Shown here one piece after another: positions 1 to 64,000 of a stretch of 64,000 bases of DNA. The translations under genes and the position numbers were made by a program. The DNA comes from Ulota crispa (Eukaryota; Streptophyta; Bryopsida; Orthotrichales; Orthotrichaceae), in contig OY987250.1 in assembly GCA_963920765.1 (NCBI GenBank), forward strand, positions 16,856,409 to 16,920,408, given 5' to 3'. Position 1 is the stretch's first letter, and each line of letters starts with the position of its first letter. The notes under the pieces are model-generated. The model made no database searches, was not told where the DNA came from, and saw only the letters and a list, made by a program, of their open reading frames with translations.

Positions 1-902
1 ATTGATGATTTATTGGTAATGTAAGTTAAATGTTTTTTAGTCTTTGAAATAGCGGTTTAGCAAGTAGCGCATTTCACTTTTGTTGCATTTCAAGCCACAC
101 TTGAAAAAAAACTTGATAATTTGGCTCAAATGATCTTTATTTGCAAATTAATATTCTTTCAAGAAAAAATTAAATGGTAGGCATTTAGCTTGTAGGATGC
201 TTAGAAAAAAAAGTAAAAAAAATCACGTGTAAAATAAACCTCACCTTGAGAAGTATGTGATAGTACGGTCCACTTTCTAGAGTTCCTCGTGAGGTTCTTC
301 AATATAAGGAATTTGTATTTACAAACATAGAACTTTGCCTAGTTATTTCAAACAGAGTTCTTACACAACGTCATGAAAATAATCTTCTTTTCCATAACTT
401 ATGGAGAGATTTAATTGATTTTTGTTACAATGACCTTAGTACAGCCTTCTCATGTATCATATCCACTAAAATGGAGGATTTCAAAGAGCCTAAGTTATGA
501 ATCACTCTCTGAAAACCAGATGTCTTTGCCGTTTGTAAGATTGATCACAAAAATAATTATTCAACTTTCAAATGAAAGAAAAATAATGTGTTTTATTTTG
601 AGCTCTCTTCATGACATATTAAAATAAAATTAGAAAATTTAATGTCTAAAAATAATAATCTATATACAAAAATTTAGGAGATTTCACAATACTTTGCATG
701 TATTATAAGAAAAATATTTGGAGATTTATGCAGAACATCTTGAGACTTATATATATCCCTTAACATTAAGAGCTCTTTAATTTCTTTGTTTTGCAACCAA
801 AATTTAGAATTACATGATTGATTCAACTTTTTTAAATATGAAAAATTGATTCAAAAAAATGGAAGATTTAAAGATGTTTAGATTTTAGAGTTTCACACTC
901 AC
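1..902. other. AT-rich non-coding sequence, probably glyoxalase I intron
   Basis: No exon of the remaining glyoxalase I sequence was found on the minus strand, and only short chance ORFs are present. The donor of exon 3 (GTGAGT on the minus strand, at 902-897) implies that this stretch is the next intron. Confidence 0.5.
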
Positions 903-3900
903 ATTTGGCACGGTAATTCCAAAATGGTTGAGCCCAGTTCCAATTTCGTACTTGGTCACTCCATAATCTGCCGTAGCCAATATATACGGCACAATGTTAG
1001 GCAATTGCTTAGGAACTAAAAACCAGTATCCAAGTTTCATGATTTTATATTGTTTTTTTAAATCTTGCCCCTTTATGACAGATGTATAAATCCCAAAAAT
1101 GTGTTTTTTTTAGTTATTTATGATGAGTACAAGTGGCTGAAAATAATGATAAATGTGCTGAAATTCAAAAGTTAACACTTTGATACTTGCATAAGTTGTA
1201 ACTGTAACAATGATTTTGTGTATATTTTACTAAATTCAGCCACATTTGAGAACCTTGGTCAAATACTTATTTGCAAAATTGAGAGTAATATTTGTGCACA
1301 ATGAGCTAGGCTTTAATACAATTAAACATTTTAGTGAATTATGCACAACAACATAATTACAATAGTAGAAAAACATGTTCACAATGATTTTGAAGTCTTT
1401 TTTTGCAATGATTATATAAAGGTCATTGTGAAAAAGTTTACAATCATTATGAAAACATTTTTTCTACTCTTTGTAAGGAGGTTTTTTTTTTTTAAATTTA
1501 TGAAGAGGTCTTTGTTTGTTCATAACAATCATGCATAGGTTATCTTATAAATCACTAAAAATCTCCATACGGTCATTGAAAAAAGACCTCTATGAGTGAA
1601 GACAAAATCATTTTTTATATTATTGCTTAAATGTTTCAAAGAAAGTTAGCCTAGTACCACCAAATTTTGAAGGGTTTTTTTGAATCTATCTACAAGCATA
1701 TAGGAAAATCTAGGAGGTGAATATGTTAATTTGAGCTAAATGTCAGCAATAAATTGTTAAGAGTTGCTAGTCAATGTATTTTAGCTACCAAAATAATGAA
1801 AATTTTGACAATTTTTTGAAAATTAGTAGCCTTAGCCAAAGTTTAAAAGCTATCCTAACTGCAAACAAAGAACAACGATATGAAAAGAGAATGGCGAACC
1901 AGATTACTTTAGATTTATTAAAGGCACTAACTTTTAAGTATTTGTTAGGTCCAATTCAATCATAAATGATTGAAGGAGAATGTTTGCAAACTCACTATAT
2001 GTCAACTCAATGACCAAATGATTGTCCTCTGTTCCATAACCCATAAACACAGTCAAATACTTGTCTTCAGGAAAATCTATTTTTCTAAGGATGTGCATTT
2101 CCAAGCATTCTTGATAGTACCTGCACATAAGATGTTGTCAAAGGTCAAGATTCTTTTTAAATAGATTCAATTCTAAAATCCACGTTGAGTTGTTTAATCT
2201 CAAGTGCAACATGTGCTAGGTGAGTTTAATTATTGTATTGAAAAAAACATAAAAAGAATTGACACTATTTGACAATTGCAAAATGAATTAGGTAAATAAA
2301 GAGAAAATTTATCTCAACTCATAAAGAATTCTCCTCATGAGTTTTTTAGTAGTCACAACAATGGAGGTCTTTCTGTATTTGAAGGCCTATAGAGTCACTA
2401 TAACCATATGGAAACCCTCTTATGAAATGTGAATCAAATAATGTGAAAGTAGAGCCTTCTGATGAGATAAAAATACATTGAATCAAAAAAGAGTGGTAAA
2501 GGCTATCATTTCCACAACGTGGGTGTTCTTTCATATTATTAAAAATAAACCACAACAACTTTTTCTTATTTTATCCCACTCATTCAATAAAAAAATCTTA
2601 CAAATAATCATAGAAGACTATCCTTATAGGATACAAATGTGCTAAAAAAAAAGTTGCAACTTTTACAATTATGAGTTTCATTGAGATTTCATGATGTTCT
2701 TTAGAAGTTTGTGAAACAGTTTGATTTTACTATAAAAAAACAAGATTTGTTTTGATGGATCCCCTTGAAGTTTGCAATAATTGTATAGATGCCCCTAGTT
2801 TTTCAAAAATTACACAAATACCCTTGGACCATAATTCTCAAGTTTGTTTTGTTGTGCATGCCTCTTTCTTCTCCCTTTGTGCGCATGTTGCTCCTTTCTT
2901 GTTTTGCATTCCCTAATTCAATAGTAGTCACTTTTTCTCTAGCATGTTCTCAATCTTTAGAGAATGATTGTGTTGCAGACCAACTACAATTGGCGGGAGG
3001 TCCATTCTCTCAAGATAGAGAAGTTTTTTTCTTTTGCCTCAGGGTGAAGAATTGGGCTAAAAAGACTTCATGCGCAAAGTTTTAACCTTGCGGTTGTCTT
3101 GTTTTCACCCTTGTCATTCACCCTTATGTGACTCTATACGTTTTTTGTAATCAAGGTGTCATTTGTACCATTCTCCATTCTCCGTTCTCCACTACTCACA
3201 AAAAGGGAGTCACAGCTTCTTCCATGAAGAATTGCTTGCATTGGCTCCTACTTTCACTCCACCCGTTCTCATTCTTCAAGGAATTTTTATTCTCAATGTG
3301 TGACTACCCCTAATATTGATCATGAAAGAGGTGATGCGCTCAACAAAACAAATGCTTGAAAACTCTACTCTAAGGTTAATTGTGCAATTTTTGAAAAGAC
3401 CATGGGAGTCTATACAAATATCACAAACTTTAAGAATTCCATCACTTGAACAAAAAAAAATAGCATTAAATTCTCAAATTGCATGCTCACAAGAGTGTGG
3501 CTTTAGCAATTCCTTACAATAATACTCTAAAGTTGTTTGTGCAATTTCTGAAAAAGCCATGGGCATCTGTACAAATATCACAAACTTCAAAGAGTATCCA
3601 TCAAATTTTCCCCAAAAAGGAGAAGCCTAAGCTTATGAGATGTTTTGAGCCGTCACTTCAAAAGTTCAAAAGTTGCAAGAACGGAAGAGAGAGACGAGAG
3701 AGACGAGTCGGAGCTCACTCACTCGATGGACTCCTCGATGTTGCCCACGCGATACACGACATGCAGCATGCGCCGTTCGTCCACTCGCGGCCACCTCTTG
3801 AGCATCTTTGTGCGCGGTGACACCTTGGCTCGCGGCGACGCCATCTTGGGGCTGTACGTCGATCCCTCGGGCGAGCCATACATGTCCTTTGCTCGAGGGG

Positions 3901-3931
3901 ATGGAGGTAATGGAACTCCATTCTCAGTCAT
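903..3931 (-). CDS. Glyoxalase I (lactoylglutathione lyase), 5' part; gene continues beyond the left edge
   Basis: Glyoxalase I isomerises the hemithioacetal of methylglyoxal and glutathione to S-lactoylglutathione. Three minus-strand exons join in phase: 3723-3931, 1996-2120 and 903-967. Exon 1 ends in RRMLHVVYRVGNIEESIE. Exon 2 continues YYQECLEMHILRK and GYGTEDNHLVIELTY. Exon 3 gives YGVTKYEIGTGLNHFGITV. These follow the family order closely and keep the expected metal-ligand positions His57, Glu108 and His126 (numbered from the start below). The remaining roughly 180 residues of a plant two-domain enzyme are not visible in 1-902, so the gene is partial here or the locus is broken. The start is uncertain: an ATG at 3931 gives a 50-residue Ser/Pro/Lys-rich leader with a repeated SPRAK motif, and an in-frame ATG at 3976 is possible. 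Exon 1 is GC-rich and exons 2-3 are AT-rich. Intron 1 (2121-3722) holds an old MITE copy. Confidence 0.8.
2739..3620. mobile_element. Old, expanded copy of the GGGAAAATTT long-TIR MITE
   Basis: The left end (ATGGATCCCCTTGAAGTTTG, then a CCCTTGGACC motif) and the right end (TTCTGAAAAAGCCATGGGCA...CATCAAATTTTCCCC) are degenerate versions of the termini of the intact copies at 8303-8612, 18797-19110 and 43849-44244. The middle (about 2940-3300) is extra sequence not present in those copies. A second partial right-end motif occurs at 3390-3450. No clean target duplication remains. It lies in glyoxalase I intron 1. Confidence 0.6.
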
Positions 3932-3939
3932 TGCAATCT

Positions 3940-4990
3940 CAAATCCTACTCTGCAATCTCGCATTTCAAAACACATGTATGTAATTAACTATATATGTCA
4001 TCATGCAGTTTTCTTTGAACAATATCATGATCTGCTACATTTTCTCCACAAAAATTAGTCTCTCTCTCACACATTTATAGAAACTGGTAATAATATCACC
4101 TCTAACTCGTCAAAATATTTTAGAAACATTGATCAAAATGTGTTTACTTATTGAACTCCTAGCTTGTGAACCAGGAACGCAATGTCGATTCAACAAACTC
4201 AAGATCCTACTTTGCAATGTCGCAATTCAAAACACATGTTTGTATGTAACTATATATGTCATCATGCGGTTTTCTTTGAAAAAGATCATGATCTGCTACA
4301 TTTTCTCCAAAAAGTAGTTTCTCTCTCACGTTTATATACAGAAACTGGTAATAATATCACCTCTAATAACTCATCAAATTGTTTTAGAAACATTGATGCT
4401 GTCAAAACGTGTTTACTTCTTGAACTCCTAATTCATGAACCAGGAACGCAATGTCAATTCAATGTAAAAACCTGCCTGATGCTCTTTAGAAAAAATGCTT
4501 GATGCAACGCCGGTGTTAACTCCTGAGCGCCTGGGCGACATGGGCGACAGTATATTGTAGCTCAAAAAGATGGGTCAACTCAATTTTGACCGTTATAATC
4601 TCATTGCACGTATAGTGAAATGACTTCCAATCAAGCTTAGCATGATGGAGACTCTTTCCACTAACGATTCATACGGTCGGACCTTGTGGATCGTATTTTT
4701 CAATCCACAAGGGCACTTTGATTGCACACAAGTCAAGCTTCTTTCGTTTCGTCTCTGGACTCTCAGGGGTTAACTTCTTGTTTAACGTGCCGCAGTATTG
4801 TATTGAAATATTTTAGAAACATTGATGCTGTCAAAACGTGTTTACTTATTGAACTCCTAACTTATGAACCAGGAACGCAATGTCGATTCATACAAGAGCC
4901 TGATGCTCTTAATAATACTCTTAAAAAATGCTCTTAAAGAATTGCTTGATGCAACGCCGGTGTTTAAGTTACTTCTTGTTAACGTGGCGC
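3940..4990. repeat. Degenerate tandem repeat, unit about 250 bp, upstream of glyoxalase I
   Basis: A unit containing TCTGCAATCTCGCATTTCAA, CATGATCTGCTACATTTTCT, GAAACTGGTAATAATATCAC and CAGGAACGCAATGTCGATTC recurs at about 3940-4190 and 4191-4450. Its 3' part (TAGAAACATTGATGCTGTCA to GCAACGCCGGTG) recurs at about 4385-4515 and 4810-4965. A TTAA-flanked transposon (4516-4773) interrupts one of the copies. No coding potential is evident. Confidence 0.75.
4516..4773. mobile_element. TTAA-flanked MITE, CTCCTGAGCGCC family
   Basis: TTAA occurs at both ends (4516-4519 and 4770-4773). The termini are TTAACTCCTGAGCGCC and CTCTCAGGGGTTAA. The interior (GGTCAACTCAATTTTGACC, AATCCACAAGGGCACTTTGA) is shared with the copy at 55902-56150. 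The neighbouring tandem-repeat unit supplies a related empty site: GCAACGCCGGTGTTTAAG at about 4955 carries one TTAA where this element has two. Confidence 0.85.
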
Positions 4991-5518
4991 AGTATTTTGA
5001 GCACAACGTATTGGATCATGGACATTGCTGTAAAGTGTAAACCCTACCTGGTGAGGCAAACCTGAATTGGCTGCGAGGAAGACGGCCGACCTGGATCACG
5101 ATATTTCCACTCAATAACTGCTTCTAATCAGCATCGACTCCATGTGACTTGATTGTTGCTCGATATCGTTGATTGTTTGAAACACAAAGTGTGTCTCTGA
5201 GTAATTCTTTAACGACATCACATGTCTTCAAATGTGGTTGAGTCCCTGTGAGGACAGTCACTATTGGTATCGGTAATGGTAACACTGTTATGGTTGTGTG
5301 GAGTAATGATCATTTCCTTCCAAGTACTTCGATTTTGGAGCTCTCTAAAACGCGTGCAAGCTTGAGGGAGACAGAGCGCATTCGTAGATATGAGATCCGA
5401 CCTCTACATATGTGCTGGAGTTAAGTTAGTTACCGGTATTTCGATACAAACGGTGAGAAACACGTGACAGTAGACCTCTTGCACCTTTGTGTTGTTGCGG
5501 TTGGTCGTGTTGTTGATG
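4991..5518. other. Intergenic sequence between divergent glyoxalase I and POC1
   Basis: About 500 bases with mixed composition. I see no convincing exon, repeat or RNA gene. Promoter elements of the minus-strand glyoxalase gene could lie here, but none is recognisable. Confidence 0.3.
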
Positions 5519-5520
5519 TA

Positions 5521-5937
5521 AGGTAGAAGCACCTAATTGTGACACAATTTGATCTCGGACATCTACAATTAATGCATAACCAGTTAGATACCCAAATCAG
5601 ACACGCATGATAACCTAAAGCTGACATTATAATTGACTATAAGAACATAAATTGTGTAAGTGGCAATTTAGGATTTCAGGTTACATGGTCTTTGTATTGT
5701 CGCTTTTTCATTTCAATACAACCATTTCAATGAGGGTCTAGTGTCCACAATAGGTAGGTCTAGGGAATTACCTCCAACAATTCGTAGTCTATTCATACAA
5801 TCTCAGAAACTTCCAAAAACAAATTTTCCAGCAGTCTTTGTTGGTTCCCTAACCATTCTTCAATCTCAAAATCTCGATGGATGCACACTCCCAGTGAATT
5901 GATTTAACAAAAGTGCCACATTTAGGTGCTTCTACCT
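5521..5937. mobile_element. TA-flanked AGGTAGAAGCACC MITE immediately upstream of POC1
   Basis: The TIRs are AGGTAGAAGCACCTAATTGTG on the left and the reverse complement of GCCACATTTAGGTGCTTCT on the right, flanked by TA on both sides (5519-5520, 5938-5939). A homologous element sits at 26092-26516 and shares GAATTGATTT(A/C)ACAAAAGTG near the right end. Related termini occur at 29151-29284, 54767-55175 and 57384-57697. The TA duplication suggests a Tc1/mariner (Stowaway-like) MITE. The right end lies about 46 bases before the POC1 ATG. Confidence 0.75.
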
Positions 5938-5984
5938 TAGGCTGCTTGTTGTTGTCGTCGAAGCCGGTGCCAACGTAGCAAACC

Positions 5985-8900
5985 ATGGGCGACCAAGACC
6001 CAGTCATCCTGGCCAGCTATGGCAGTCACCGGGGCGGAGTGAACGCGCTCCATTTCCGGCCACACATGAAGCATGTCGTCTCCGGAGGTGCCGATGCGGT
6101 GGTGTTGCTGTGGAGCTTACATTGTCGGCCTAACTTGCGGCATCCTGTTGTTCGACCGTACCGCTTTCTCGGGCATCAGGTCATCATTCTTCCGCAATCA
6201 ATTGTTTTTGCTCATGTTTTTGCTCATGTTTTTGCTCATGTTTTTGTCAACGTGCTTTGGGAGATGCAAGGCATGCATGTCGATCTTCGTTCTAGAACGA
6301 GGAATGTGATTCGTTTGTGCATTTCATTCGGAAAAACAATACTCCTCAAAGTCTCTCTTAACCCTTAAAGGACGGATGGATCGCCGTGGCTTGCCCTGCC
6401 GTGCCGTGTTTTGCACATGGGCACCAGTATTATAGCTTCAAAAGTTGGAAAAGTATGACTTCAAAAGTTGGAAAAGTTAACAGTGCATTGGTGCCCTCAT
6501 GAAAATTGCAAGGACAGCTTGGGAGCTAACAAACACCATGTTTCTAAATCTTATCACAATTTGGGTTACAAAAAAAAATGAATGCATTTCAAGAGGTAAT
6601 TTTTGTCTTCCATAATGGACCATGTGTTTATGGTCACTTCTGAAAAAAAATCAGATGGAAAACGACTTTTTTCTTAATCACAGAATCTTTTTCAGAGCCG
6701 GAGGACATTTTTTGTCTTCCTCGACGTTTAGGGGTTAATGCACAGAGAATGCTCTTTGGTTCGCAATTGGGTTCTTGCCCAGTGACCTCAAATATGATTT
6801 TCACTTTTAGCACAGGTGGCTAAAAACATTGCTAAAAAGCTAAAATTTTCAAATTTAACGCTGGACACTTTACATGAAATTTTTGTTAGCAATTCCTGCG
6901 AAATTTAGCCAGTTAAAAGAACCGAGAACTTCTCGGTTGCGGAAAATTCAGTATACTCTCGTTCGCCGGCTACCGATCCAGTAACAATTTGAAACATTTT
7001 CAACCTTTTTCAACATATTATGGGAACTTTCAGCTTAACAACATAGTTTTAAAAAACAGAATCGAATAAAAAACGCTGTGCAATGCAATCAGAAAATGCA
7101 ATCAGAAATGCTATGAGAACCAACTTACTTCGTTTTTTCCAAACACAGATTGATGATCATTGCAAGCCTTTCAATTTGTAAGCGAAGTGCCTGGCGTAGT
7201 TTGATTCGACCGTTTCATTTGATTTCCATATTCGCAATGTTTGCAGCTACTGTATTTTGTCCAGAATCTGCAGCTCGATCAAAAATATCGTAGCGCTGTT
7301 ATGAATCACGTTGGCATTTTAGATTACATTCATGGAAGTCACTGCTTGTGCAAAGTAAACTACTGTAGTATAAATCAGCAATTTTCCTTAGTTTGAATTG
7401 AGCGAATAATTAGGTCTGAAGGAGAAGCGGGTTCGGGATTCATGATAATGATAAAGATAATGGTTTACATGTTATCAAAACTTACAGCATGCCCACAAGG
7501 TTAGAGTTTTCGTTGTCTCGATTTTGACGGTCTTCAGACACGCCAAAATTTCAATTCTCAGTGTCGAACGGAATTCGGATACTGTAACGTAAGATTATCA
7601 TGTATCGAAGTACTCGCAGTTCAATACTCGTGGCTGGCTGAAGATAAGAATGGGGCGAAAATTGCTCATCCCGAGCTTTGCTTTTTCTTCAAAAGCTGAA
7701 TTAATGTCACTAGTTCCGCCTCAGCCCGAGTTTGTAGCCACATGTCGTGTTGAATAGCTAAGGTGCAACGACGAGGACAATCTTGTTTTGTTGGCTCTAG
7801 TCCAAAGGAAGAAGGTAGTTGCATTAACATAGCAGTCGAGTGAGTAGGTTCTTATGTGCAGTGTTTGTTGATACTCAAAAACCAAGCTCTAGTCCCTAGC
7901 ATCAGTAAGCTTAACCTATCGAGCCTCTTGCAGCTTTGAAATTGCACTGCAAATGTATAGTATGGAAGTTTGTTGGAACTAAGTGAAGAGCAATCTTTGG
8001 ACTGTAGAGCCTGATTTGGCCGTTTATGAGAATTCAATGTTGGTGTCTCAGAGGTATGGTGTAATTATCTAAAATGTTGAACACATAACACTGAATCTAC
8101 ATGTGCTTTCAGGGGCCAGTCTACTCAGTGGCTGTTTCGCCGTTAGACAATGTGGTGGCATCAGGATCCAAAGACAAGACCGTGCGCCTCTGGCTCCCTA
8201 CTGTGTGTGTGCATTTGCCTCAGTCTACTTTTACATCTGTTGTAGATTAATATTTCGAAGAGGTCAGTCGCATATCAAATTAATTGTTCGCAATATAAAG
8301 AAGGGAAAATTTTATGGATACCCCTGAAGTTTGCAATAATTTCATAGATACCCCTGCTTTCTCAGAAATTTCACAGATACCCTTGGACCAAAAAATTTAG
8401 GCGTTTGTTTTGTTGTGCATGCCACTTCCCTTCTTCCTTTGTGCGCACGCATAACAAAAGAAGTAGTGTGTGCAGAAAGGGAGAAGGAAGTGACATGCAT
8501 AACAGAACAAACGCCTAAAATTTCTGGTCCAAGGGCATTTGTGTAATTTCTGAAAAAGCAGGGGTATCAATGAAAATACTGCAAACTTTAGGGGTATCCA
8601 TGAAATTTTCCCTATAAAGAATGCTAAGAACACTCTGACGCCGTGCTAGGTAACTCAAATCTGGAGCCTGTTTGTGAAAAATACTGCATGCTAAGAGGCA
8701 AAGGATGTATTCTTTCCCTGTAAAGCTCCAGAATTGATTAACCCAGCATAATCTGAATGAGGACGCTATAAACTTGGGTGGTTTGGTGGTAAAGAATTGC
8801 CATAATGGATATTGTAAAAGAAAGAAGCCGTCATGGCTTATTACCCAGTTCCACCTGTAGATTAGTGTGCCTTAATCAGAATGTGATACAAAGAATCAAA

Positions 8901-11900
8901 CTGATCTGCTTGTAACTTGTGTTGCAATTAATTTCCTTGATCATTGATTATCAGCTAGCATATGTGCGCTCTTTCCACAAAAACAATTGGTTGAACCGAT
9001 TGATGTAAAAACAGTGAAGAGAGGTAATTTAGCTCAAATTTTGTTCAATACTGTTTTTTGAGTTTCAGAGAATCCAGATCGAGTGTTATCAAGGCACATG
9101 GAGGAGCAGTTCGTACAGTCGCATTCAGCTATGATGGCCAATGTCTGCTTACCGGGTCAGATGATAAAACTATTAAGGTGCTTCTAAACTACGTGTTATT
9201 GCTTTCTCTGAAGTCTTCTCTAGCTTATTTAACCCGCTGTTACTAACTTATGTTTTTCGTGTAACAAAGTCAGTTTCTCATCTGCATTTTGGGCAGGTGT
9301 GGTTAGTACATGGACAAAAATTCTTGGCGACGCTGTCCGGTCATATAAATTGGGTGCGGTCTGCAGAGTTTCATCCTGATGGCGGGTCAGCTTTTCTTAG
9401 ACTCTGATCTGAAGGGGCCTCTTCCTATTCTTTGCATTACTTTCGATGCTTTCTGTGTACAAATCCATTTGCGCATGTAGGAGCTATGACAACACATATT
9501 TTGTCAACCAGACGAATGTATGTTTTTGAGGCCTTGTTCTAACTACTGATAAAGCTCCTTCACGCTGAACTGCAGGACGATTGTCTCTGGTAGTGATGAC
9601 AGGACTGTTCGATTGTGGGATTTGGAGCGGCATGAGTGTTTGCAGCAATTTAGTGATGGCATGGGGTAGGTCAAAAGTCGGTCACAATTTCATCAGCTGT
9701 GAATTTCTTTTTCGTGTTCAATGAAAGTCTTTAGGAACGGAGTGGTCGAGGATACCAGCTGCTCTACCAGTTGACAGGCAGCTGAACAAATTTTTTTGCC
9801 AGTACAACAAATCTCTTTTAAGAACTCGTAGACAGCATATAAAGAAAATTTTCCCCATGATTCATGGAGAAATGCCGTTATGGTCGTACATGTGGAGGCC
9901 TTCCTGTGTATCATGGGTGCCTGTGAATGATCACTGTGATCAAACGGAGATCTATTGGTCTTAGTGTGAGTGTATGGCCGATTGGAAAGATTGTCCTTAT
10001 GAATAATAACAAAGTTTAGGCAATCTGATTTTCGTGAAACCCTGTTGTTGACATATGAGGGTATTGGGTGGCCATCTTTTCTAAAAAAAAGCATGCGGCT
10101 TGCAGGATGATTAACTCTGTTCGTTTTCATCCCAACGGCTCCCTTCTTGGGACGGGTGGTTCCGACAATTTTGTTCAGGTGCATGAATGTCCCTACCACT
10201 CGCTTTCTTCGACTTCATCAGCTATATTATTATTCTTACTTTTGTCCGAATCCAGAGAGCGTTGCACTTACACAGACAACTTTAAGCTCCTGGATCTTTA
10301 TTTCAATCCGTGTTCTGCTTGGTTACATTACGAGGCCTTTGGCCGCTCGATCTTCTTAAAACTTGATCTTTTCAATACAACGGGATATTCATTAATTTGG
10401 GAATAACATGGGTCCCATTTTGTACTCCACCTCAATCCAAAATAGTTGCCTCAAACTATATTCAAAAGTATCAAGTTCAGTCTGAGCCACTAAGATTTTT
10501 TCCCTCACAAATTCCTCCTCTCAGGTGAGGACAAGTGTACCAAAGGCGCTTGATTTGGGGTGATCACCCCAATCTTCCCAAATTTTCAAAAGTCCCAAAA
10601 TGAACGTTTTGTCCCAAATTAATGAATATCTCGTTCTACTCAATATACAAATTTAGGCCTAGGCTGCTGGCACATTCGTATGTAATGGCTCTTACGCTAG
10701 GTTGACTGGTGCTGTGAGTGGCATTCATGGCGAAAATGTGACATGTGAAAATTTTGATACCAGATATGGGACATTCGAAGCAAAATGCTTGTTCAGCATT
10801 ATGCTGCACACTCAGGGGTTGTCAACTCTGTCTGTTTCCATCCTTCTGGCAACTTTCTGCTTTCCACTTGCGAAGATTCAACAATTCGTGTAAGTGTCTT
10901 GGCTATGACATTTTTTTGAACACGAAAGTTTTGTGAAAGGTACTTCGATTTTTTTCATTTAAGGCTTTTTAATTCTACATAATCGAGAACATCTATACCG
11001 CTGGACAGGTCTGGGACTTACGCGAGGGTCAAGTATTATACAGCTTACAAGGGCATGAGGGCCCTACTTTGTGTGCGGAGTTTTCGCCGACAGGCGAGTA
11101 TTTTGCATCTGGAAGTGCGGATGAACATGTACGTGGCATTATCAAAGTATAATCTATGGCGTTTGTGAAAAAATAGGTCCTCAGTTTACCTGAATTGCCT
11201 GCGTTGTTCAGGATATAAGTTGACGTTTATAACACTTTGGGATCAGGTGATGCTGTGGCGAACCAATTTTGACGAGTCGATATGTCTTCCACAAGGTGTT
11301 TACCCAACCCTCTTTAACTTGACCTTCTCCTGTATCACATCCTCTATTCTGTCACCAAACCCAAGGGAACAAATGCATTTTGTTCAAAAATCATTTAGTT
11401 CTTTGATTGCCACAATTTGTCATGTCACAAGAAACTTAATACAAATGTCATAGTACGAAGTTTGACAAGTGTGCGAAGGGTTCCAGACCACCTTTACTCT
11501 TATAACCCCAACTGCATAATGTAGAATTTATTTGATTGATTATCACAATTGCACTGAACTTAATATAAATCACGTGCAGTTTGGGCACCTAGTAGTGAGA
11601 ATAAAGAGGCCCAATTGTACTAAGAGTTCAAACTAGCTTAATTCTTCAGTCTTATGTAGTTTAGTCAACCCAACAAGTACATTCCAGTGAGGGAGTTGAT
11701 ATCTGATAGCCTTTCACTTTTTGATAACCAAGGTGTGGTGAGTTTGGTGTGGGTGAGCTACTATTATGATAATAAATGTGAAGCGTATGGGCATCAAATG
11801 AAGAAGTGAAGGCTTAAACCTTGTAAAGCATGGGCAGCAAATGCATTTTTAGTGCGAACACGTTCATGTATAGATATCAATAACCTAGTTAACATCTGTG

Positions 11901-14247
11901 TTGTGTTAGAGGGTTCGCTGGGTCCGATCCACGAGGAGGGCCCTCATATGGCCAATTGCATGGCGTGCCAATGTGCTTGTAAGACCTCCAAAGACTTGGC
12001 AGACAAAATTCTGGGTGGCGACTCACGCACCAACATTCCTGATTCGAAAGTAAAGCAACATTCGGGAGACAAGGTGAGCATGTTACGTGCATTCCTCTTA
12101 AAAATGAAGGACCGGCATTATCCTAAATTTTTGAAAGATAATTGTCTATTGCTTTCAATCATGTAAAAGAGGCAATCAAAACTAAGCACTTACAAAGCAA
12201 CAGAACCAATTCCTTGCAGAGAGCATCACCACCCTTTCTAGCCACCCTGCCTTACTACCTTGAGTTTGACTAGGCTGGAATATGCATTTACTAGGTCCCT
12301 TTAATATGTGCCCCACTCATGACTACTTCATTTAACCCACATCATAATTTAATCTACTTGGCCAAGTTACGCATCTTTGTGTCCATTTTTGGTAAGAATG
12401 TAGGGAGATGTAGTCAAACGACATGACCCGAGATATTTTGGTAAAGCAATCTTGTCCTTGAATCCTCCCAAGCCAAGGCTCGTATTTGAATGGGACGCTG
12501 GCTTTTTGTCATGTTGCCATATCATGAGTGTGGCCTTATGAGGTGGAGAGGCATGTTAATAGTTGATGATGAGTTGCTTGGAGAAGAGAGGTGGTGATGT
12601 TCTAACGCTCACAAAAATCAGTAAAAAATGACTAGTAGGAAACCCATCTCCAAATTGATATTCAAGAAAACCTAGGGTATATATGCTTGGTAGAATTAAA
12701 AAGAGAAACTGTTTTGAATGGCACTATAATTGGCAAGGTGTAACATGGCTAGGTTTTTTTTATTAACGATGGTTTCACATTTACCAATACTCCTTACCTT
12801 GACACATCCTTTTGTCCTTCAAAAAGAAAACATATATTTTTGTCCATATAGTTATATTCTCATATCAATTTAAATCGAGAAGTTTTTCCACAAACGCAAA
12901 TATTTTCTTGTTAATCCAAAGTATAATAAAATAAATTCTCATTTTTTTTTTGGTATATTTATATAAAATAGGTAACGGTTGCATAGTGTTAACGTTATTT
13001 TATTTTATTTTGCAGTTATAAACTTTATATATTTCTATTTATATATTTCTATTTATATATTTCTATATGTTCTTAATAAAAAAACCCTCAAAATTGCACA
13101 TGCCTTACTATGCAGGCACCGAAGGAAATGGACCCAAATGTGAGCCTGTATTTAGGATCATACCCTCCAAAAAGTCCACCTCGGCATAAGAGTCCACCCA
13201 AGCACCATCGGGAACACTCCCCTCAAAGATCTCCAAAGACAGCTTGCCAGGCCTTGTATGAAACTAGGAAGGAGAAGGAAAACTTTTCTCAGCCAAGTTC
13301 TGTAGCATTTTCACCCACCAAAAAAAATGGTCGCAGCAGAAGCCCGGAAGAGTCAAAGGCGATTCTCAGCTTTGGGAAAACCTTGGAGGTAAAATTCTTT
13401 ACATCCAACGTCAAATATGGACTGCATTTGTGAACATTTTTTGATTGCTCTACAATTAGGGTAGAGTGCAAATGATTAGTGATTCAGATTCCAGCAGCAC
13501 AACACCGTGCGGTGATAGCAGATTTGACGTAATATTGTTTTCTGCTCAAGCAGTGCCATTGGTATCACTTAATTGGCCAACGCTCATGTTATGTCAACTT
13601 GTGTAAATTTATATTAAGCATCAATTAATCCGCTATTAACTGGCAGTAATGTCAAGTCCAGTTTTTGAGGTGGCTATGTCACACCTTCATTGGTTTGTCA
13701 AAAGAGGGTTAACCCTTTAAAGACCAGGCGATTAGAAAGTGGTCGGTTCCCAGTGTATTTATCATACAAAGGGTTGAAACTTAGTCTCTCTTTTTGTTCA
13801 TTTTGTCTTTCTTTTCATTTGAGCCTTAAGAACAACTAAGAAGCTGATAAATTCTTGTTCAAGAGTTAATAGGACAGCGCTGCATTATGTCTGAAAGCCT
13901 TCTTCAGTCTCTAGCTTTTGAAGTTATCTTATCCAAATCCAAGCTTGAACAAACATGAATATTTAGCACGGTACTCTACCCTCATCTCTATTTCTAATTT
14001 GTGCAGCACATTGTTGGTCAGCTGGAAGTACTTACGCGAACGGTTTCCTTATTCGAAGAGCGCCTTTCTCATACAGAAAACAAGGTCAGTCATAACTCCA
14101 TTCTCCCATGTAAGTCACAAAAAAACGAAGAAAAGAATCTGCACTTGGCGTAATGTTCTGTTGTTTATTATGATTTGCTTGTAATTTATGCAGATGCTAA
14201 ATATCGAGAACCACAAGAAACAAATACCAAGAACATTAGAAGCTTGA
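5985..14247 (+). CDS. POC1: POC1 centriolar WD40 protein, complete, 13 exons, 503 aa
   Basis: POC1 is a conserved centriole/basal-body protein needed for centriole stability and cilium formation. Exons: 5985-6179, 8113-8204, 9069-9177, 9297-9385, 9576-9665, 10106-10178, 10764-10889, 11009-11128, 11247-11295, 11910-12073, 13116-13388, 14007-14084, 14194-14247. All phases agree and the sum is 504 codons including TGA. Residues 1 to about 315 form a WD40 propeller, with motifs such as [34 protein letters not shown] and [12 protein letters not shown]. Residues 370-460 are a Ser/Pro/His-rich linker ([12 protein letters not shown]). Exon 12 encodes the diagnostic POC1 C-terminal coiled-coil, [20 protein letters not shown]. 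The start has a good context (ACCATGGGC). The exon 2 donor lies in a GTGTGTGTG run and could shift by 2 bases; the phase of exon 3 favours 8204. Human POC1A/B are 407/478 aa. Confidence 0.93.
6206..6244 (+). repeat. 12-bp tandem repeat TTTTTGCTCATG, three units
   Basis: Three exact units of the 12-mer occur in POC1 intron 1, 26 bases after the exon 1 donor. Confidence 0.9.
6358..6738. mobile_element. TTAA-flanked MITE (CCCTTAAAGGACGGATGG family) in POC1 intron 1
   Basis: It is bounded by TTAA at 6358-6361 and 6735-6738. The left end is TTAACCCTTAAAGGACGG and the right end is CGACGTTTAGGGGTTAA. A subterminal hairpin (GGAGGAC...GTCTTCC) precedes the right end. The interior (GGTGCCCTCATGAAAATTGC, TGGACCATGTGTTTATGG) is shared with copies at 15395-15750 (inverted) and 39945-40269. 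Confidence 0.88.
8303..8612. mobile_element. Long-TIR palindromic MITE with 9-bp target duplication, in POC1 intron 2
   Basis: The 310-bp element starts GGGAAAATTTTATGGATACC and ends in its near-complement GGTATCCATGAAATTTTCCC. It is flanked by perfect TATAAAGAA duplications (8294-8302 and 8613-8621). The arms pair for most of their length, and the centre carries its own inverted repeat around TGTGCGCACGCATAAC. Sister copies are at 18797-19110 and 43849-44244. A 9-bp duplication and long TIRs are typical of Mutator-like elements. No coding capacity. Confidence 0.92.
10384..10630. mobile_element. MITE with GATATTCATTAATTTGGGA TIRs, in POC1 intron 6
   Basis: The left end GATATTCATTAATTTGGGA is mirrored by TCCCAAATTAATGAATATC at the right end. 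The interior (CACTAAGATTTTTTCCCTC, TTCAAAAGTCCCAAAATG) is shared with copies at 54043-54291 (inverted) and 55257-55510. Confidence 0.8.
13027..13066 (+). repeat. Short AT-rich tandem repeat (TATTTCTATTTATA, about 3 units)
   Basis: A 14-mer is repeated almost exactly three times in POC1 intron 10, close to the exon 11 acceptor. Confidence 0.8.
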
Positions 14248-15394
14248 TTGTCGCATCTGATGCCAAAATTGTGATTGAAATGTAGCTGTGTAACAGAAAC
14301 AAGCTGACATGCTCGCAGCCCGTTAATTTATCTCATTGTTTCATTTAAACAAACGAAACAGAAGAATAGGTGATATTCCGTCCTTGGTTGATTGCAATTG
14401 CAGGTCTTTCCAACTCCTCACTAATGGTAGTCCAATCAACTGCTGCTCCGCAACGCAATTTTTGAGAAGCCCCCCAACCACAATTCTTAATTCTTCCACT
14501 GATTTTGCAACATCAGTCAGTTTGAATAACGGTAAGAACCTTATAAGTTGCAGTTCTTAGGGGTTTTCAAACCTCAGGGAAACAGAGTTTTTTTAGACAT
14601 TTTTGCAGGAGGAAACTGCGGTCTTTTAAAGAGAAATTATTCTATTTTGCGCACCAATCGAGGTGCAGAAAAGTGCAAACGTGGGCTCTTGCATGAGAAA
14701 ACTAAGGAAAATTAAGTTTTTCCTCTTTCCAAAAGGTCCTTAAGATTTACCTGCTAAAATGTACCGAGCTTTTGAAAGCCCCTAATAGTATGAGACGTGA
14801 GACGGTTGTCTAGTGGGACTACAAAGCTCTATCAAGAGTTTGAGGTTTGATATTACAAAGGCCTCAAAATGGAAAGAATGGACGAAATTCTCGCAGTTGA
14901 AGTTGCGCGCTCTGACACCCACGTCAAAATCGCAAAGCTTGCATTCCGCAACTAGAGGCAATTCTCAACAAAACATCAAACTTTATGTGAGGAGAAATGT
15001 TTCTTACAAGAGTTTGGGGCTTAGATTTGCGCAAGTGTAAAAAGGAAAGGAGGAAGAGGATTTAGGGCCACTTCATATCAAGAGGCCATTGGTTTCCACC
15101 AATCAGATTGCAAGAAATCAAAAGTTTGGCCTCATGACCCTTCACATTAGAGGTCAAAACCCAAACTTCAAATTGCTTACATGACAGCATTTTATCATTA
15201 AAAACGACAACAGTCTCACAAAGTAAAGTTTGGGTCCAACAAAAATAGAGACCCAAACTATGGTCAAGAGGTTGTCAGTTTTAACATTTATTGCATATTC
15301 TCAGCAAATTTTCTTAACCTCACAACAAAGTTTGGCCACTCAATTTGATGGCCACTTGACTTGGTCAACCATAGTGTGAAGCCGTCCTTACTAG
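14248..15394. other. Intergenic, 3' of POC1
   Basis: This lies between the convergent POC1 and FDH genes. It contains a dispersed repeat phrase (GTGCAAACGTGGGCTCTTGC, about 14670) that also occurs near 29335 and 29930 in diverged form. It also contains a small hairpin, GTTTGGGTCCAACAAAAATA with its complement, at about 15225-15256. No supported coding region. Confidence 0.4.
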
Positions 15395-15750
15395 TTAACC
15401 CCTAAACATCGGCACAGATGAAAAACGTCTATTGCCTTTGAAAAAAAACTTTGTATCCCAGAAAAAGATAGATTTTGATCTGATTTTTTTCAGAAGTGAA
15501 CATAAAAGCGTAGTGCATCATGGAAGGCAAAAATTTACCTCTTGAGATACATTCATTTTATTTTGTAACCCAAATTGGATACATGGTGTTAGCTCCCGAG
15601 CTGCCCTTCTTGCAATTTTCAGAAGGGCACCATGCACTGTTGACTTTTTCCAACTTTTTGAAGTAACACTACTGATACCCATGTGCAAAACATTGTAGAA
15701 TGCTACAAGCAAGGCAAGCGACTGTCATCCATCCGTCCTTTAAGGGTTAA
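15395..15750. mobile_element. TTAA-flanked MITE, inverted copy of the 6358-6738 family
   Basis: TTAA at 15395-15398 and 15747-15750. The left end is TTAACCCCTAAACATCGG and the right end is ATCCGTCCTTTAAGGGTTAA. The interior is the reverse complement of the POC1 intron 1 element, including GCAATTTTCAGAAGGGCACC. Confidence 0.88.
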
Positions 15751-16046
15751 AGTTGCACACTCTGACACCCCAACGATAACCAATTTCAGAATCCCAAGGG
15801 TGTGAGTTTATCCATTGAAAAGGGGAGCGTAACCTTTCTGTCACTCTCTTAGTTTTGTAAGCTTGAATTGGAGGCTTGAACAACTCTCAGCATCCATGTC
15901 ACATTTACCTACTTATGAATTACCCAAAGTTCATAATCAAATATCCAAAAGTTTTTTTGGTTCCCAAAACATGAGGTGATACTTGCAAAATGTTTAGGAT
16001 CAATAGATGGTAGGCACATTGAAAACCCACAATAGGCCATAAGCAG

Positions 16047-16280
16047 GTAACCCCTTAACATCTCATGGGGATATAAGATACATTGTTATATAATTGGCAT
16101 TTGCTACCAACAAGAAATTTTAATTTGGGCCCTCAAACAATTCACTAAAACTGCATAGATCTATATTCCAACTTCTTTGTTGATCTTAAATGTAGTAAAG
16201 GTGTGGATGCATTCCAAACACAAGAAAAACACCTTGTATTATACTAGCCGCAAAGGCACTTTTAGATATTTAGGGGTTAA
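16047..16280. mobile_element. TTAA-type MITE (GGCATTTGCTACCAACAAG family), 3' of FDH
   Basis: The left end GTAACCCCTTAACATC has a mutated first T; the right end is ATATTTAGGGGTTAA. The interior (ATTGGCATTTGCTACCAACA, GTAGTAAAGGTGTGGATGCA) is shared with 16766-16986 (inverted), 53046-54407 and 56933-57170. Confidence 0.8.
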
Positions 16281-16604
16281 ATATGACATAATATACTTGA
16301 AAGTCCTTCAAAATGAAATATTCCAACTACACTCAAAACAAACAAGAGCAAACAAACTCAATCAACAAGCAATACCAGAAACAGTTTCAAGCTTGACAAC
16401 AAAAACTTTTATTTTATTTCTCAATAGATTGAATGACAAAACACATGTATTTTGTCATGATATGTACAAGCCTGTTTCAAGCTCCAATTTGTACACCAAT
16501 TACCTGCAAAGTGAGTGATACCCCCAATGGATGCCTCTCTTTTCATCGGAGCCACAGTCTTTCTCTTTTACAAAGCTCGCAGAAATGAACTTGCATAGCA
16601 GAGC

Positions 16605-19600
16605 TCAGAGATACTGGCTTGCCAGTTTGCCTTCCCGGACGATGTAATTCTGCTCTGGAAAAGCCTCATTCTTGAACCACCGGTCTAGCATGTCCTTGGT
16701 CCCTGCCGCAAACCGTTTCTGCACACCATGGCCCCCAAGTCCATACTGTTAGAACTAACATAGATTTTACCCTTAAAGACCCTTTGCGGCTAATATAATA
16801 TGAGGTTTTCTTGTATTTGGAATAGATACACCCTTAGTACATTTGAGATCAACAAAGAAGTTGGAATATAGATCAATGCTGTTTTAGTGAGCTATTTCAG
16901 ATTCCAAATCAACACTCCTTTATCGGTAGTAAATGCCAATTATATAACAACACATCTACTGTGCCCATGGGATGTTTTAGGGTTAAGTGAAGTACTTACA
17001 TTCTACATTTTTTTTCTTTTCTCTTGCAATTTATTTGATAACTTAGCAAATGAAAGGTTTAACACTTTCTCTAAGCAAGCTTCCTCTTCGAATACCCTTG
17101 TCTCCAATGATGTGGAATGGGGGAAGCACAAAACTATCTGATGAAACGGATTTCAACCAATTAATTGAAAGTACTAATTGGTTGGAGGACATGTCCACTT
17201 TCTGTTAAGATAAGGGAATAAGGGAGAGCACAACCAAGCCTCGCAACTTTTTACAAACAAAAGCGCTTGCATTATCCAATAAGAAGAGCTTATCACATGA
17301 ATTTTCAAAATTCTTTGTCACGCCAGTGGTTTCTATTAGGAGAGGTTTTCCATTGGAAGTGGAACCCCCTAATATTCAAGGACAACGCTCACAAAGGATC
17401 AAGTACACAAACATTAGTAAAAATAGTAAAGAGAGCAAGCTTTTATCATTGTAAGGGTCAACTTCCACAACGAACCAAGAATCAAAAACCAAAAAACCAA
17501 AAAATAAAATAAGAAATTTCTGCATTATGGGTTTTCCAATTTTGGGGCCCAACATGGAAACTTGCTCTAAGTATCATATTAGATAAAGAGTGAAAGCATG
17601 AGCATACTGACTTGGAAGTGGAAGAAAAGCAAGAAGCATGAGCAATAGCATTAGAGGCCCCTTGGCATGTAAGGAAGGGCAATGACTTAGGCAACAAACG
17701 GTTTAAGGGTTTAAATTGTATGTATGTGATAATGTCACAAAGAGTGGAGATGTGATAATACAAAGGTCACTATGATTGTATCTATAATATCATAGAGGGT
17801 GGAGATGTGCCATTAAAGAAGTCTAAATGTGATATTACAAAAGTAATTGTGATCTTAGTAGAATGCCTAACACTTGGCACTTGCTACGCTATGCATTCAC
17901 CATTGAAAATTTATTAGGATTTTCATATGTTAAACAGAATGTAAAATAAAAAAATTGAGCAAGTCTTCAAATTGTACCTATTTCATAATATGACGGCTAA
18001 AGATATGATAGATATCAAAGATTGAAGATGTGATATTAGAAAGATCATTGTCATTTTAGTAGAATGATGGAAAGAGAGAGGGACGCCAGCGAACCTGGGC
18101 GTCGAGCGTGGTGCCGGAGATGTGAGGTGTCATGGCGTTGTGGGGCATGTACCGCCACAAGTGATCCTTCCCCGCCGGCTGCTCGTTCCACACATCCCCC
18201 CCGTACCCACCCAGATGCCCACTCTCGCACGCCTCCTTCACAGCCTCCTTATCAGCAATGGCCCCACGAGCATTATTCACCAAATACGCCCCCTTCTTCA
18301 TCTTGGCAATGCGCTCCTTGTTGAACAACCCCCGCGTCTGGTCCGTCAGAGGCGTGTTCACCACCACCACGTCGCACTTGCCCAGCAGTGTATCCAAATC
18401 GAGCTCCCGCGTGCACCCCAGCTCCTTCTCCCTCTCCGCAGACAACGCGTGCCTGTCAATCAGGGTCCGGGAAATTATTTGAGATTTTTAGGTTGTTTTC
18501 CTCAAATTCCCATGTTGAACCGGTTTATCAAGGAACTACTTCAGTTATTTTCTCTATTTTGTACTATAAATTAAAAAAATTAAGAGCTTTAACCGATTTC
18601 TTAGCCAATGCTTGTAAATTGCAATTGATTTTTTCTCATTTCAATCAGCTAGCTTCAAACTAGCGACCACTTCTCCCTAGACGAGGGTTCGGGATATATT
18701 TGAGATTTTTAAGTTGATTTCCTTGAATTCCCATGTTGAACCGGCTTATCAAGGAACTACTTCAATTATTTTCTCTATTTTGTACTATAAATAAAAGGGA
18801 AAATTACATGGATACCCCTGAAGTTTGCAATATTTTCATAGATACCCCTACTTTTTCAAAAATTTCACAGATACCCTTGCACCAAAATTTTCAGGCATTT
18901 GTTTTGTTGTGCATGTCACTTTCTTCTCCCTTTGTGCGCACACTACTTCTTTCTTGTTATGCATGCACACAAAGGAAGAAGGGGGAAGGGGCATGCACAA
19001 CAAAAAAAACACCTAAATTTTTTGATCCAAGGATATTTGTGATATTTGTGAAAAAGCAGGGGTATCTATGAAAATGTTGCTAACTTCAGGGATATCCATG
19101 AATTTTTCCCTAAATAAAAAAAAAGAAAAAGATATTTAACTGGTTTTTAACCCCTAAATGGCCCAAAAGCCCTTTGCGGCCGTATGTATGGTCATATGTA
19201 CAAACATATTTATTTGAGCTACTCTGAGGACTTTCCAAAAAAATATATGCACCCACCATTATACAACTCTTCAATACATATGGTTGTAACACTTAATTTC
19301 CAATTGATTCAAACTTCTGAATATTGGTTGCAGCTGTATTTGGTACCATATCTCTAGAACCCAAGGGCCCTTCAAGAATTAACCAATGCTTGTAAATTGC
19401 AATCAGTTTTTTTTTCATTTCAACCGGCTAGCTTTGAACTAGCGGTCGGTTCTTCCCGGACCTTACCTGTCATAATACACCATCTCCTTGAGCCCGAACC
19501 CTTTCAGACGCTTCATGAGCTCCTGCCCAATGCGCCCCCCGCCCACGGTGCCCACCGTGCGATCAATCAAGTCGTACGCGTGATGCACCACCGCTGCCAC

Positions 19601-22600
19601 GTTCCAGCCACCCTCGTTCACTTGCTTCCATGCTGGAGCGAAGTTGCGGATGAGCACCAGCAAGCGCAGCACCTCGTCCTCCGCCACCGACGTCACATTG
19701 CTCCCTGCATGGAATTCAAAGTTCTTTCAAGCACTTGCAGGAATTGCGAGCTTTGACAATCCCTATTGTGAAACCCTAGCGCGGTAGCCATGCTTGTAAG
19801 CCTAAGAGCAGCCTCAATGGGACATTGACTGGACCCTTTATCCCTAAATTGGAGGAGACAAGAAAAAAAAAGGACCTTATGGAAACAGTAATCACCACCG
19901 CATCTAGTTAGAGTGCACATAAAAGGAGAGCCTTGAAGCTCTATTTTGCAACTAGTGACAGTGCACTCTAAGTGAAGCAAAGATGCTCTCCATGTTAGAA
20001 GATAGCATGTGTCAATTCTTCAAATTTTAAAGAGTGATCCCCACCTCATGTCATAACTTGTGTGAGAGAGTTACACTTCTCTAATTCCAATCAATGGGCC
20101 CACAAATGTTAGAGATTGAGTCACGTGCTGTCAGCCACTTCCAATGTCAACTCTTGTGCAGTGCATTTTTTTTGGGCAACACCAATAGCTGAGGCCAAGT
20201 CATAAGCAGTTCCTCCAAATTTTAAGAGATCTGATTGGGCCTAAATTGTTGGTGTTGCCTAAAAAAAATGCACTGTTCTTGTGTCAACTCGTGTCAACTC
20301 TTGTGTCAAGCTAGTGTGTGCTACTAGGCTACATTGGGTCTTGTCATGAATAGCAAGACACACTATTTACAAGAGTGCACCAGAGGAACCGATAAACTCT
20401 CTTACAACGTTCAGGTACAGCCTCACCATTGAGGCTGCTCTAACCCTAGCAAACCCTAGTGCTGTGGCCATGCTTGTAACCCTAACCCTAGCACAGGTGT
20501 TTTTTTTACCTGTTACCTCCGAGACGGTGAGGCCTCGATCAGCTGCGGCATGAAGATCAATGTGGTCCGATCCCACGCCGGCTGTCACCAAAAGCTCGAG
20601 ATTCTTTGCTTTTGCCAAGCGCTCCTTGGTCAAGTAGGCCGGGTGGAAGGGCGTGGTGATGATGATGTTTGCGTCTTCCAGCTCCTTCTCTAGCTCTGCA
20701 TATTGCAATGGTCATTGCCACATTAAGAATATCAACAAGGGAACACTGTCAATTTGGTCATTTTCTAGAGATTCAGACACGTCAATTTGGACGTTTTTTT
20801 TTGTCAATTCAAACAGGTTTAGTCAATTTGGACAATGTTTCCTTGTAGTTAACCCTTACAGGATGTTGCCTACCAAAAGTGTTGGCAGCATTCATACAAA
20901 GACCATTTAGTACTTCAAGAAATCCCTCCTTCACAAATGTCAAAAATTCCCCAAAAAAACCTAATTGATTGGTAATATGCTTGTGACTTGGCTTAAAATA
21001 GACAACTCCAATAAGATTCATGTGCTACCCAAATACCCCATCCGTATGCAACACAACAGAACATACACAATCCAGCAACATCATTTAGGACCCTCAATGG
21101 GAAACTATCCAAAAATGACAAAAATATATCCAAATCAACATAACTAAATCTGCAAAAATGATAATCTTTTTGTCATTTTGGACAAATTTAGTCAAATTGG
21201 ACATGTCAGTTAGGACACAATTTCTTGTGGTGGGGGCTGATGGAGCTCAGTGGCTGCTGCTGCAATACATGAACCAAGTGAAACTTTGAAGGGCCGCCAT
21301 AACCGAGGAGAGCTGGGTGTTAGGGTTAGGGTTTGGGGTTACCGCTGTTGGGGCCATCCTTGTCGGAGGTGACGACGTACTTGTGGCCCTTGGATTCCAG
21401 CCACTCTCGAATGCCGAGCGCGTTCTCGGCGCATCCCACGAACGCCGGGTTCTTCGCGTACTCGTGCGCGGCGAAGAACACGCCCAGGATCTTCTTCGGT
21501 CCGTCTGTGCTGCCGGTGCTGCTGTAGCGAGAGAATGAGCTCGTTGGTGATGTGAAGCTGTCTCGATTGTGAAGCCGTTGTTGCACGCTTCCGGTGCTGT
21601 TTGCTGTTGCTGCAAACCCATGCTGTTTCGATAAGGCCCTGGCTGCTCCTGCACACCAGAAAACCAAAAGCAGCTTAGTACGATTCACAGCAAAATCTCG
21701 TCAATTTCCTTGTAGGGATTTGCATATGAATTCCCTGTGTACTAACAGAGAAATGTGACAGAGGGAAAATCACAGAAGAAATAATCAGAAATGTTTAAAC
21801 GCTCCGAGGGAAAATGTGAAAGAATTCCTGAAACTGGCAGAGGGAAATTAAAAAAAGTTGGGAAAGTGTGAAAGAATTCCTGAAACTGGCAGAGGGAAAT
21901 TAAAAAAAGTTTGCTTTGAGTACAAGAATCTCCAGAAACGCAATCGCCGACAGTGCAAAGCGGTAGAAACGTCCAACAATTGGGACACTAGTACTAGTGC
22001 TACTGCAGATGGCAGGTGTCCTTTCCAAGGACGAACTTACACCATTCAACGGAAATCAACCCAACTCTCAGCAATAGCTTTAGTACGAGAATCTCCAGAA
22101 AGGCAATCGCCGACAGTGCAAAGCGGTAGAAACGACCAAACAATTGGGACACAAGTAAGTTACTAGTACAAATTGGAGGTGCCCTTTCCAAGGACGAACT
22201 TACATCATTCAAATATTCTACCAGTGAATAGAAGATTGACTTTACTGTTCTAACATGCTCGATGATCACGAGGCAACAAACATGCAAATTCTTAGACGAT
22301 TCGTGGTTCTAGACGCATCGCCCACGAAAGCGAAAACACCAAACAATTGGAACTCTAGTACCAGATTGCAGGCGTCCTTTCCAAGGCGGACGAACTCACA
22401 TCATTCAAATATTCCACCAATAAACCGAAATTCGAGTTTATAGGTATTACGTGCTCGATGATCACGAGATGACGAGGCAACAAACATACAAATTCTTTGA
22501 CGATCCGTAGTTCTAGACGCATCGCCCACAAAAGCGAAAACGATCCAACGACTAAGACAAGGCAGCAGCAGCACTAATTTAAGCTATTAAATTGTCGGTT

Positions 22601-23031
22601 GTGTCCTTAGTTTCCAACAACTGTAACAATTAAACTACGAGCAAAAAAAAATGCAAATGGATTCACACGCACCCACCCGAACAGCGACGATCACGAGGCA
22701 ACAATGTACACAACAAATGCTGCCGACGCAAGTCCACAAAGCGAACGATCGACAATGAGCATCTCTAAATCATCACACTGGAGGCGTCCTTTCCAAGGAG
22801 GCTAATATTTGATCAAACTGGTGAAACACAACCGACTGGAACGTAAATCCTCGGTTCGATGATCACGAGGCTCAAAGCTGCTTCGCAACAAGCGCGCATG
22901 CACAGAGAGATATACAAAGTTGATCAACTTGGGTATGGAAGAATCGTAATATTTCAAATTTAGGTACACTGCGAGTGTTGATCAACCCACGTACCGTTGA
23001 GCAGCAAGGCTCCGGACTTCCTCGACGCCAT
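16605..23031 (-). CDS. FDH: NAD-dependent formate dehydrogenase, mitochondrial, complete, 6 exons, 412 aa
   Basis: It oxidises formate to CO2 with NAD+, in plant mitochondria. Exons in transcription order: 22995-23031, 21343-21648, 20510-20695, 19467-19704, 18095-18452, 16605-16718; all phases agree and the sum is 413 codons with TGA. Residues 1 to about 67 are a Ser/Arg-rich, acid-poor presequence starting [12 protein letters not shown], fitting mitochondrial import. The mature part starts [17 protein letters not shown]. It contains [10 protein letters not shown], the nucleotide-binding GTVGGGRIG (228-236), Asp255 after the second strand (NAD preference), NNARGA with catalytic Arg318, and MTPHISGTT with catalytic His366. 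The C-terminus [10 protein letters not shown] matches the plant family. The short first exon (12 codons) supplies the only suitable ATG. Four of the five introns carry transposons or tandem duplications. Confidence 0.95.
16766..16986. mobile_element. TTAA-type MITE in FDH intron 5, inverted relative to 16047-16280
   Basis: The left end TTTTACCCTTAAAGACC and right end TTTTAGGGTTAAG are degenerate. The interior is the reverse complement of the 16047 copy (TTTGAGATCAACAAAGAAGT, GTAAATGCCAATTATATAAC). Confidence 0.75.
18797..19110. mobile_element. Long-TIR palindromic MITE in FDH intron 4
   Basis: Same family as 8303-8612. It starts GGGAAAATTACATGGATACC and ends GATATCCATGAATTTTTCCC. It is flanked by perfect 9-bp TAAATAAAA duplications (18788-18796 and 19111-19119). 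The paralogous unit at 18467-18683 lacks it. Confidence 0.92.
19146..19382. mobile_element. TTAA-flanked MITE in FDH intron 4
   Basis: The left end is TTAACCCCTAAATGGCCC and the right end is GGGCCCTTCAAGAATTAA. The related empty site in unit 1 reads TTTCTTAGCCAATGC where this copy reads TTTTTAA...TTAACCAATGC. Confidence 0.82.
19803..20443. mobile_element. MITE with GAGCAGCCTCAATGG TIRs in FDH intron 3 (hAT-like)
   Basis: The left end TAAGAGCAGCCTCAATGG is mirrored by the right end CCATTGAGGCTGCTCTAA. Both sides are flanked by a longer direct repeat (CCCTAG..GC.GT.GCCATGCTTGTAA at about 19773-19800 and 20454-20480). The interior holds GTGCACTC inverted pairs and a smaller MITE (20159-20275). 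The GAGC-type terminus resembles plant hAT MITEs, but the superfamily is inferred. Confidence 0.7.
20159..20275. mobile_element. 117-bp MITE nested in the 19803-20443 element
   Basis: The termini CAGTGCATTTTTTTTGGGCA and its near-complement AGGCAACACCAACAATTTAG/TGCCTAAAAAAAATGCACTG form a TIR of about 27 bp. CTTGTG lies just outside on both sides as a possible target duplication. Confidence 0.7.
21813..22860. repeat. Repeat cluster in FDH intron 1
   Basis: Two adjacent copies of a roughly 45-bp unit (GTGAAAGAATTCCTGAAACT, GGCAGAGGGAAATTAAAAAA) lie at 21814-21910. After them, longer units recur four to five times, carrying CAATCGCCGACAGTGCAAAG, a GTCCTTTCCAAGGACGAAC core (about 22018, 22182, 22374, 22786) and CGATGATCACGAGGCAACAA (about 22259, 22457, 22688). 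This is non-coding and probably a decayed minisatellite or complex tandem array. Confidence 0.75.
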
Positions 23032-23471
23032 CGACGAATCTCTTCTCTATCCTCTAGAAAAAGTATCAAAGGCAAGCTCTCTCTAGACCATGCAAGTGAG
23101 AGAACTGAGAGAATGTGGGTCTCTCTCGAGAGAAAGGTCTGGTCTCTCACGACGCCTTCAGTACTGTAGTGTTCTGCTTTTACAGCGTCTCGATTGACAT
23201 GCTCCTTATCCAGGGCATCTTCGGAAGGACAGAGAGTTTGACTGAGTGGCATCGAGCCTTGGGACACGTGAGGCTTGCCCAAGGCCCTCGGCTGCAGTTT
23301 TTTCTCATGTAAGGCTTAATTTAGTAAAGAATGCGCTGAGTAAATCGTATTCGAAACCAGTGAAAAATCTTAGTGTTGAATTTGAAAATTTAGTACTTAT
23401 TGCTGTGTTTTTTCACTATTCTGGCTATTTGTGGCAACCACGGTGGTGGGGAGACCACGGATCGGTTGCTG

Positions 23472-24725
23472 GCTGAGGTGAGCTGACATGCCGTTTTGTG
23501 GGGCCAGGGTAGAAAATTTCAGCTTTTTCACCTGGTCAGAAAATGTAAGATTTTGGATGTTACCATCAAAATATTGAACTTGAAATTTTTGAATTCATAC
23601 TTGCATCCAGAGACTTATATTTAACCTCTAAAGGTCCAAGCCCATTTTTTTGTAAAAATCACTGAAAATTGTCACTTTTGGAGGAATGAGTAGAAAAGTA
23701 GGAAAACTAGTTTGTTTTAGAAATCCAACCATAGGATCATGTTCTAGACTATGGGAAGTACTTGCATAAAAAAATCAACTCAATTTAGATGTAGGGGAGT
23801 GAGATATTGACATCTAAAGTGCAAAAATAAGTTTTTTTCCCTGTTGCCCAAAAATTTCAGAAGCCTTTGACCACTCCTATATCAAAAAAGTTGCTCTACG
23901 CAAAGTTGAGGTTTATTTTTCCCATGTAGGAGACCAAGTTAGGTAAGTGTTAGAGAATTTTCAAATGAATTGGAGGTGTGGATCATAATTTGTAAATATT
24001 GCAGTGCCGTAAGGCCATGAAAATTGCATATACACTAGGCAAAATTGGAGGATTTATGTAAAATTGAGAAATTCAAATTTCTTTTATCCAAACAGTGAAA
24101 ACCAAGGAATCTTAATCTACTCCAACTTGGAAAAAAAAAAGTCAAAAAAAAATTAAGGCTCAAAATTTTACAAGGGGCAAAAGAAATGGAGATTTGGGAA
24201 TCCAATACCTACCCGCAAACTAAAACCTCTTACTCATCAATCAAAATCGTATGATTCAAAACTTTCCACATATACAATAATCAAAAGAATCAATTTCAGG
24301 GTTTTTTAATTAAAAAATACAATTTTTAAAGAAGTTTTTTGGGCTACCCGGACTGCCTGCCCTCCCTTGTTGTTCAAAAGTTCATGCATAACTTCTTCAA
24401 TAATTGTTGAAATGAAGAAAAAATTGGATGTGCACAGACATCTTTGAATTCCCCACCATCCACAAAAATTTTGAAAAAATTATAAAAACTAATTTAGTCA
24501 TAGGTACATGCCCGAGGTCCATTTGTCCCTGAGGAGACACTTGGGCCTTTAGGGATTAATAGAAAACTCAGAATAGGATACCATTTAACAACGCCATCAT
24601 AGGGACAAATTACTGATTTCACCCTGATTTCACCCTGATTTCACCCTGATTTCACCCTGATGGGAAAAAGCTGTGAGATTTTGCCACCCTGGCCACACAA
24701 AACGGCATGTCGTGTAACCCCACCC
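23472..24725. mobile_element. Long-TIR MITE with CGGTTGCTG direct flanks, split by a TTAA element
   Basis: The outer ends carry roughly 60-bp TIRs: GACATGCCGTTTTGTGGGGC...CAGCTTTTTC on the left and the complement of CCACACAAAACGGCATGTC on the right. The 10-mer TCGGTTGCTG occurs directly outside both ends (23462-23471 and 24726-24735), fitting a 9-10-bp target duplication. Without the nested insert (23621-24559) the element would be about 315 bp. Four 11-bp TGATTTCACCC units lie inside the right end (about 24613-24660). Confidence 0.8.
23621..24559. mobile_element. TTAA-flanked element nested in the 23472-24725 MITE
   Basis: The left end is TTAACCTCTAAAGGTCC and the right end is GGGCCTTTAGGGATTAA, with TTAA at 23621-23624 and 24556-24559. 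Its interior (AATCCAACCATAGGATCATG, TAGGTACATGCCCGAGGTCC) is homologous to the larger copy at 37522-38987. Confidence 0.85.
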
Positions 24726-24735
24726 TCGGTTGCTG

Positions 24736-26089
24736 ACTTGTCCATGCCGATCATTGAGGAGCAGTGATCCCAATTGTGCTTTTCATGATTGGGGGGTTTC
24801 AAAGCTTGGGGCTCACAAGGTGGTTTTCGCTTGCAAGAGTGACAGTTTTTTTTGCAACTTTTCTTCATGCAAAATCTGGTTCAGTGTTTACAAGAATTTA
24901 CTTTAGAAAATAAAAATTGCAAATCAAGAGGTGCTGAAAAGTGTAAGCTTCAACTCTTCAGCTATTAGAAGACAAAAACCCTACCTTGAAATCATTGGAA
25001 AAAATCACAATTCTTTTGCTGCAAAAACGGGTGAAAACAAAATGTTCAAAGAAAAATAGATTTTGCAAAGATTCCATATAAGGTTTGAAACTGGCTCCTG
25101 TAGGGAGTTTGAAATCCCCCTAATAGACATGATTTCTGAAAACACTGCTAGAAGTTCAGATTTGAGAATGTGGTATCAGTACATTTTTTTTTGTAGTAGT
25201 AAAATAATTCCGATGGAAATGTTGGTACATTTAGTCACGTTTGTGAATTCACTACCGTACTGAGTAAGTAGCATGGGCTCTGGTTCTATTATTGGACCCT
25301 GCATTGATCCCTCCAGTGGGACCAACTTTGTGTACACCAGATTTATTTTTCTATCAAGGGTAAAGTGAAAATCTGCACCTACTTTTTAGTTGGTCAATTT
25401 CATCTCTTTCTCAAAATCCTAAACTGAGGGGCCTACTTTTCCATGCTACATCAGAATTGGAGACTTGTGGAATTAATAAAGCAGTTAGGGAACCGTGCAT
25501 GGAAGTGTGCTAGAAAACAATAGAATTGGTAATTGGAAGTGGTGTTCCTACAACTTTCTTGCAGGAAATACAAATAATATGGATATCTCAATTCAGTCGT
25601 TGGAAAACTCTAATCACCGTGACTAATTTAGATGGAGCATGAAAATTTGCCCCAAACCAAGTTATTTAATTCTAAATAAGAATACAAAATTCCTAAATTC
25701 AATCTTTTGAAAAAATGTTTAAAAAATCATACATATCTCTTACTAGGTGGAAAATTAGAGCTTTTCCATTGTGCCCACAAACACGCATGTGTAGCATACC
25801 AAGCCAAGACAATGGAGAATGGGCTTGGTTTTGTGCACATACGTCAATGTTGGGCTAGGTAGAAAAGCTCAACATTTTTTTACAAACAAAGATAAAAGTA
25901 ACAATTTGTCCCTTATTCTGACGTATATTCTCTTCCGTGGCTCTAGACTGAAACAGAGTCTCCAAACGTGAATGATTCAAAAATTCCCTAATTCAATCTC
26001 TTGATGACAAGTACCTAAACTCTTACACATCCGTGGCTGGTGAATAATCAAAGCTTTTCCACCTTGATCCCACATCAAAGTATGTGCAG
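24736..26089. other. AT-rich intergenic sequence
   Basis: I see no gene, and only short chance ORFs. A phrase near 24930 (GAGGTGCTGAAAAGTGTAAG) resembles repeats at about 14660 and 29930. Confidence 0.4.
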
Positions 26090-26091
26090 TA

Positions 26092-26516
26092 AGGTAGAAG
26101 TACTTTATATGGACACCAGCTCTTTTTGAACCCCTAGAATTCTACCCAAAGGAAACCCTAGTTGCACGCAAATGTGACAAGTGTTTTGCAAGTGTTGTTC
26201 CATATTCAAGTCGCAATGACCATTTTAAGCATTAAAGTGATTTTTCTTAGACTTTCATGCTCACTCATTTGCTCTTCTCCTTGTTTGTTTTCCCACGGTT
26301 CAATGACCAGTTTACAGCAAGTCAAGAGGCCACAATAGGTGTATCTACAACTTTGTATTCAAAAATTCATATTTTATTCATAAAACTTCAAAATAATATA
26401 AAAACATAATTTTTACCCATCTATGCCCATTGACTAACTAGTATTTGATTTCAAAATCTCAGTGCACCTTCCTCCCGAATTGATTTCACAAAAGTGTCCG
26501 TATAAGGTGCTTCTAC
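26092..26516. mobile_element. TA-type AGGTAGAAG MITE, same family as 5521-5937
   Basis: The left end TAAGGTAGAAGTACTTTATA pairs with the right end AAGGTGCTTCTACC. It shares GAATTGATTTCACAAAAGTG with the POC1-proximal copy. Confidence 0.7.
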
Positions 26517-26859
26517 CGAGCTTGGAGAAATGGAGAATGGACCGGCTTGGAAGTTGGAAGAGCTAGATTAGACTGTAGCATCCAGGAACTGGCAGTGGCA
26601 AGTCTGCATGCTCCAAACTGGGCAATTCATATCCTCACAACTCACACGTGTCAGTACCCAATATTAGAAAGAATTTGGGGGCGTTGCAAGGGGATTTGAG
26701 ATATGTTTCCATAAAGTTCCCGTGGCTGCCACGTCGATCAGAATCAGACCGGAGGCATGACCAGGTACACCATTGAAATACATTCAAACTTTTAATAGTA
26801 CATTGGTTTCATCATGTCAGAGATACCACTTTTAACCCCTAAATGCCTGACTGCATGGT

Positions 26860-27619
26860 TTAACCTCTGAGCGCCCATGCCATTTTCACCAAAATCAGGG
26901 TTTTTGGAGAATGATAACTTTGATGCGTCGTATCTCAGTTAATCGGATGATTCACAAAAAAGTGATCATTGAAAATAATGAAACACTTACTTAGAAAATG
27001 ACTTGCAAATTTTGGGAACAATTGACAGTGGGAGATGGGAGATTATAACACTTGATCAAACGACATGTGATGACAAAATCTCAATTTTTGGTAGGTAGTT
27101 GCTACTTAATGATTTTTACAAATTCTATAAGCCCTTGATTCATCTGAAATTTTGTGAGCAGTAAGATTAGATGTGAATGCACACACTTGTAAATGATTGA
27201 AGATTGCACTTCTTATTATGTCAAGTTTTAGGCCTTCAAATCACTATTGCACGGAAAACAATGACCGGCACAATCAGTGATGGTTGCCATAATAAGGGTC
27301 TAGAACATGCTTGAACCCTTGCTAACAACTTTCCTACTACCATAAAGCACACACAAGGAAGCTTGCAAGGGATATTAACCGGTTGCAACTGTAAAACGTT
27401 GCTTGCTACCACGCCTCGTATGGTGTTTCACCCAATCAAATTTCTTGCAACACTTGTACAACATTTGACTTTCCTTGCCATTACTCCATTAGCATGGACA
27501 ACTTGAATGCCTTCATAATTGTAGTTTAAAGCAAGATTGAAAAAGTAGATATGGTTCCTCAAATAAGCATTTCTAATTCCCAGAGACAATATACTGTCTC
27601 TAGGGCACTCGAAGGTTAA
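26860..27619. mobile_element. TTAA-flanked element nested at the left end of 26832-29081
   Basis: The left end TTAACCTCTGAGCGCCC pairs with the right end TAGGGCACTCGAAGGTTAA. TTAA at 26860-26863 and 27616-27619. Confidence 0.65.
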
Positions 27620-27734
27620 TATTTGTTTTTGCCAAGGTAGAGCGACCCGCACATAACATTCAGTAATCTGAAAAGAGGTTGCCTTTCCCTCTCTTCAGGT
27701 TTCATCCACGAGCTTCATTCTGACAAAAAACATA

Positions 27735-27768
<34 letters not shown>

Positions 27769-27950
27769 TTTGACATGGCTAGGCTCCCACATTGACATAT
27801 GTGCACTAAATTGAGCCTCTCTTTCATAAACTTTCCAACAAATTTAGCCAAGTGTCCCCATAGTTAAAAAATGGTGTGGAATATTCCACACCATTCTCTT
27901 GGAGGGAGGGTAGCCTTCAGCCCTTTACTAGTGCTATTGAATGTTATGCA
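27735..27950 (-). mobile_element. SINE-like unit ending in an (ATT)n tail
   Basis: Read on the minus strand it runs GCATAACATTCAATAGC, GGTGTGGAATATTCCACACC, GTGCACATATGTCAATGTGG, CTAGCCATGTCAAAAA, then (TAA)n. The copy at 52588-52775 on the plus strand has the same order but ends in a GAAA simple repeat. A fixed 3' end followed by variable simple repeats, with no TIRs, suggests a retroposon. Confidence 0.55.
27737..27771 (+). repeat. ATT trinucleotide microsatellite
   Basis: About eleven consecutive ATT/TTA units form the tail of the SINE-like copy. Confidence 0.95.
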
Positions 27951-29150
27951 CCCCAGAATGCACAGGTAAGGAAGAATTGGCTAAATTTGGAAAGAATGAG
28001 TGACATGTGAAAGTTCATCCAAAGAACTATTAATATAAGCTATTTTAATTCAAAATTTGGCAAACTAGTTTGTTGCTCAAGGTGGAACCTGGCGATTTCA
28101 TCTAGATTTTCTTGCAAATTTCTTAGTGTACTAGTAGCCATAAGCTTTCAAAGGTAAGATTTAGGCAAAAATTCACCAAGAAATTAAACCGTGCCTGGAG
28201 GTACCCAATTTGGGTGTTCAAGAAACTTTGAGACCTTGGTGAAGGCAAAGATTTTAATTTTAATTTTACTTTTATTTTTGGAGTGCAAGTTGAAGTTAGC
28301 TTCAATATCTAGTTTTAATTTCCTTCAAACCTGATTTCAAATTTTTTTGGTAGAAGCTCAACTGCAAGCATGTTTCTTACGCATCAAAATGTGTGATGAA
28401 TAGAGTCACTAAAGAGCCTATGACAAGTTGTCACATTGGAAAACCGAGCAACAAGTTGAGAATAAAATGAAGATTTTCCTTGGGCACTCCCTTGGGCAGT
28501 GAGAGCCCTTTCAGAGAAATTTCATCATCACCTAACAAAAGCTAAACATGTTTTTGCACTAATTTCACTTGGAATGTTTATTTTTGTATAGATGGGAATT
28601 CATTGACCATTGGAAATTCTTTCATTCAAAACAATATTTGATCATTAATTGGAGCTAAAAATTTTCTTTGTATTAGATGGTAGCTCTTTGACAGTTGCAT
28701 TGCAAGCTTGTTTGTGAAATTGTGGTCATGGATTTAGAAGGGGAGTCATTAGTTTTGAAGTAACAACAATAAGCACTAAATCATCATAAGTAGAGGTTTC
28801 CCAATTTCTACTCAAAAGTTGCCAATTTGCATAACAAGTTTCAAGCAGGCAACTCCAAAAAATATATAATTTTTTTTACTTGTCCACATTCAGTCATAAA
28901 ACATCTCAACATTCACCTAAATTTTTTACAATTTTTTTTTTTGGCTCAAAAGCCTTGAAGTTCAAAATCCTGTGGTTACAATTTGTTTTGATATTTTATA
29001 ATGATCATACAAGGACAATCCAAAAAAATTCAAAATGCCTTCTTGAACTGTGAAAAGTGTCGTCAGGCATATAGGGGTTAATATAGGGTTCCAAACCTTG
29101 AGGACAATATTCTCTGCAAAAATGGAGGCATTCTCAGGCAATTTGAGATA

Positions 29151-29284
29151 AGGTAGACACACCCATACCCAACTCTTTAACAAGGCCTCCCCAATTTTGA
29201 CCATGTGTACCGAGGGTGTACATTTCAAAAACTGAAATGTACACGTCGGCTAAGGGAAGTGGTCGGTTTTGGGTGTGGCTACCT
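29151..29284. mobile_element. Short TA-flanked MITE of the AGGTAG family
   Basis: The left end TAAGGTAGACACACCCATAC pairs with the right end TTTGGGTGTGGCTACCTTA, with TA on each side. The centre contains a hairpin (GTACATTTCA...TGAAATGTAC). Confidence 0.7.
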
Positions 29285-29289
29285 TAAAC

Positions 29290-30455
29290 TCATCTCGCTA
29301 GAAAAACCAAAAAAAATGCACCTAGCAAGCGGTGCAAATTTGCAGGCATGGGTCTTCTTGCATGAGAAAACTAAGAAAAAAATAAAGGAGCATGGGTCCT
29401 CTTGAGTGAGAAAACTTTAAAAGGACAAAAACAAGGGTGGAAATCAGCGTGAAAAATCGAAAAACTTCTAGAGAAAAGGAGCAGACGAAAACCAAATATC
29501 GATGTGGAAGGTGCCAAGTTTTGAAATTCCTTACACTCTTGAAATTACCTTTTGCTTTGCATCTAAGGCACCTTCTAATCCAAAGAACAAAGAACATACC
29601 AAGTCTCCAAAGTGTACTACAGTAGTGCCTCAATACAATGAAGGTATCGGGACAGCATATTCATTTCATGTAAAAAAAACATTTATTGTAACTAAAAGAT
29701 CTTTTGTAGCTTCCCAATTGTCAGGAACAGTTATCTACTTCATCTTAGCCAAGCGTCTTTTCTTATAAAGGTTTACCTTAACGAGACACTACTGTACTAT
29801 TGTTTGAATGATTAGCGGGTTTCAAAACTTGGCAATCTACTCTTTTGGCAAGAGAAAATGGAGTTTCTATCATATTAAAAAGCAATGAAGAACTTAAAAA
29901 AAAATAGAACCAAGCGGGGTGCAAAAAAATGTAAGCATGGACTCTTATGTGAAAGTTTGAGGAAAAGGATAAGAAACTATACTGGAAACCACGTTGAAAA
30001 TTGAATATTAATCTCTTATATAAAGGGACTAACAGAAAAAGAAAAAGAAATTTGTTGGGAATCTATTGAACTTTGAAACCTCGATCCTAATTAGAGAATG
30101 GTGGGAAAGACATAGAAATTGTAAAGGGTAAAGGGAAGATAGGGGATTCTTAATAAAGAGAGGTAACCTTTCATATCCCCATTTTTTTTATGTAGGTGAT
30201 GTTTTTGACACTTGACACTATTTAACTTCCATTTTTACACTTTTTTATGTATCTTAATTGTTTTGAATTTGAATATGGACAAAGATGTGACAACAAAAAT
30301 ATCTTAAAAGACATCCATTTTGAGTTATATTTCCATTATTTCTTGGGATTTTGGAGCATAAGTGTAACAAAAAAAAAAGGAAAAACTTCTTTTGTTTTTG
30401 CACATGCTAGTATATATGCACTCTTTGCTAAACAACCATTTTTTTCTCACGTCCG
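29290..30455. other. AT-rich intergenic sequence with a small tandem duplication
   Basis: A phrase GCATGGGTC.TCTTG(C/A).TGAGAAAAC occurs twice in tandem (about 29346-29415) and in diverged form near 29938. No gene is supported. Confidence 0.4.
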
Positions 30456-30457
30456 AA

Positions 30458-30901
30458 GGGCATCTCCACTAGTCCAGTGGCATACATGCTTGCTGGAAGG
30501 TGTTTGAGCAGGGTCTAGAGGCAGTTTAGCGCGCAGATTTGCTACAATCTCCATCGGTGCAAGCAAGGTCAAGCGTAGCAAGGGGGTCAATGTACTTTTT
30601 GTGGCCTCACTTTGTATTGCTCTACAATTGTATCTGCCAAGTAGCATGTGGGTCCCAACAACAGATTGGATTAAACACCAAGGATTGAGACAATGAATCT
30701 TGGAACTTGCAAAAACCCGAGAAACAAGCTCACTACAAAAAACTAGCCTCTCGAGAGGTCACTGTCCTCGGACGCTCATATGGCAAGCCTAGGTTGAATT
30801 TTGGGCGGGCCGAGCCATTGGTGGAGATCCGCAAGGTGAATTACTCCCCTCCCCCCGACCATGTTGTTTTAGCATGTTGAGTCAATGGGTGGAGATGCTC
30901 T
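30458..30901. mobile_element. MITE with GAGCATCTCCA-type TIRs (hAT-like)
   Basis: The left end GGGCATCTCCACTAGTCCAG pairs with the right end CAATGGGTGGAGATGCTCTA. GAGCATCTCCA termini are common in plant hAT MITEs. The interior is GC-richer than its surroundings. No clear target duplication. Confidence 0.6.
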
Positions 30902-32589
30902 AAGGCTCCACAAAACTGTTAAGGACTGTTTGCAATCTTGACTTGTATTCAAAGTGTGCTCAAGCCTCCATTTGTGGCTAAAATAGCGGCCACAATAAAA
31001 AGATGCTTGTAGTAAGAAACTTTCACACTTTTACTTGTCTTAATGCCAACATGAATCAACATTGAGTTTAATGATGGATAGGAATTGTTTGCTGAATTTT
31101 TGATAATAATTTTGCATCTTGGTGGATGCTCTACTCCCTCATTGCTCAAGGTATTGAAAATAATTCCTCATTGTGCAAGATATAAAAAAGAACAATGCTT
31201 GGGATATGCTTTGTCTTCCAATTTTGTGAATAATCATTATAAGAAACACTTTCCGGATTTCAAAGTACATTCAAGGTTACTTTATACTAGAATTCACTAG
31301 TGTTTTGGAGCCTAAAAAATGTCCAATCCTCACTTATCATTGGTTGAATTTATGAAATTAATTCAAGTCCTTTCCATAAAAAAAACAAGGTCAAGATTTT
31401 CAAATAAACTGCAATGCTCAAAAGGCAAGATTTGATATGGCTCCAAGGCGACACATTCTTAATATACAAAATTACAATTTGTGGTTGTCAAGTTTTATCA
31501 AAATCAGATCAAAACACAATTGTTTGGGTTATTCTAAATTTAGAATTAGTTTTTTTTTGGGATAGTAGCTTATAAGATGGAATTGAAATCTCAAACTTCT
31601 ACTTGATATTCTTTTCCATTGATTTCCTTTCCTCTCCTTTTCTTTTGATTTTTTCAAGTTGTGTAGGAATGGCTCCAACTTTTTGACCTCAAGACCTCTC
31701 AAACACAAAAGAAAAGACCTTAGTGTACTCTTATTTTAATGAGTAAGCTTACTTGAGACCATCCATGAGACCAATGTTTGGGGAAAGTTTTTGACTTCAT
31801 CAACTAAAAGTCCGGCATTTCTCACTTTCAACTGGTTTTTCACTAGATTGCACTAGGTATTTTCTCTTGATATACTGTGCTGTATTATAATTAATTTTTT
31901 TTTGTAAATTTTAGCTAAACTTTAGCTAATAGTTCCAAATTCAACTAGTTGTTTCGCAATTTCAATCAATTGACAATACACTCAATACCAACTCTCTCCA
32001 AACATTATACGAGACCATATGTACTGAAATTTTAGTACAAATGATCCCAATTGTTGATGGCCTCCATTCCTAGAGTGCATTGGCCGTAAGTGCCAAAGGG
32101 GCTTTTTTTGACATTCGATAAGCAGTCTCCCTCTTTCCAGGGAATGAAGCCGGTACAGGCATACAAATTGTGCTACTCATGCTTCTGGGCATGGCTAGGA
32201 CTACTCTTTTGCAAGCATTCAATAATGCTCACTAAGTTCATTCAAATTTTTTTTCTTGTAAAATAGATAAATTGTAACCAACCAAAATTTTGTGTGTTAA
32301 TGAAGTCTATTTTTTATTTTAGAGTAATCGAGAGATTCCTTCTAAATGAAGGTGAAGTTTAAGAATAGTGTTCAAGCATTTTATAAGAAGGTTAGAAGAT
32401 GTCAAAGATGCCATACGTGACTCACTTTTGATGGTTCAAAGTCAAAAAATAAAAGTTAACGTATAAATGCAATGGAGAATTTGATGTATTGGTTGATTTG
32501 TGGTCCTTATAAATTGCAGCAGGAGATCATGCTTAAAGAGCTTGGTTCTAAAGATGTGCTTGACATTGGAACATCTATTGATTACTATG
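30902..32589. other. AT-rich intergenic sequence
   Basis: No supported gene, RNA or repeat was seen here. Confidence 0.4.
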
Positions 32590-33500
32590 GCCTTGTAAAA
32601 TACCCCTCAATAAGTTTATGTTTGGAATGATTTTGTCATGTACTAAACTCTGCAAAAGATAGAGTAAATTTTCATTTTTTTTGTTTTGTTTAATGGTTTT
32701 GTAATTCTTATGTAGTTTAGGCAATCAAGTATATCAAATTTTAGTTCCCAAAAATCAAAAATCCATTTTTGGTGAATTGTTTTGTATTAAATTCATGGTT
32801 TTACATGAAAATTGATTGAAGAAAATTGGTGATGAATTTTTGAGATTTGATTGCATGGATATGTAAGGAACATCCATATGCACCTTTCTTGTTCAAACAA
32901 ATAGCGTTAAGTAACAAAATCATGGTCTACAAAGAAATCAATGTGAAATCAACATGGGGTGTGATAGGACCAAAATTTGTAATATAGATATCTTCATTTT
33001 CTAACTAGCTTTTGGCTAAGTAAACATATTGTCATATTCAAATGTACAAATGTAATCATGGTGTACAAGTCAAACACCAATATACAATTTTCATGAAGAA
33101 ATATCTATATTACAAATTTTGGTCCTATCACACCCCATGTTGATTTCACATTGATTTCTTTGTAGACCATGTTTTTGTTACTTAATGCTATTTGTTTGAA
33201 CAAGAAAGGTGCATATGGATGTTCCTTACATATCCATGCAATCAAATCTCAAAAATTCATCACTAATTTTCTTCAATCAATTTTCATGTAAAACCATGAA
33301 TTTAATACAAAACAATTCACCAAAAATGGATTTTTGATTTTTTGGAACTAAAACCTGATATACTTTATTGGAATTGCATAAGAATTACAAAATCATTGAG
33401 AAAAGAAAAAAATTCAAAATTTACACTATCTTTTACAAAGTTCAGTACATGGCAAAATCATTCCAAACGTAAACTTACTGAGGGGTACTATGTAATGGTC
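32590..33500. mobile_element. Large palindromic foldback element
   Basis: Two arms of roughly 400 bp are near-perfect inverted copies. TACCCCTCAATAAGTTTATG (32611 on) is mirrored at about 33470-33490, and GTGATAGGACCAAAATTTG (about 32960) at 33110-33135. They are separated by a roughly 100-bp loop (33000-33100). Related palindromes occur inside 53244-54366, and a half copy (left arm plus loop) follows at 33693-34045. Confidence 0.9.
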
Positions 33501-33692
33501 TCCAACAAAGATTGTCAGCCCCTCTTTTACCATTTAGAGGTCATAGCATGTAATGACATGAAATTGAGATCAATTGGCCTATTTTTATCTTGCAATGATT
33601 TCTTATATTTCATTCTTACCCCCAATCCCAACCAAGCATACCTAAATTCAACCCTAAAAAACTAGAATCTAAATTTTGACAAATTGTTTTAA

Positions 33693-34045
33693 GTCACAAA
33701 TCATGGTTTGAAATGGTTATACAAGAAAATTGATTGAAAAGCATTGATAATGAATTTTGGAGATTTGATTGCATGGTTATATAGGTAATGTCCATACGCA
33801 CATCCATATGCACATCTACCATGCTAAAAGAAACCCCCTTAAGTAACAAAATTTTGATCTCCAAAAGGTTTAGTGTGACTTGTGGTTTGCTCAAAATTTT
33901 TAGTATATATATTTTTAATTCTTAGTTAGCTTTTCACCAAATAAACACAACAACATGTTCAAAGTTACAATTTAATCACAATTTATGAGCCAAATAACAA
34001 AATCTGATTATCATGAGAAAATATCTAAAATAGAAACATTTTTTT
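33693..34045. mobile_element. Half copy (left arm and loop) of the foldback element
   Basis: TTTGAAATGGTTATACAAGA, GAGATTTGATTGCATGGTTA, CCATATGCACATCTACCATG and CCCCCTTAAGTAACAAAATT follow the order of the left arm at 32765-33000 and of the 53430-53600 arm. The right arm is missing. Confidence 0.75.
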
Positions 34046-35825
34046 GAATTTCAACCATACAAAAGTGTGTTAAAAAAATAAATCGATATGTGCAAAAAAG
34101 ACCAACTTATTTGATCATGTGGATTGTAAGATTATAACATTTGAAGTGAGAAAAAAAACTTTTTTTCCATTTTTGCAAAACAAAGTCAGCAAGCTTCGAG
34201 CCATCCTAGAGTAAATTTTTTGCTCTATACAAAAATAAGGTTTTGGATCACTCATCACTATATTGTGTTAGTTTCACTTATGAAAAAATTCAGAAGCAAT
34301 ATAGAATTTAGCTTATTCTAATCACCTTGCAATGTTAAAGGGTTGAAGTGAATCAGCAATACACTAGCCATTTTTTCATGATTTCTTGTACAATGAGGAA
34401 ATTTTTATTTGAAATTTGAATAGCAAAAGATTAGAGAATTTTTTTTTGAATATGTCAAAAAAATTTAAAAATTTCATTTATAGATTGTACCATAGCAAGA
34501 CTTGAAGGTAGAAGAAAATATTTTTTCTTAAAATTGCGTAAACATAGTTACAAAGTTTGACTCCTCTTAGAATTGTATACCATTTTTTATTAGTTGCATA
34601 CATGCCAAATTAAAAAAGTTGATGAGAGTTTCAACACAAGATTCTTCAAATATGCCGCAATTGCCCAAGCTGCCCAAATTTTCTTGGTTGTCATAGCTTT
34701 TGAATTAGACATCCAATTCAGAAAAAATTACTTTTACACTTGGAGATAAATATTTACACCTTTTGTATCAATTTTAAGAACATGCAATAAAATTTAACTT
34801 TGTATGGCCCTATCCGAGTTCTCAAGTGTATGTTGATGTAGGGCTATTTAGCCGCTTTGGTTTTATGTAAGAATATAAATTAGACTATACCCTTAACAAC
34901 ATCACAAACACCCTTCATTTCTTTGTGCCTATGTATTGATTTTTTTTGTGAGTTATAAAATGACAATAGAAATTTCTATGTAGTCAATGCAATGGCTTTT
35001 ACCACAATAATATTACATGCAAAATCCTTTATAGAATTTGACGAGCTTGCATTCAACTCATATCTAATTTTATATTTTTGTTTTTGTTGTAGTATTTACA
35101 AATTTTTGCAATAAGAGGCACAAGAGAGCAAGAAGTATGTTTGATGTTTCAATAACACAAAGGTATATTTGATATTTCAAAATAATGGAGGGGCTTATTT
35201 GATATTCTTCCAAAAAACTAAGGATAGTAATGAGTTCTCAAAGATAACCACAATATAATTGATGTTCTTGCAAAAAGCCAAGGGTATTTTTGATATTATG
35301 GGGATTTTTTGTATTTCAAATCTTTGAGGGTTATATTTGGTATTTTTGAAGAATTAAGGGGCATTTTTGATATTTTCCCTAGATGTTTCACCTAGAAAGA
35401 AATGAGGTTTTTTATTTATTCTCTCTTAAGTGGTCCTTCTTGTATCCAAAATAACTCACCCTCAATGCCAAATAAAATGGAACAAATCCCTCACTCTTCC
35501 TTACAAGTTTTTTTTTGAATAGACTGGCTTAATGTACAGCGCAAGACGTGCAAAACATGGTGTATTGCGCAAAGATGCAAAATGCAGGACACAAAATGCA
35601 TGACATGAAATGCAAGACGTAGTGAGCTAGCCAGGCGATGGGTCGCGACTAGGCTTGTGACCTGCCCCGTGCGCCACGTCACACAAGCCCACTTTGATGG
35701 ATGAGATTAGCATCCTCCCTAGTTTTCTAGGTGAACTTGAATTTCTCACCCTTGTTAATAAAGCGTTGGTGTGGGTATTTGTGAAGTTATGACACATTCA
35801 GCTTTAGCATTCCCAAAAAATTCTA
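34046..35825. other. AT-rich intergenic sequence with degenerate short repeats
   Basis: No gene is supported. At 35150-35390 a phrase GGGGCATTTTTGATATTT recurs in variants (TATATTTGATATTTC, GGTATTTTTGATATTATGG) and ends TGATATTTTCCCT. This resembles the subterminal repeats of the long-TIR MITEs. Confidence 0.45.
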
Positions 35826-36476
35826 TTAACCCCTAAATACCCAAGGCACCACATTTTGGTGTTGACAACAATTTGAAGTTCAATAAAACTTCACTATGTT
35901 TCTATTTTTAATAGTTTGTTTTTTTGCATATCCTTTTTCAAGTCTATTTTTGGCATTAAAAATCTGATTTTGGAAATGATTGATCATGATTTTTTTATTC
36001 AAGAATTTGTGCAAGGGTGCCATTGCAATCTCAACTTTCTTAGTGTTGAGATCTTTTGGAAATGAGCCTCAAATACACTAGATCTTGGAGAAAATTTTAC
36101 ACTAGAAATTCATTTTAAAAAAGTAAAAAAATCTTGAAATGCTGTAAATTGATTGAAGTTATGTATGTTATGTCCTTTAACATAATACTTTTTTTGTTAC
36201 CTTTTTTTTTCAAATTTAACAGGCAAAAAGAGGATGGAAAGACTTCAAGTCATTTTCACATTTTTGACACCCTCTTGATCAAACATTCTAATCTTTCAAT
36301 CCATAAGTGATATTGTTGTGTTTTCTTTTCCTATGTGATCTTGAACATATCTAATTTAAATTTAGAGAGTTACAATTTTACAAAAATTGATACAACTAAT
36401 CAAAATGTTGGCTTGTTGTTCAATTTAGAGCAAATTCCCAAAAGCTCAAAAAAGCCCTTGGGCATTTAAGGGTTCA
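35826..36476. mobile_element. TTAA-flanked element
   Basis: The left end TTAACCCCTAAATACCCAAG pairs with the right end CTTGGGCATTTAAGGGTTCA, where the last tetramer is a mutated TTAA. About 20 bp of TIR. Confidence 0.75.
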
Positions 36477-37521
36477 GGGGATTTCAAATTTTTGACATGC
36501 AAGATTTTATAAAGTCGTTTATATGGTTTCAGATTTTTGAGTGAACTGACTAATTAGCTCAATCCATGCCTCTATCACGTTTCAAAATTGAAAGTCCTTG
36601 CTGAAGTCATCTCAAAATGATAATAATATTGACACTAGATCAATTACCCAAAAGGCGAGTGGGCAAGGTTATAATGCAAAGGGGAATCAAGTCATGTTGC
36701 TTGTTGAAAAGGAAATAATACAAAAATATGCAAAAAAAAAGAAAAAAAAAGGGGAGAGTAGATAACTTGTTGGAGTTGGGCAAGCATAAATTTGGATAGG
36801 AAAAAAATACATTGCTCAAAACAGTCGATAAGAGTTTGTATGGCCATATAAATGCTTTTATGGTATCATATGATTATTTTGAGCAATTTTTTTTTGGTCA
36901 ACATTGTAAATCTAAATTGAGCTCAATGGTTGTGCTCACCAACTAGTAGAATTGCTACCTCCCACACAAGCATTTGAAGCTAGTTTCAAGAGTTCCAAAT
37001 CCTATCTCAAAAACTCTAAGGCAAAAGAGGTTGAAAGTTTTCTTTGTCTCTAAAGTTACACAAATCAACTTAATGCAAGTTATCTCTCCTTTCAATTTCT
37101 TATTTGAAATGATATAAATATAAGGCTTCAACTTCAAAAGTTAGGTAGTTGCGCCTAGATTGACAAAAAAAAAATGTTCAAAAATTTGAAACCACATAAA
37201 CCACATTAGAATCAACCATGTCAAAATATGAATCCTCCTATTATCTCCTGGTATGCAAATGAAAATCAATGAACCATCATTTATCAAAATATTTTTTGGT
37301 ATTTGGATATCAAAAATTGTATAGTTGCAAAAAAAAAAGCCTATACTAAGCTTTTCAAGACTCTTAAGTAGGTAAACAATATTTTTTGATGCTATTCAAT
37401 ACCTACTAAATATATATTAAGGAGTATAGATAAGATAGTTATATCATTAAAATTCTAGAATGAAAAAAAACTGCAATTATTCTATATATTTTTATCCCAC
37501 TCTAAATACTCAACCACATGA
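36477..37521. other. AT-rich intergenic sequence
   Basis: No supported feature; only short chance ORFs. Confidence 0.4.
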
Positions 37522-38987
37522 TTAACCTCTAAAGGACCGTGGCCTTTATTTTGTCAAAAGGCACTCAAAATTGCCATTTCTATGGCAAAGAGTAAACAAG
37601 TTTGAAAATTGGTCTTTTTGCATATCTAACCATAGGATCTTGTATACTAGATTAGTATGAGTATGTGAAAAAAAATTCAAATAACTTAACCGCATAGATT
37701 ACAAGATATTTGTGTTTAAAGTGTAAAAATCAAACTTTTTTGCACCTTGCATGATTATATTATTTGACTTTAAACTTTTTTAACTTAAATTTTTTGCACC
37801 ACATAGTTTAGAGGCTTCTAACTTTCTGATGTAAAATTGAGTTGAGAATCTTTGGAAAAAAACTAAAACAAAAAATACTTAATTAGAGTATTGGACACTA
37901 AGTTGTAGTCCTTTTAAAAACCCCTTCCACACATTCAATCCTTCATCAAATTCAAAAGTGACTACATATTTGAAAAGCCGGCTTAAGGGTGAAAAATGTC
38001 TTAGAATTTGAAAAGTGATTTTTTTTAATTTCATATTTTTAATCCATGTCAAATGCAATTTTGCACAAATGAGTATGCCATATTTATTCACTTTTATCAA
38101 CATTGTCAACATCTTTGTGGCTTTTAACCGCCTTTTAGAATTTGAAATTGTCTCAACTTGAGCAAGCCTATTGTACATTGAGAATAGATTGAGAATATAC
38201 TAATGGTAATTTGTTGACAAACTTGTAGTGATTTTAAAAGTATTTAAATCATACCTGGTTTTGCTTTTCAAATTTTTTTTTAACACTTCACTTTATTAGA
38301 TTTACATCAAAATTAAAGAAAATTTGCTACTTTTTCTAAGCTTTTCAAATATTGAATTAGTTTTAGATTTGGTAGAGTATCAATTGCATGAGAAAAATTT
38401 AGAAAATGAACTTTGACTTACTGCCTAGATTTCTGTCATTCTTAAAAAAAATTAGGTAGGAGAAGGTATGAGACTGAACAAAAACTTGAATTGTTAGTAA
38501 CCCTGCAATGGAATTGAAACAAATTAGTCCCAATGATAAGATTGCTTTAGCAAGCAAACTTCACCCTTTCTAGAAAAAATTTGAAAAAATGTTAAACTTG
38601 CATTCAAAAATGAAGTCTATAAGTTATTTTTTCAAGAAGATGCTTAAATTGCCCAATTAACAAGATTGTCCATAATATTCTCATAACTAGTCCAAATGGA
38701 ATGAATAAAAGCTTCAGATGTAGAAAAAAAAAAATTCTATGAGAAAAAAATTAAAAAAACTCCATGTTTTTGTAAAAATATTTGCTGCTCAATTTTCTTA
38801 AATTTGTGCTTATTTGGGCATAACGTTTGCTCCTAGGCATAGATTGGAATAGAAATTATACTCCTCAAAAGCTAATGTGTTTTTCTATCTTCAAAAAAGT
38901 TTCAAAAAATCAGAACAAATATTGAGGCTGTAGGTACTTGCCCAAAATCCCATTTGTCCCCTAAAGGGACAATGATCCTATAGTTAA
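37522..38987. mobile_element. TTAA-flanked element, larger relative of 23621-24559
   Basis: TTAA at both ends. The left end is TTAACCTCTAAAGGACCG and the right end is GGGACAATGATCCTATAGTTAA (shown in part). Homology to the 23621 copy is clear at AATCTAACCATAGGATCTTG versus TCCAACCATAGGATCATG, and near the right end (GTAGGTACTTGCCCAAAATC). Confidence 0.78.
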
Positions 38988-39299
38988 TATGACGTTGAAG
39001 ACCTCTAATAGTCGTGAAGAGTTTTAAAATTTTAGATTTCATGCCGTTACCATATAACTATTTCCAAGATGTGTGTATCCCCTAAAGGACACACAATTAC
39101 TTTTGTTCAAATATTAGTTTGAAGTGTGGAGTTTAGGACCTAAAATTGCATGAAATACAATGTCATGTTTTGTACAATAGTGGATTTTTGCATCAAATGA
39201 AATATTAAAAATAAAACAAAATGTCTAAAATTATAACAAAAAAAATCTAATTTGTATAAATGAATGATACAATATCAAATATCAAACTTAGGATTAATG

Positions 39300-39632
39300 A
39301 AACAAGAATTACAAATAGGGGAACAAAAATGAAAAATATTACAAACAAGAGCACTGAGTTTCAAAATAATTACAAGGAAGGACATAGCTTCAAAAAGAAA
39401 AATTAATAAATTTCTCTAAAATTTTGGTTTGAACATTAGTTGATTTAGATATGCCACACTAAATGTTAGCTAACTTCCAAAACTCTAAGAGGCCTCCCAC
39501 CAAATCAAGCCTAAATAAGGAGATTTTAATAAAAAATTCTTAAAATTGTGCCCCTATTTATAATTATTTTGAAAAATTGTGCCCCATCTGTAATAGTTTT
39601 CATTTTTGTGCCCCTATTCGTAATTTCCCCAT
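39300..39632. mobile_element. TIR element with repeated subterminal GAATTACAAATAGGGG motifs
   Basis: The left end (GAATTACAAATAGGGGAACA, then AAAAATGAAAAATATTACAA) is mirrored at the right end (GTAATAGTTTTCATTTTTGT, GCCCCTATTCGTAATTTCCC). In both arms the motif recurs at short intervals. Boundaries are approximate. Confidence 0.6.
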
Positions 39633-39944
39633 TAATGAAATTGTATTCTCCATTGTCGCTTCTGTTTTTGCCACACATCTACATCAACACTTCAAAAATT
39701 CATAACTACGTCTATTTTGGTTGTGAGATGTTGATATAGTAATATGAAAATTTGAAAGAGTACCAAGTTGAAGCAATGAATGAATAGATTCAAAATCAAT
39801 AAAAAGTCAGTAAAATTAAATGGCAGAAAAAAAATCGACTGAAATTCGAATTTTTTAAATAAAAATTAGCAATACTTACCAAAATTATCTACATGTAGTG
39901 TAAACATACAAGCAATATGTGGTGCATGCAATCAAAAAACCAAT

Positions 39945-40269
39945 TTAACCCTTAAGTGTCAAATGGGTGGCCATGCCTCTACAGTGGTTTCTATAGTGGT
40001 TTGGCATGTGCCACCCATTAAAATTTTGTTTTATAAAATTGCAAAAGTCAATAGTGCATGGTGCCCTCATGAAAGTTGCAATAAGAGCAGCCTAGAACCT
40101 GATAGTGTGTTTCTGAATCTTATTACAATTTAAATTACAAAACAATATGAATACATCTCATGAGGTAATTTTTTACCTTCCATGATGGACCATGTGTTTA
40201 TGGCCACTTTTTACTGAATCATCAGAGCCGGAGGACGTTTTTACGTCCTTCTCGACGTTTAGGGATTAA
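39945..40269. mobile_element. TTAA-flanked MITE, third copy of the 6358-6738 family
   Basis: TTAACCCTTAAGTGTC on the left and CTCGACGTTTAGGGATTAA on the right. It has the same subterminal hairpin (GGAGGACGT...ACGTCCTT) and the same interior (GGTGCCCTCATGAAAGTTGC). Confidence 0.87.
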
Positions 40270-40637
40270 AAATGAGAAATGCCGCATAAGTTCTGATGAA
40301 GTTCAAATTCTCCCTGGCATCGGGGTAGAAGGACGACAGTAGCAGCCGGTCACACCCGCGGGATGACCGCCTCTACCGGTAGCATCGTCAACACCATACT
40401 TTTCGACCATGGATGGTAAAGAACAGCTATGTCGTGAGCTCTTCGACGATGTATGCAGAAGTCTGCTAAACTTTCACGCCGGAGTAAAGGTACGCCGCAC
40501 TTGTTGCGCATGCATTCGTCCCGTTGATTCGAAGTACTTGTTAGAACTCGGTTGCGGAAATAAATTTGAAAATTCTTGGCCATGGAAGCTTGATATGTGA
40601 CAAGCGTAATGTTTTGAACGCAGAGCGCTGAGGCTGT

Positions 40638-43600
40638 ATGGGATCCGCCATTGGCGCTTTCTGTCACGCCATCGAGTCCTCCGTTGATCGTTTCTTGTTA
40701 GAGCCTGCTGTTAGTTCTCCCATGATCAGCTGCAGGAGGAGGCGAGCAGTCTCGTCTAAGAAGAGGACGAAACATGAAGCTTGGTAATTCAATTTGTTTT
40801 TCTTTCGATAGTGCGTTTACACCTGGTTTCTTGTTCAAATTACTAAATCTGCATTCTTCTAAGGTTATTGTATTGCTTTCTTTCTCTTAAAACTAACGAA
40901 CAATTTTGTTTCCATTGCAAGAAGAGAAAAATCCTTTGGATTGTGTTTTTCGCTGCGTAGCTACAGCACGAATTAGAAAATTATAATACATATTCGAATT
41001 GATGGTGTAGTTTTATGTCTTTATTCTGTTATCCTTGTCTGAATTTGACTACTTCAGTAGGCGGATGTTGATTAAATCAATAGTGAGTGCGTACTTTTTC
41101 TGTTCAAATTACTAAATCTGCATTCTTTTAAGGTTGTTGTATTGCTGTCTTTCTATTGAAACTAACGAACACTTTATTTCCATTGTGAGAAGAGAAAAAT
41201 CCTTTGGATTGTGTTTTTCGCTGCGTAGCTACAGCACGAATTAGAAAATTATAATACATCTTCGAATTGACGGTGTAGCTTTATGTCTTTATTCTGTTAT
41301 CCTTGTCTGAATGTGACTACTTTCAGTTGGCGGATGTTGATTAAATCGATAGTGAGTGCGTATTTTTTGCTCTCGGCGAAGTCTAGTTTATGGCTTCAGA
41401 AGTTTCGAGTACTGGCAGGTCTCTTCTGGTGTCAGAAGTTGCTAAGCGTTGTATAGAGTATCCTTAATTTGTTTACACTTAACATGCTTTCGGTATGTGT
41501 TTACTGCTATTTTACTCATGCTTTACTCTATATAGACTATACTGAGGTCTTTGGATAGTGTTCTCACTGAAGGCGAAGTAAGGATGTTGTGTTTTTTGGT
41601 TCGAAAGGGCGGAGCAATTTGTGACTTTTTTTCATCTAATTATCCTTGTCGGACTTGCATTGTTTTTGTTGGAAGAATTTAATCGTGTGAGAAGTGGTCG
41701 CTTACTTTCAGCTCTCGGAACAGATTCTAGTAACTGACTTCCATATCTTTCGAATCCTCAGCAGCACTCTATGGTGCAAAAGGTTGCTGAGTATTGGCAC
41801 GGAAGCGTGAATAGCAATTTTATAATGCACATGATTGTTCTCCTAAAATTTATCCGCTGCGATATCACCTTGAGATTTGATGCGCTGTTTTTCCAGCTGT
41901 CTTGAAAGTATTGCAAATCTAGCATGCGGAATATTCAGATGACCTGGAGATTTTTTTGGTACAAATTCCAAAGACGCCGATACAGGGAGGAAGCATATCG
42001 ATCTGGACTGACTATATGTATTGGATGTCTGCACTGGCTCTACCTACGTAGTTTCGATTCGCGAGCAGCGTGCAGGTTACATGAAGACATATGGATTTGC
42101 ATAATGTCCTTTTTGGATGCCAAATCGCTCTTGCGTCTAGCAGTCACGAACCGCCAATTCTGCATTTTGGCGAAGGACGATATGATTTGGAAATCCGTGT
42201 TTCTCCGTGATGTTGGAAACCTCCTCATCGACATTAAGCCTGCGTTTAGTTGGATGAGACTGTACCTAGCAGCATGTGGTGCGAGGAATAAATCTCGACT
42301 CTTAATGTTAGTTCAGCATTTAGGGAGCACATCAATCTGGTTATAATGTTTCATTGTCTATTTTATCGGAGTAACTCTTCTGTTTTTCTAAGTGTAATTT
42401 TATGTACTGGAAGTTGTGCTCATGCGAAGCTGCCTTTTCTGCGTGCAGATGGAAGCCATACGTTCAGCCATCACGACTCGGAGAAGCACATAGGTCAGAG
42501 CGCCTACCTGCATCATAGTTACTGAATAGTCTTATTATAGTAATAGCACTACTTAGGAGAGAATCATGGAATAACCTGTTAAAGAACAGCAATGGTGACA
42601 ACCGTGCGAGGACAATATTTTTGGCAAACCTTTGCTTGCCGAAAGCTTTTTCTGGTGATGTAAATTAGAGCGGTTTCCTTTAGAGTTGTTGACTTACCAG
42701 CATCACATACAAGAGGCAGCTCAAAGAGCTAAGCATCATTTTAATTTGCGCCCGGGCTAATTCTGAGATTCGGAGTCTCTCATCTCTAGAAGCTTAACAT
42801 AAATCCAGTTCCATTGAGCGTGAATTGTAATTATCAGTAAGGAATCTATAGATGGTGCGACAATCGCAAGATGGACACGCAGAGAGCCTTGAAAGCTTAC
42901 TTCAGAGAGAAGGTCATACAGTTGAATTATCTTTTGTAGGTTCTAAAGAGATATTTTTGCCGCTTGCGCAGATTGGATGAGAGTAGGTGTGTTCTCCATA
43001 GAATCTGGAGAAGCTGTTGCAACGGATAGATTGATGGACATGAAACTAGTGGCCGAGAAATCGAACACTTCTCAAACGGACAGTCTACTGCTTCAAACGT
43101 CCGTAATTTCACATGTCAAGAAGGGACTATGGATTGCAGGTATGAGAAATCATCTTCGATGGAGGTACAAAAATTCAACAACTGCAAAGATGATTTGTTA
43201 TCCTGTACGGCTATTCATAATGCTAAACACTAAGCCTTTTAGCGAACCAAAATCAATTTTGATTTACAAACCGTCATGGTGTATATCCAGATCTGCATCT
43301 TGTGCACTGCCCTGTGTGCAACCTTGCATCTTGCGAAGGTTATCCTGCTTCTCTACCCTGCTTTTTCCGATTTTCTATTTGGAGAAACCATTCACCCTTT
43401 GAACTTTTTACAGGATTCATGAATTCGTCTAATACGATATCAATAATTTAAGCGCGCCAGTAGCTCTTACACTTTGCTGCGGATGTTCACGATAGCATTA
43501 GACAAGTCATAGACTCAAAGTGCTCTGAGATAACCGCTTCGTTATTGGTTCAGGAACTATGCAAGCGCTTGATGTTAGGCATTGGGAGCTTTTCTTGAAT

Positions 43601-44880
43601 AACGAATACATCACTCGTGAATGGAAGTTTGAGCAAGCGTATTCGCGTCATATGGCCGGTCACTGCAACGAAGCTGCCGCTTGTATTTTTGATGCTAGCC
43701 AACTTCGCAGCAAGAACATACACGGTATCAGTTTCTCAAACAGCTATGGAATTCTTCTTTCAAATTTCTGAATTTCAACGAGCGACCCGCAGTACTGTAG
43801 TACTCCTTGGTTTCGTTCTTCGTTGGATGTCCCCAAGCTTTAAAAATAGGGAAAATTTTCATGGATACCCCTGAAGTTTGCAATAATTTCATAGATACCC
43901 CTGTTTTTTTGGAAATTTCACAGAAATAGGGAAAACTTTCATGGATACCCCTGAAGTTTGCAATAATTTCATAGATACCCCTGTTTTTTTGGAAATTTCA
44001 CAGATACCCTTGACCAAAATTTTCATTCATTTTTTTGTTTGTTATGCATGCCACTTCCCTTCTCCCTTTGTGCGCACACTACTTCTTTCTGTTATGCGTG
44101 CGTACAAGGAAGAAGGAAAGTGGCATGCACAACAAAAAAAAAACGCTTAAATTTTTTGGTCCAAGGGTATTTGTGAAATTTCTGGAAAAGCAGGGGTACC
44201 TATGAAATTATTGCGAACTTCAGGGGTATCCATGAAATTTTCCCTTAAAAATACTGTCTCCCGGCGTGAGCGTACACCCTGGTTCATTAGACGAGTGGAG
44301 ATTTTTCACAACATCCCTTACGGACGCTTAATATCCTCTAAAATCCGAAGCACATTGTCTTGGGTTCCCGATTAGGCCAGGGTTGAAACTTCTTACGAGC
44401 CCTGGATTGTACACGTAATGTCCCTCTTCATGGACAGATGTACTGAGCTTGGGTAGGTGGATAGCTGCTCCCGGCCAATGGCAACCCAAGGGAGTTACCG
44501 CATCGCATGGAGCGGCAGCGTGCACAAATCTTCGCCCCAACAAAGGTGGATACATTCCACAAGCCTTCCAAAGATTGACTTGATTGATTTACGTGTCAGC
44601 AAGTACATCATTTTACAGAATCTTTGAAAACGTGCTAGAACGCCCATAACGAAGTCGATCGATCGCCGAACGGGCTGAAACTGTGACGCTGACTCCAGCA
44701 AGACTGATGAGTTTCCCATGCACTTGGTCAAGCGTTGGTGGGAGGTGTAACATACTGAGTCGTAATTGGAAATAATCAGGATCATTTTGTTTGCCAGGTT
44801 TGAGGGTGAAGCTTCTCACCATGAAAGCGGGAACGGAAGGTCCAGTTGTGGCCATTCGCTTCTGCCAGGAGCTCGCATAA
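40638..44880 (+). CDS. F-box protein similar to Arabidopsis RMF (At3g61730), complete, 8 exons, 374 aa
   Basis: F-box proteins are the substrate-binding subunits of SCF ubiquitin ligases. Exons: 40638-40783, 41923-42278, 42449-42493, 42972-43139, 43291-43338, 43554-43724, 44438-44545, 44798-44880; phases agree (375 codons with TAA). Residues 36-47 are strongly basic (RRRRAVSSKKRTK). The F-box lies at about 101-140 (LHEDIWICIMSFLDAKSLL...DDMIWKSVF). Downstream blocks match the RMF type as I recall it: DWMRVGVFSIESGEA, KKGLWIADLHLVHCPVC, CEGTMQALDVRHWELFLN and a C-terminus GTEGPVVAIRFCQELA. CPVCNLASC could bind metal. An in-frame TGA lies 9 bases before the chosen ATG. Intron 1 contains a roughly 270-bp tandem duplication and intron 6 a long-TIR MITE. 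A role in male fertility is known only for the Arabidopsis relative. Confidence 0.85.
40832..41367 (+). repeat. Tandem duplication of about 270 bp in F-box intron 1
   Basis: The segment from TTCAAATTACTAAATCTGCA through AGAAGAGAAAAATCCTTTGG and CTGCGTAGCTACAGCACGAA to GGCGGATGTTGATTAAATC occurs twice in a row (about 40832-41100 and 41102-41367). Identity is high, about 95% by eye. Confidence 0.92.
43849..44244. mobile_element. Long-TIR palindromic MITE in F-box intron 6, with duplicated left end
   Basis: Same family as 8303-8612. Flanking 9-bp TTAAAAATA duplications are perfect (43840-43848 and 44245-44253). The first roughly 77 bases (AGGGAAAATTTTCATGGATA to GGAAATTTCACAGA) are repeated in tandem at 43925 on, making this copy 396 bp rather than about 312. 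Confidence 0.92.
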
Positions 44881-46581
44881 ACACCATTCAACCAGTTAGA
44901 CCATCGCAGTCCCATTGTCACACCACAGGACCAGAACACTCTTTGGAACCAGAATTTTTCTGAGACTCGCCTCTCCGATGAGGACATTCATATCCTTCTC
45001 TGTAAGCAATTCGAGAACAAGCGCTGCAATGGCGTGACATTTGGACTGTGACATTTGACAGTTTAGGTGAGAAAGTTTGGCACACATTGAAATTCAAATC
45101 GTGTTCAGTAACAAAATTTAGGCGAAGGATCGAAGCGTCGAGAGTTTAGTTTAGTGATGCATTCAGATATTTTCAGTTCAAATCTACATCTTGCACTTCC
45201 AGAATGAGTTGTATGATATGACCGGTTAGTGAAATCAGTAAAACTCAATCTCGTCCTCATCAGGATTTGTCAGCATTGTAGAATTTCGTTGTTTCTCAAC
45301 CCTAGAAGATCTCGCAGTGTCGAATAGTGATTCATGAATGGTCTTACGAATGCTGATGAGTCAAAAAAGAAAGGGGCCTTACGAATGTTGAAATAGTTCA
45401 TGTTCATAATGAAACATGGATGAATTTGATTTAGTTTTTGGAAAAACTGTATTGGAGCTGCATCAGAGAGGAGGGCTTGCATGTATAGAAGCTGTCTGTA
45501 CAAATGTGATGAAGTTTGAAGGGTCCTTCAAATAGTAAAGCATTGTCTTGTTGTGCAGTACTTAAGAAATTAAGCTTCTTTAGAGTATACATGTTGATTA
45601 ATGGTTTATCCCTTTTACTTTACTATAATCAAGTTCTTTAAGGTATTTTGTGGTTTTTGACAATGTTTGGTTTCCAAAAATGGCATGTTACATGGCTTGT
45701 TTTAAGGAATTTTGGCCAATTATTTTCAAAACTTGATCCAAACATAATGGCTATTTTTATAACTAAGAAAGACTTAGTTTCAAAACAAAATTTATTCTAT
45801 CTAGTTTTCACTTTGCTTAAAATCTCAAATAAATTGATAAAATGTTGGATCTTTATTTCAACATAAACTAAAGGGCCCATAACATGTTTTTAGATACTAA
45901 GTGATACAAAATGCTAAGTTTTGTGAGGTATCCCACAACTTGAAGTCAAAGTGACAGCCTTAAAAAAGAACTTGAATTCCAAAATTATTACACAACATGG
46001 GCCAAGTAGTTACATGATTGATTTGTTGCAACCATTTCTACACTAAAGTAAAAAATATTTGAGGTCTATTGTTCAACTTGTTCAATTTTGAGTCCATAGC
46101 AATGTTGTTGCATGAAAAATACATTTCAAAACACAATGTATTTCTATAAATTTATCATATTTGCACACCATTCAACAACTTCAAAATTGTGATTTGTAGA
46201 TGCACAATTCCATACAAGCAATTTCTCCACATGTTCAATGTTCAACTCTACGCATGATTTGAAACATCTTCAACACAAAAATCTTTCACGTGCTGTAACA
46301 ATCGTTTTATATTATCACTAACCATGAAGCACCTTGGCAACCACTCAATGACTTGTAATCTTCTATCCTTTGACTAAAGCACAAAAATTCCTCCTTGTAC
46401 ATTTGAGCATCACAATTCATTGGTCCAAATTTTCAATTTCTCACTCATTAAACTCTCATTGCATAAACAACTGTAATCTTTCCCATAAACGCCATTTTAC
46501 TTCACAATGCCACACAAAATGCACCACCTCAAGTCTACACTACCAACCCAAATTGATGACACCTTTACATCCATAGCACTA
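44881..46581. other. Intergenic region between convergent F-box and ROCO genes
   Basis: The minus-strand ORFs at 44613-45087 are antisense to F-box exon 8 and its flank, and I do not support them. The remainder is AT-rich with no recognised feature. It should hold both 3' UTRs. Confidence 0.4.
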
Positions 46582-49500
46582 CTATACAACTTCTACGCCC
46601 CAACTTTGCTTCTTCCTACATGCATCACAAATCCAAGCTATTGATCCACCCTCATGATTGTATCTAACCTTTGTCAACTCAAACATCTCATGAAACTCCA
46701 TCCTACTTTTACATTTTGGCTTTAGAAAGTCCATTAGCCACCTTTGAGCCTTCCATCCCTCACCCACTCTCATCCTTGACCACTCTTTCATGCCCTCTGG
46801 CAAAGATTCCACACCTGAGATAGAAACCTCACCATCCAAAACACCCGGTGTGTCCAAAACCAAGGCTACAAGGTTGCTGCCACTGCTCCAATCTGGTATC
46901 ATTTCACCCATTCCACTTGCAACATGCGCACCCACCTTCACCAACATGGTGGCTATCTTCAATCCCCACTCCAACATTGCAATCACTACTTTTGTTTGCT
47001 CAGTCCCAAACGTCACCACATAGCCCTTTTGATGTGCAATTTCGTGAAATCCTTCCATGCTTTCACACATGAGATGCAAATGGAACTCCACAAGTCCCGG
47101 CACCCATCTAGTCAATAGCTTTCTCTTACCAACTTTGCAAAGATATGCCAACTTTGGAATTTGTGACTCTTGCATTTCCTTGGAAATTGCCATTAAATTG
47201 TCAATCTTTGCACATATCTTTTGCAATAAGTTGCCTTCCATGCTCTTGATGCTCTTCTCCAAGTTTTCAATCATTTCCTTCAAATCATCCAACTTCAAGA
47301 TGATCTCCTTGTGTCGTTCATTCCCCTCGCAACGCAACTCATCCAACTTGGCAAACACTGGTGCAAATGCAAGGCCCTGAAGTTTTCCAAGAATTGAAGT
47401 GGTTGATGCATCATGTCTTTCTCCATTGCTCTTCATATCACTTGGAACAATAGCACTCAAAGAGATAAGTTTCTTTTCATAATTTTTCAAGTTGAGTGCT
47501 CGTTGCTCTAAAAAGTTTGTCCAAGCCAAGCCTCCCAATAACACCTTCACCTCATCAGATCCAATGCCTAAACCTTCACAACTTTTCCAATTGTGTACAG
47601 CATCAAAGCCACTCCTTAAAACCTCTGCTTCAAAATCTTTCATACGAGCATATTGATCCTTGCGGTGTTCAAAACTTGTCAACTTCTCAACACAAGCTGG
47701 TCGCAAAACATACTCCTCAAGAAGCACTCCAAAGCATCCCAAAATAGAGTCTTCTTGAAGATGCTTGATATGCTTTACAATTTGATGATCAAGAAATTTT
47801 AGCATTGCATCTTGAGAACGACACGAACGTAGAAGAATGTCAATATCTCCATGATTGAATTCAATAATCACCTCAAAGCCGTCACTTATGAATTGTATAA
47901 CATCTCGATACAACCCATAAGTACTTTGATCATTTGGACTCTGCAATTGCTCGAAGAGAGAGACCTGCAACAAATATCAACTCACACATTGTAAGCCAAG
48001 AAAATTTTATTCACAAAGTGAAAAAGAACAAGCACATATCAAAACATTTATCTAATCAAATCACCAATAAAAGCTATTGTAAACAAACATGCTAAAAATT
48101 ATCAATTCTAGTCAATTTTCACAATCTTAAAAACAACCACTATTCAATTCCAAGTTTAGTTCTTTACGCCAAAACCAACAAAAAGAACCATTTATTTGCA
48201 AAACATACACAACCATCACTTATACTTGGCAATTCTCAATTCACCTGCAATCGTGCAAAAAATCCAGCACTCAACATTGTTTTCTTTTTGTCTTTGCAAG
48301 CCAACCTCCTCCCGACATACACAAAGCTTGTTGTTTCACCACGTTTGCACCACATCAAGTTGTGATGCTTGTCCTTCAACATTGATGGTATCATGATGCA
48401 ATTTGCATCTTGATTGTAGCATACGTGAAGCTTTTTCATCACCCCTAAGATGTCATCAAAACTCTTCTCCATATCTCCTTGCCCTTGGACCAAGCTCAAT
48501 ATGAGACGTTTCATGTGTTTCATGGATATCATCCCATTTGACGATACCATCTCCAAATCACGCCCCGTAATTGCGCATTGATGCAAGAACTCTCCCATGA
48601 TGTTGTGGCAAAACCAATGAGGATTGGTGATGACCGTTCCTCCATTTTCGTTGTAAATGATGTGCCCTCCATCATTCAACGATGTTGCTACAAACTCCCT
48701 CCTCCTTTCAGCCAGTTCCATATCACCATCCTCCAATCCTTCCACTCCCTTGCACATGTGTTTACAAAATTCATTCCACTCCAATAATGGTAGTCCCAAT
48801 CTTCCCGCATTCCACTTTGCAACACGCTTTTGTACTTCTTCACATGCACTTATAGTTAGTGGCAATCTCTTCAACAACCTCTTCAAGTGGCATCTCATGA
48901 AATCAAACACACTACGAGCATCTGGCTCCGTCCTGCCATCCACCTTAAACACAACCTTGTCTTCATCAAACTCAAGAACCTCTTCAAATTGTGATCTCAA
49001 TTCCATTACCACATCCTCAATGCGTTCTCCAAATGCATCATCATTTTTCCAATGGTCAAAGTGTGTCATCACTATGCACACATGCGGGCGATACGAAAGA
49101 GACCGCCTTGTGTTGGAAGCAATCAACCTCAACCAAGACTCGATCTCATCCTTTATCTTTGATGGAGAAGAATGCCTTGTTGGATTGCATAACAACATGA
49201 ACAACGAGCAACTTCCATCAGCAGAGAGGTTTGGCATCACCAACTCATGAAATGAGTGGTAGTCGGTTTGACCAGCCATGTCCCAAATCGTGATCCCAAC
49301 TCCATCATACGCAAGACTTGCAACTTCAATGCCTCGTGTGCGTTCTAATGCTACATCCTCTTTTGTCACTCTTGACCTTGCTCCATGTTTGCGTAGATTT
49401 TGAATCCAAGTTTTTCCCTTCTTTCCACCTTTGTGGTTTACTTGCAATTCTGGCAATTGTGTCATTGATATTCGCAATTGTGTCTTACCTGTTTGCAAAT

Positions 49501-51160
49501 ACAATTCAATCAAATGTTCCCGCATCCTCATATTATTTTTCATGTCACAAACCATTTAACATTTTGACCTACAACTCCTTGATGGCTACTTGTGCAATAT
49601 CTAGAATATTTAAGGTTCAACATTCAACTCCAATTGAAAACTCACAAAATTTTCACAAAGAATCAAGTGATTGTACACAAATGCCAAAATGGAAGATATG
49701 GTTGACTTACCGGCATATGGTTCTCCACATAGAAATACACGACCTGATGTTGGCCTCACATTTGCCATGCCTTGTACGACATCCCACAATCTCATCTTCT
49801 TTCTCTTGGAAAGTGTAGACTGCACATACTTTGCATCTCCAGACTTTTTCATAGGTGTCCCAGTCAAGTCAATATCTTCAATGCAGTGATTCTCTAATAA
49901 CAAGTCCATCATGCTTCCCAACACTTTTGAACCACCAAATGCCGTACAATTTCGGAACTCAATGGTCTTTAAAGATCTGTTGGACTTCAAGGCTTCCAAG
50001 ATTGCCAAAACATACTCCAATGCTCGTGGATCTTCGGAAGTTAATTCATCCAACCCCCGAAAAGATAAGTGGAGCAGAGATGTGTTTTTTTGGAGCATCG
50101 TAACCAAGGTTTCCACCCCTTCTTGCTCTCCAATCTTCCCCCTCAATTCAAGCTTGGTGAGTGTGGTGTTGTGTTTACTGTTGTTGTGTTGAGGCATTAA
50201 TGAATCCAACAAAACCTTCAATTCCTCGCTACCAAAAACCTGGCAAGTGAGTTCCTCAAGAGATTCATTGTTACGCAATGCAGCAGCTAAGCTACTGTAC
50301 CCTTCCATGCATGCATGTTCTTCAATCAATGACCCTAGATTGAGGGTTTTGAGAGAGGTGGTTGTGGCAAGCATGGCACTTACATGCTCCAATCCAACAT
50401 CTAAACCTTCAAAATCCAAGTACAAATTTTCAAGAACATTGTCGGCCCCCATGAAGGGTTTCATCAGCTCTTCCATCCCCTCTCCATCCAACACCATTCC
50501 AGACATAGTGAACAACTTGAGGATCCGCAAGTTGTTGGGCGTAGCAACATTTGCCATAATCTCCGCAACCTCCTCTTTTCCCAACACCTTTGGGGGAGCA
50601 ACCCAAAAGCTGATGCCCAGATATTTGACACCGTCACATCCTCCGAGTACACTTGATACACACTTGGCCTGAGAAACCATTGATCCGAAATAAAATGTAA
50701 ATTTGAGTTCTTGAAAGTCATTCCCAGATTGCCGAAGGGCGTCAACAATTCCTACCACATGTTCTGTATCAACATCTTCGCAGACATTTATGCCGAGTCT
50801 CTCTCGATACATAGTCTTTGAGGAAGCAATGGATGCAAGAAACTCAGAATAACTTGCTCCCATGTCATTGCTCAACCCTCCCTTGTAACAAAACGTTTTC
50901 ATATGCTGCCCAAAATACAAGTTTACTTCACCATTTTCTAAACTCACACAAAAGCACCAACGATCATCTTCATGTAAAGAAGTCAAAAATCGTGCAAATT
51001 CTGACTCCTCTTTTCCTCCCGCCAAAGCCAAATGCCCCCCACTTGTACTCTTTACCTTGGCAAAACGGAAGAACAATGTCTTCACCCAACGAATCAAAAC
51101 ATCCTTCCAAGTCCAGAAGTTGAACATACACCCCAGCAAGAAAGCAAACACCCTTCTCAT
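46582..51160 (-). CDS. TORNADO1-like ROCO protein (LRR-ROC-COR GTPase), 3 exons, about 1358 aa
   Basis: Plant ROCO proteins of the TORNADO1 type act in organ patterning in Arabidopsis. Exons: 49711-51160, 48245-49488, 46582-47964; phases agree. Residues 1 to about 470 hold leucine-rich repeats (LTKLELRGKI, LLHLSFRGLDEL, LKTIEFRNC). The ROC GTPase follows: P-loop GEPYAGKT (479-486), switch DMAGQ (553-557), and THFD (625-628) at the base-recognition site. A COR-like region ends in LSAGFFARLQ near the exon 2/3 junction, as in TORNADO1. Residues 1106-1165 look like a coiled coil. Length is close to Arabidopsis TRN1 (1380 aa). The first Met in the open frame is at 51160, giving a hydrophobic MRRVFAFLLGCMFNF start, so an upstream exon is possible. 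The first intron interrupts the P-loop codon for the Gly before Lys. Confidence 0.85.
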
Positions 51161-52587
51161 CTTTGCCTTCTCCCAGATGCCCCCTTGCAAACAAATGTGT
51201 CCAACACACAACCTCCAATGCTCAATCCAGCACGAAGCTTGCAATCGCCCACCTCCCCACCACCTCACCCTTCAAACCATACCTTTCCCACAGCCTGACC
51301 CTCTCAACCTTTCACACTGGACGTACCTCACCCACGCACTGCCCAAACTCCACCTCCTCCAACTCAAAAACAACACCCGCTTCTAAGTAGCAAAACGTTC
51401 GAGAGCTAGCAACAAAGGCCGTGAACACTGCAAACCTAGTGCTTCGTCCAATTAAAAAGATCTGAAGGGGACAAGTGCAGCAACTAGTCTCTGCTCCAAA
51501 GCAGCAGCCAACACCGAAGGGTACGTAAGCCACGTACGAGTAATCCTGGAGCAGCAGGCGCACCACTGGTCCCAGTACTCGACTAAGCTGCTCGAGCGCT
51601 GGCTTCTAGTGTGACTCTCCGCAACCCTCACAGCTCCACCACAAGCCCTCGCTTGGAGAAACGCACGCCGGTCTGAAGAGGACCAACAGGTAGCTCGACC
51701 CTGGAAGAGAGAGAGAGCTCTCAGGGCATGCACACAAGTCTTAGGCTCGAGGACCGCGTCGAAGAAGAAACTGCACTAGTTGGAGTTGGTTGCTCTGGCT
51801 CCCCCAACAATTTTGAAGCTTATATGAACCTCAGCAAGACTGTCGGAAAGCAGCTCCTCCGCGTGGACTACAGTACAGTACAGTAGTAAGTTACATTAAA
51901 TGGTTAGCCCAATTTGGCCCCAGCAGCGATCCCAAACGTGATTCGAATTAAGCTTACTTGCTCAAGTGGCGAAGAACACCGGGAGCTGTGCTGTGGAGGG
52001 GTCTGACTTCTGAGTGTCTGACTACCTTTACTGTACCTTCATTATGAGGACCTCTGTGCTGTAGCTCTGAGTGGGGAGACTCGATAAACAATAGAGAGTC
52101 AGTCGAATTATATGTCAAATTAACCGGACGGTGGAGATTTGAATCAACCAGACCAGAACCGGTTAGATTTTTGATGAATTTTGGAGAGTAAGTTAGTCAT
52201 TGGCAGAAGACGCTGTGGAACTGTCAGAGAGAAGGGACAACTTGCACTTGTACTCAACTACTCATGCTAGTATTCTGGAGATGAGGCAATTAATTATGAA
52301 GTCGGGCGTAAAATTTCCTCCTCACATTATTATGTCTTCAGGAGCTGTGGTACCCAACAGAAGAAGGAATTAGCAGATAATTATCTTAAGAGCAAGCTGT
52401 CGTCTCGAGATCTGGCTGGGCCTTATGGACTTATCCCTATTAATTATCGTATAGAGCGTCAGAGGATAACTGCTACTCGTGTTTCTTAGCTTTTCGAGCA
52501 GCATCGACGCTGGATCACTTATAATTACAGTATAAGTAGATTAGACAGGCGATTTTTGGTGCATTCACTAATGTACCAGTTACATAA
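51161..52587. other. Upstream region of the ROCO gene, GC-richer, no supported ORF
   Basis: It contains the likely 5' UTR and promoter of the minus-strand ROCO gene. Small ORFs on both strands overlap without family resemblance. Short direct repeats (TACAGTACAGTACAGTAGTA at about 51873) are present. Confidence 0.4.
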
Positions 52588-52775
52588 CATTCAGTAGCGC
52601 TACCAGGTGCTGCCTTCCCTCCAGATGAAATGGTGTGGAATATTCCACACCCATCTTTAACTATGTAGACACTTGACTGCATTTGTAAAAGAGTTTATGA
52701 AAAAGAGGTTCAATTTAGTGCACACATGTTAATGTGAGGGCCAGTCATGTCAAAAAGAAAGAAAGAAAGAAAAAA
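52588..52775 (+). mobile_element. SINE-like unit ending in a GAAA tail
   Basis: CATAACATTCAGTAGCGCTA, GGTGTGGAATATTCCACACC, GTGCACACATGTTAATGTGA and CAGTCATGTCAAAAA, followed by GAAAGAAAGAAAG. Same order as the minus-strand copy at 27735-27950. Confidence 0.55.
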
Positions 52776-52814
52776 ATCTTAGCTCTTGTTGAAATATGTT
52801 TACACTACGGTGAT

Positions 52815-53049
52815 TTAACCCTTAAGCGCCCTAGCAACGAGATCATGTTGTTGGGGCCCACGACTTGGTCTCACTTTTTCTCTTAAATTGTACAGTGAAA
52901 ACAGTCTTGGCTAGTCCCCATCAGCAAAGAAGGTAGTCCTTTATCAAATCCTATAGTCACTTTTTTTGGATGTAATTTTTCAAGCTCTAGTGGCCATCAA
53001 ACCCCATTTTCTCCTAAACCCTAAACAACTCTGGGCGCTCAGGGGTTAA
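52815..53049. mobile_element. TTAA-flanked MITE, back-to-back with the next element
   Basis: The left end TTAACCCTTAAGCGCCC pairs with the right end GGGCGCTCAGGGGTTAA. Its right TTAA (53046-53049) is also the left TTAA of the 53046-54407 element. Confidence 0.85.
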
Positions 53050-53243
53050 CCCTTAAACATCCATAGGGAATCATATATACACTGGCATATAATTGTCATT
53101 TGTTACCAATAAGATATTTTACTTTGGGATCTCAAGTAGCTCACTAGAACTGCATTGATCTATTCTCCAACTTCTTTATTGGTCTCAAATGTAGTAGAGG
53201 CGTGGATCCATTCCAAATACAAGAAAAATATCCCATATTGTAC

Positions 53244-54366
53244 AATCAGGTATAGCAATGTTATGAGTAGCTCATTTGAGCCATTCAGTTGTTGTGGTGA
53301 AATGTAGAGTATAATTGGTAGATTTTTGTCCAAACATTTATCATTGCATTCTCACATAATTCCAATCAAGCATACCAAAACACAATTTCAAAAAAGCAAA
53401 ACTTCATTTGTGGTGAAATTTTAAAGCAAAATTTCATGGTTTTACATGGTATTTTATTAAAAACAATTGGTGATGAATATTTGAGATTTGATTTCATGGG
53501 TATGTAGGAAATATCCATATGCACGTCTTCCATGCAAAAAAAATACCCCCTTAAGTAACAAAAATTTGAGCTACAAAAGATTCAATGAAACATGTGATAG
53601 GCCCAAATTTTGTAAAATACATATCTTTATTTTTTAACTAGCTTTTCATCAAGTAAACAAGATATCATGTTCCCAGATACAAACTTAGTCATAGTATTTG
53701 ACTCAAATAGCAAAATTTGATTTTCAGAAAAAATTATATATTTTACAAAATTTGGGCCTATCACAAGTTTCATTGAATCTTTTGTAGCTCAAATTTTTGA
53801 TACTTAAGGGGGTATTTTTTAGCATGGAAGATGTGCATATGGATGATTCCTACATACCCGTGAAATCAAACCTCAAATATTCATCACCAATTGTTTTTAA
53901 TAAAATACCATGTAAAACCATGAAACTTTGCTTTAAAATTTCACCACAAATGAAGTTCTGCTTTTTTGAAATTGGTTTTTAGTATGCTTGATTGAGATTA
54001 CATGAGAATGCAATGATAAAATTTAGGACAAAAATATATCAAACGCGTTATTCCTTAATTTGGTAAAAATCTTACATTCTGGGAAATTCAAGTGCCCTCC
54101 TGAATCTGAGCTCAACAGAGCGTTTTTTTTGTACACGGGTCCTCACTTCAGAGGAGGAATTTGTGAGGAAAAAAATCTTAGTGGCTCAGATTGACTTTGA
54201 TACCTTTGAATTTGGTTTAAGGTGGCTATTTTGGATTAAGGTGAGGAACAAAATGGTACCATCATTTTCCCATTTTAAAAAATAACGCGTTATCAATTAT
54301 ACTCTACACTTCACCACAAAATCTGAATTGTTCAAATGAGCTATTTGTAACATTGCTATACCCGAC
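53244..54366. mobile_element. Foldback-type element nested in 53046-54407
   Basis: The ends ATCAGGTATAGCAATGTTA and (complement) GTCGGGTATAGCAATGTTA begin TIRs of about 75 bp. TGTAC lies just outside both ends (53239-53243, 54367-54371). Inside, arms of roughly 300 bp around 53321-53620 and 53740-54035 are inverted copies related to the 32590-33500 palindrome. Confidence 0.85.
54043..54291. mobile_element. TTAATTTGGGA-type MITE nested in the foldback element
   Basis: The left end ACGCGTTATTCCTTAATTTGG pairs with the right end AAAATAACGCGTT. ATCAA flanks both sides (54038-54042, 54292-54296). The interior is the inverse of 10384-10630 (CAGAGGAGGAATTTGTGAGG, AATCTTAGTGGCTCAGATTG). It breaks the otherwise continuous right TIR of its host element. 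Confidence 0.82.
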
Positions 54367-54411
54367 TGTACTAGTCGAAGCGGCACGCTCAGACATTTAG
54401 GGGTTAAACTT

Positions 54412-54612
54412 ATCTCTGCGGTGTCCTGGTATAATTGTTCGAGAGTACGCATGAGATCGTGCAATGGGCCAGGGAGACCGCCTGCTGTGGACTGGTTCAA
54501 CTCATGGCTGGGCTCCACACGAGAAAGAAATTTCCGAGCATCCCTGTGGCCTTGCAAGCAGGACTTGGTACCATCACTCCAGTACCATGCTGCCGACACC
54601 TGGTTGTGAGGC
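54412..54612 (-). other. Unidentified exon-like GC-rich segment
   Basis: Read on the minus strand, an acceptor-like CACAACCAG precedes an open frame with VSAAWYWSDGTKSCLQGHRD, FLSRVEPSHELNQSTAGGLP and DLMRTLEQLYQDTAEI. GC content is well above that of its neighbours. The frame runs directly into the TTAA element at 54407, which could have truncated it or displaced a splice donor (ATAAGTTTAA). I recognise no family. It may be one exon of an otherwise unseen gene or a remnant. Confidence 0.3.
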
Positions 54613-54766
54613 CACGGTGGTGAAGCTCAGATTTTTGAGCAGGCAGAAAGTGTAAACGTTTAGATATTTTACCACTGGGAGATTGAGTATGGGGATTTCG
54701 GATTAATACGTGGATTGCGAGACCCTGTTTTGGGTCTAACTCGAAGGAGATGAAACTTCCAACTCA

Positions 54767-55175
54767 AGTGGAAGCACCCATAGCCAACATCCCATACCCA
54801 ACTAGTAGGGTGTGCTATTTTCTACTTCAACAAGGATAAGTGTTTTGGAATGCGTTCTTTTGTCATTTTCAATGTTGGAACCACTCAAGTCATGCCACAT
54901 GTCTTTAAGTAAAGTAGGAAGCAATGAGCTAAAAGTTGTTTCAATTGGCTATTATCAAAATTATATGAGTCTAGAGGTTGATAATGGGTTCAAAGCTCTT
55001 TTTGACTCCTAAAAATCATTATGATTTCAATTTTGCAAGTAAAATTATGAAAAATTTGTAATCCTAATATTTCTTATCTTCCTAGTTCCTACATGGGAAA
55101 AATATTTGTTGCCTCAAAATCTTTGTAGTTTGTTGCAAAATTGCTTGAGTTATTGGGTATGGGTGCCTCCACATT
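54767..55175. mobile_element. MITE with GTGGAAGCACCCATA termini
   Basis: The left end AAGTGGAAGCACCCATAGCC pairs with the right end TTGGGTATGGGTGCCTCCAC. Both carry an internal CCCATACCCAA motif (54787 on). It is related to the TA-flanked AGGTAG family. Boundaries are approximate. Confidence 0.6.
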
Positions 55176-55256
55176 ACACTTAATAGAGCATTTAGGTTGC
55201 CCCACTCTAATTTCTTGACATTTTACACTACATAAATATTTACCAATATTACAACA

Positions 55257-55510
55257 AATGCATTATTTTTTAAATTGGGAAAATAGAGGTACCATTTTGT
55301 ACACCTTAAACCCAAAAAGTCACCTTAAACCAGATTTGAAGGTATCAAATTCAATATGAGTCACTAAGATTTTTTCCCTCGCAAATTCTTCCTCTCAAGT
55401 GTGGGCACGTGTACCAAAAAAACGCTATGAGCTTGGTTTCAGGTGGTCTCCTGAAACCTTCAAAAGTCCCAAAATGTATTGTTTTTCCCAATTTAACAAA
55501 TAACACATTA
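55257..55510. mobile_element. TTAAATTGGGA-type MITE, third copy of the 10384 family
   Basis: The left end AATGCATTATTTTTTAAATT pairs with the right end CAATTTAACAAATAACACATT (shown in part). The interior (GAGTCACTAAGATTTTTTCC, TTCAAAAGTCCCAAAATG) matches 10384-10630. Confidence 0.75.
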
Positions 55511-55901
55511 ACAATCTTCATTAATTATTATTGCAATAAACAAATTTTAATGGGCATGACAATAAAAAATAAAAATGCTGAAAAACAAACTAGCAACATT
55601 CAAGCCATAAAATCCTAGCCAATATTTAGAGAGTTGCATGCGCCTCCAAGTGGCCAAGTGATGAGTCATGAGGTAACTTTTTAGGATAAGACAACCTAAA
55701 CACACTGCTTAGTATTCAAAAATTGGTTAGGCTAAACTGACCCTCAAGGACATAATATCTAAAATTCCTATGCTATACATAAATGTCACAATATTTTACA
55801 TAGATCCTCCATTGTTTAGTATATGGATGGACAATTTCTAGATTTGAAAAGTCCAAATTTTAATTAAACATATCATTATAGAAAATGTCAAGTGCAAGTA
55901 T

Positions 55902-56150
55902 TTAACTCTTGAGCACCCGAGAGAGATTATAATGTCCCTGAAAAATCTAGGTCAACTCAATTTTGACCAATATTATCTCATTGCACGTTTGGTGAAGCCA
56001 CTTCCAATCTAGTCTAGCATGATGGAGAAGCTTTCCACTAAAAATTCAAATGGTCCGATCTTGTGAATCATATTTTTCAATCCACAAGGGCACTTTGATT
56101 GCATACAAGTCAAGCTTTTTTTGTTTCAACTCTAGACGCTCAGGAGTTAA
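55902..56150. mobile_element. TTAA-flanked MITE, second copy of the 4516 family
   Basis: TTAACTCTTGAGCACCCG on the left and GACGCTCAGGAGTTAA on the right. The interior (TAGCATGATGGAGAAGCTTT, AATCCACAAGGGCACTTTGA) matches 4516-4773. Confidence 0.85.
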
Positions 56151-56932
56151 GTGTGATCATGATCTAGTTATAATACAAAATATGATGAATCAAGTTTTTC
56201 AAAATCAAAATAATCAAATGTATTGCAATTTGATGAAGTTGTGGTAGGATTCAATATACATTATGTGCATATAAGATTTGAATACAAATTTTTTGGGTAT
56301 GTGAAGGTGTGAATAACATAGGTATGTGCCCTTCATCTACATGCAACATCTCCAATGAAAAGTGATTAATTTTGCTCAAGAGGATTGTTCTTAGGACAAC
56401 CTCCAAACAGTAAACCCAAAAAGGATGAGTAAAACACAACGAGAAGTCATTCGTTTCGATAATGACTAATAGACATGAAACTGGATTACTAATATATAAT
56501 TTATCTATATACTTGTACAAGAAAATTAATTAATTTTGATGTGAAAAGAAGCAATATTAAGTTGTCTAATTGATTATAGGAAGCAACTCTCAGTGTTTAT
56601 TATTTAGAACTAGCACATCTAGATTGTCTAATTGTTTAATATCCCATATTAACACCCACAAAAATATTATGATATATATTTCAATTTGCACATCAATGAA
56701 GAAGACCCTTTGATTGGTTTAGGCAAATTTAAGATAATAAAAGATTTTCTAATCACATTAGATTCTTTAATGGTCCTAGCTAGCCTAAACACAATATTCA
56801 TTAACTTGGGTAAAACAATTTCCCAAAACGGATTTTGGAGATACTAAATTTTGCATTTGTGAAATGATTTCGGTGGTTTAAAGTGAGCTTTTATATAATT
56901 CCTTCAAGATATTTCATTATTGATGTAAGGGC
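56151..56932. other. AT-rich intergenic sequence
   Basis: No gene, RNA or repeat is supported here. Confidence 0.4.
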
Positions 56933-57170
56933 TTAACCCTTGAACAACCGAGCTACTATAATACATACTATGTACACTGTTGTATAACTGGCATTTGCTA
57001 CCGACAAAAAGTTTTAATTTGGGATCTTGACTACCTCACTTGAACAGCATTGATCTATAATCTAACTTTGTTGATCTCAAATGTAATAAAGGTGTGGATG
57101 CACTCCAAATACAAGAAAATACTCCATATTGTATTGGTCGCAAAGGGTTGCTCAATTGTTCAAGGGTTAA
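56933..57170. mobile_element. TTAA-flanked MITE, intact member of the 16047 family
   Basis: TTAACCCTTGAACAACCG on the left and GTTCAAGGGTTAA on the right. It has the same interior as 16047-16280, including GGCATTTGCTACCGACAAAA and ACTCCAAATACAAGAAAATA. It serves as the uninterrupted reference for the 53046-54407 copy. Confidence 0.85.
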
Positions 57171-57383
57171 AGAAATCATCATAAAATTCACTCTAAATCA
57201 CCAAAAACTCTTAAAAATGAAAATTTTAGAAGTTCCAAAATTGGAGTTTTTTCCTAAATTAACAAATATTGCGTTCCTAGCAATAACATGTAACACAACC
57301 TTAGTAAAAATTTATCCAACAATGTATACAATAACCTCTAAGAATAGTTATTGCTTTTGGTGTTTACTTAGGATTAGTGTATA

Positions 57384-57697
57384 AGGTAGGAGCACCCATA
57401 AGTGTCAGTGTCCCCATAACAATCATCTTTGAAATCTTGGAAATTCTGTGGAAATTAATAGATGTAATGACAAGGATGTACAACATGTGAACATGAAATC
57501 TTAATAGTGGTTATGGGTGCAATGTCAGTTTGCTCTTTAAAAATTCACAACTTACTCTCACAATATCCAAATAATACATTCAAAAGTGCAAACTTATTAT
57601 TATTTTGTTCCTAATAGAATCCTATAATTTGCTAGTTGGTTATTGATACTCTTCATGTTCAAAAGCCTTAGTTTGACGCTTATGGGTGTACATATCT
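57384..57697. mobile_element. TA-flanked AGGTAGGAGCACCC MITE
   Basis: The left end TAAGGTAGGAGCACCCATAA pairs with the right end GACGCTTATGGGTGTACATA. Flanked by TA on both sides. Confidence 0.65.
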
Positions 57698-59194
57698 TAC
57701 CACAAATTAGGACTCCAAAGAATTCCTTACTTATGTTTAAATCATGACATAAAAGAATTGTGCAATTGCATATGTACACCTCAAGAATATAGTTATATTC
57801 AAAGAATACACAAGAATGTGGTAGTACAAGATGTGAAAATAAGGAGAAGTACAAGAAAGACTCTAGAATCAAGCATGGCAACCTTTGATTGTACAGTACT
57901 ATACAATGCTCCACCAAAAAAATTGTCGCCTCTCCAATTTTTCATCCTTTTTGAGGTTATTTTTGGAAACAAAATGGCCAATAAATTATTATTTTATTTT
58001 GACAAGCTCCTTATTGGGAATTATCATGGTAGTAATGGTAGTTTGATGTATGTATTTTTGAAATTGAAAGCCCCTCAAATCCATGAGAGAAAGGTGATAA
58101 AAAGAAAATGCAACAATCTTTTGGTAGGCCATTGTACATTATTGCTCCCAAGGTTCTCCATGACTGATAAACAACTCTATTAACATTAAACAAAAGCTTA
58201 ACACATTTAATTTTGGTTGAGTTCAATATCAAACTCTAAAAAAAAGAAACCTATTAGGCCACTGCAAGATGTTGTCAAGGCATCAAGGAAAGTAATATTT
58301 CACTTAATTCACTATGTTCTACCCCTTAGACTTAGGCTCATAATCCAAATGGAATTAAACAACATTGACATTTGTTTTATTAAATGCCTAATTCTGATAG
58401 AAACACTAACAAGGGCTAAGTGCAAAAAAATTCAAAATTAAGATACTAATCCTCTCATAAAACATAAAATTGGACTACAAAGGCAAGCACGTGTGATTGC
58501 TCTATTCCCCATATCTCAAAGTATTCCATGAATTTCCTCTAACAAAGATCAAACACTTCACTAGAACCAATTACTAATTCACAAAAGAATCAAGGTATCC
58601 AAGATGTTTGAATTTCACAAATCCTCACATCTTAAATTTAAATTCAAGACAAGCAAAAGCATTAGAACAACATACAGTTGTATTATCCCTTCATCCATAA
58701 TTTTTGATTTTAGGACCCTAAACCTCACTGCTTCATCTACAATTAATTGGTGAACACCACTTTTATTTTCTTTTGGAGAATTATCAAACCACTTCAATTA
58801 GGGCAATGAATAGGAAGATCCAAAAACCAACAGAAACTCAACCAAATGAAATGTAAAAAAACCAGTTGAAATTTGAATGAACCAAATAAATATTAGCTAG
58901 ATTTTTTAGAAATGTCTAATTATGGTGTAAGTGCATCGGCAATGTTTGATGCATGCATTAAAAAAACCAATTGAAAATGAAAAACGTAGGATTTTTATCA
59001 AGGAAGCTCAAAATCTCCCAAACATCTGATTTTGAATATTTTGCACTAAAGGCTACAAACAATGAAAGAGACATGATAAAGCCTAGAGCTTAGATTTTCA
59101 GACATTTGTGTTGTAGATTTTATTATATAGACACAAATGTCTGTAATACAGAAGGATAGGCAAGGTGGGCTCAGGTTAAGCTAACCAGAGTTAG
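57698..59194. other. AT-rich intergenic sequence, 3' of the unknown conserved gene
   Basis: A 165-codon plus-strand ORF (57686-58183) has AT-driven composition and no family resemblance, so I do not call it. A short hairpin, CAGACATTTGTGT with ACACAAATGTCTG, lies at 59099-59138 and could sit in the 3' UTR. Confidence 0.4.
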
Positions 59195-62100
59195 TTACAT
59201 GAGATTGTCAGTAGGAGGTCGGAGGTCAGGTGGAAGCATTGGTGAGGAAAGGGACTTGACATCATCCGTTTGCAACATGGGCCTCTTCCCAGTTTCTTTC
59301 AACAAACCTTCTGCCAAATGCTGCTTGGTGGGTGTCAACATGACATAGTTGGGATCTGCTCTCTCGTAGCTGCAACCCCATCCACAAAACCCACCAAAAA
59401 AAATAAAACACAAAAATGTCAAAAACTCTAACAATCTCCCAATTGTTTGAAAAAACACAGGCAACTCTACCACTAAAAAAACTCTCCATTTGCAAGCAAG
59501 AGATACACTAGAACCTCTATATTCAAATATTTTCTTAGCAACTCTTGGTCCCAACCTTGCGTTAAAACTGACTTCTATTAATATAAAACCTGTTTAAAAT
59601 GCATCCTATCTTTGATACCAACTATATGCAATTGTGGAGGTTCCATTGTACAGTTTATTTCTCTCATGGTAGTAATAAATTGATGAGAGCCAGAGAGTGG
59701 TCTGAAGCCCTTTTCAAGCTTGTTGAAATTCATGTTATCACGTTTGTACACCTATTCTTGTGGCGAACGAAGTAAGATGATTAGAGTATAAAGTGTATTT
59801 TGCAAAAGAACATTGCTGTTAAAGAGGTTTAGGTGTAGATTTTCAGAATATTAACCTCATCATCCACAAATGAAAAGATTGGTGATTGAGTACAAACCTG
59901 ACATCTCCGAAATTTTCAACTCGAACACCAAATCCAAGGTCTGTAAGTCCAATTTTATGGTCCCTAACAGCTGCACAGGCAAACGAGAAGAAACTTTCGT
60001 AAATACTCCAGATATGTCCAGAAGTTTTGTGTTCAAATCGAAATATTAACTGCAAACCTCCCCAAATCTCTCAAAAAGTTTATAAACGGAAGAAGGTGCA
60101 CAAGGAAAAGAAAAAGCCGGAGGAAGAAATATAACATAAGCTTTAAGAAAAGGATTGTACCTGCGAGTGAGAGTGTCACAGATGGTTGCCACCACGACTT
60201 CATTATGACGGTTAAGCCTGAGTTCCGCGATCCCAGTTTAGCCTGTGATCAACATGAACCATCTGCCTTAGAGATGAGAAAATTCAGTTCTCAAAAGAAA
60301 AAAGAAAAAACGAACTCAGTTTACACTTCTCAGCGCAAATGTTGAGGATAAGCCAAAAGTAGAGACTAAGACATAACTATTTGGAGTTCATGAGACAAAA
60401 TGCCAAGACATCAAAAACATCTACATAGGGTTAAATTTGACCATTCCGTGGGCTGATGATATTTGAAGAATACCACATGATATTAAGAAAAAGTGTTTGT
60501 CATTTAAGGAAAAAGCAACTATGCTACAAGAGGCTATATCGGTATAACATTAGCTTGCTTTTCAAACACCAATCTAAGGTGTCACCAGCTCAACCTCTAA
60601 CCTTTTAAGAAAACCTTTGTGATGCAACCAGTGACAGGAGCTAGAGAATGACATGGCATTTGGATTTTTTGCAATACCCTCCTTATAGCTAAAATTTATA
60701 GCTAGAAACCCAGTTCAATCAATGCACCAGAGGACCTAAATTGTTCCAGGCTTTAAAAAATGAGGTGAATTAATTGAATTTTGTAACTTTTGGTAAATGG
60801 GCATCAGACACACGAAACCTTACCTTCACTTGGACATTCTTATTTGCTTGCCAGGATCCAGCTACTTGCATCTGGGGAGGCACTGAGGGTAAGTCGGCTT
60901 TGCCAGGTTCTTTCACCGGTGCTTTCAGCCTGCACACAAGATCGACTTGATGAGGATGTGCATTAATCCCTGTCATCAACAGCTATGGCCATTGATCTTT
61001 GAAAGAAAATGGAATTATTTACTCACTTACACCCTCTCACTTTAAGATTAAAAAAAAAAAACTAAAATCTCAAACAGGATTGACTCTGGCATCCCAAGAT
61101 CTCTCCAGAGCTCAACCTCTCTCAAAAACCACAATCCTAGTGTGTGTTAATCCCTAAAGGTGCCAAGGGTTATTGTAAAAACGGTACTTCTAAAGCAAAT
61201 GTGCAACAAACTTACGGTGCAACAACACAAATGCAACATACATCTCAATTGATTTTGTACCAGAGTTGAATGCGTGATATCCATCCAATGCTTTGAACAC
61301 AATGTTTTTTTTTAAGCTTCTACCTTAATCCATTTAGGGTTTAAAGCGCTTTCAAAAGAGTAAGGAGAGAAAATCATACGTATGCTCAAACTCAAAACCC
61401 AGATCCACGTAATTGGTAATAGCCACGACTTCTTTAATTTCAAACGGGTTTTTCACCTGCAAACACAAAACAGAAGTGATAAACAAACTAGTTCTCAACG
61501 CATGTAAGAATTTCAAAAAAAATCTTTAGTCTCTAAACCAGGAAACCAATATAAAAAATCACCAAAAAAGATAATAATAAACCAGCTATGTGTAAAGTAT
61601 GGAATGGATGCAAAAGGGAAAAAAAGGGATGGCTTAAGTGTCAAACTAACCCTTCTTTGAACAACCAAATGATGGTAGTATGATGCAATGAGCTGATCGT
61701 CCAAAAAAACAACCAAATAAACTATTTGCGTTAGAAGGAGCACAAAAATAACTCATATACTAAGGGAGTTAAAGGTACAACACAAGCATAATATTAGAAT
61801 ATTGTAATTAGGTAAGAGAATGAAATATGACTTTCAATAAAATGGTATATTTGATCGATTTTAGGAACTTCCAGACAACATCGTAAAATCAATTCTTGTC
61901 TGATAGTCCATGAAATAATCTAGTTTTACTACAAGATCCACTTCTAAATTCAAGGCCATGTAATTGATATGTTGGGCAAGATGACTAGAAGAGAGGATAC
62001 CTTTGAGTTGTCAACAAGTTCTATGCAGAAATTGAACGACGGCTCCAATGGACTCTTGCCTCCAACACCATAGTCAATGGCATAGCTCCAGCTCCCTTTC

Positions 62101-63943
62101 TCAAAGCTTTTCTGCCCTTTTAACATTCACCGCACATACAAGTCCTCAGACAGGTTCCAGTACTCAAAAGCATTGAAGAGATTGTGCAAACTTCCAATGT
62201 AAAATACACCTAACTTAATAACAAAACTAGGTCATTTTCCCCGCCTAATTTTTCTTTGCTCTCTCCCATTGCAAACCCCACGCTAAAACAAACAATTAAA
62301 ATACAACATACAGTTCTATTGTAATGCAATATTGCTTTTGTGAGCAAAGTTGCGGGGTTTTGTAGGCATAGTTATGCATTAAAAATCACCAAAACTGACT
62401 ACTAGATCCTAACGCAAAAAACCATCTGATTGTTTATTAGGGTGACGAAACAATTTCTCACCTAGACCTTTAAACTGGACGCCTCCAGTTATGGGCCCCA
62501 GTTTGCCACAAGCCCAAGTGCAAGTGGGTATCCATTGGCTTGTTGGAGCTCCTGCCCCTACTCAATCGAACTGACCACTTCAGTAACGTTGCAATAGAAA
62601 AATTGATGTAAACGGTGAGGAAGTCAAATTATATCTCTCTTTTAAAAAAAAGTTAGTATAGAGTTTAGAAAGTATATACAAGTTACTTGAAACAATTACA
62701 AAACTTGTACAAAATAAGAGTAAAATTAATATCAACATTCAACAAAACTCAAAGTTACTAAAAAGACGCATTACACAGCATTGGAGAGAGACTGGTGCCC
62801 ATTGTAAATTGATGCGTTGCATAGCGTGCTCCCAGTACAATATTGTCTGAAACTTTAACCCTGCAATTTACGGTAATGGTACATTCAAAGTCATACATCT
62901 ACAAAATCACCTTTTGTGAGCAAAGACTTTGCACCAAGAACAATTTTTACCAAACGTTGAGCAGTCTATTTGCATAAAAAACATTAAGAGCATTTTGGAG
63001 GTATTAGTCAATTCCCACTTTTCAAATGTAAAGGTCGGTTTTTTCTTTAACTTTGTAAAATTTGCTACAACCTCCCCACTACTTTGAAAACAAGAGGGAT
63101 TTTTTTCACCATGGTGGTTTTTAAACAAGTAAGAAAGATGGAAGAACTTTTGAGGGGTTCCAATACAAAAAGGGTCTTACATGTCGGTTGGATTAAGAGG
63201 TAACAGGGTCCACGCTCCAAGTCCTTTCTTTGTATCAAATAAACAAGCTCGTATTCTCAACGGACTGAAACACAAAACCAGTACATGAAAATCAGTTCAT
63301 AACAAAATAAAAAAGTACTCAATTGCAATGATCTCAAAGTGCAGATAAAAAAGGTTTCAGATTGGCACCTGCCGACGCTGGAGACTGTAAGGTCTGCAAA
63401 ATTGTTAGGATCCAATACTTTCCTGCAACACACAAGGCCCTACAGGTGTAAGAAAATCCACAATTTTGGTACCCACAACACATCCAAAACCCTACCAAAA
63501 TACAACAAATTCAAAAGACAGCTAACCCCGCAAACTCTACAGGAAGTATATGCCAAAACAGCAGCAGCAAATCAATATCCCAGTTTTTGATTGAATGGAA
63601 ACTAGGACCAGTAAGATGTCAAAAGAGAAAAAGCAAGCACAAACCAAGGCTTTTTATGAAAAATGAGACTGCTTCAAAAAAAATAGACAGCATTCTCAAG
63701 AGCAGGGTTCCTGTGGAGCCTCATCCTGCAAAGATTCTTTAAATGATGTGGTCTAAAAATTCACGAAACACTTCATTTTGTACTGGAAAGCTTGTTAGAT
63801 GGGTTTAGGGTTTTTAGAGTTTAGGGTTTAGGATTTTTAGGGTTTAGGGTTTAGGGCTTAGGGTTTTGAGCTCACCTCTGCCACCGAAACACAGCCTCAC
63901 CGTCAAACGATTCCAGCGCATCTCCATGGGTAGGAGCGAGCAC
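59195..63943 (-). CDS. Conserved plant protein of unknown function, 3' part of gene, at least 12 exons
   Basis: Exons in transcription order: 63876-63943, 63369-63422, 63181-63264, 62775-62860, 62468-62548, 62001-62116, 61651-61692, 61380-61456, 60824-60929, 60161-60242, 59898-59970, 59195-59369. Phases agree and give 347 residues plus TAA; the N-terminus lies beyond the right edge. Segments include LAPTHGDALESFDGEAVFRW, KVLDPNNFADLTVSSVGSPL, GSWSYAIDYGVGGKSPLEPS, LIASYYHHLVVQRRVKNPFE, VAGSWQANKNVQVKAKLGSR, MKSWWQPSVTLSLAAVRDHK and YERADPNYVMLTPTKQHLAE. The spacing of aromatic and alternating hydrophobic residues suggests amphipathic beta strands, perhaps an outer-membrane barrel; that is inference. 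It resembles an uncharacterised plant family I cannot name. The acceptors of exons 5 (GCAGGAG) and 6 (TTAAAAG) are weak and were chosen by phase. Confidence 0.7.
61147..61344. mobile_element. Possible TTAA-flanked element between exons of the unknown gene
   Basis: The left end TTAATCCCTAAAGGTGCC and the right end CATTTAGGGTTTAA have the terminal pattern of the TTAA families, but the TIR match is short and the interior is not shared with other copies. Confidence 0.4.
63796..63866 (-). repeat. Interstitial plant telomere-type repeats (TTTAGGG)
   Basis: Several TTTAGGG units, some degenerate (TTTTAGAGTTTAGGG, TTTAGGGCTTAGGG), fill the intron next to exon 63876-63943. TTTAGGG is the canonical plant telomere unit. 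Such short tracts also occur near plant gene starts as telo-box sequences. Confidence 0.9.
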
Positions 63944-64000
63944 CTGCACAAAACATAGAAGGGTCAATCTCCACTAATACAAGGAAAATGAACTCTTCTC

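Follow-up and report, generated by a model that had tools for sequence, protein, structure and literature searches.

What kind of transposon has filled a stretch of the Ulota crispa genome with short elements whose interiors are mostly unrelated? The stretch analysed here (64,000 nucleotides of contig OY987250.1, called the window) had been predicted from its letters to hold a swarm of TTAA-bounded elements, and this swarm is real. The original prediction took the TTAA sites and CCC ends for a piggyBac-like signature. This reading is supported by a 4-bp TTAA unit at empty sites and by PF13843 proteins encoded between the same ends. The piggyBac group is well known from animals but has hardly been described in land plants. 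Almost certainly, the elements represent non-autonomous piggyBac transposons belonging to the moss nuclear genome, which keep only the ends of larger transposase-bearing elements. The TTAA ends, the 4-bp empty sites, the PF13843 transposases, and the derivatives of one full transposase element (L024) together argue for piggyBac elements and their deletion derivatives. The element kind is already known; the host and the abundance are unusual.

TTAA-bounded elements in the window

The features are listed in Table 1. The window contains 24 exact TTAACYYYTRA ends; ten first-order Markov sequences gave 1.1 on average. Across the whole genome, TTAACYYYTNANNGNCC is found 34,727 times as an end, and the reversed pattern, used as a control, 66 times. 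The same counts apply to the shared short end, TTAA-CCCYTNANNGNCC, which fits a CC(C/T)T start.

Thirteen elements had been listed with TTAA on both sides, and a facing partner end was found for 12 of them. The exception is 37522, which has a left end only; a partner for it was looked for in the window and not found. The element placed at 19146 exists, while its position was one base early (19147). It falls within the span of a formate dehydrogenase gene and probably lies in an intron. The three elements that had been called decayed (16047, 16766, and 35826) are real as well: the first two are copies of the 56933 family, and the third belongs to a family of ~650 bp. A single 940-bp element at 16047-16986 was ruled out by the alignment, which gave two short copies in opposite orientations.

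Over the 13 bases directly inside TTAA, the two ends of a paired window element agree at 8 to 12 positions, so several elements are poor inverted repeats. The weakest pairing is that of 39945 (8/13), of which no full-length copy was seen. An extra left end, overlooked earlier, is present at 13709.

Table 1. Elements and isolated ends in the window (positions are those of the window).
Feature	Position	Strand	Remarks
Non-autonomous element, 258 bp	4516..4773	.	TTAA-bounded ends; 84% over 223 bp to 55902-56150, same family
Non-autonomous element, 381 bp	6358..6738	.	End-to-end match to 15395-15750, 71%; family with 15395 and 39945
Isolated left end TTAACCCTTTAAAGACC	13709..13725	+	No partner found
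Non-autonomous element, 356 bp	15395..15750	.	Orientation opposite to 6358
Decayed 56933-family copy, 234 bp	16047..16280	.	From alignment
Decayed 56933-family copy, 221 bp	16766..16986	.	From alignment; inverted relative to 16047
Element, 236 bp	19147..19382	.	Full-length relatives in L005 and L033
Element, 939 bp	23621..24559	.	443 bp at its start match the right terminus of transposase locus L040 at 77% identity
Interval, 2250 bp	26832..29081	.	Outer ends match 12/13; contains nested 26860-27619
Element, 760 bp	26860..27619	.	Nested within 26832..29081 at a TTAA
Element, 651 bp	35826..36476	.	On the right, TTAA has decayed to TTCA; L007 and L021 contain relatives
Truncated element, left end and about 120 bp	37522..37643	+	
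Element, 325 bp	39945..40269	.	6358-family interior; borders least certain of all
Element, 235 bp	52815..53049	+	Final 27 bp match the end of transposase locus L037 at 96% identity
Element, 1362 bp	53046..54407	.	Long internal inverted repeats; adjoins 52815-53049, TTAA common to both
Element, 249 bp	55902..56150	.	4516 family
Element, 238 bp	56933..57170	.	TTAA-bounded ends; empty-site relatives in L026

Families and copy borders

An all-versus-all blastn comparison sorted the interiors into eight or nine groups. The groups with several members are 4516 and 55902; 6358, 15395, and 39945; and 16047, 16766, and 56933, the last being joined by 53046 through its first ~180 bp. The groups with a single member are 19147, 23621, 26832, 35826, and 52815, and 26860 is nested in 26832.

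The copies of three window families (23621, 52815, and 56933) end at TTAA. For the 23621 family, 39 other copies were scored; 35 start and 26 end within 3 nt of the border, and both ends lie at most 8 nt from it in 33. The corresponding values for the 56933 family (39 other copies scored) are 33, 32, and 36. For the 52815 family, 40 other copies were scored and 14 were aligned; column conservation among the 15 aligned copies is 0.91 inside the element versus 0.30 and 0.35 in the flanks.

Target site

A TTAA duplication had been expected to appear in pairs of empty and filled sites. It was found that the joined flanks match empty relatives without a gap, with one 4-bp TTAA-like unit, in four of six insertions (the other two, including 4516, are unclear), all six comparisons being between diverged repeats and not orthologous loci. 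The unit at the empty relatives is TTAA or differs from it by one or two substitutions. For 19147, three empty-site relatives were found; two are gap-free (TTAG or TTAA), and the third has one gap base adjacent to the site.

Transposases of the genome

At least 120 matches to PF13843, the piggyBac transposase family, were found in the genome (best E 1.3e-73), some genes being counted as two pieces. PF13843 is the sole Pfam family in seven transposase pieces from five loci. The nearest PDB entries are 6x67 and 9c0f (E 6e-17 to 3e-24), piggyBac of Trichoplusia ni and piggyBat of Myotis, respectively. The DDD motifs align with those of both proteins and presumably represent the catalytic residues.

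Twenty transposases were read, and 16 of the domains have in-frame stops. In these decayed copies, regular expressions recovered the first D motif 16 times, the second 13 times, and the third nine times; seven copies have all three. A C-terminal cysteine-rich pattern, Cx2C...Cx2C, follows on the 3′ side of the domain in 13 transposases (two with stops inside) and was not found there in the other seven. An RNase H-like fold is predicted by sequence homology to 6x67; an AlphaFold model made from a 7-row alignment reached a mean pLDDT of 38, too low for the model to be used.

The 20 transposases form four well supported groups in a tree. Among the 16 whose end is known, pairwise identity ranges from 29 to 81%, and the end variant tracks the protein weakly (Mantel r 0.24, p 0.018). 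With so weak a correlation, elements may also have been moved across transposase lineages.

Transposases between MITE-type ends

Do the larger elements share the ends of the short ones? Six of the 20 transposases lie between facing ends that agree at 11 or more of 13 positions; for anchors placed at random in the window, the rate is 2.2%. At a cut-off of 10/13, eight of the 20 are flanked, including one false pairing (L038), and the random rate is 18.3%, about half. The search for transposase-bearing elements with the same ends was successful, and those at L024 and L021/L030 encode PF13843 proteins. The element at L021 is a 5,027-bp end pair (11/13 match) confirmed by L030: the two loci are 90% identical over 5.0 kb, with both borders in common and different flanks.

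Several candidates were rejected. The best-scoring pair at L021, an outer one of 9,125 bp, was built from the ends of neighbouring MITEs. An apparent 6,621-bp element at L038 had borrowed its right end from a ~967-bp MITE next to it; the true right end of L038 appears to have decayed to TTGA. The MITE matches near L030 are located outside the L030 element and were not accepted as links.

L024 is a full 5.7-kb transposase element with MITE-type ends, whose right end also occurs at three other transposase loci. Twenty-nine loci of 0.9-1.1 kb match L024 just at the left ~60-170 bp and the right ~550-700 bp. Three window families are linked to transposase loci, namely 26832 to L024, 23621 to L040 (443 bp), and 52815 to L037 (last 27 bp). 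The last 588 bp of 26832..29081 match the right end of L024 at 74%. Since the segment 28203-28282 matches the left end of L024, the true left border of the 26832 derivative is uncertain. In the L024 lineage, the short elements are end-only derivatives; this is partly so for L040, and for L037 it is seen in the last 27 bp alone. Among the 20 transposase elements fetched, none was found to share sequence beyond the end with the families 4516, 6358, 19147, 35826, or 56933.

Which transposases moved the short elements?

TTAA or other 4-bp sequences are also targets of Kolobok and of some Sola elements. The MITEs might therefore belong to another TTAA-targeting superfamily of the Kolobok or Sola type, with the piggyBac genes as bystanders, and Sola1 is entered for Physcomitrella in Table 1 of PMC9033089. 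With PF13843 as the transposase family searched for, this is very unlikely, since the MITE ends are those of PF13843-bearing elements (about 586 bp are common in the L024 lineage), such ends flank 6 of 20 transposases versus 2.2% by chance, and PMC2872659 names TTAA together with CC(C/T)T ends as the piggyBac hallmark. Plants commonly carry Tourist MITEs, which target TTA/TAA (PMC10004981). The chance that the elements are Tourist/PIF-Harbinger-like, with a 3-bp TTA/TAA duplication and the extra A as part of the end, is minute: a 4-bp unit, not a 3-bp one, was gap-free against empty relatives in four of six insertions, and the linked transposases are piggyBac.

Within piggyBac, mobilisation by shared transposases had been suggested. 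The end common to unrelated families agrees with this, but the idea is too simple, because the transposases form four groups and two families are tied to particular elements. In its strict form, a single piggyBac transposase family would have moved all the unrelated MITEs, the ends alone mattering. This is improbable. The conservation of the end across families with unrelated interiors would fit it, as would the five window families that were found to match transposase elements (20 fetched) over no more than the end; against it are the four well supported groups, which the end variants tend to follow, and the long terminal stretches (443 and about 590 bp) that two families share, each with one transposase element.

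For non-autonomous piggyBac elements with several transposase lineages, the following course is proposed, in part by analogy with T. ni piggyBac. A transposase from a larger element would bind the shared end and act on the short elements in trans. It may cut at the 3′ ends and form hairpins on the TTAA overhang, and the freed DNA would be inserted into another TTAA. Excision would leave no footprint. Several transposase groups took part.

Comparison with known systems

The coral CMITEs and AmiPB piggyBac-like elements, as described in part of PMC2872659, resemble the moss elements in the TTAA target, in ends of the CC(C/T)T type (CCCTTTAACGCCC and CCCTTAGAGACCTA, for example), in the presence of several MITE families with differing ends beside piggyBac elements in the same genome, and in tandem arrays. 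The coral MITEs described there are about 100 bp long with a common interior, at an estimated tens to hundreds per family, whereas the moss elements differ in their interiors, range from 0.22 to about 1.4 kb, have 34,727 exact ends, and reside in a moss. T. ni piggyBac (6x67; PMC7351741, in the part concerned) likewise has DDD motifs, a C-terminal cysteine-rich domain, and a TTAA target; in contrast, the transposase elements here are ~5-7 kb, carry upstream open frames, and are divergent in sequence (E 4e-20). For the L031 transposase, the closest relative in the PDB is Myotis piggyBat (9c0f; PMC11707139; E 2.6e-24), from a mammalian host, the comparison being one of proteins.

In land plants, the superfamily label is shared by repeat tables of the fern Ceratopteris (1,230 copies, 0.00% of the genome; PMC6890710) and Stipa (1 copy, 0.00%; PMC8319324), and the table passages give counts without element descriptions. 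In the sections concerned, a survey of 257 species enters piggyBac for all groups (PMC4438587), and two plant reviews name it (PMC10794571, PMC10004981). The view that piggyBac is rare or poorly described in land plants needs refining: the superfamily has been reported there (PMC4438587, PMC10794571, PMC10004981, PMC6890710), but it is missing from the six cut-and-paste superfamilies in the relevant part of a 2022 land-plant transposon review (PMC9033089). According to a passage in a review on the use of piggyBac as a tool in plants, every DNA transposon found in plants leaves a footprint (PMC10905368). Among the matches listed from open-licence full texts, none describes piggyBac elements in a moss; a match for Niphotrichum was rejected, the word being "piggybacking".

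By extrapolation (9-12%), piggyBac-type elements make up perhaps a tenth of the genome. Such a share in a moss would correct the plant picture given in those parts of PMC10905368 and PMC9033089 and would supply plant biology with native piggyBac ends and transposases. It would also offer many related MITE families, for some of which the parent can be identified, so that it becomes testable which transposase moves which MITE.

Age and activity

In-frame stops interrupt 16 of 20 domains, and in one family 15 copies diverge by a mean of 7.4% from their majority sequence, so a large part of the swarm seems to be old. The decayed transposase genes in the genome could have mobilised the short elements. 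I propose only tentatively, as a rather doubtful extension, that mosses carry a native, long-diversified piggyBac system, which has become one of the leading DNA classes in the genome and has some lineages still mobile, and that insertions may favour TTAA at element ends, building chains. If lineages are still mobile, this would be a plant with its own transposons leaving no footprint. Abutting ends number 2,652, which is 1.9-3.9 times a simple expectation; the TTAA count behind it was extrapolated from the densities in the window and in the 20 transposase loci (6.3 and 3.8 per kb), and local clustering may be the source of this excess.

Results

Elements and families in the window

The assembly carrying the window (contig C9, 16856409-16920408) has 274.8 Mb in 157 contigs. 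I found 24 exact TTAACYYYTRA ends on the two strands of the window; ten Markov sequences averaged 1.1 such ends. Of 13 element starts in the original prediction, 12 are paired with a facing end; TTAA bounds both ends, and the next 13 bases agree at 8-12 positions. For the start at 37522 no facing end was found in the window, while the element placed at 19146 is genuine and starts at 19147. At least five unrelated interior families had been proposed; blastn gives eight or nine. The intervals 16047-16280 and 16766-16986 are copies of the family of element 56933 in opposite orientation. One element (26860-27619) is nested within another (26832-29081), and two abut (52815-53049 and 53046-54407) with one TTAA common to both. 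Genome-wide, such abutting ends occur at 2,652 sites (34 for the reversed control pattern; window example, 53039-53052), which is 1.9-3.9 times the simple expectation. Coral MITEs also occur in tandem arrays, according to PMC2872659.

Abundance and borders

In the whole genome, TTAACCCCTAA alone occurs 17,299 + 17,363 times (reversed, 115 + 116), the 17-base end TTAACYYYTNANNGNCC 17,369 + 17,358 times (reversed, 37 + 29) and the 11-base TTAACYYYTNA 40,908 + 40,829 times (reversed, 12,278 + 12,327). DNA searches were performed with three window families, 40 candidates being scored for each; the first-look candidates (1,060 for the 235-bp, 8,871 for the 939-bp and 5,146 for the 238-bp family) are not true copy counts. 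With queries extended by 100 bp of flank, 35 of the 39 other scored copies of the 939-bp family start within 3 nt of the border and 26/39 end there; for the 238-bp family the figures are 33/39 and 32/39. Homology in both families ends at the element border. Fifteen copies of the 235-bp family, picked among those with the highest scores, show a column conservation of 0.91 within the element versus 0.30 and 0.35 outside, and their mean divergence from the majority sequence is 7.4% (207 transitions, 57 transversions).

Fourteen window intervals total 7,935 bp (12.4% of the window). The window has eight 17-base ends (genome mean, 8.1 per 64 kb) and 25 11-base ends (genome mean, 19.0). From this coverage and these densities, the elements make up roughly 9-12% of the genome (25-34 Mb), as extrapolated from one window. 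Blast with the collected elements covers 17.4% of the window and 8.1% of 20 transposase loci, which are a non-random sample of the genome.

Target site

The flanks of 31 candidate elements were joined with one TTAA and compared with 286 kb of collected sequence, and relatives across the junction were found for six insertions. For four of them, at least one relative could be aligned with no net gap, the relatives being diverged repeats rather than orthologous loci (table); the other two, window element 4516 and an element at locus L034 (three relatives, all gapped), gave no clear alignment. The predicted TTAA duplication, as a single 4-bp unit, thus fits four of the six insertions in these diverged repeats. 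Had the duplication been of 2 or 3 bp, surplus bases would remain; the four clear cases require none.

Transposases

A profile search with PF13843 (DDE_Tnp_1_7, the piggyBac domain), which scored 116 of the 528 first-look candidates, gave at least 120 matches above the cut-off (best E, 1.3e-73), some genes being in two pieces. Twenty loci were taken with flanks. PF13843 was the sole Pfam family found in seven transposase pieces from five loci, and the PDB relatives are piggyBac 6x67 and piggyBat 9c0f (E, 6e-17 to 3e-24). Regular expressions locate the three catalytic motifs in 16/20, 13/20 and 9/20 copies (all three in 7/20) and the cysteine-rich motif in 13/20. In-frame stops break the domain in 16/20 copies, and among listed frames of at least 110 aa, read without intron models, none spans the domain and the cysteine-rich part uninterrupted. 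Allowing for introns, a gene such as that of L039 might be less broken than it appears.

Open frames of 354-539 aa lie upstream of some transposases (L024:5802-7091, L025:2694-4310, L026:2059-3240 and L036:2329-3390). Those of L024, L025 and L026 were scanned with Pfam, with no match; the frames may represent a second gene, or else long N-terminal parts. At three places (table), two transposase loci with the same or almost the same score lie about 15-110 kb from each other in opposite orientation, which suggests inverted segmental duplications.

Facing ends that agree at a minimum of 11 of 13 bases lie on either side of 6/20 transposases, against 2.2% of 1,000 random window anchors. The threshold of at least 10/13 is much weaker (8/20 versus 18.3%), and its pairing at L038 is false. 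Between loci L021 and L030, identity is 90% over 5.0 kb and is lost beyond both ends (the left TTAA of L030 is TTCA), giving independent support for the element borders.

Parents of the MITEs

The element at transposase locus L024 is 5,746 bp with TTAACCCCTAAATGCC at both ends. Its right end recurs at three more transposase loci (C9:1.93 Mb, C4:5.94 Mb and C4:14.10 Mb) and therefore belongs to the transposase element. In a genome search with this element (40 scored of 6,145 candidates), 29 loci match its two ends alone within 0.9-1.1 kb: the left from query 1 or 2 to 61-168 (70-82% identical), the right from about 5,047-5,200 to 5,746 (82-88%). They are internal-deletion derivatives. In window element 26832-29081, the final 588 bp are 74% identical to the right end of L024, and 28203-28282 matches its left end; because both ends match, the right part is an L024 deletion derivative, its exact left border being uncertain. 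The 939-bp family has 443 bp in common with the right end of L040 (77% identical), and the 235-bp family only its last 27 bp with the end of L037 (96%). At none of the 20 loci was there a transposase element whose match to family 4516, 6358, 19147, 35826 or 56933 extended beyond the end.

Positions of further features and comparisons at empty sites
Feature	Position	Site (element vs relatives)
Locus with L024 ends only, example	C4:15173517-15174424	
Transposase pair 1 (assembly G000)	C7:18203169 and C7:18223004	
Transposase pair 2 (G000)	C2:36765124 and C2:36779670	
Transposase pair 3 (G000)	C10:676128 and C10:785346	
Fold-back family, copy	window 8302-8613	
Fold-back family, copy	window 18796-19111	
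Fold-back family, copy	window 43847-44247	
Empty site, L029 element		TTAA vs TTAA
Empty site, L003 element		TTAA vs CCAA
Empty site, window element	19147	TTAA vs TTAG or TTAA; third relative with one gap base beside site
Empty site, window element	56933	TTAA vs TTGA and TGGA; third relative deleted at site

Discussion

The termini, the TTAA target and the piggyBac superfamily were correctly predicted. The partner transposase is seen in the PF13843 proteins between the same ends and in the L024 element with its 29 end-only loci. Are the families mobilized by shared transposases, as was also proposed? In the tree of 20 domains, four larger groups are well supported, and protein identity among the 16 transposases with a known end ranges from 0.29 to 0.81. 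End similarity follows protein identity weakly but above shuffles (Mantel Spearman 0.24, p 0.018, n=16; 0.23, p 0.027, without L030), some ends being known from one side and those of L023 and L040 being possibly of MITE type. Four groups with ends that follow lineage weakly speak against a single enzyme, while cross-mobilization between lineages is possible. I read the end as superfamily-wide with lineage variants, rather than as the mark of one shared enzyme.

The elements are of a known kind, piggyBac; the surprise lies in host and scale. MITEs of coral that have TTAA and ends of the form CC(C/T)T are linked to piggyBac (PMC2872659), and the piggyBac mechanism passes through hairpins at the TTAA overhangs, repair being seamless (PMC7351741). 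Other papers list PiggyBac for all eukaryote groups, land plants included (PMC4438587), name it among plant superfamilies (PMC10794571), list a PiggyBac MITE superfamily in angiosperms (PMC10004981) and state in summary that piggyBac was isolated from plants (PMC10813416); its share is given as 0.00% in a fern (PMC6890710) and a grass (PMC8319324). The land-plant list in the excerpt of PMC9033089 comprises Tc1-Mariner, hAT, Sola, MuDR-Foldback, PIF-Harbinger and CACTA, with the word piggyBac absent from that excerpt. No description of a moss piggyBac was found in the literature searched, most subscription papers lying outside that search.

Other features of the window

An unrelated second fold-back family (310-400 bp; table) has AGGGAAAATT...ATGGATACCCC as its ends. 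On visual inspection, its copies are flanked by A/T-rich direct repeats of 7 bp (ATAAAGA, AAATAAA and TAAAAAT). The 887-bp inverted repeat at 32601-33487, with inner arms 97% complementary and the ends CCCCTCAATAAG...CTTACTGAGGGG between TA and TA, is perhaps a TA-targeting element. A mitochondrial formate dehydrogenase gene of several exons lies at 18056-21700 (- strand), its N-terminal part recognized by eye, and element 19147-19382 sits inside its span. One exon searched in PDB is about 87% identical over 126 residues to 7arz (249 bits, versus 172 for the next entry), which I take to be a Physcomitrium structure. The PsaB protein of chloroplast contig C157 matches 6l35, 8htu and 7ksq best in PDB (1,710-1,712 bits, versus 1,674 for the entry that follows), and I take these too for Physcomitrium structures; the host is probably a moss, but not Physcomitrium itself. 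Long reading frames at 46582-51271 (- strand) resemble, by eye, a leucine-rich-repeat plus GTPase (Roco-like) protein. A WD40 reading frame at 5979-6368 (+ strand) resembles, also by eye, the centriole protein POC1, and element 6358-6738 begins at its end.
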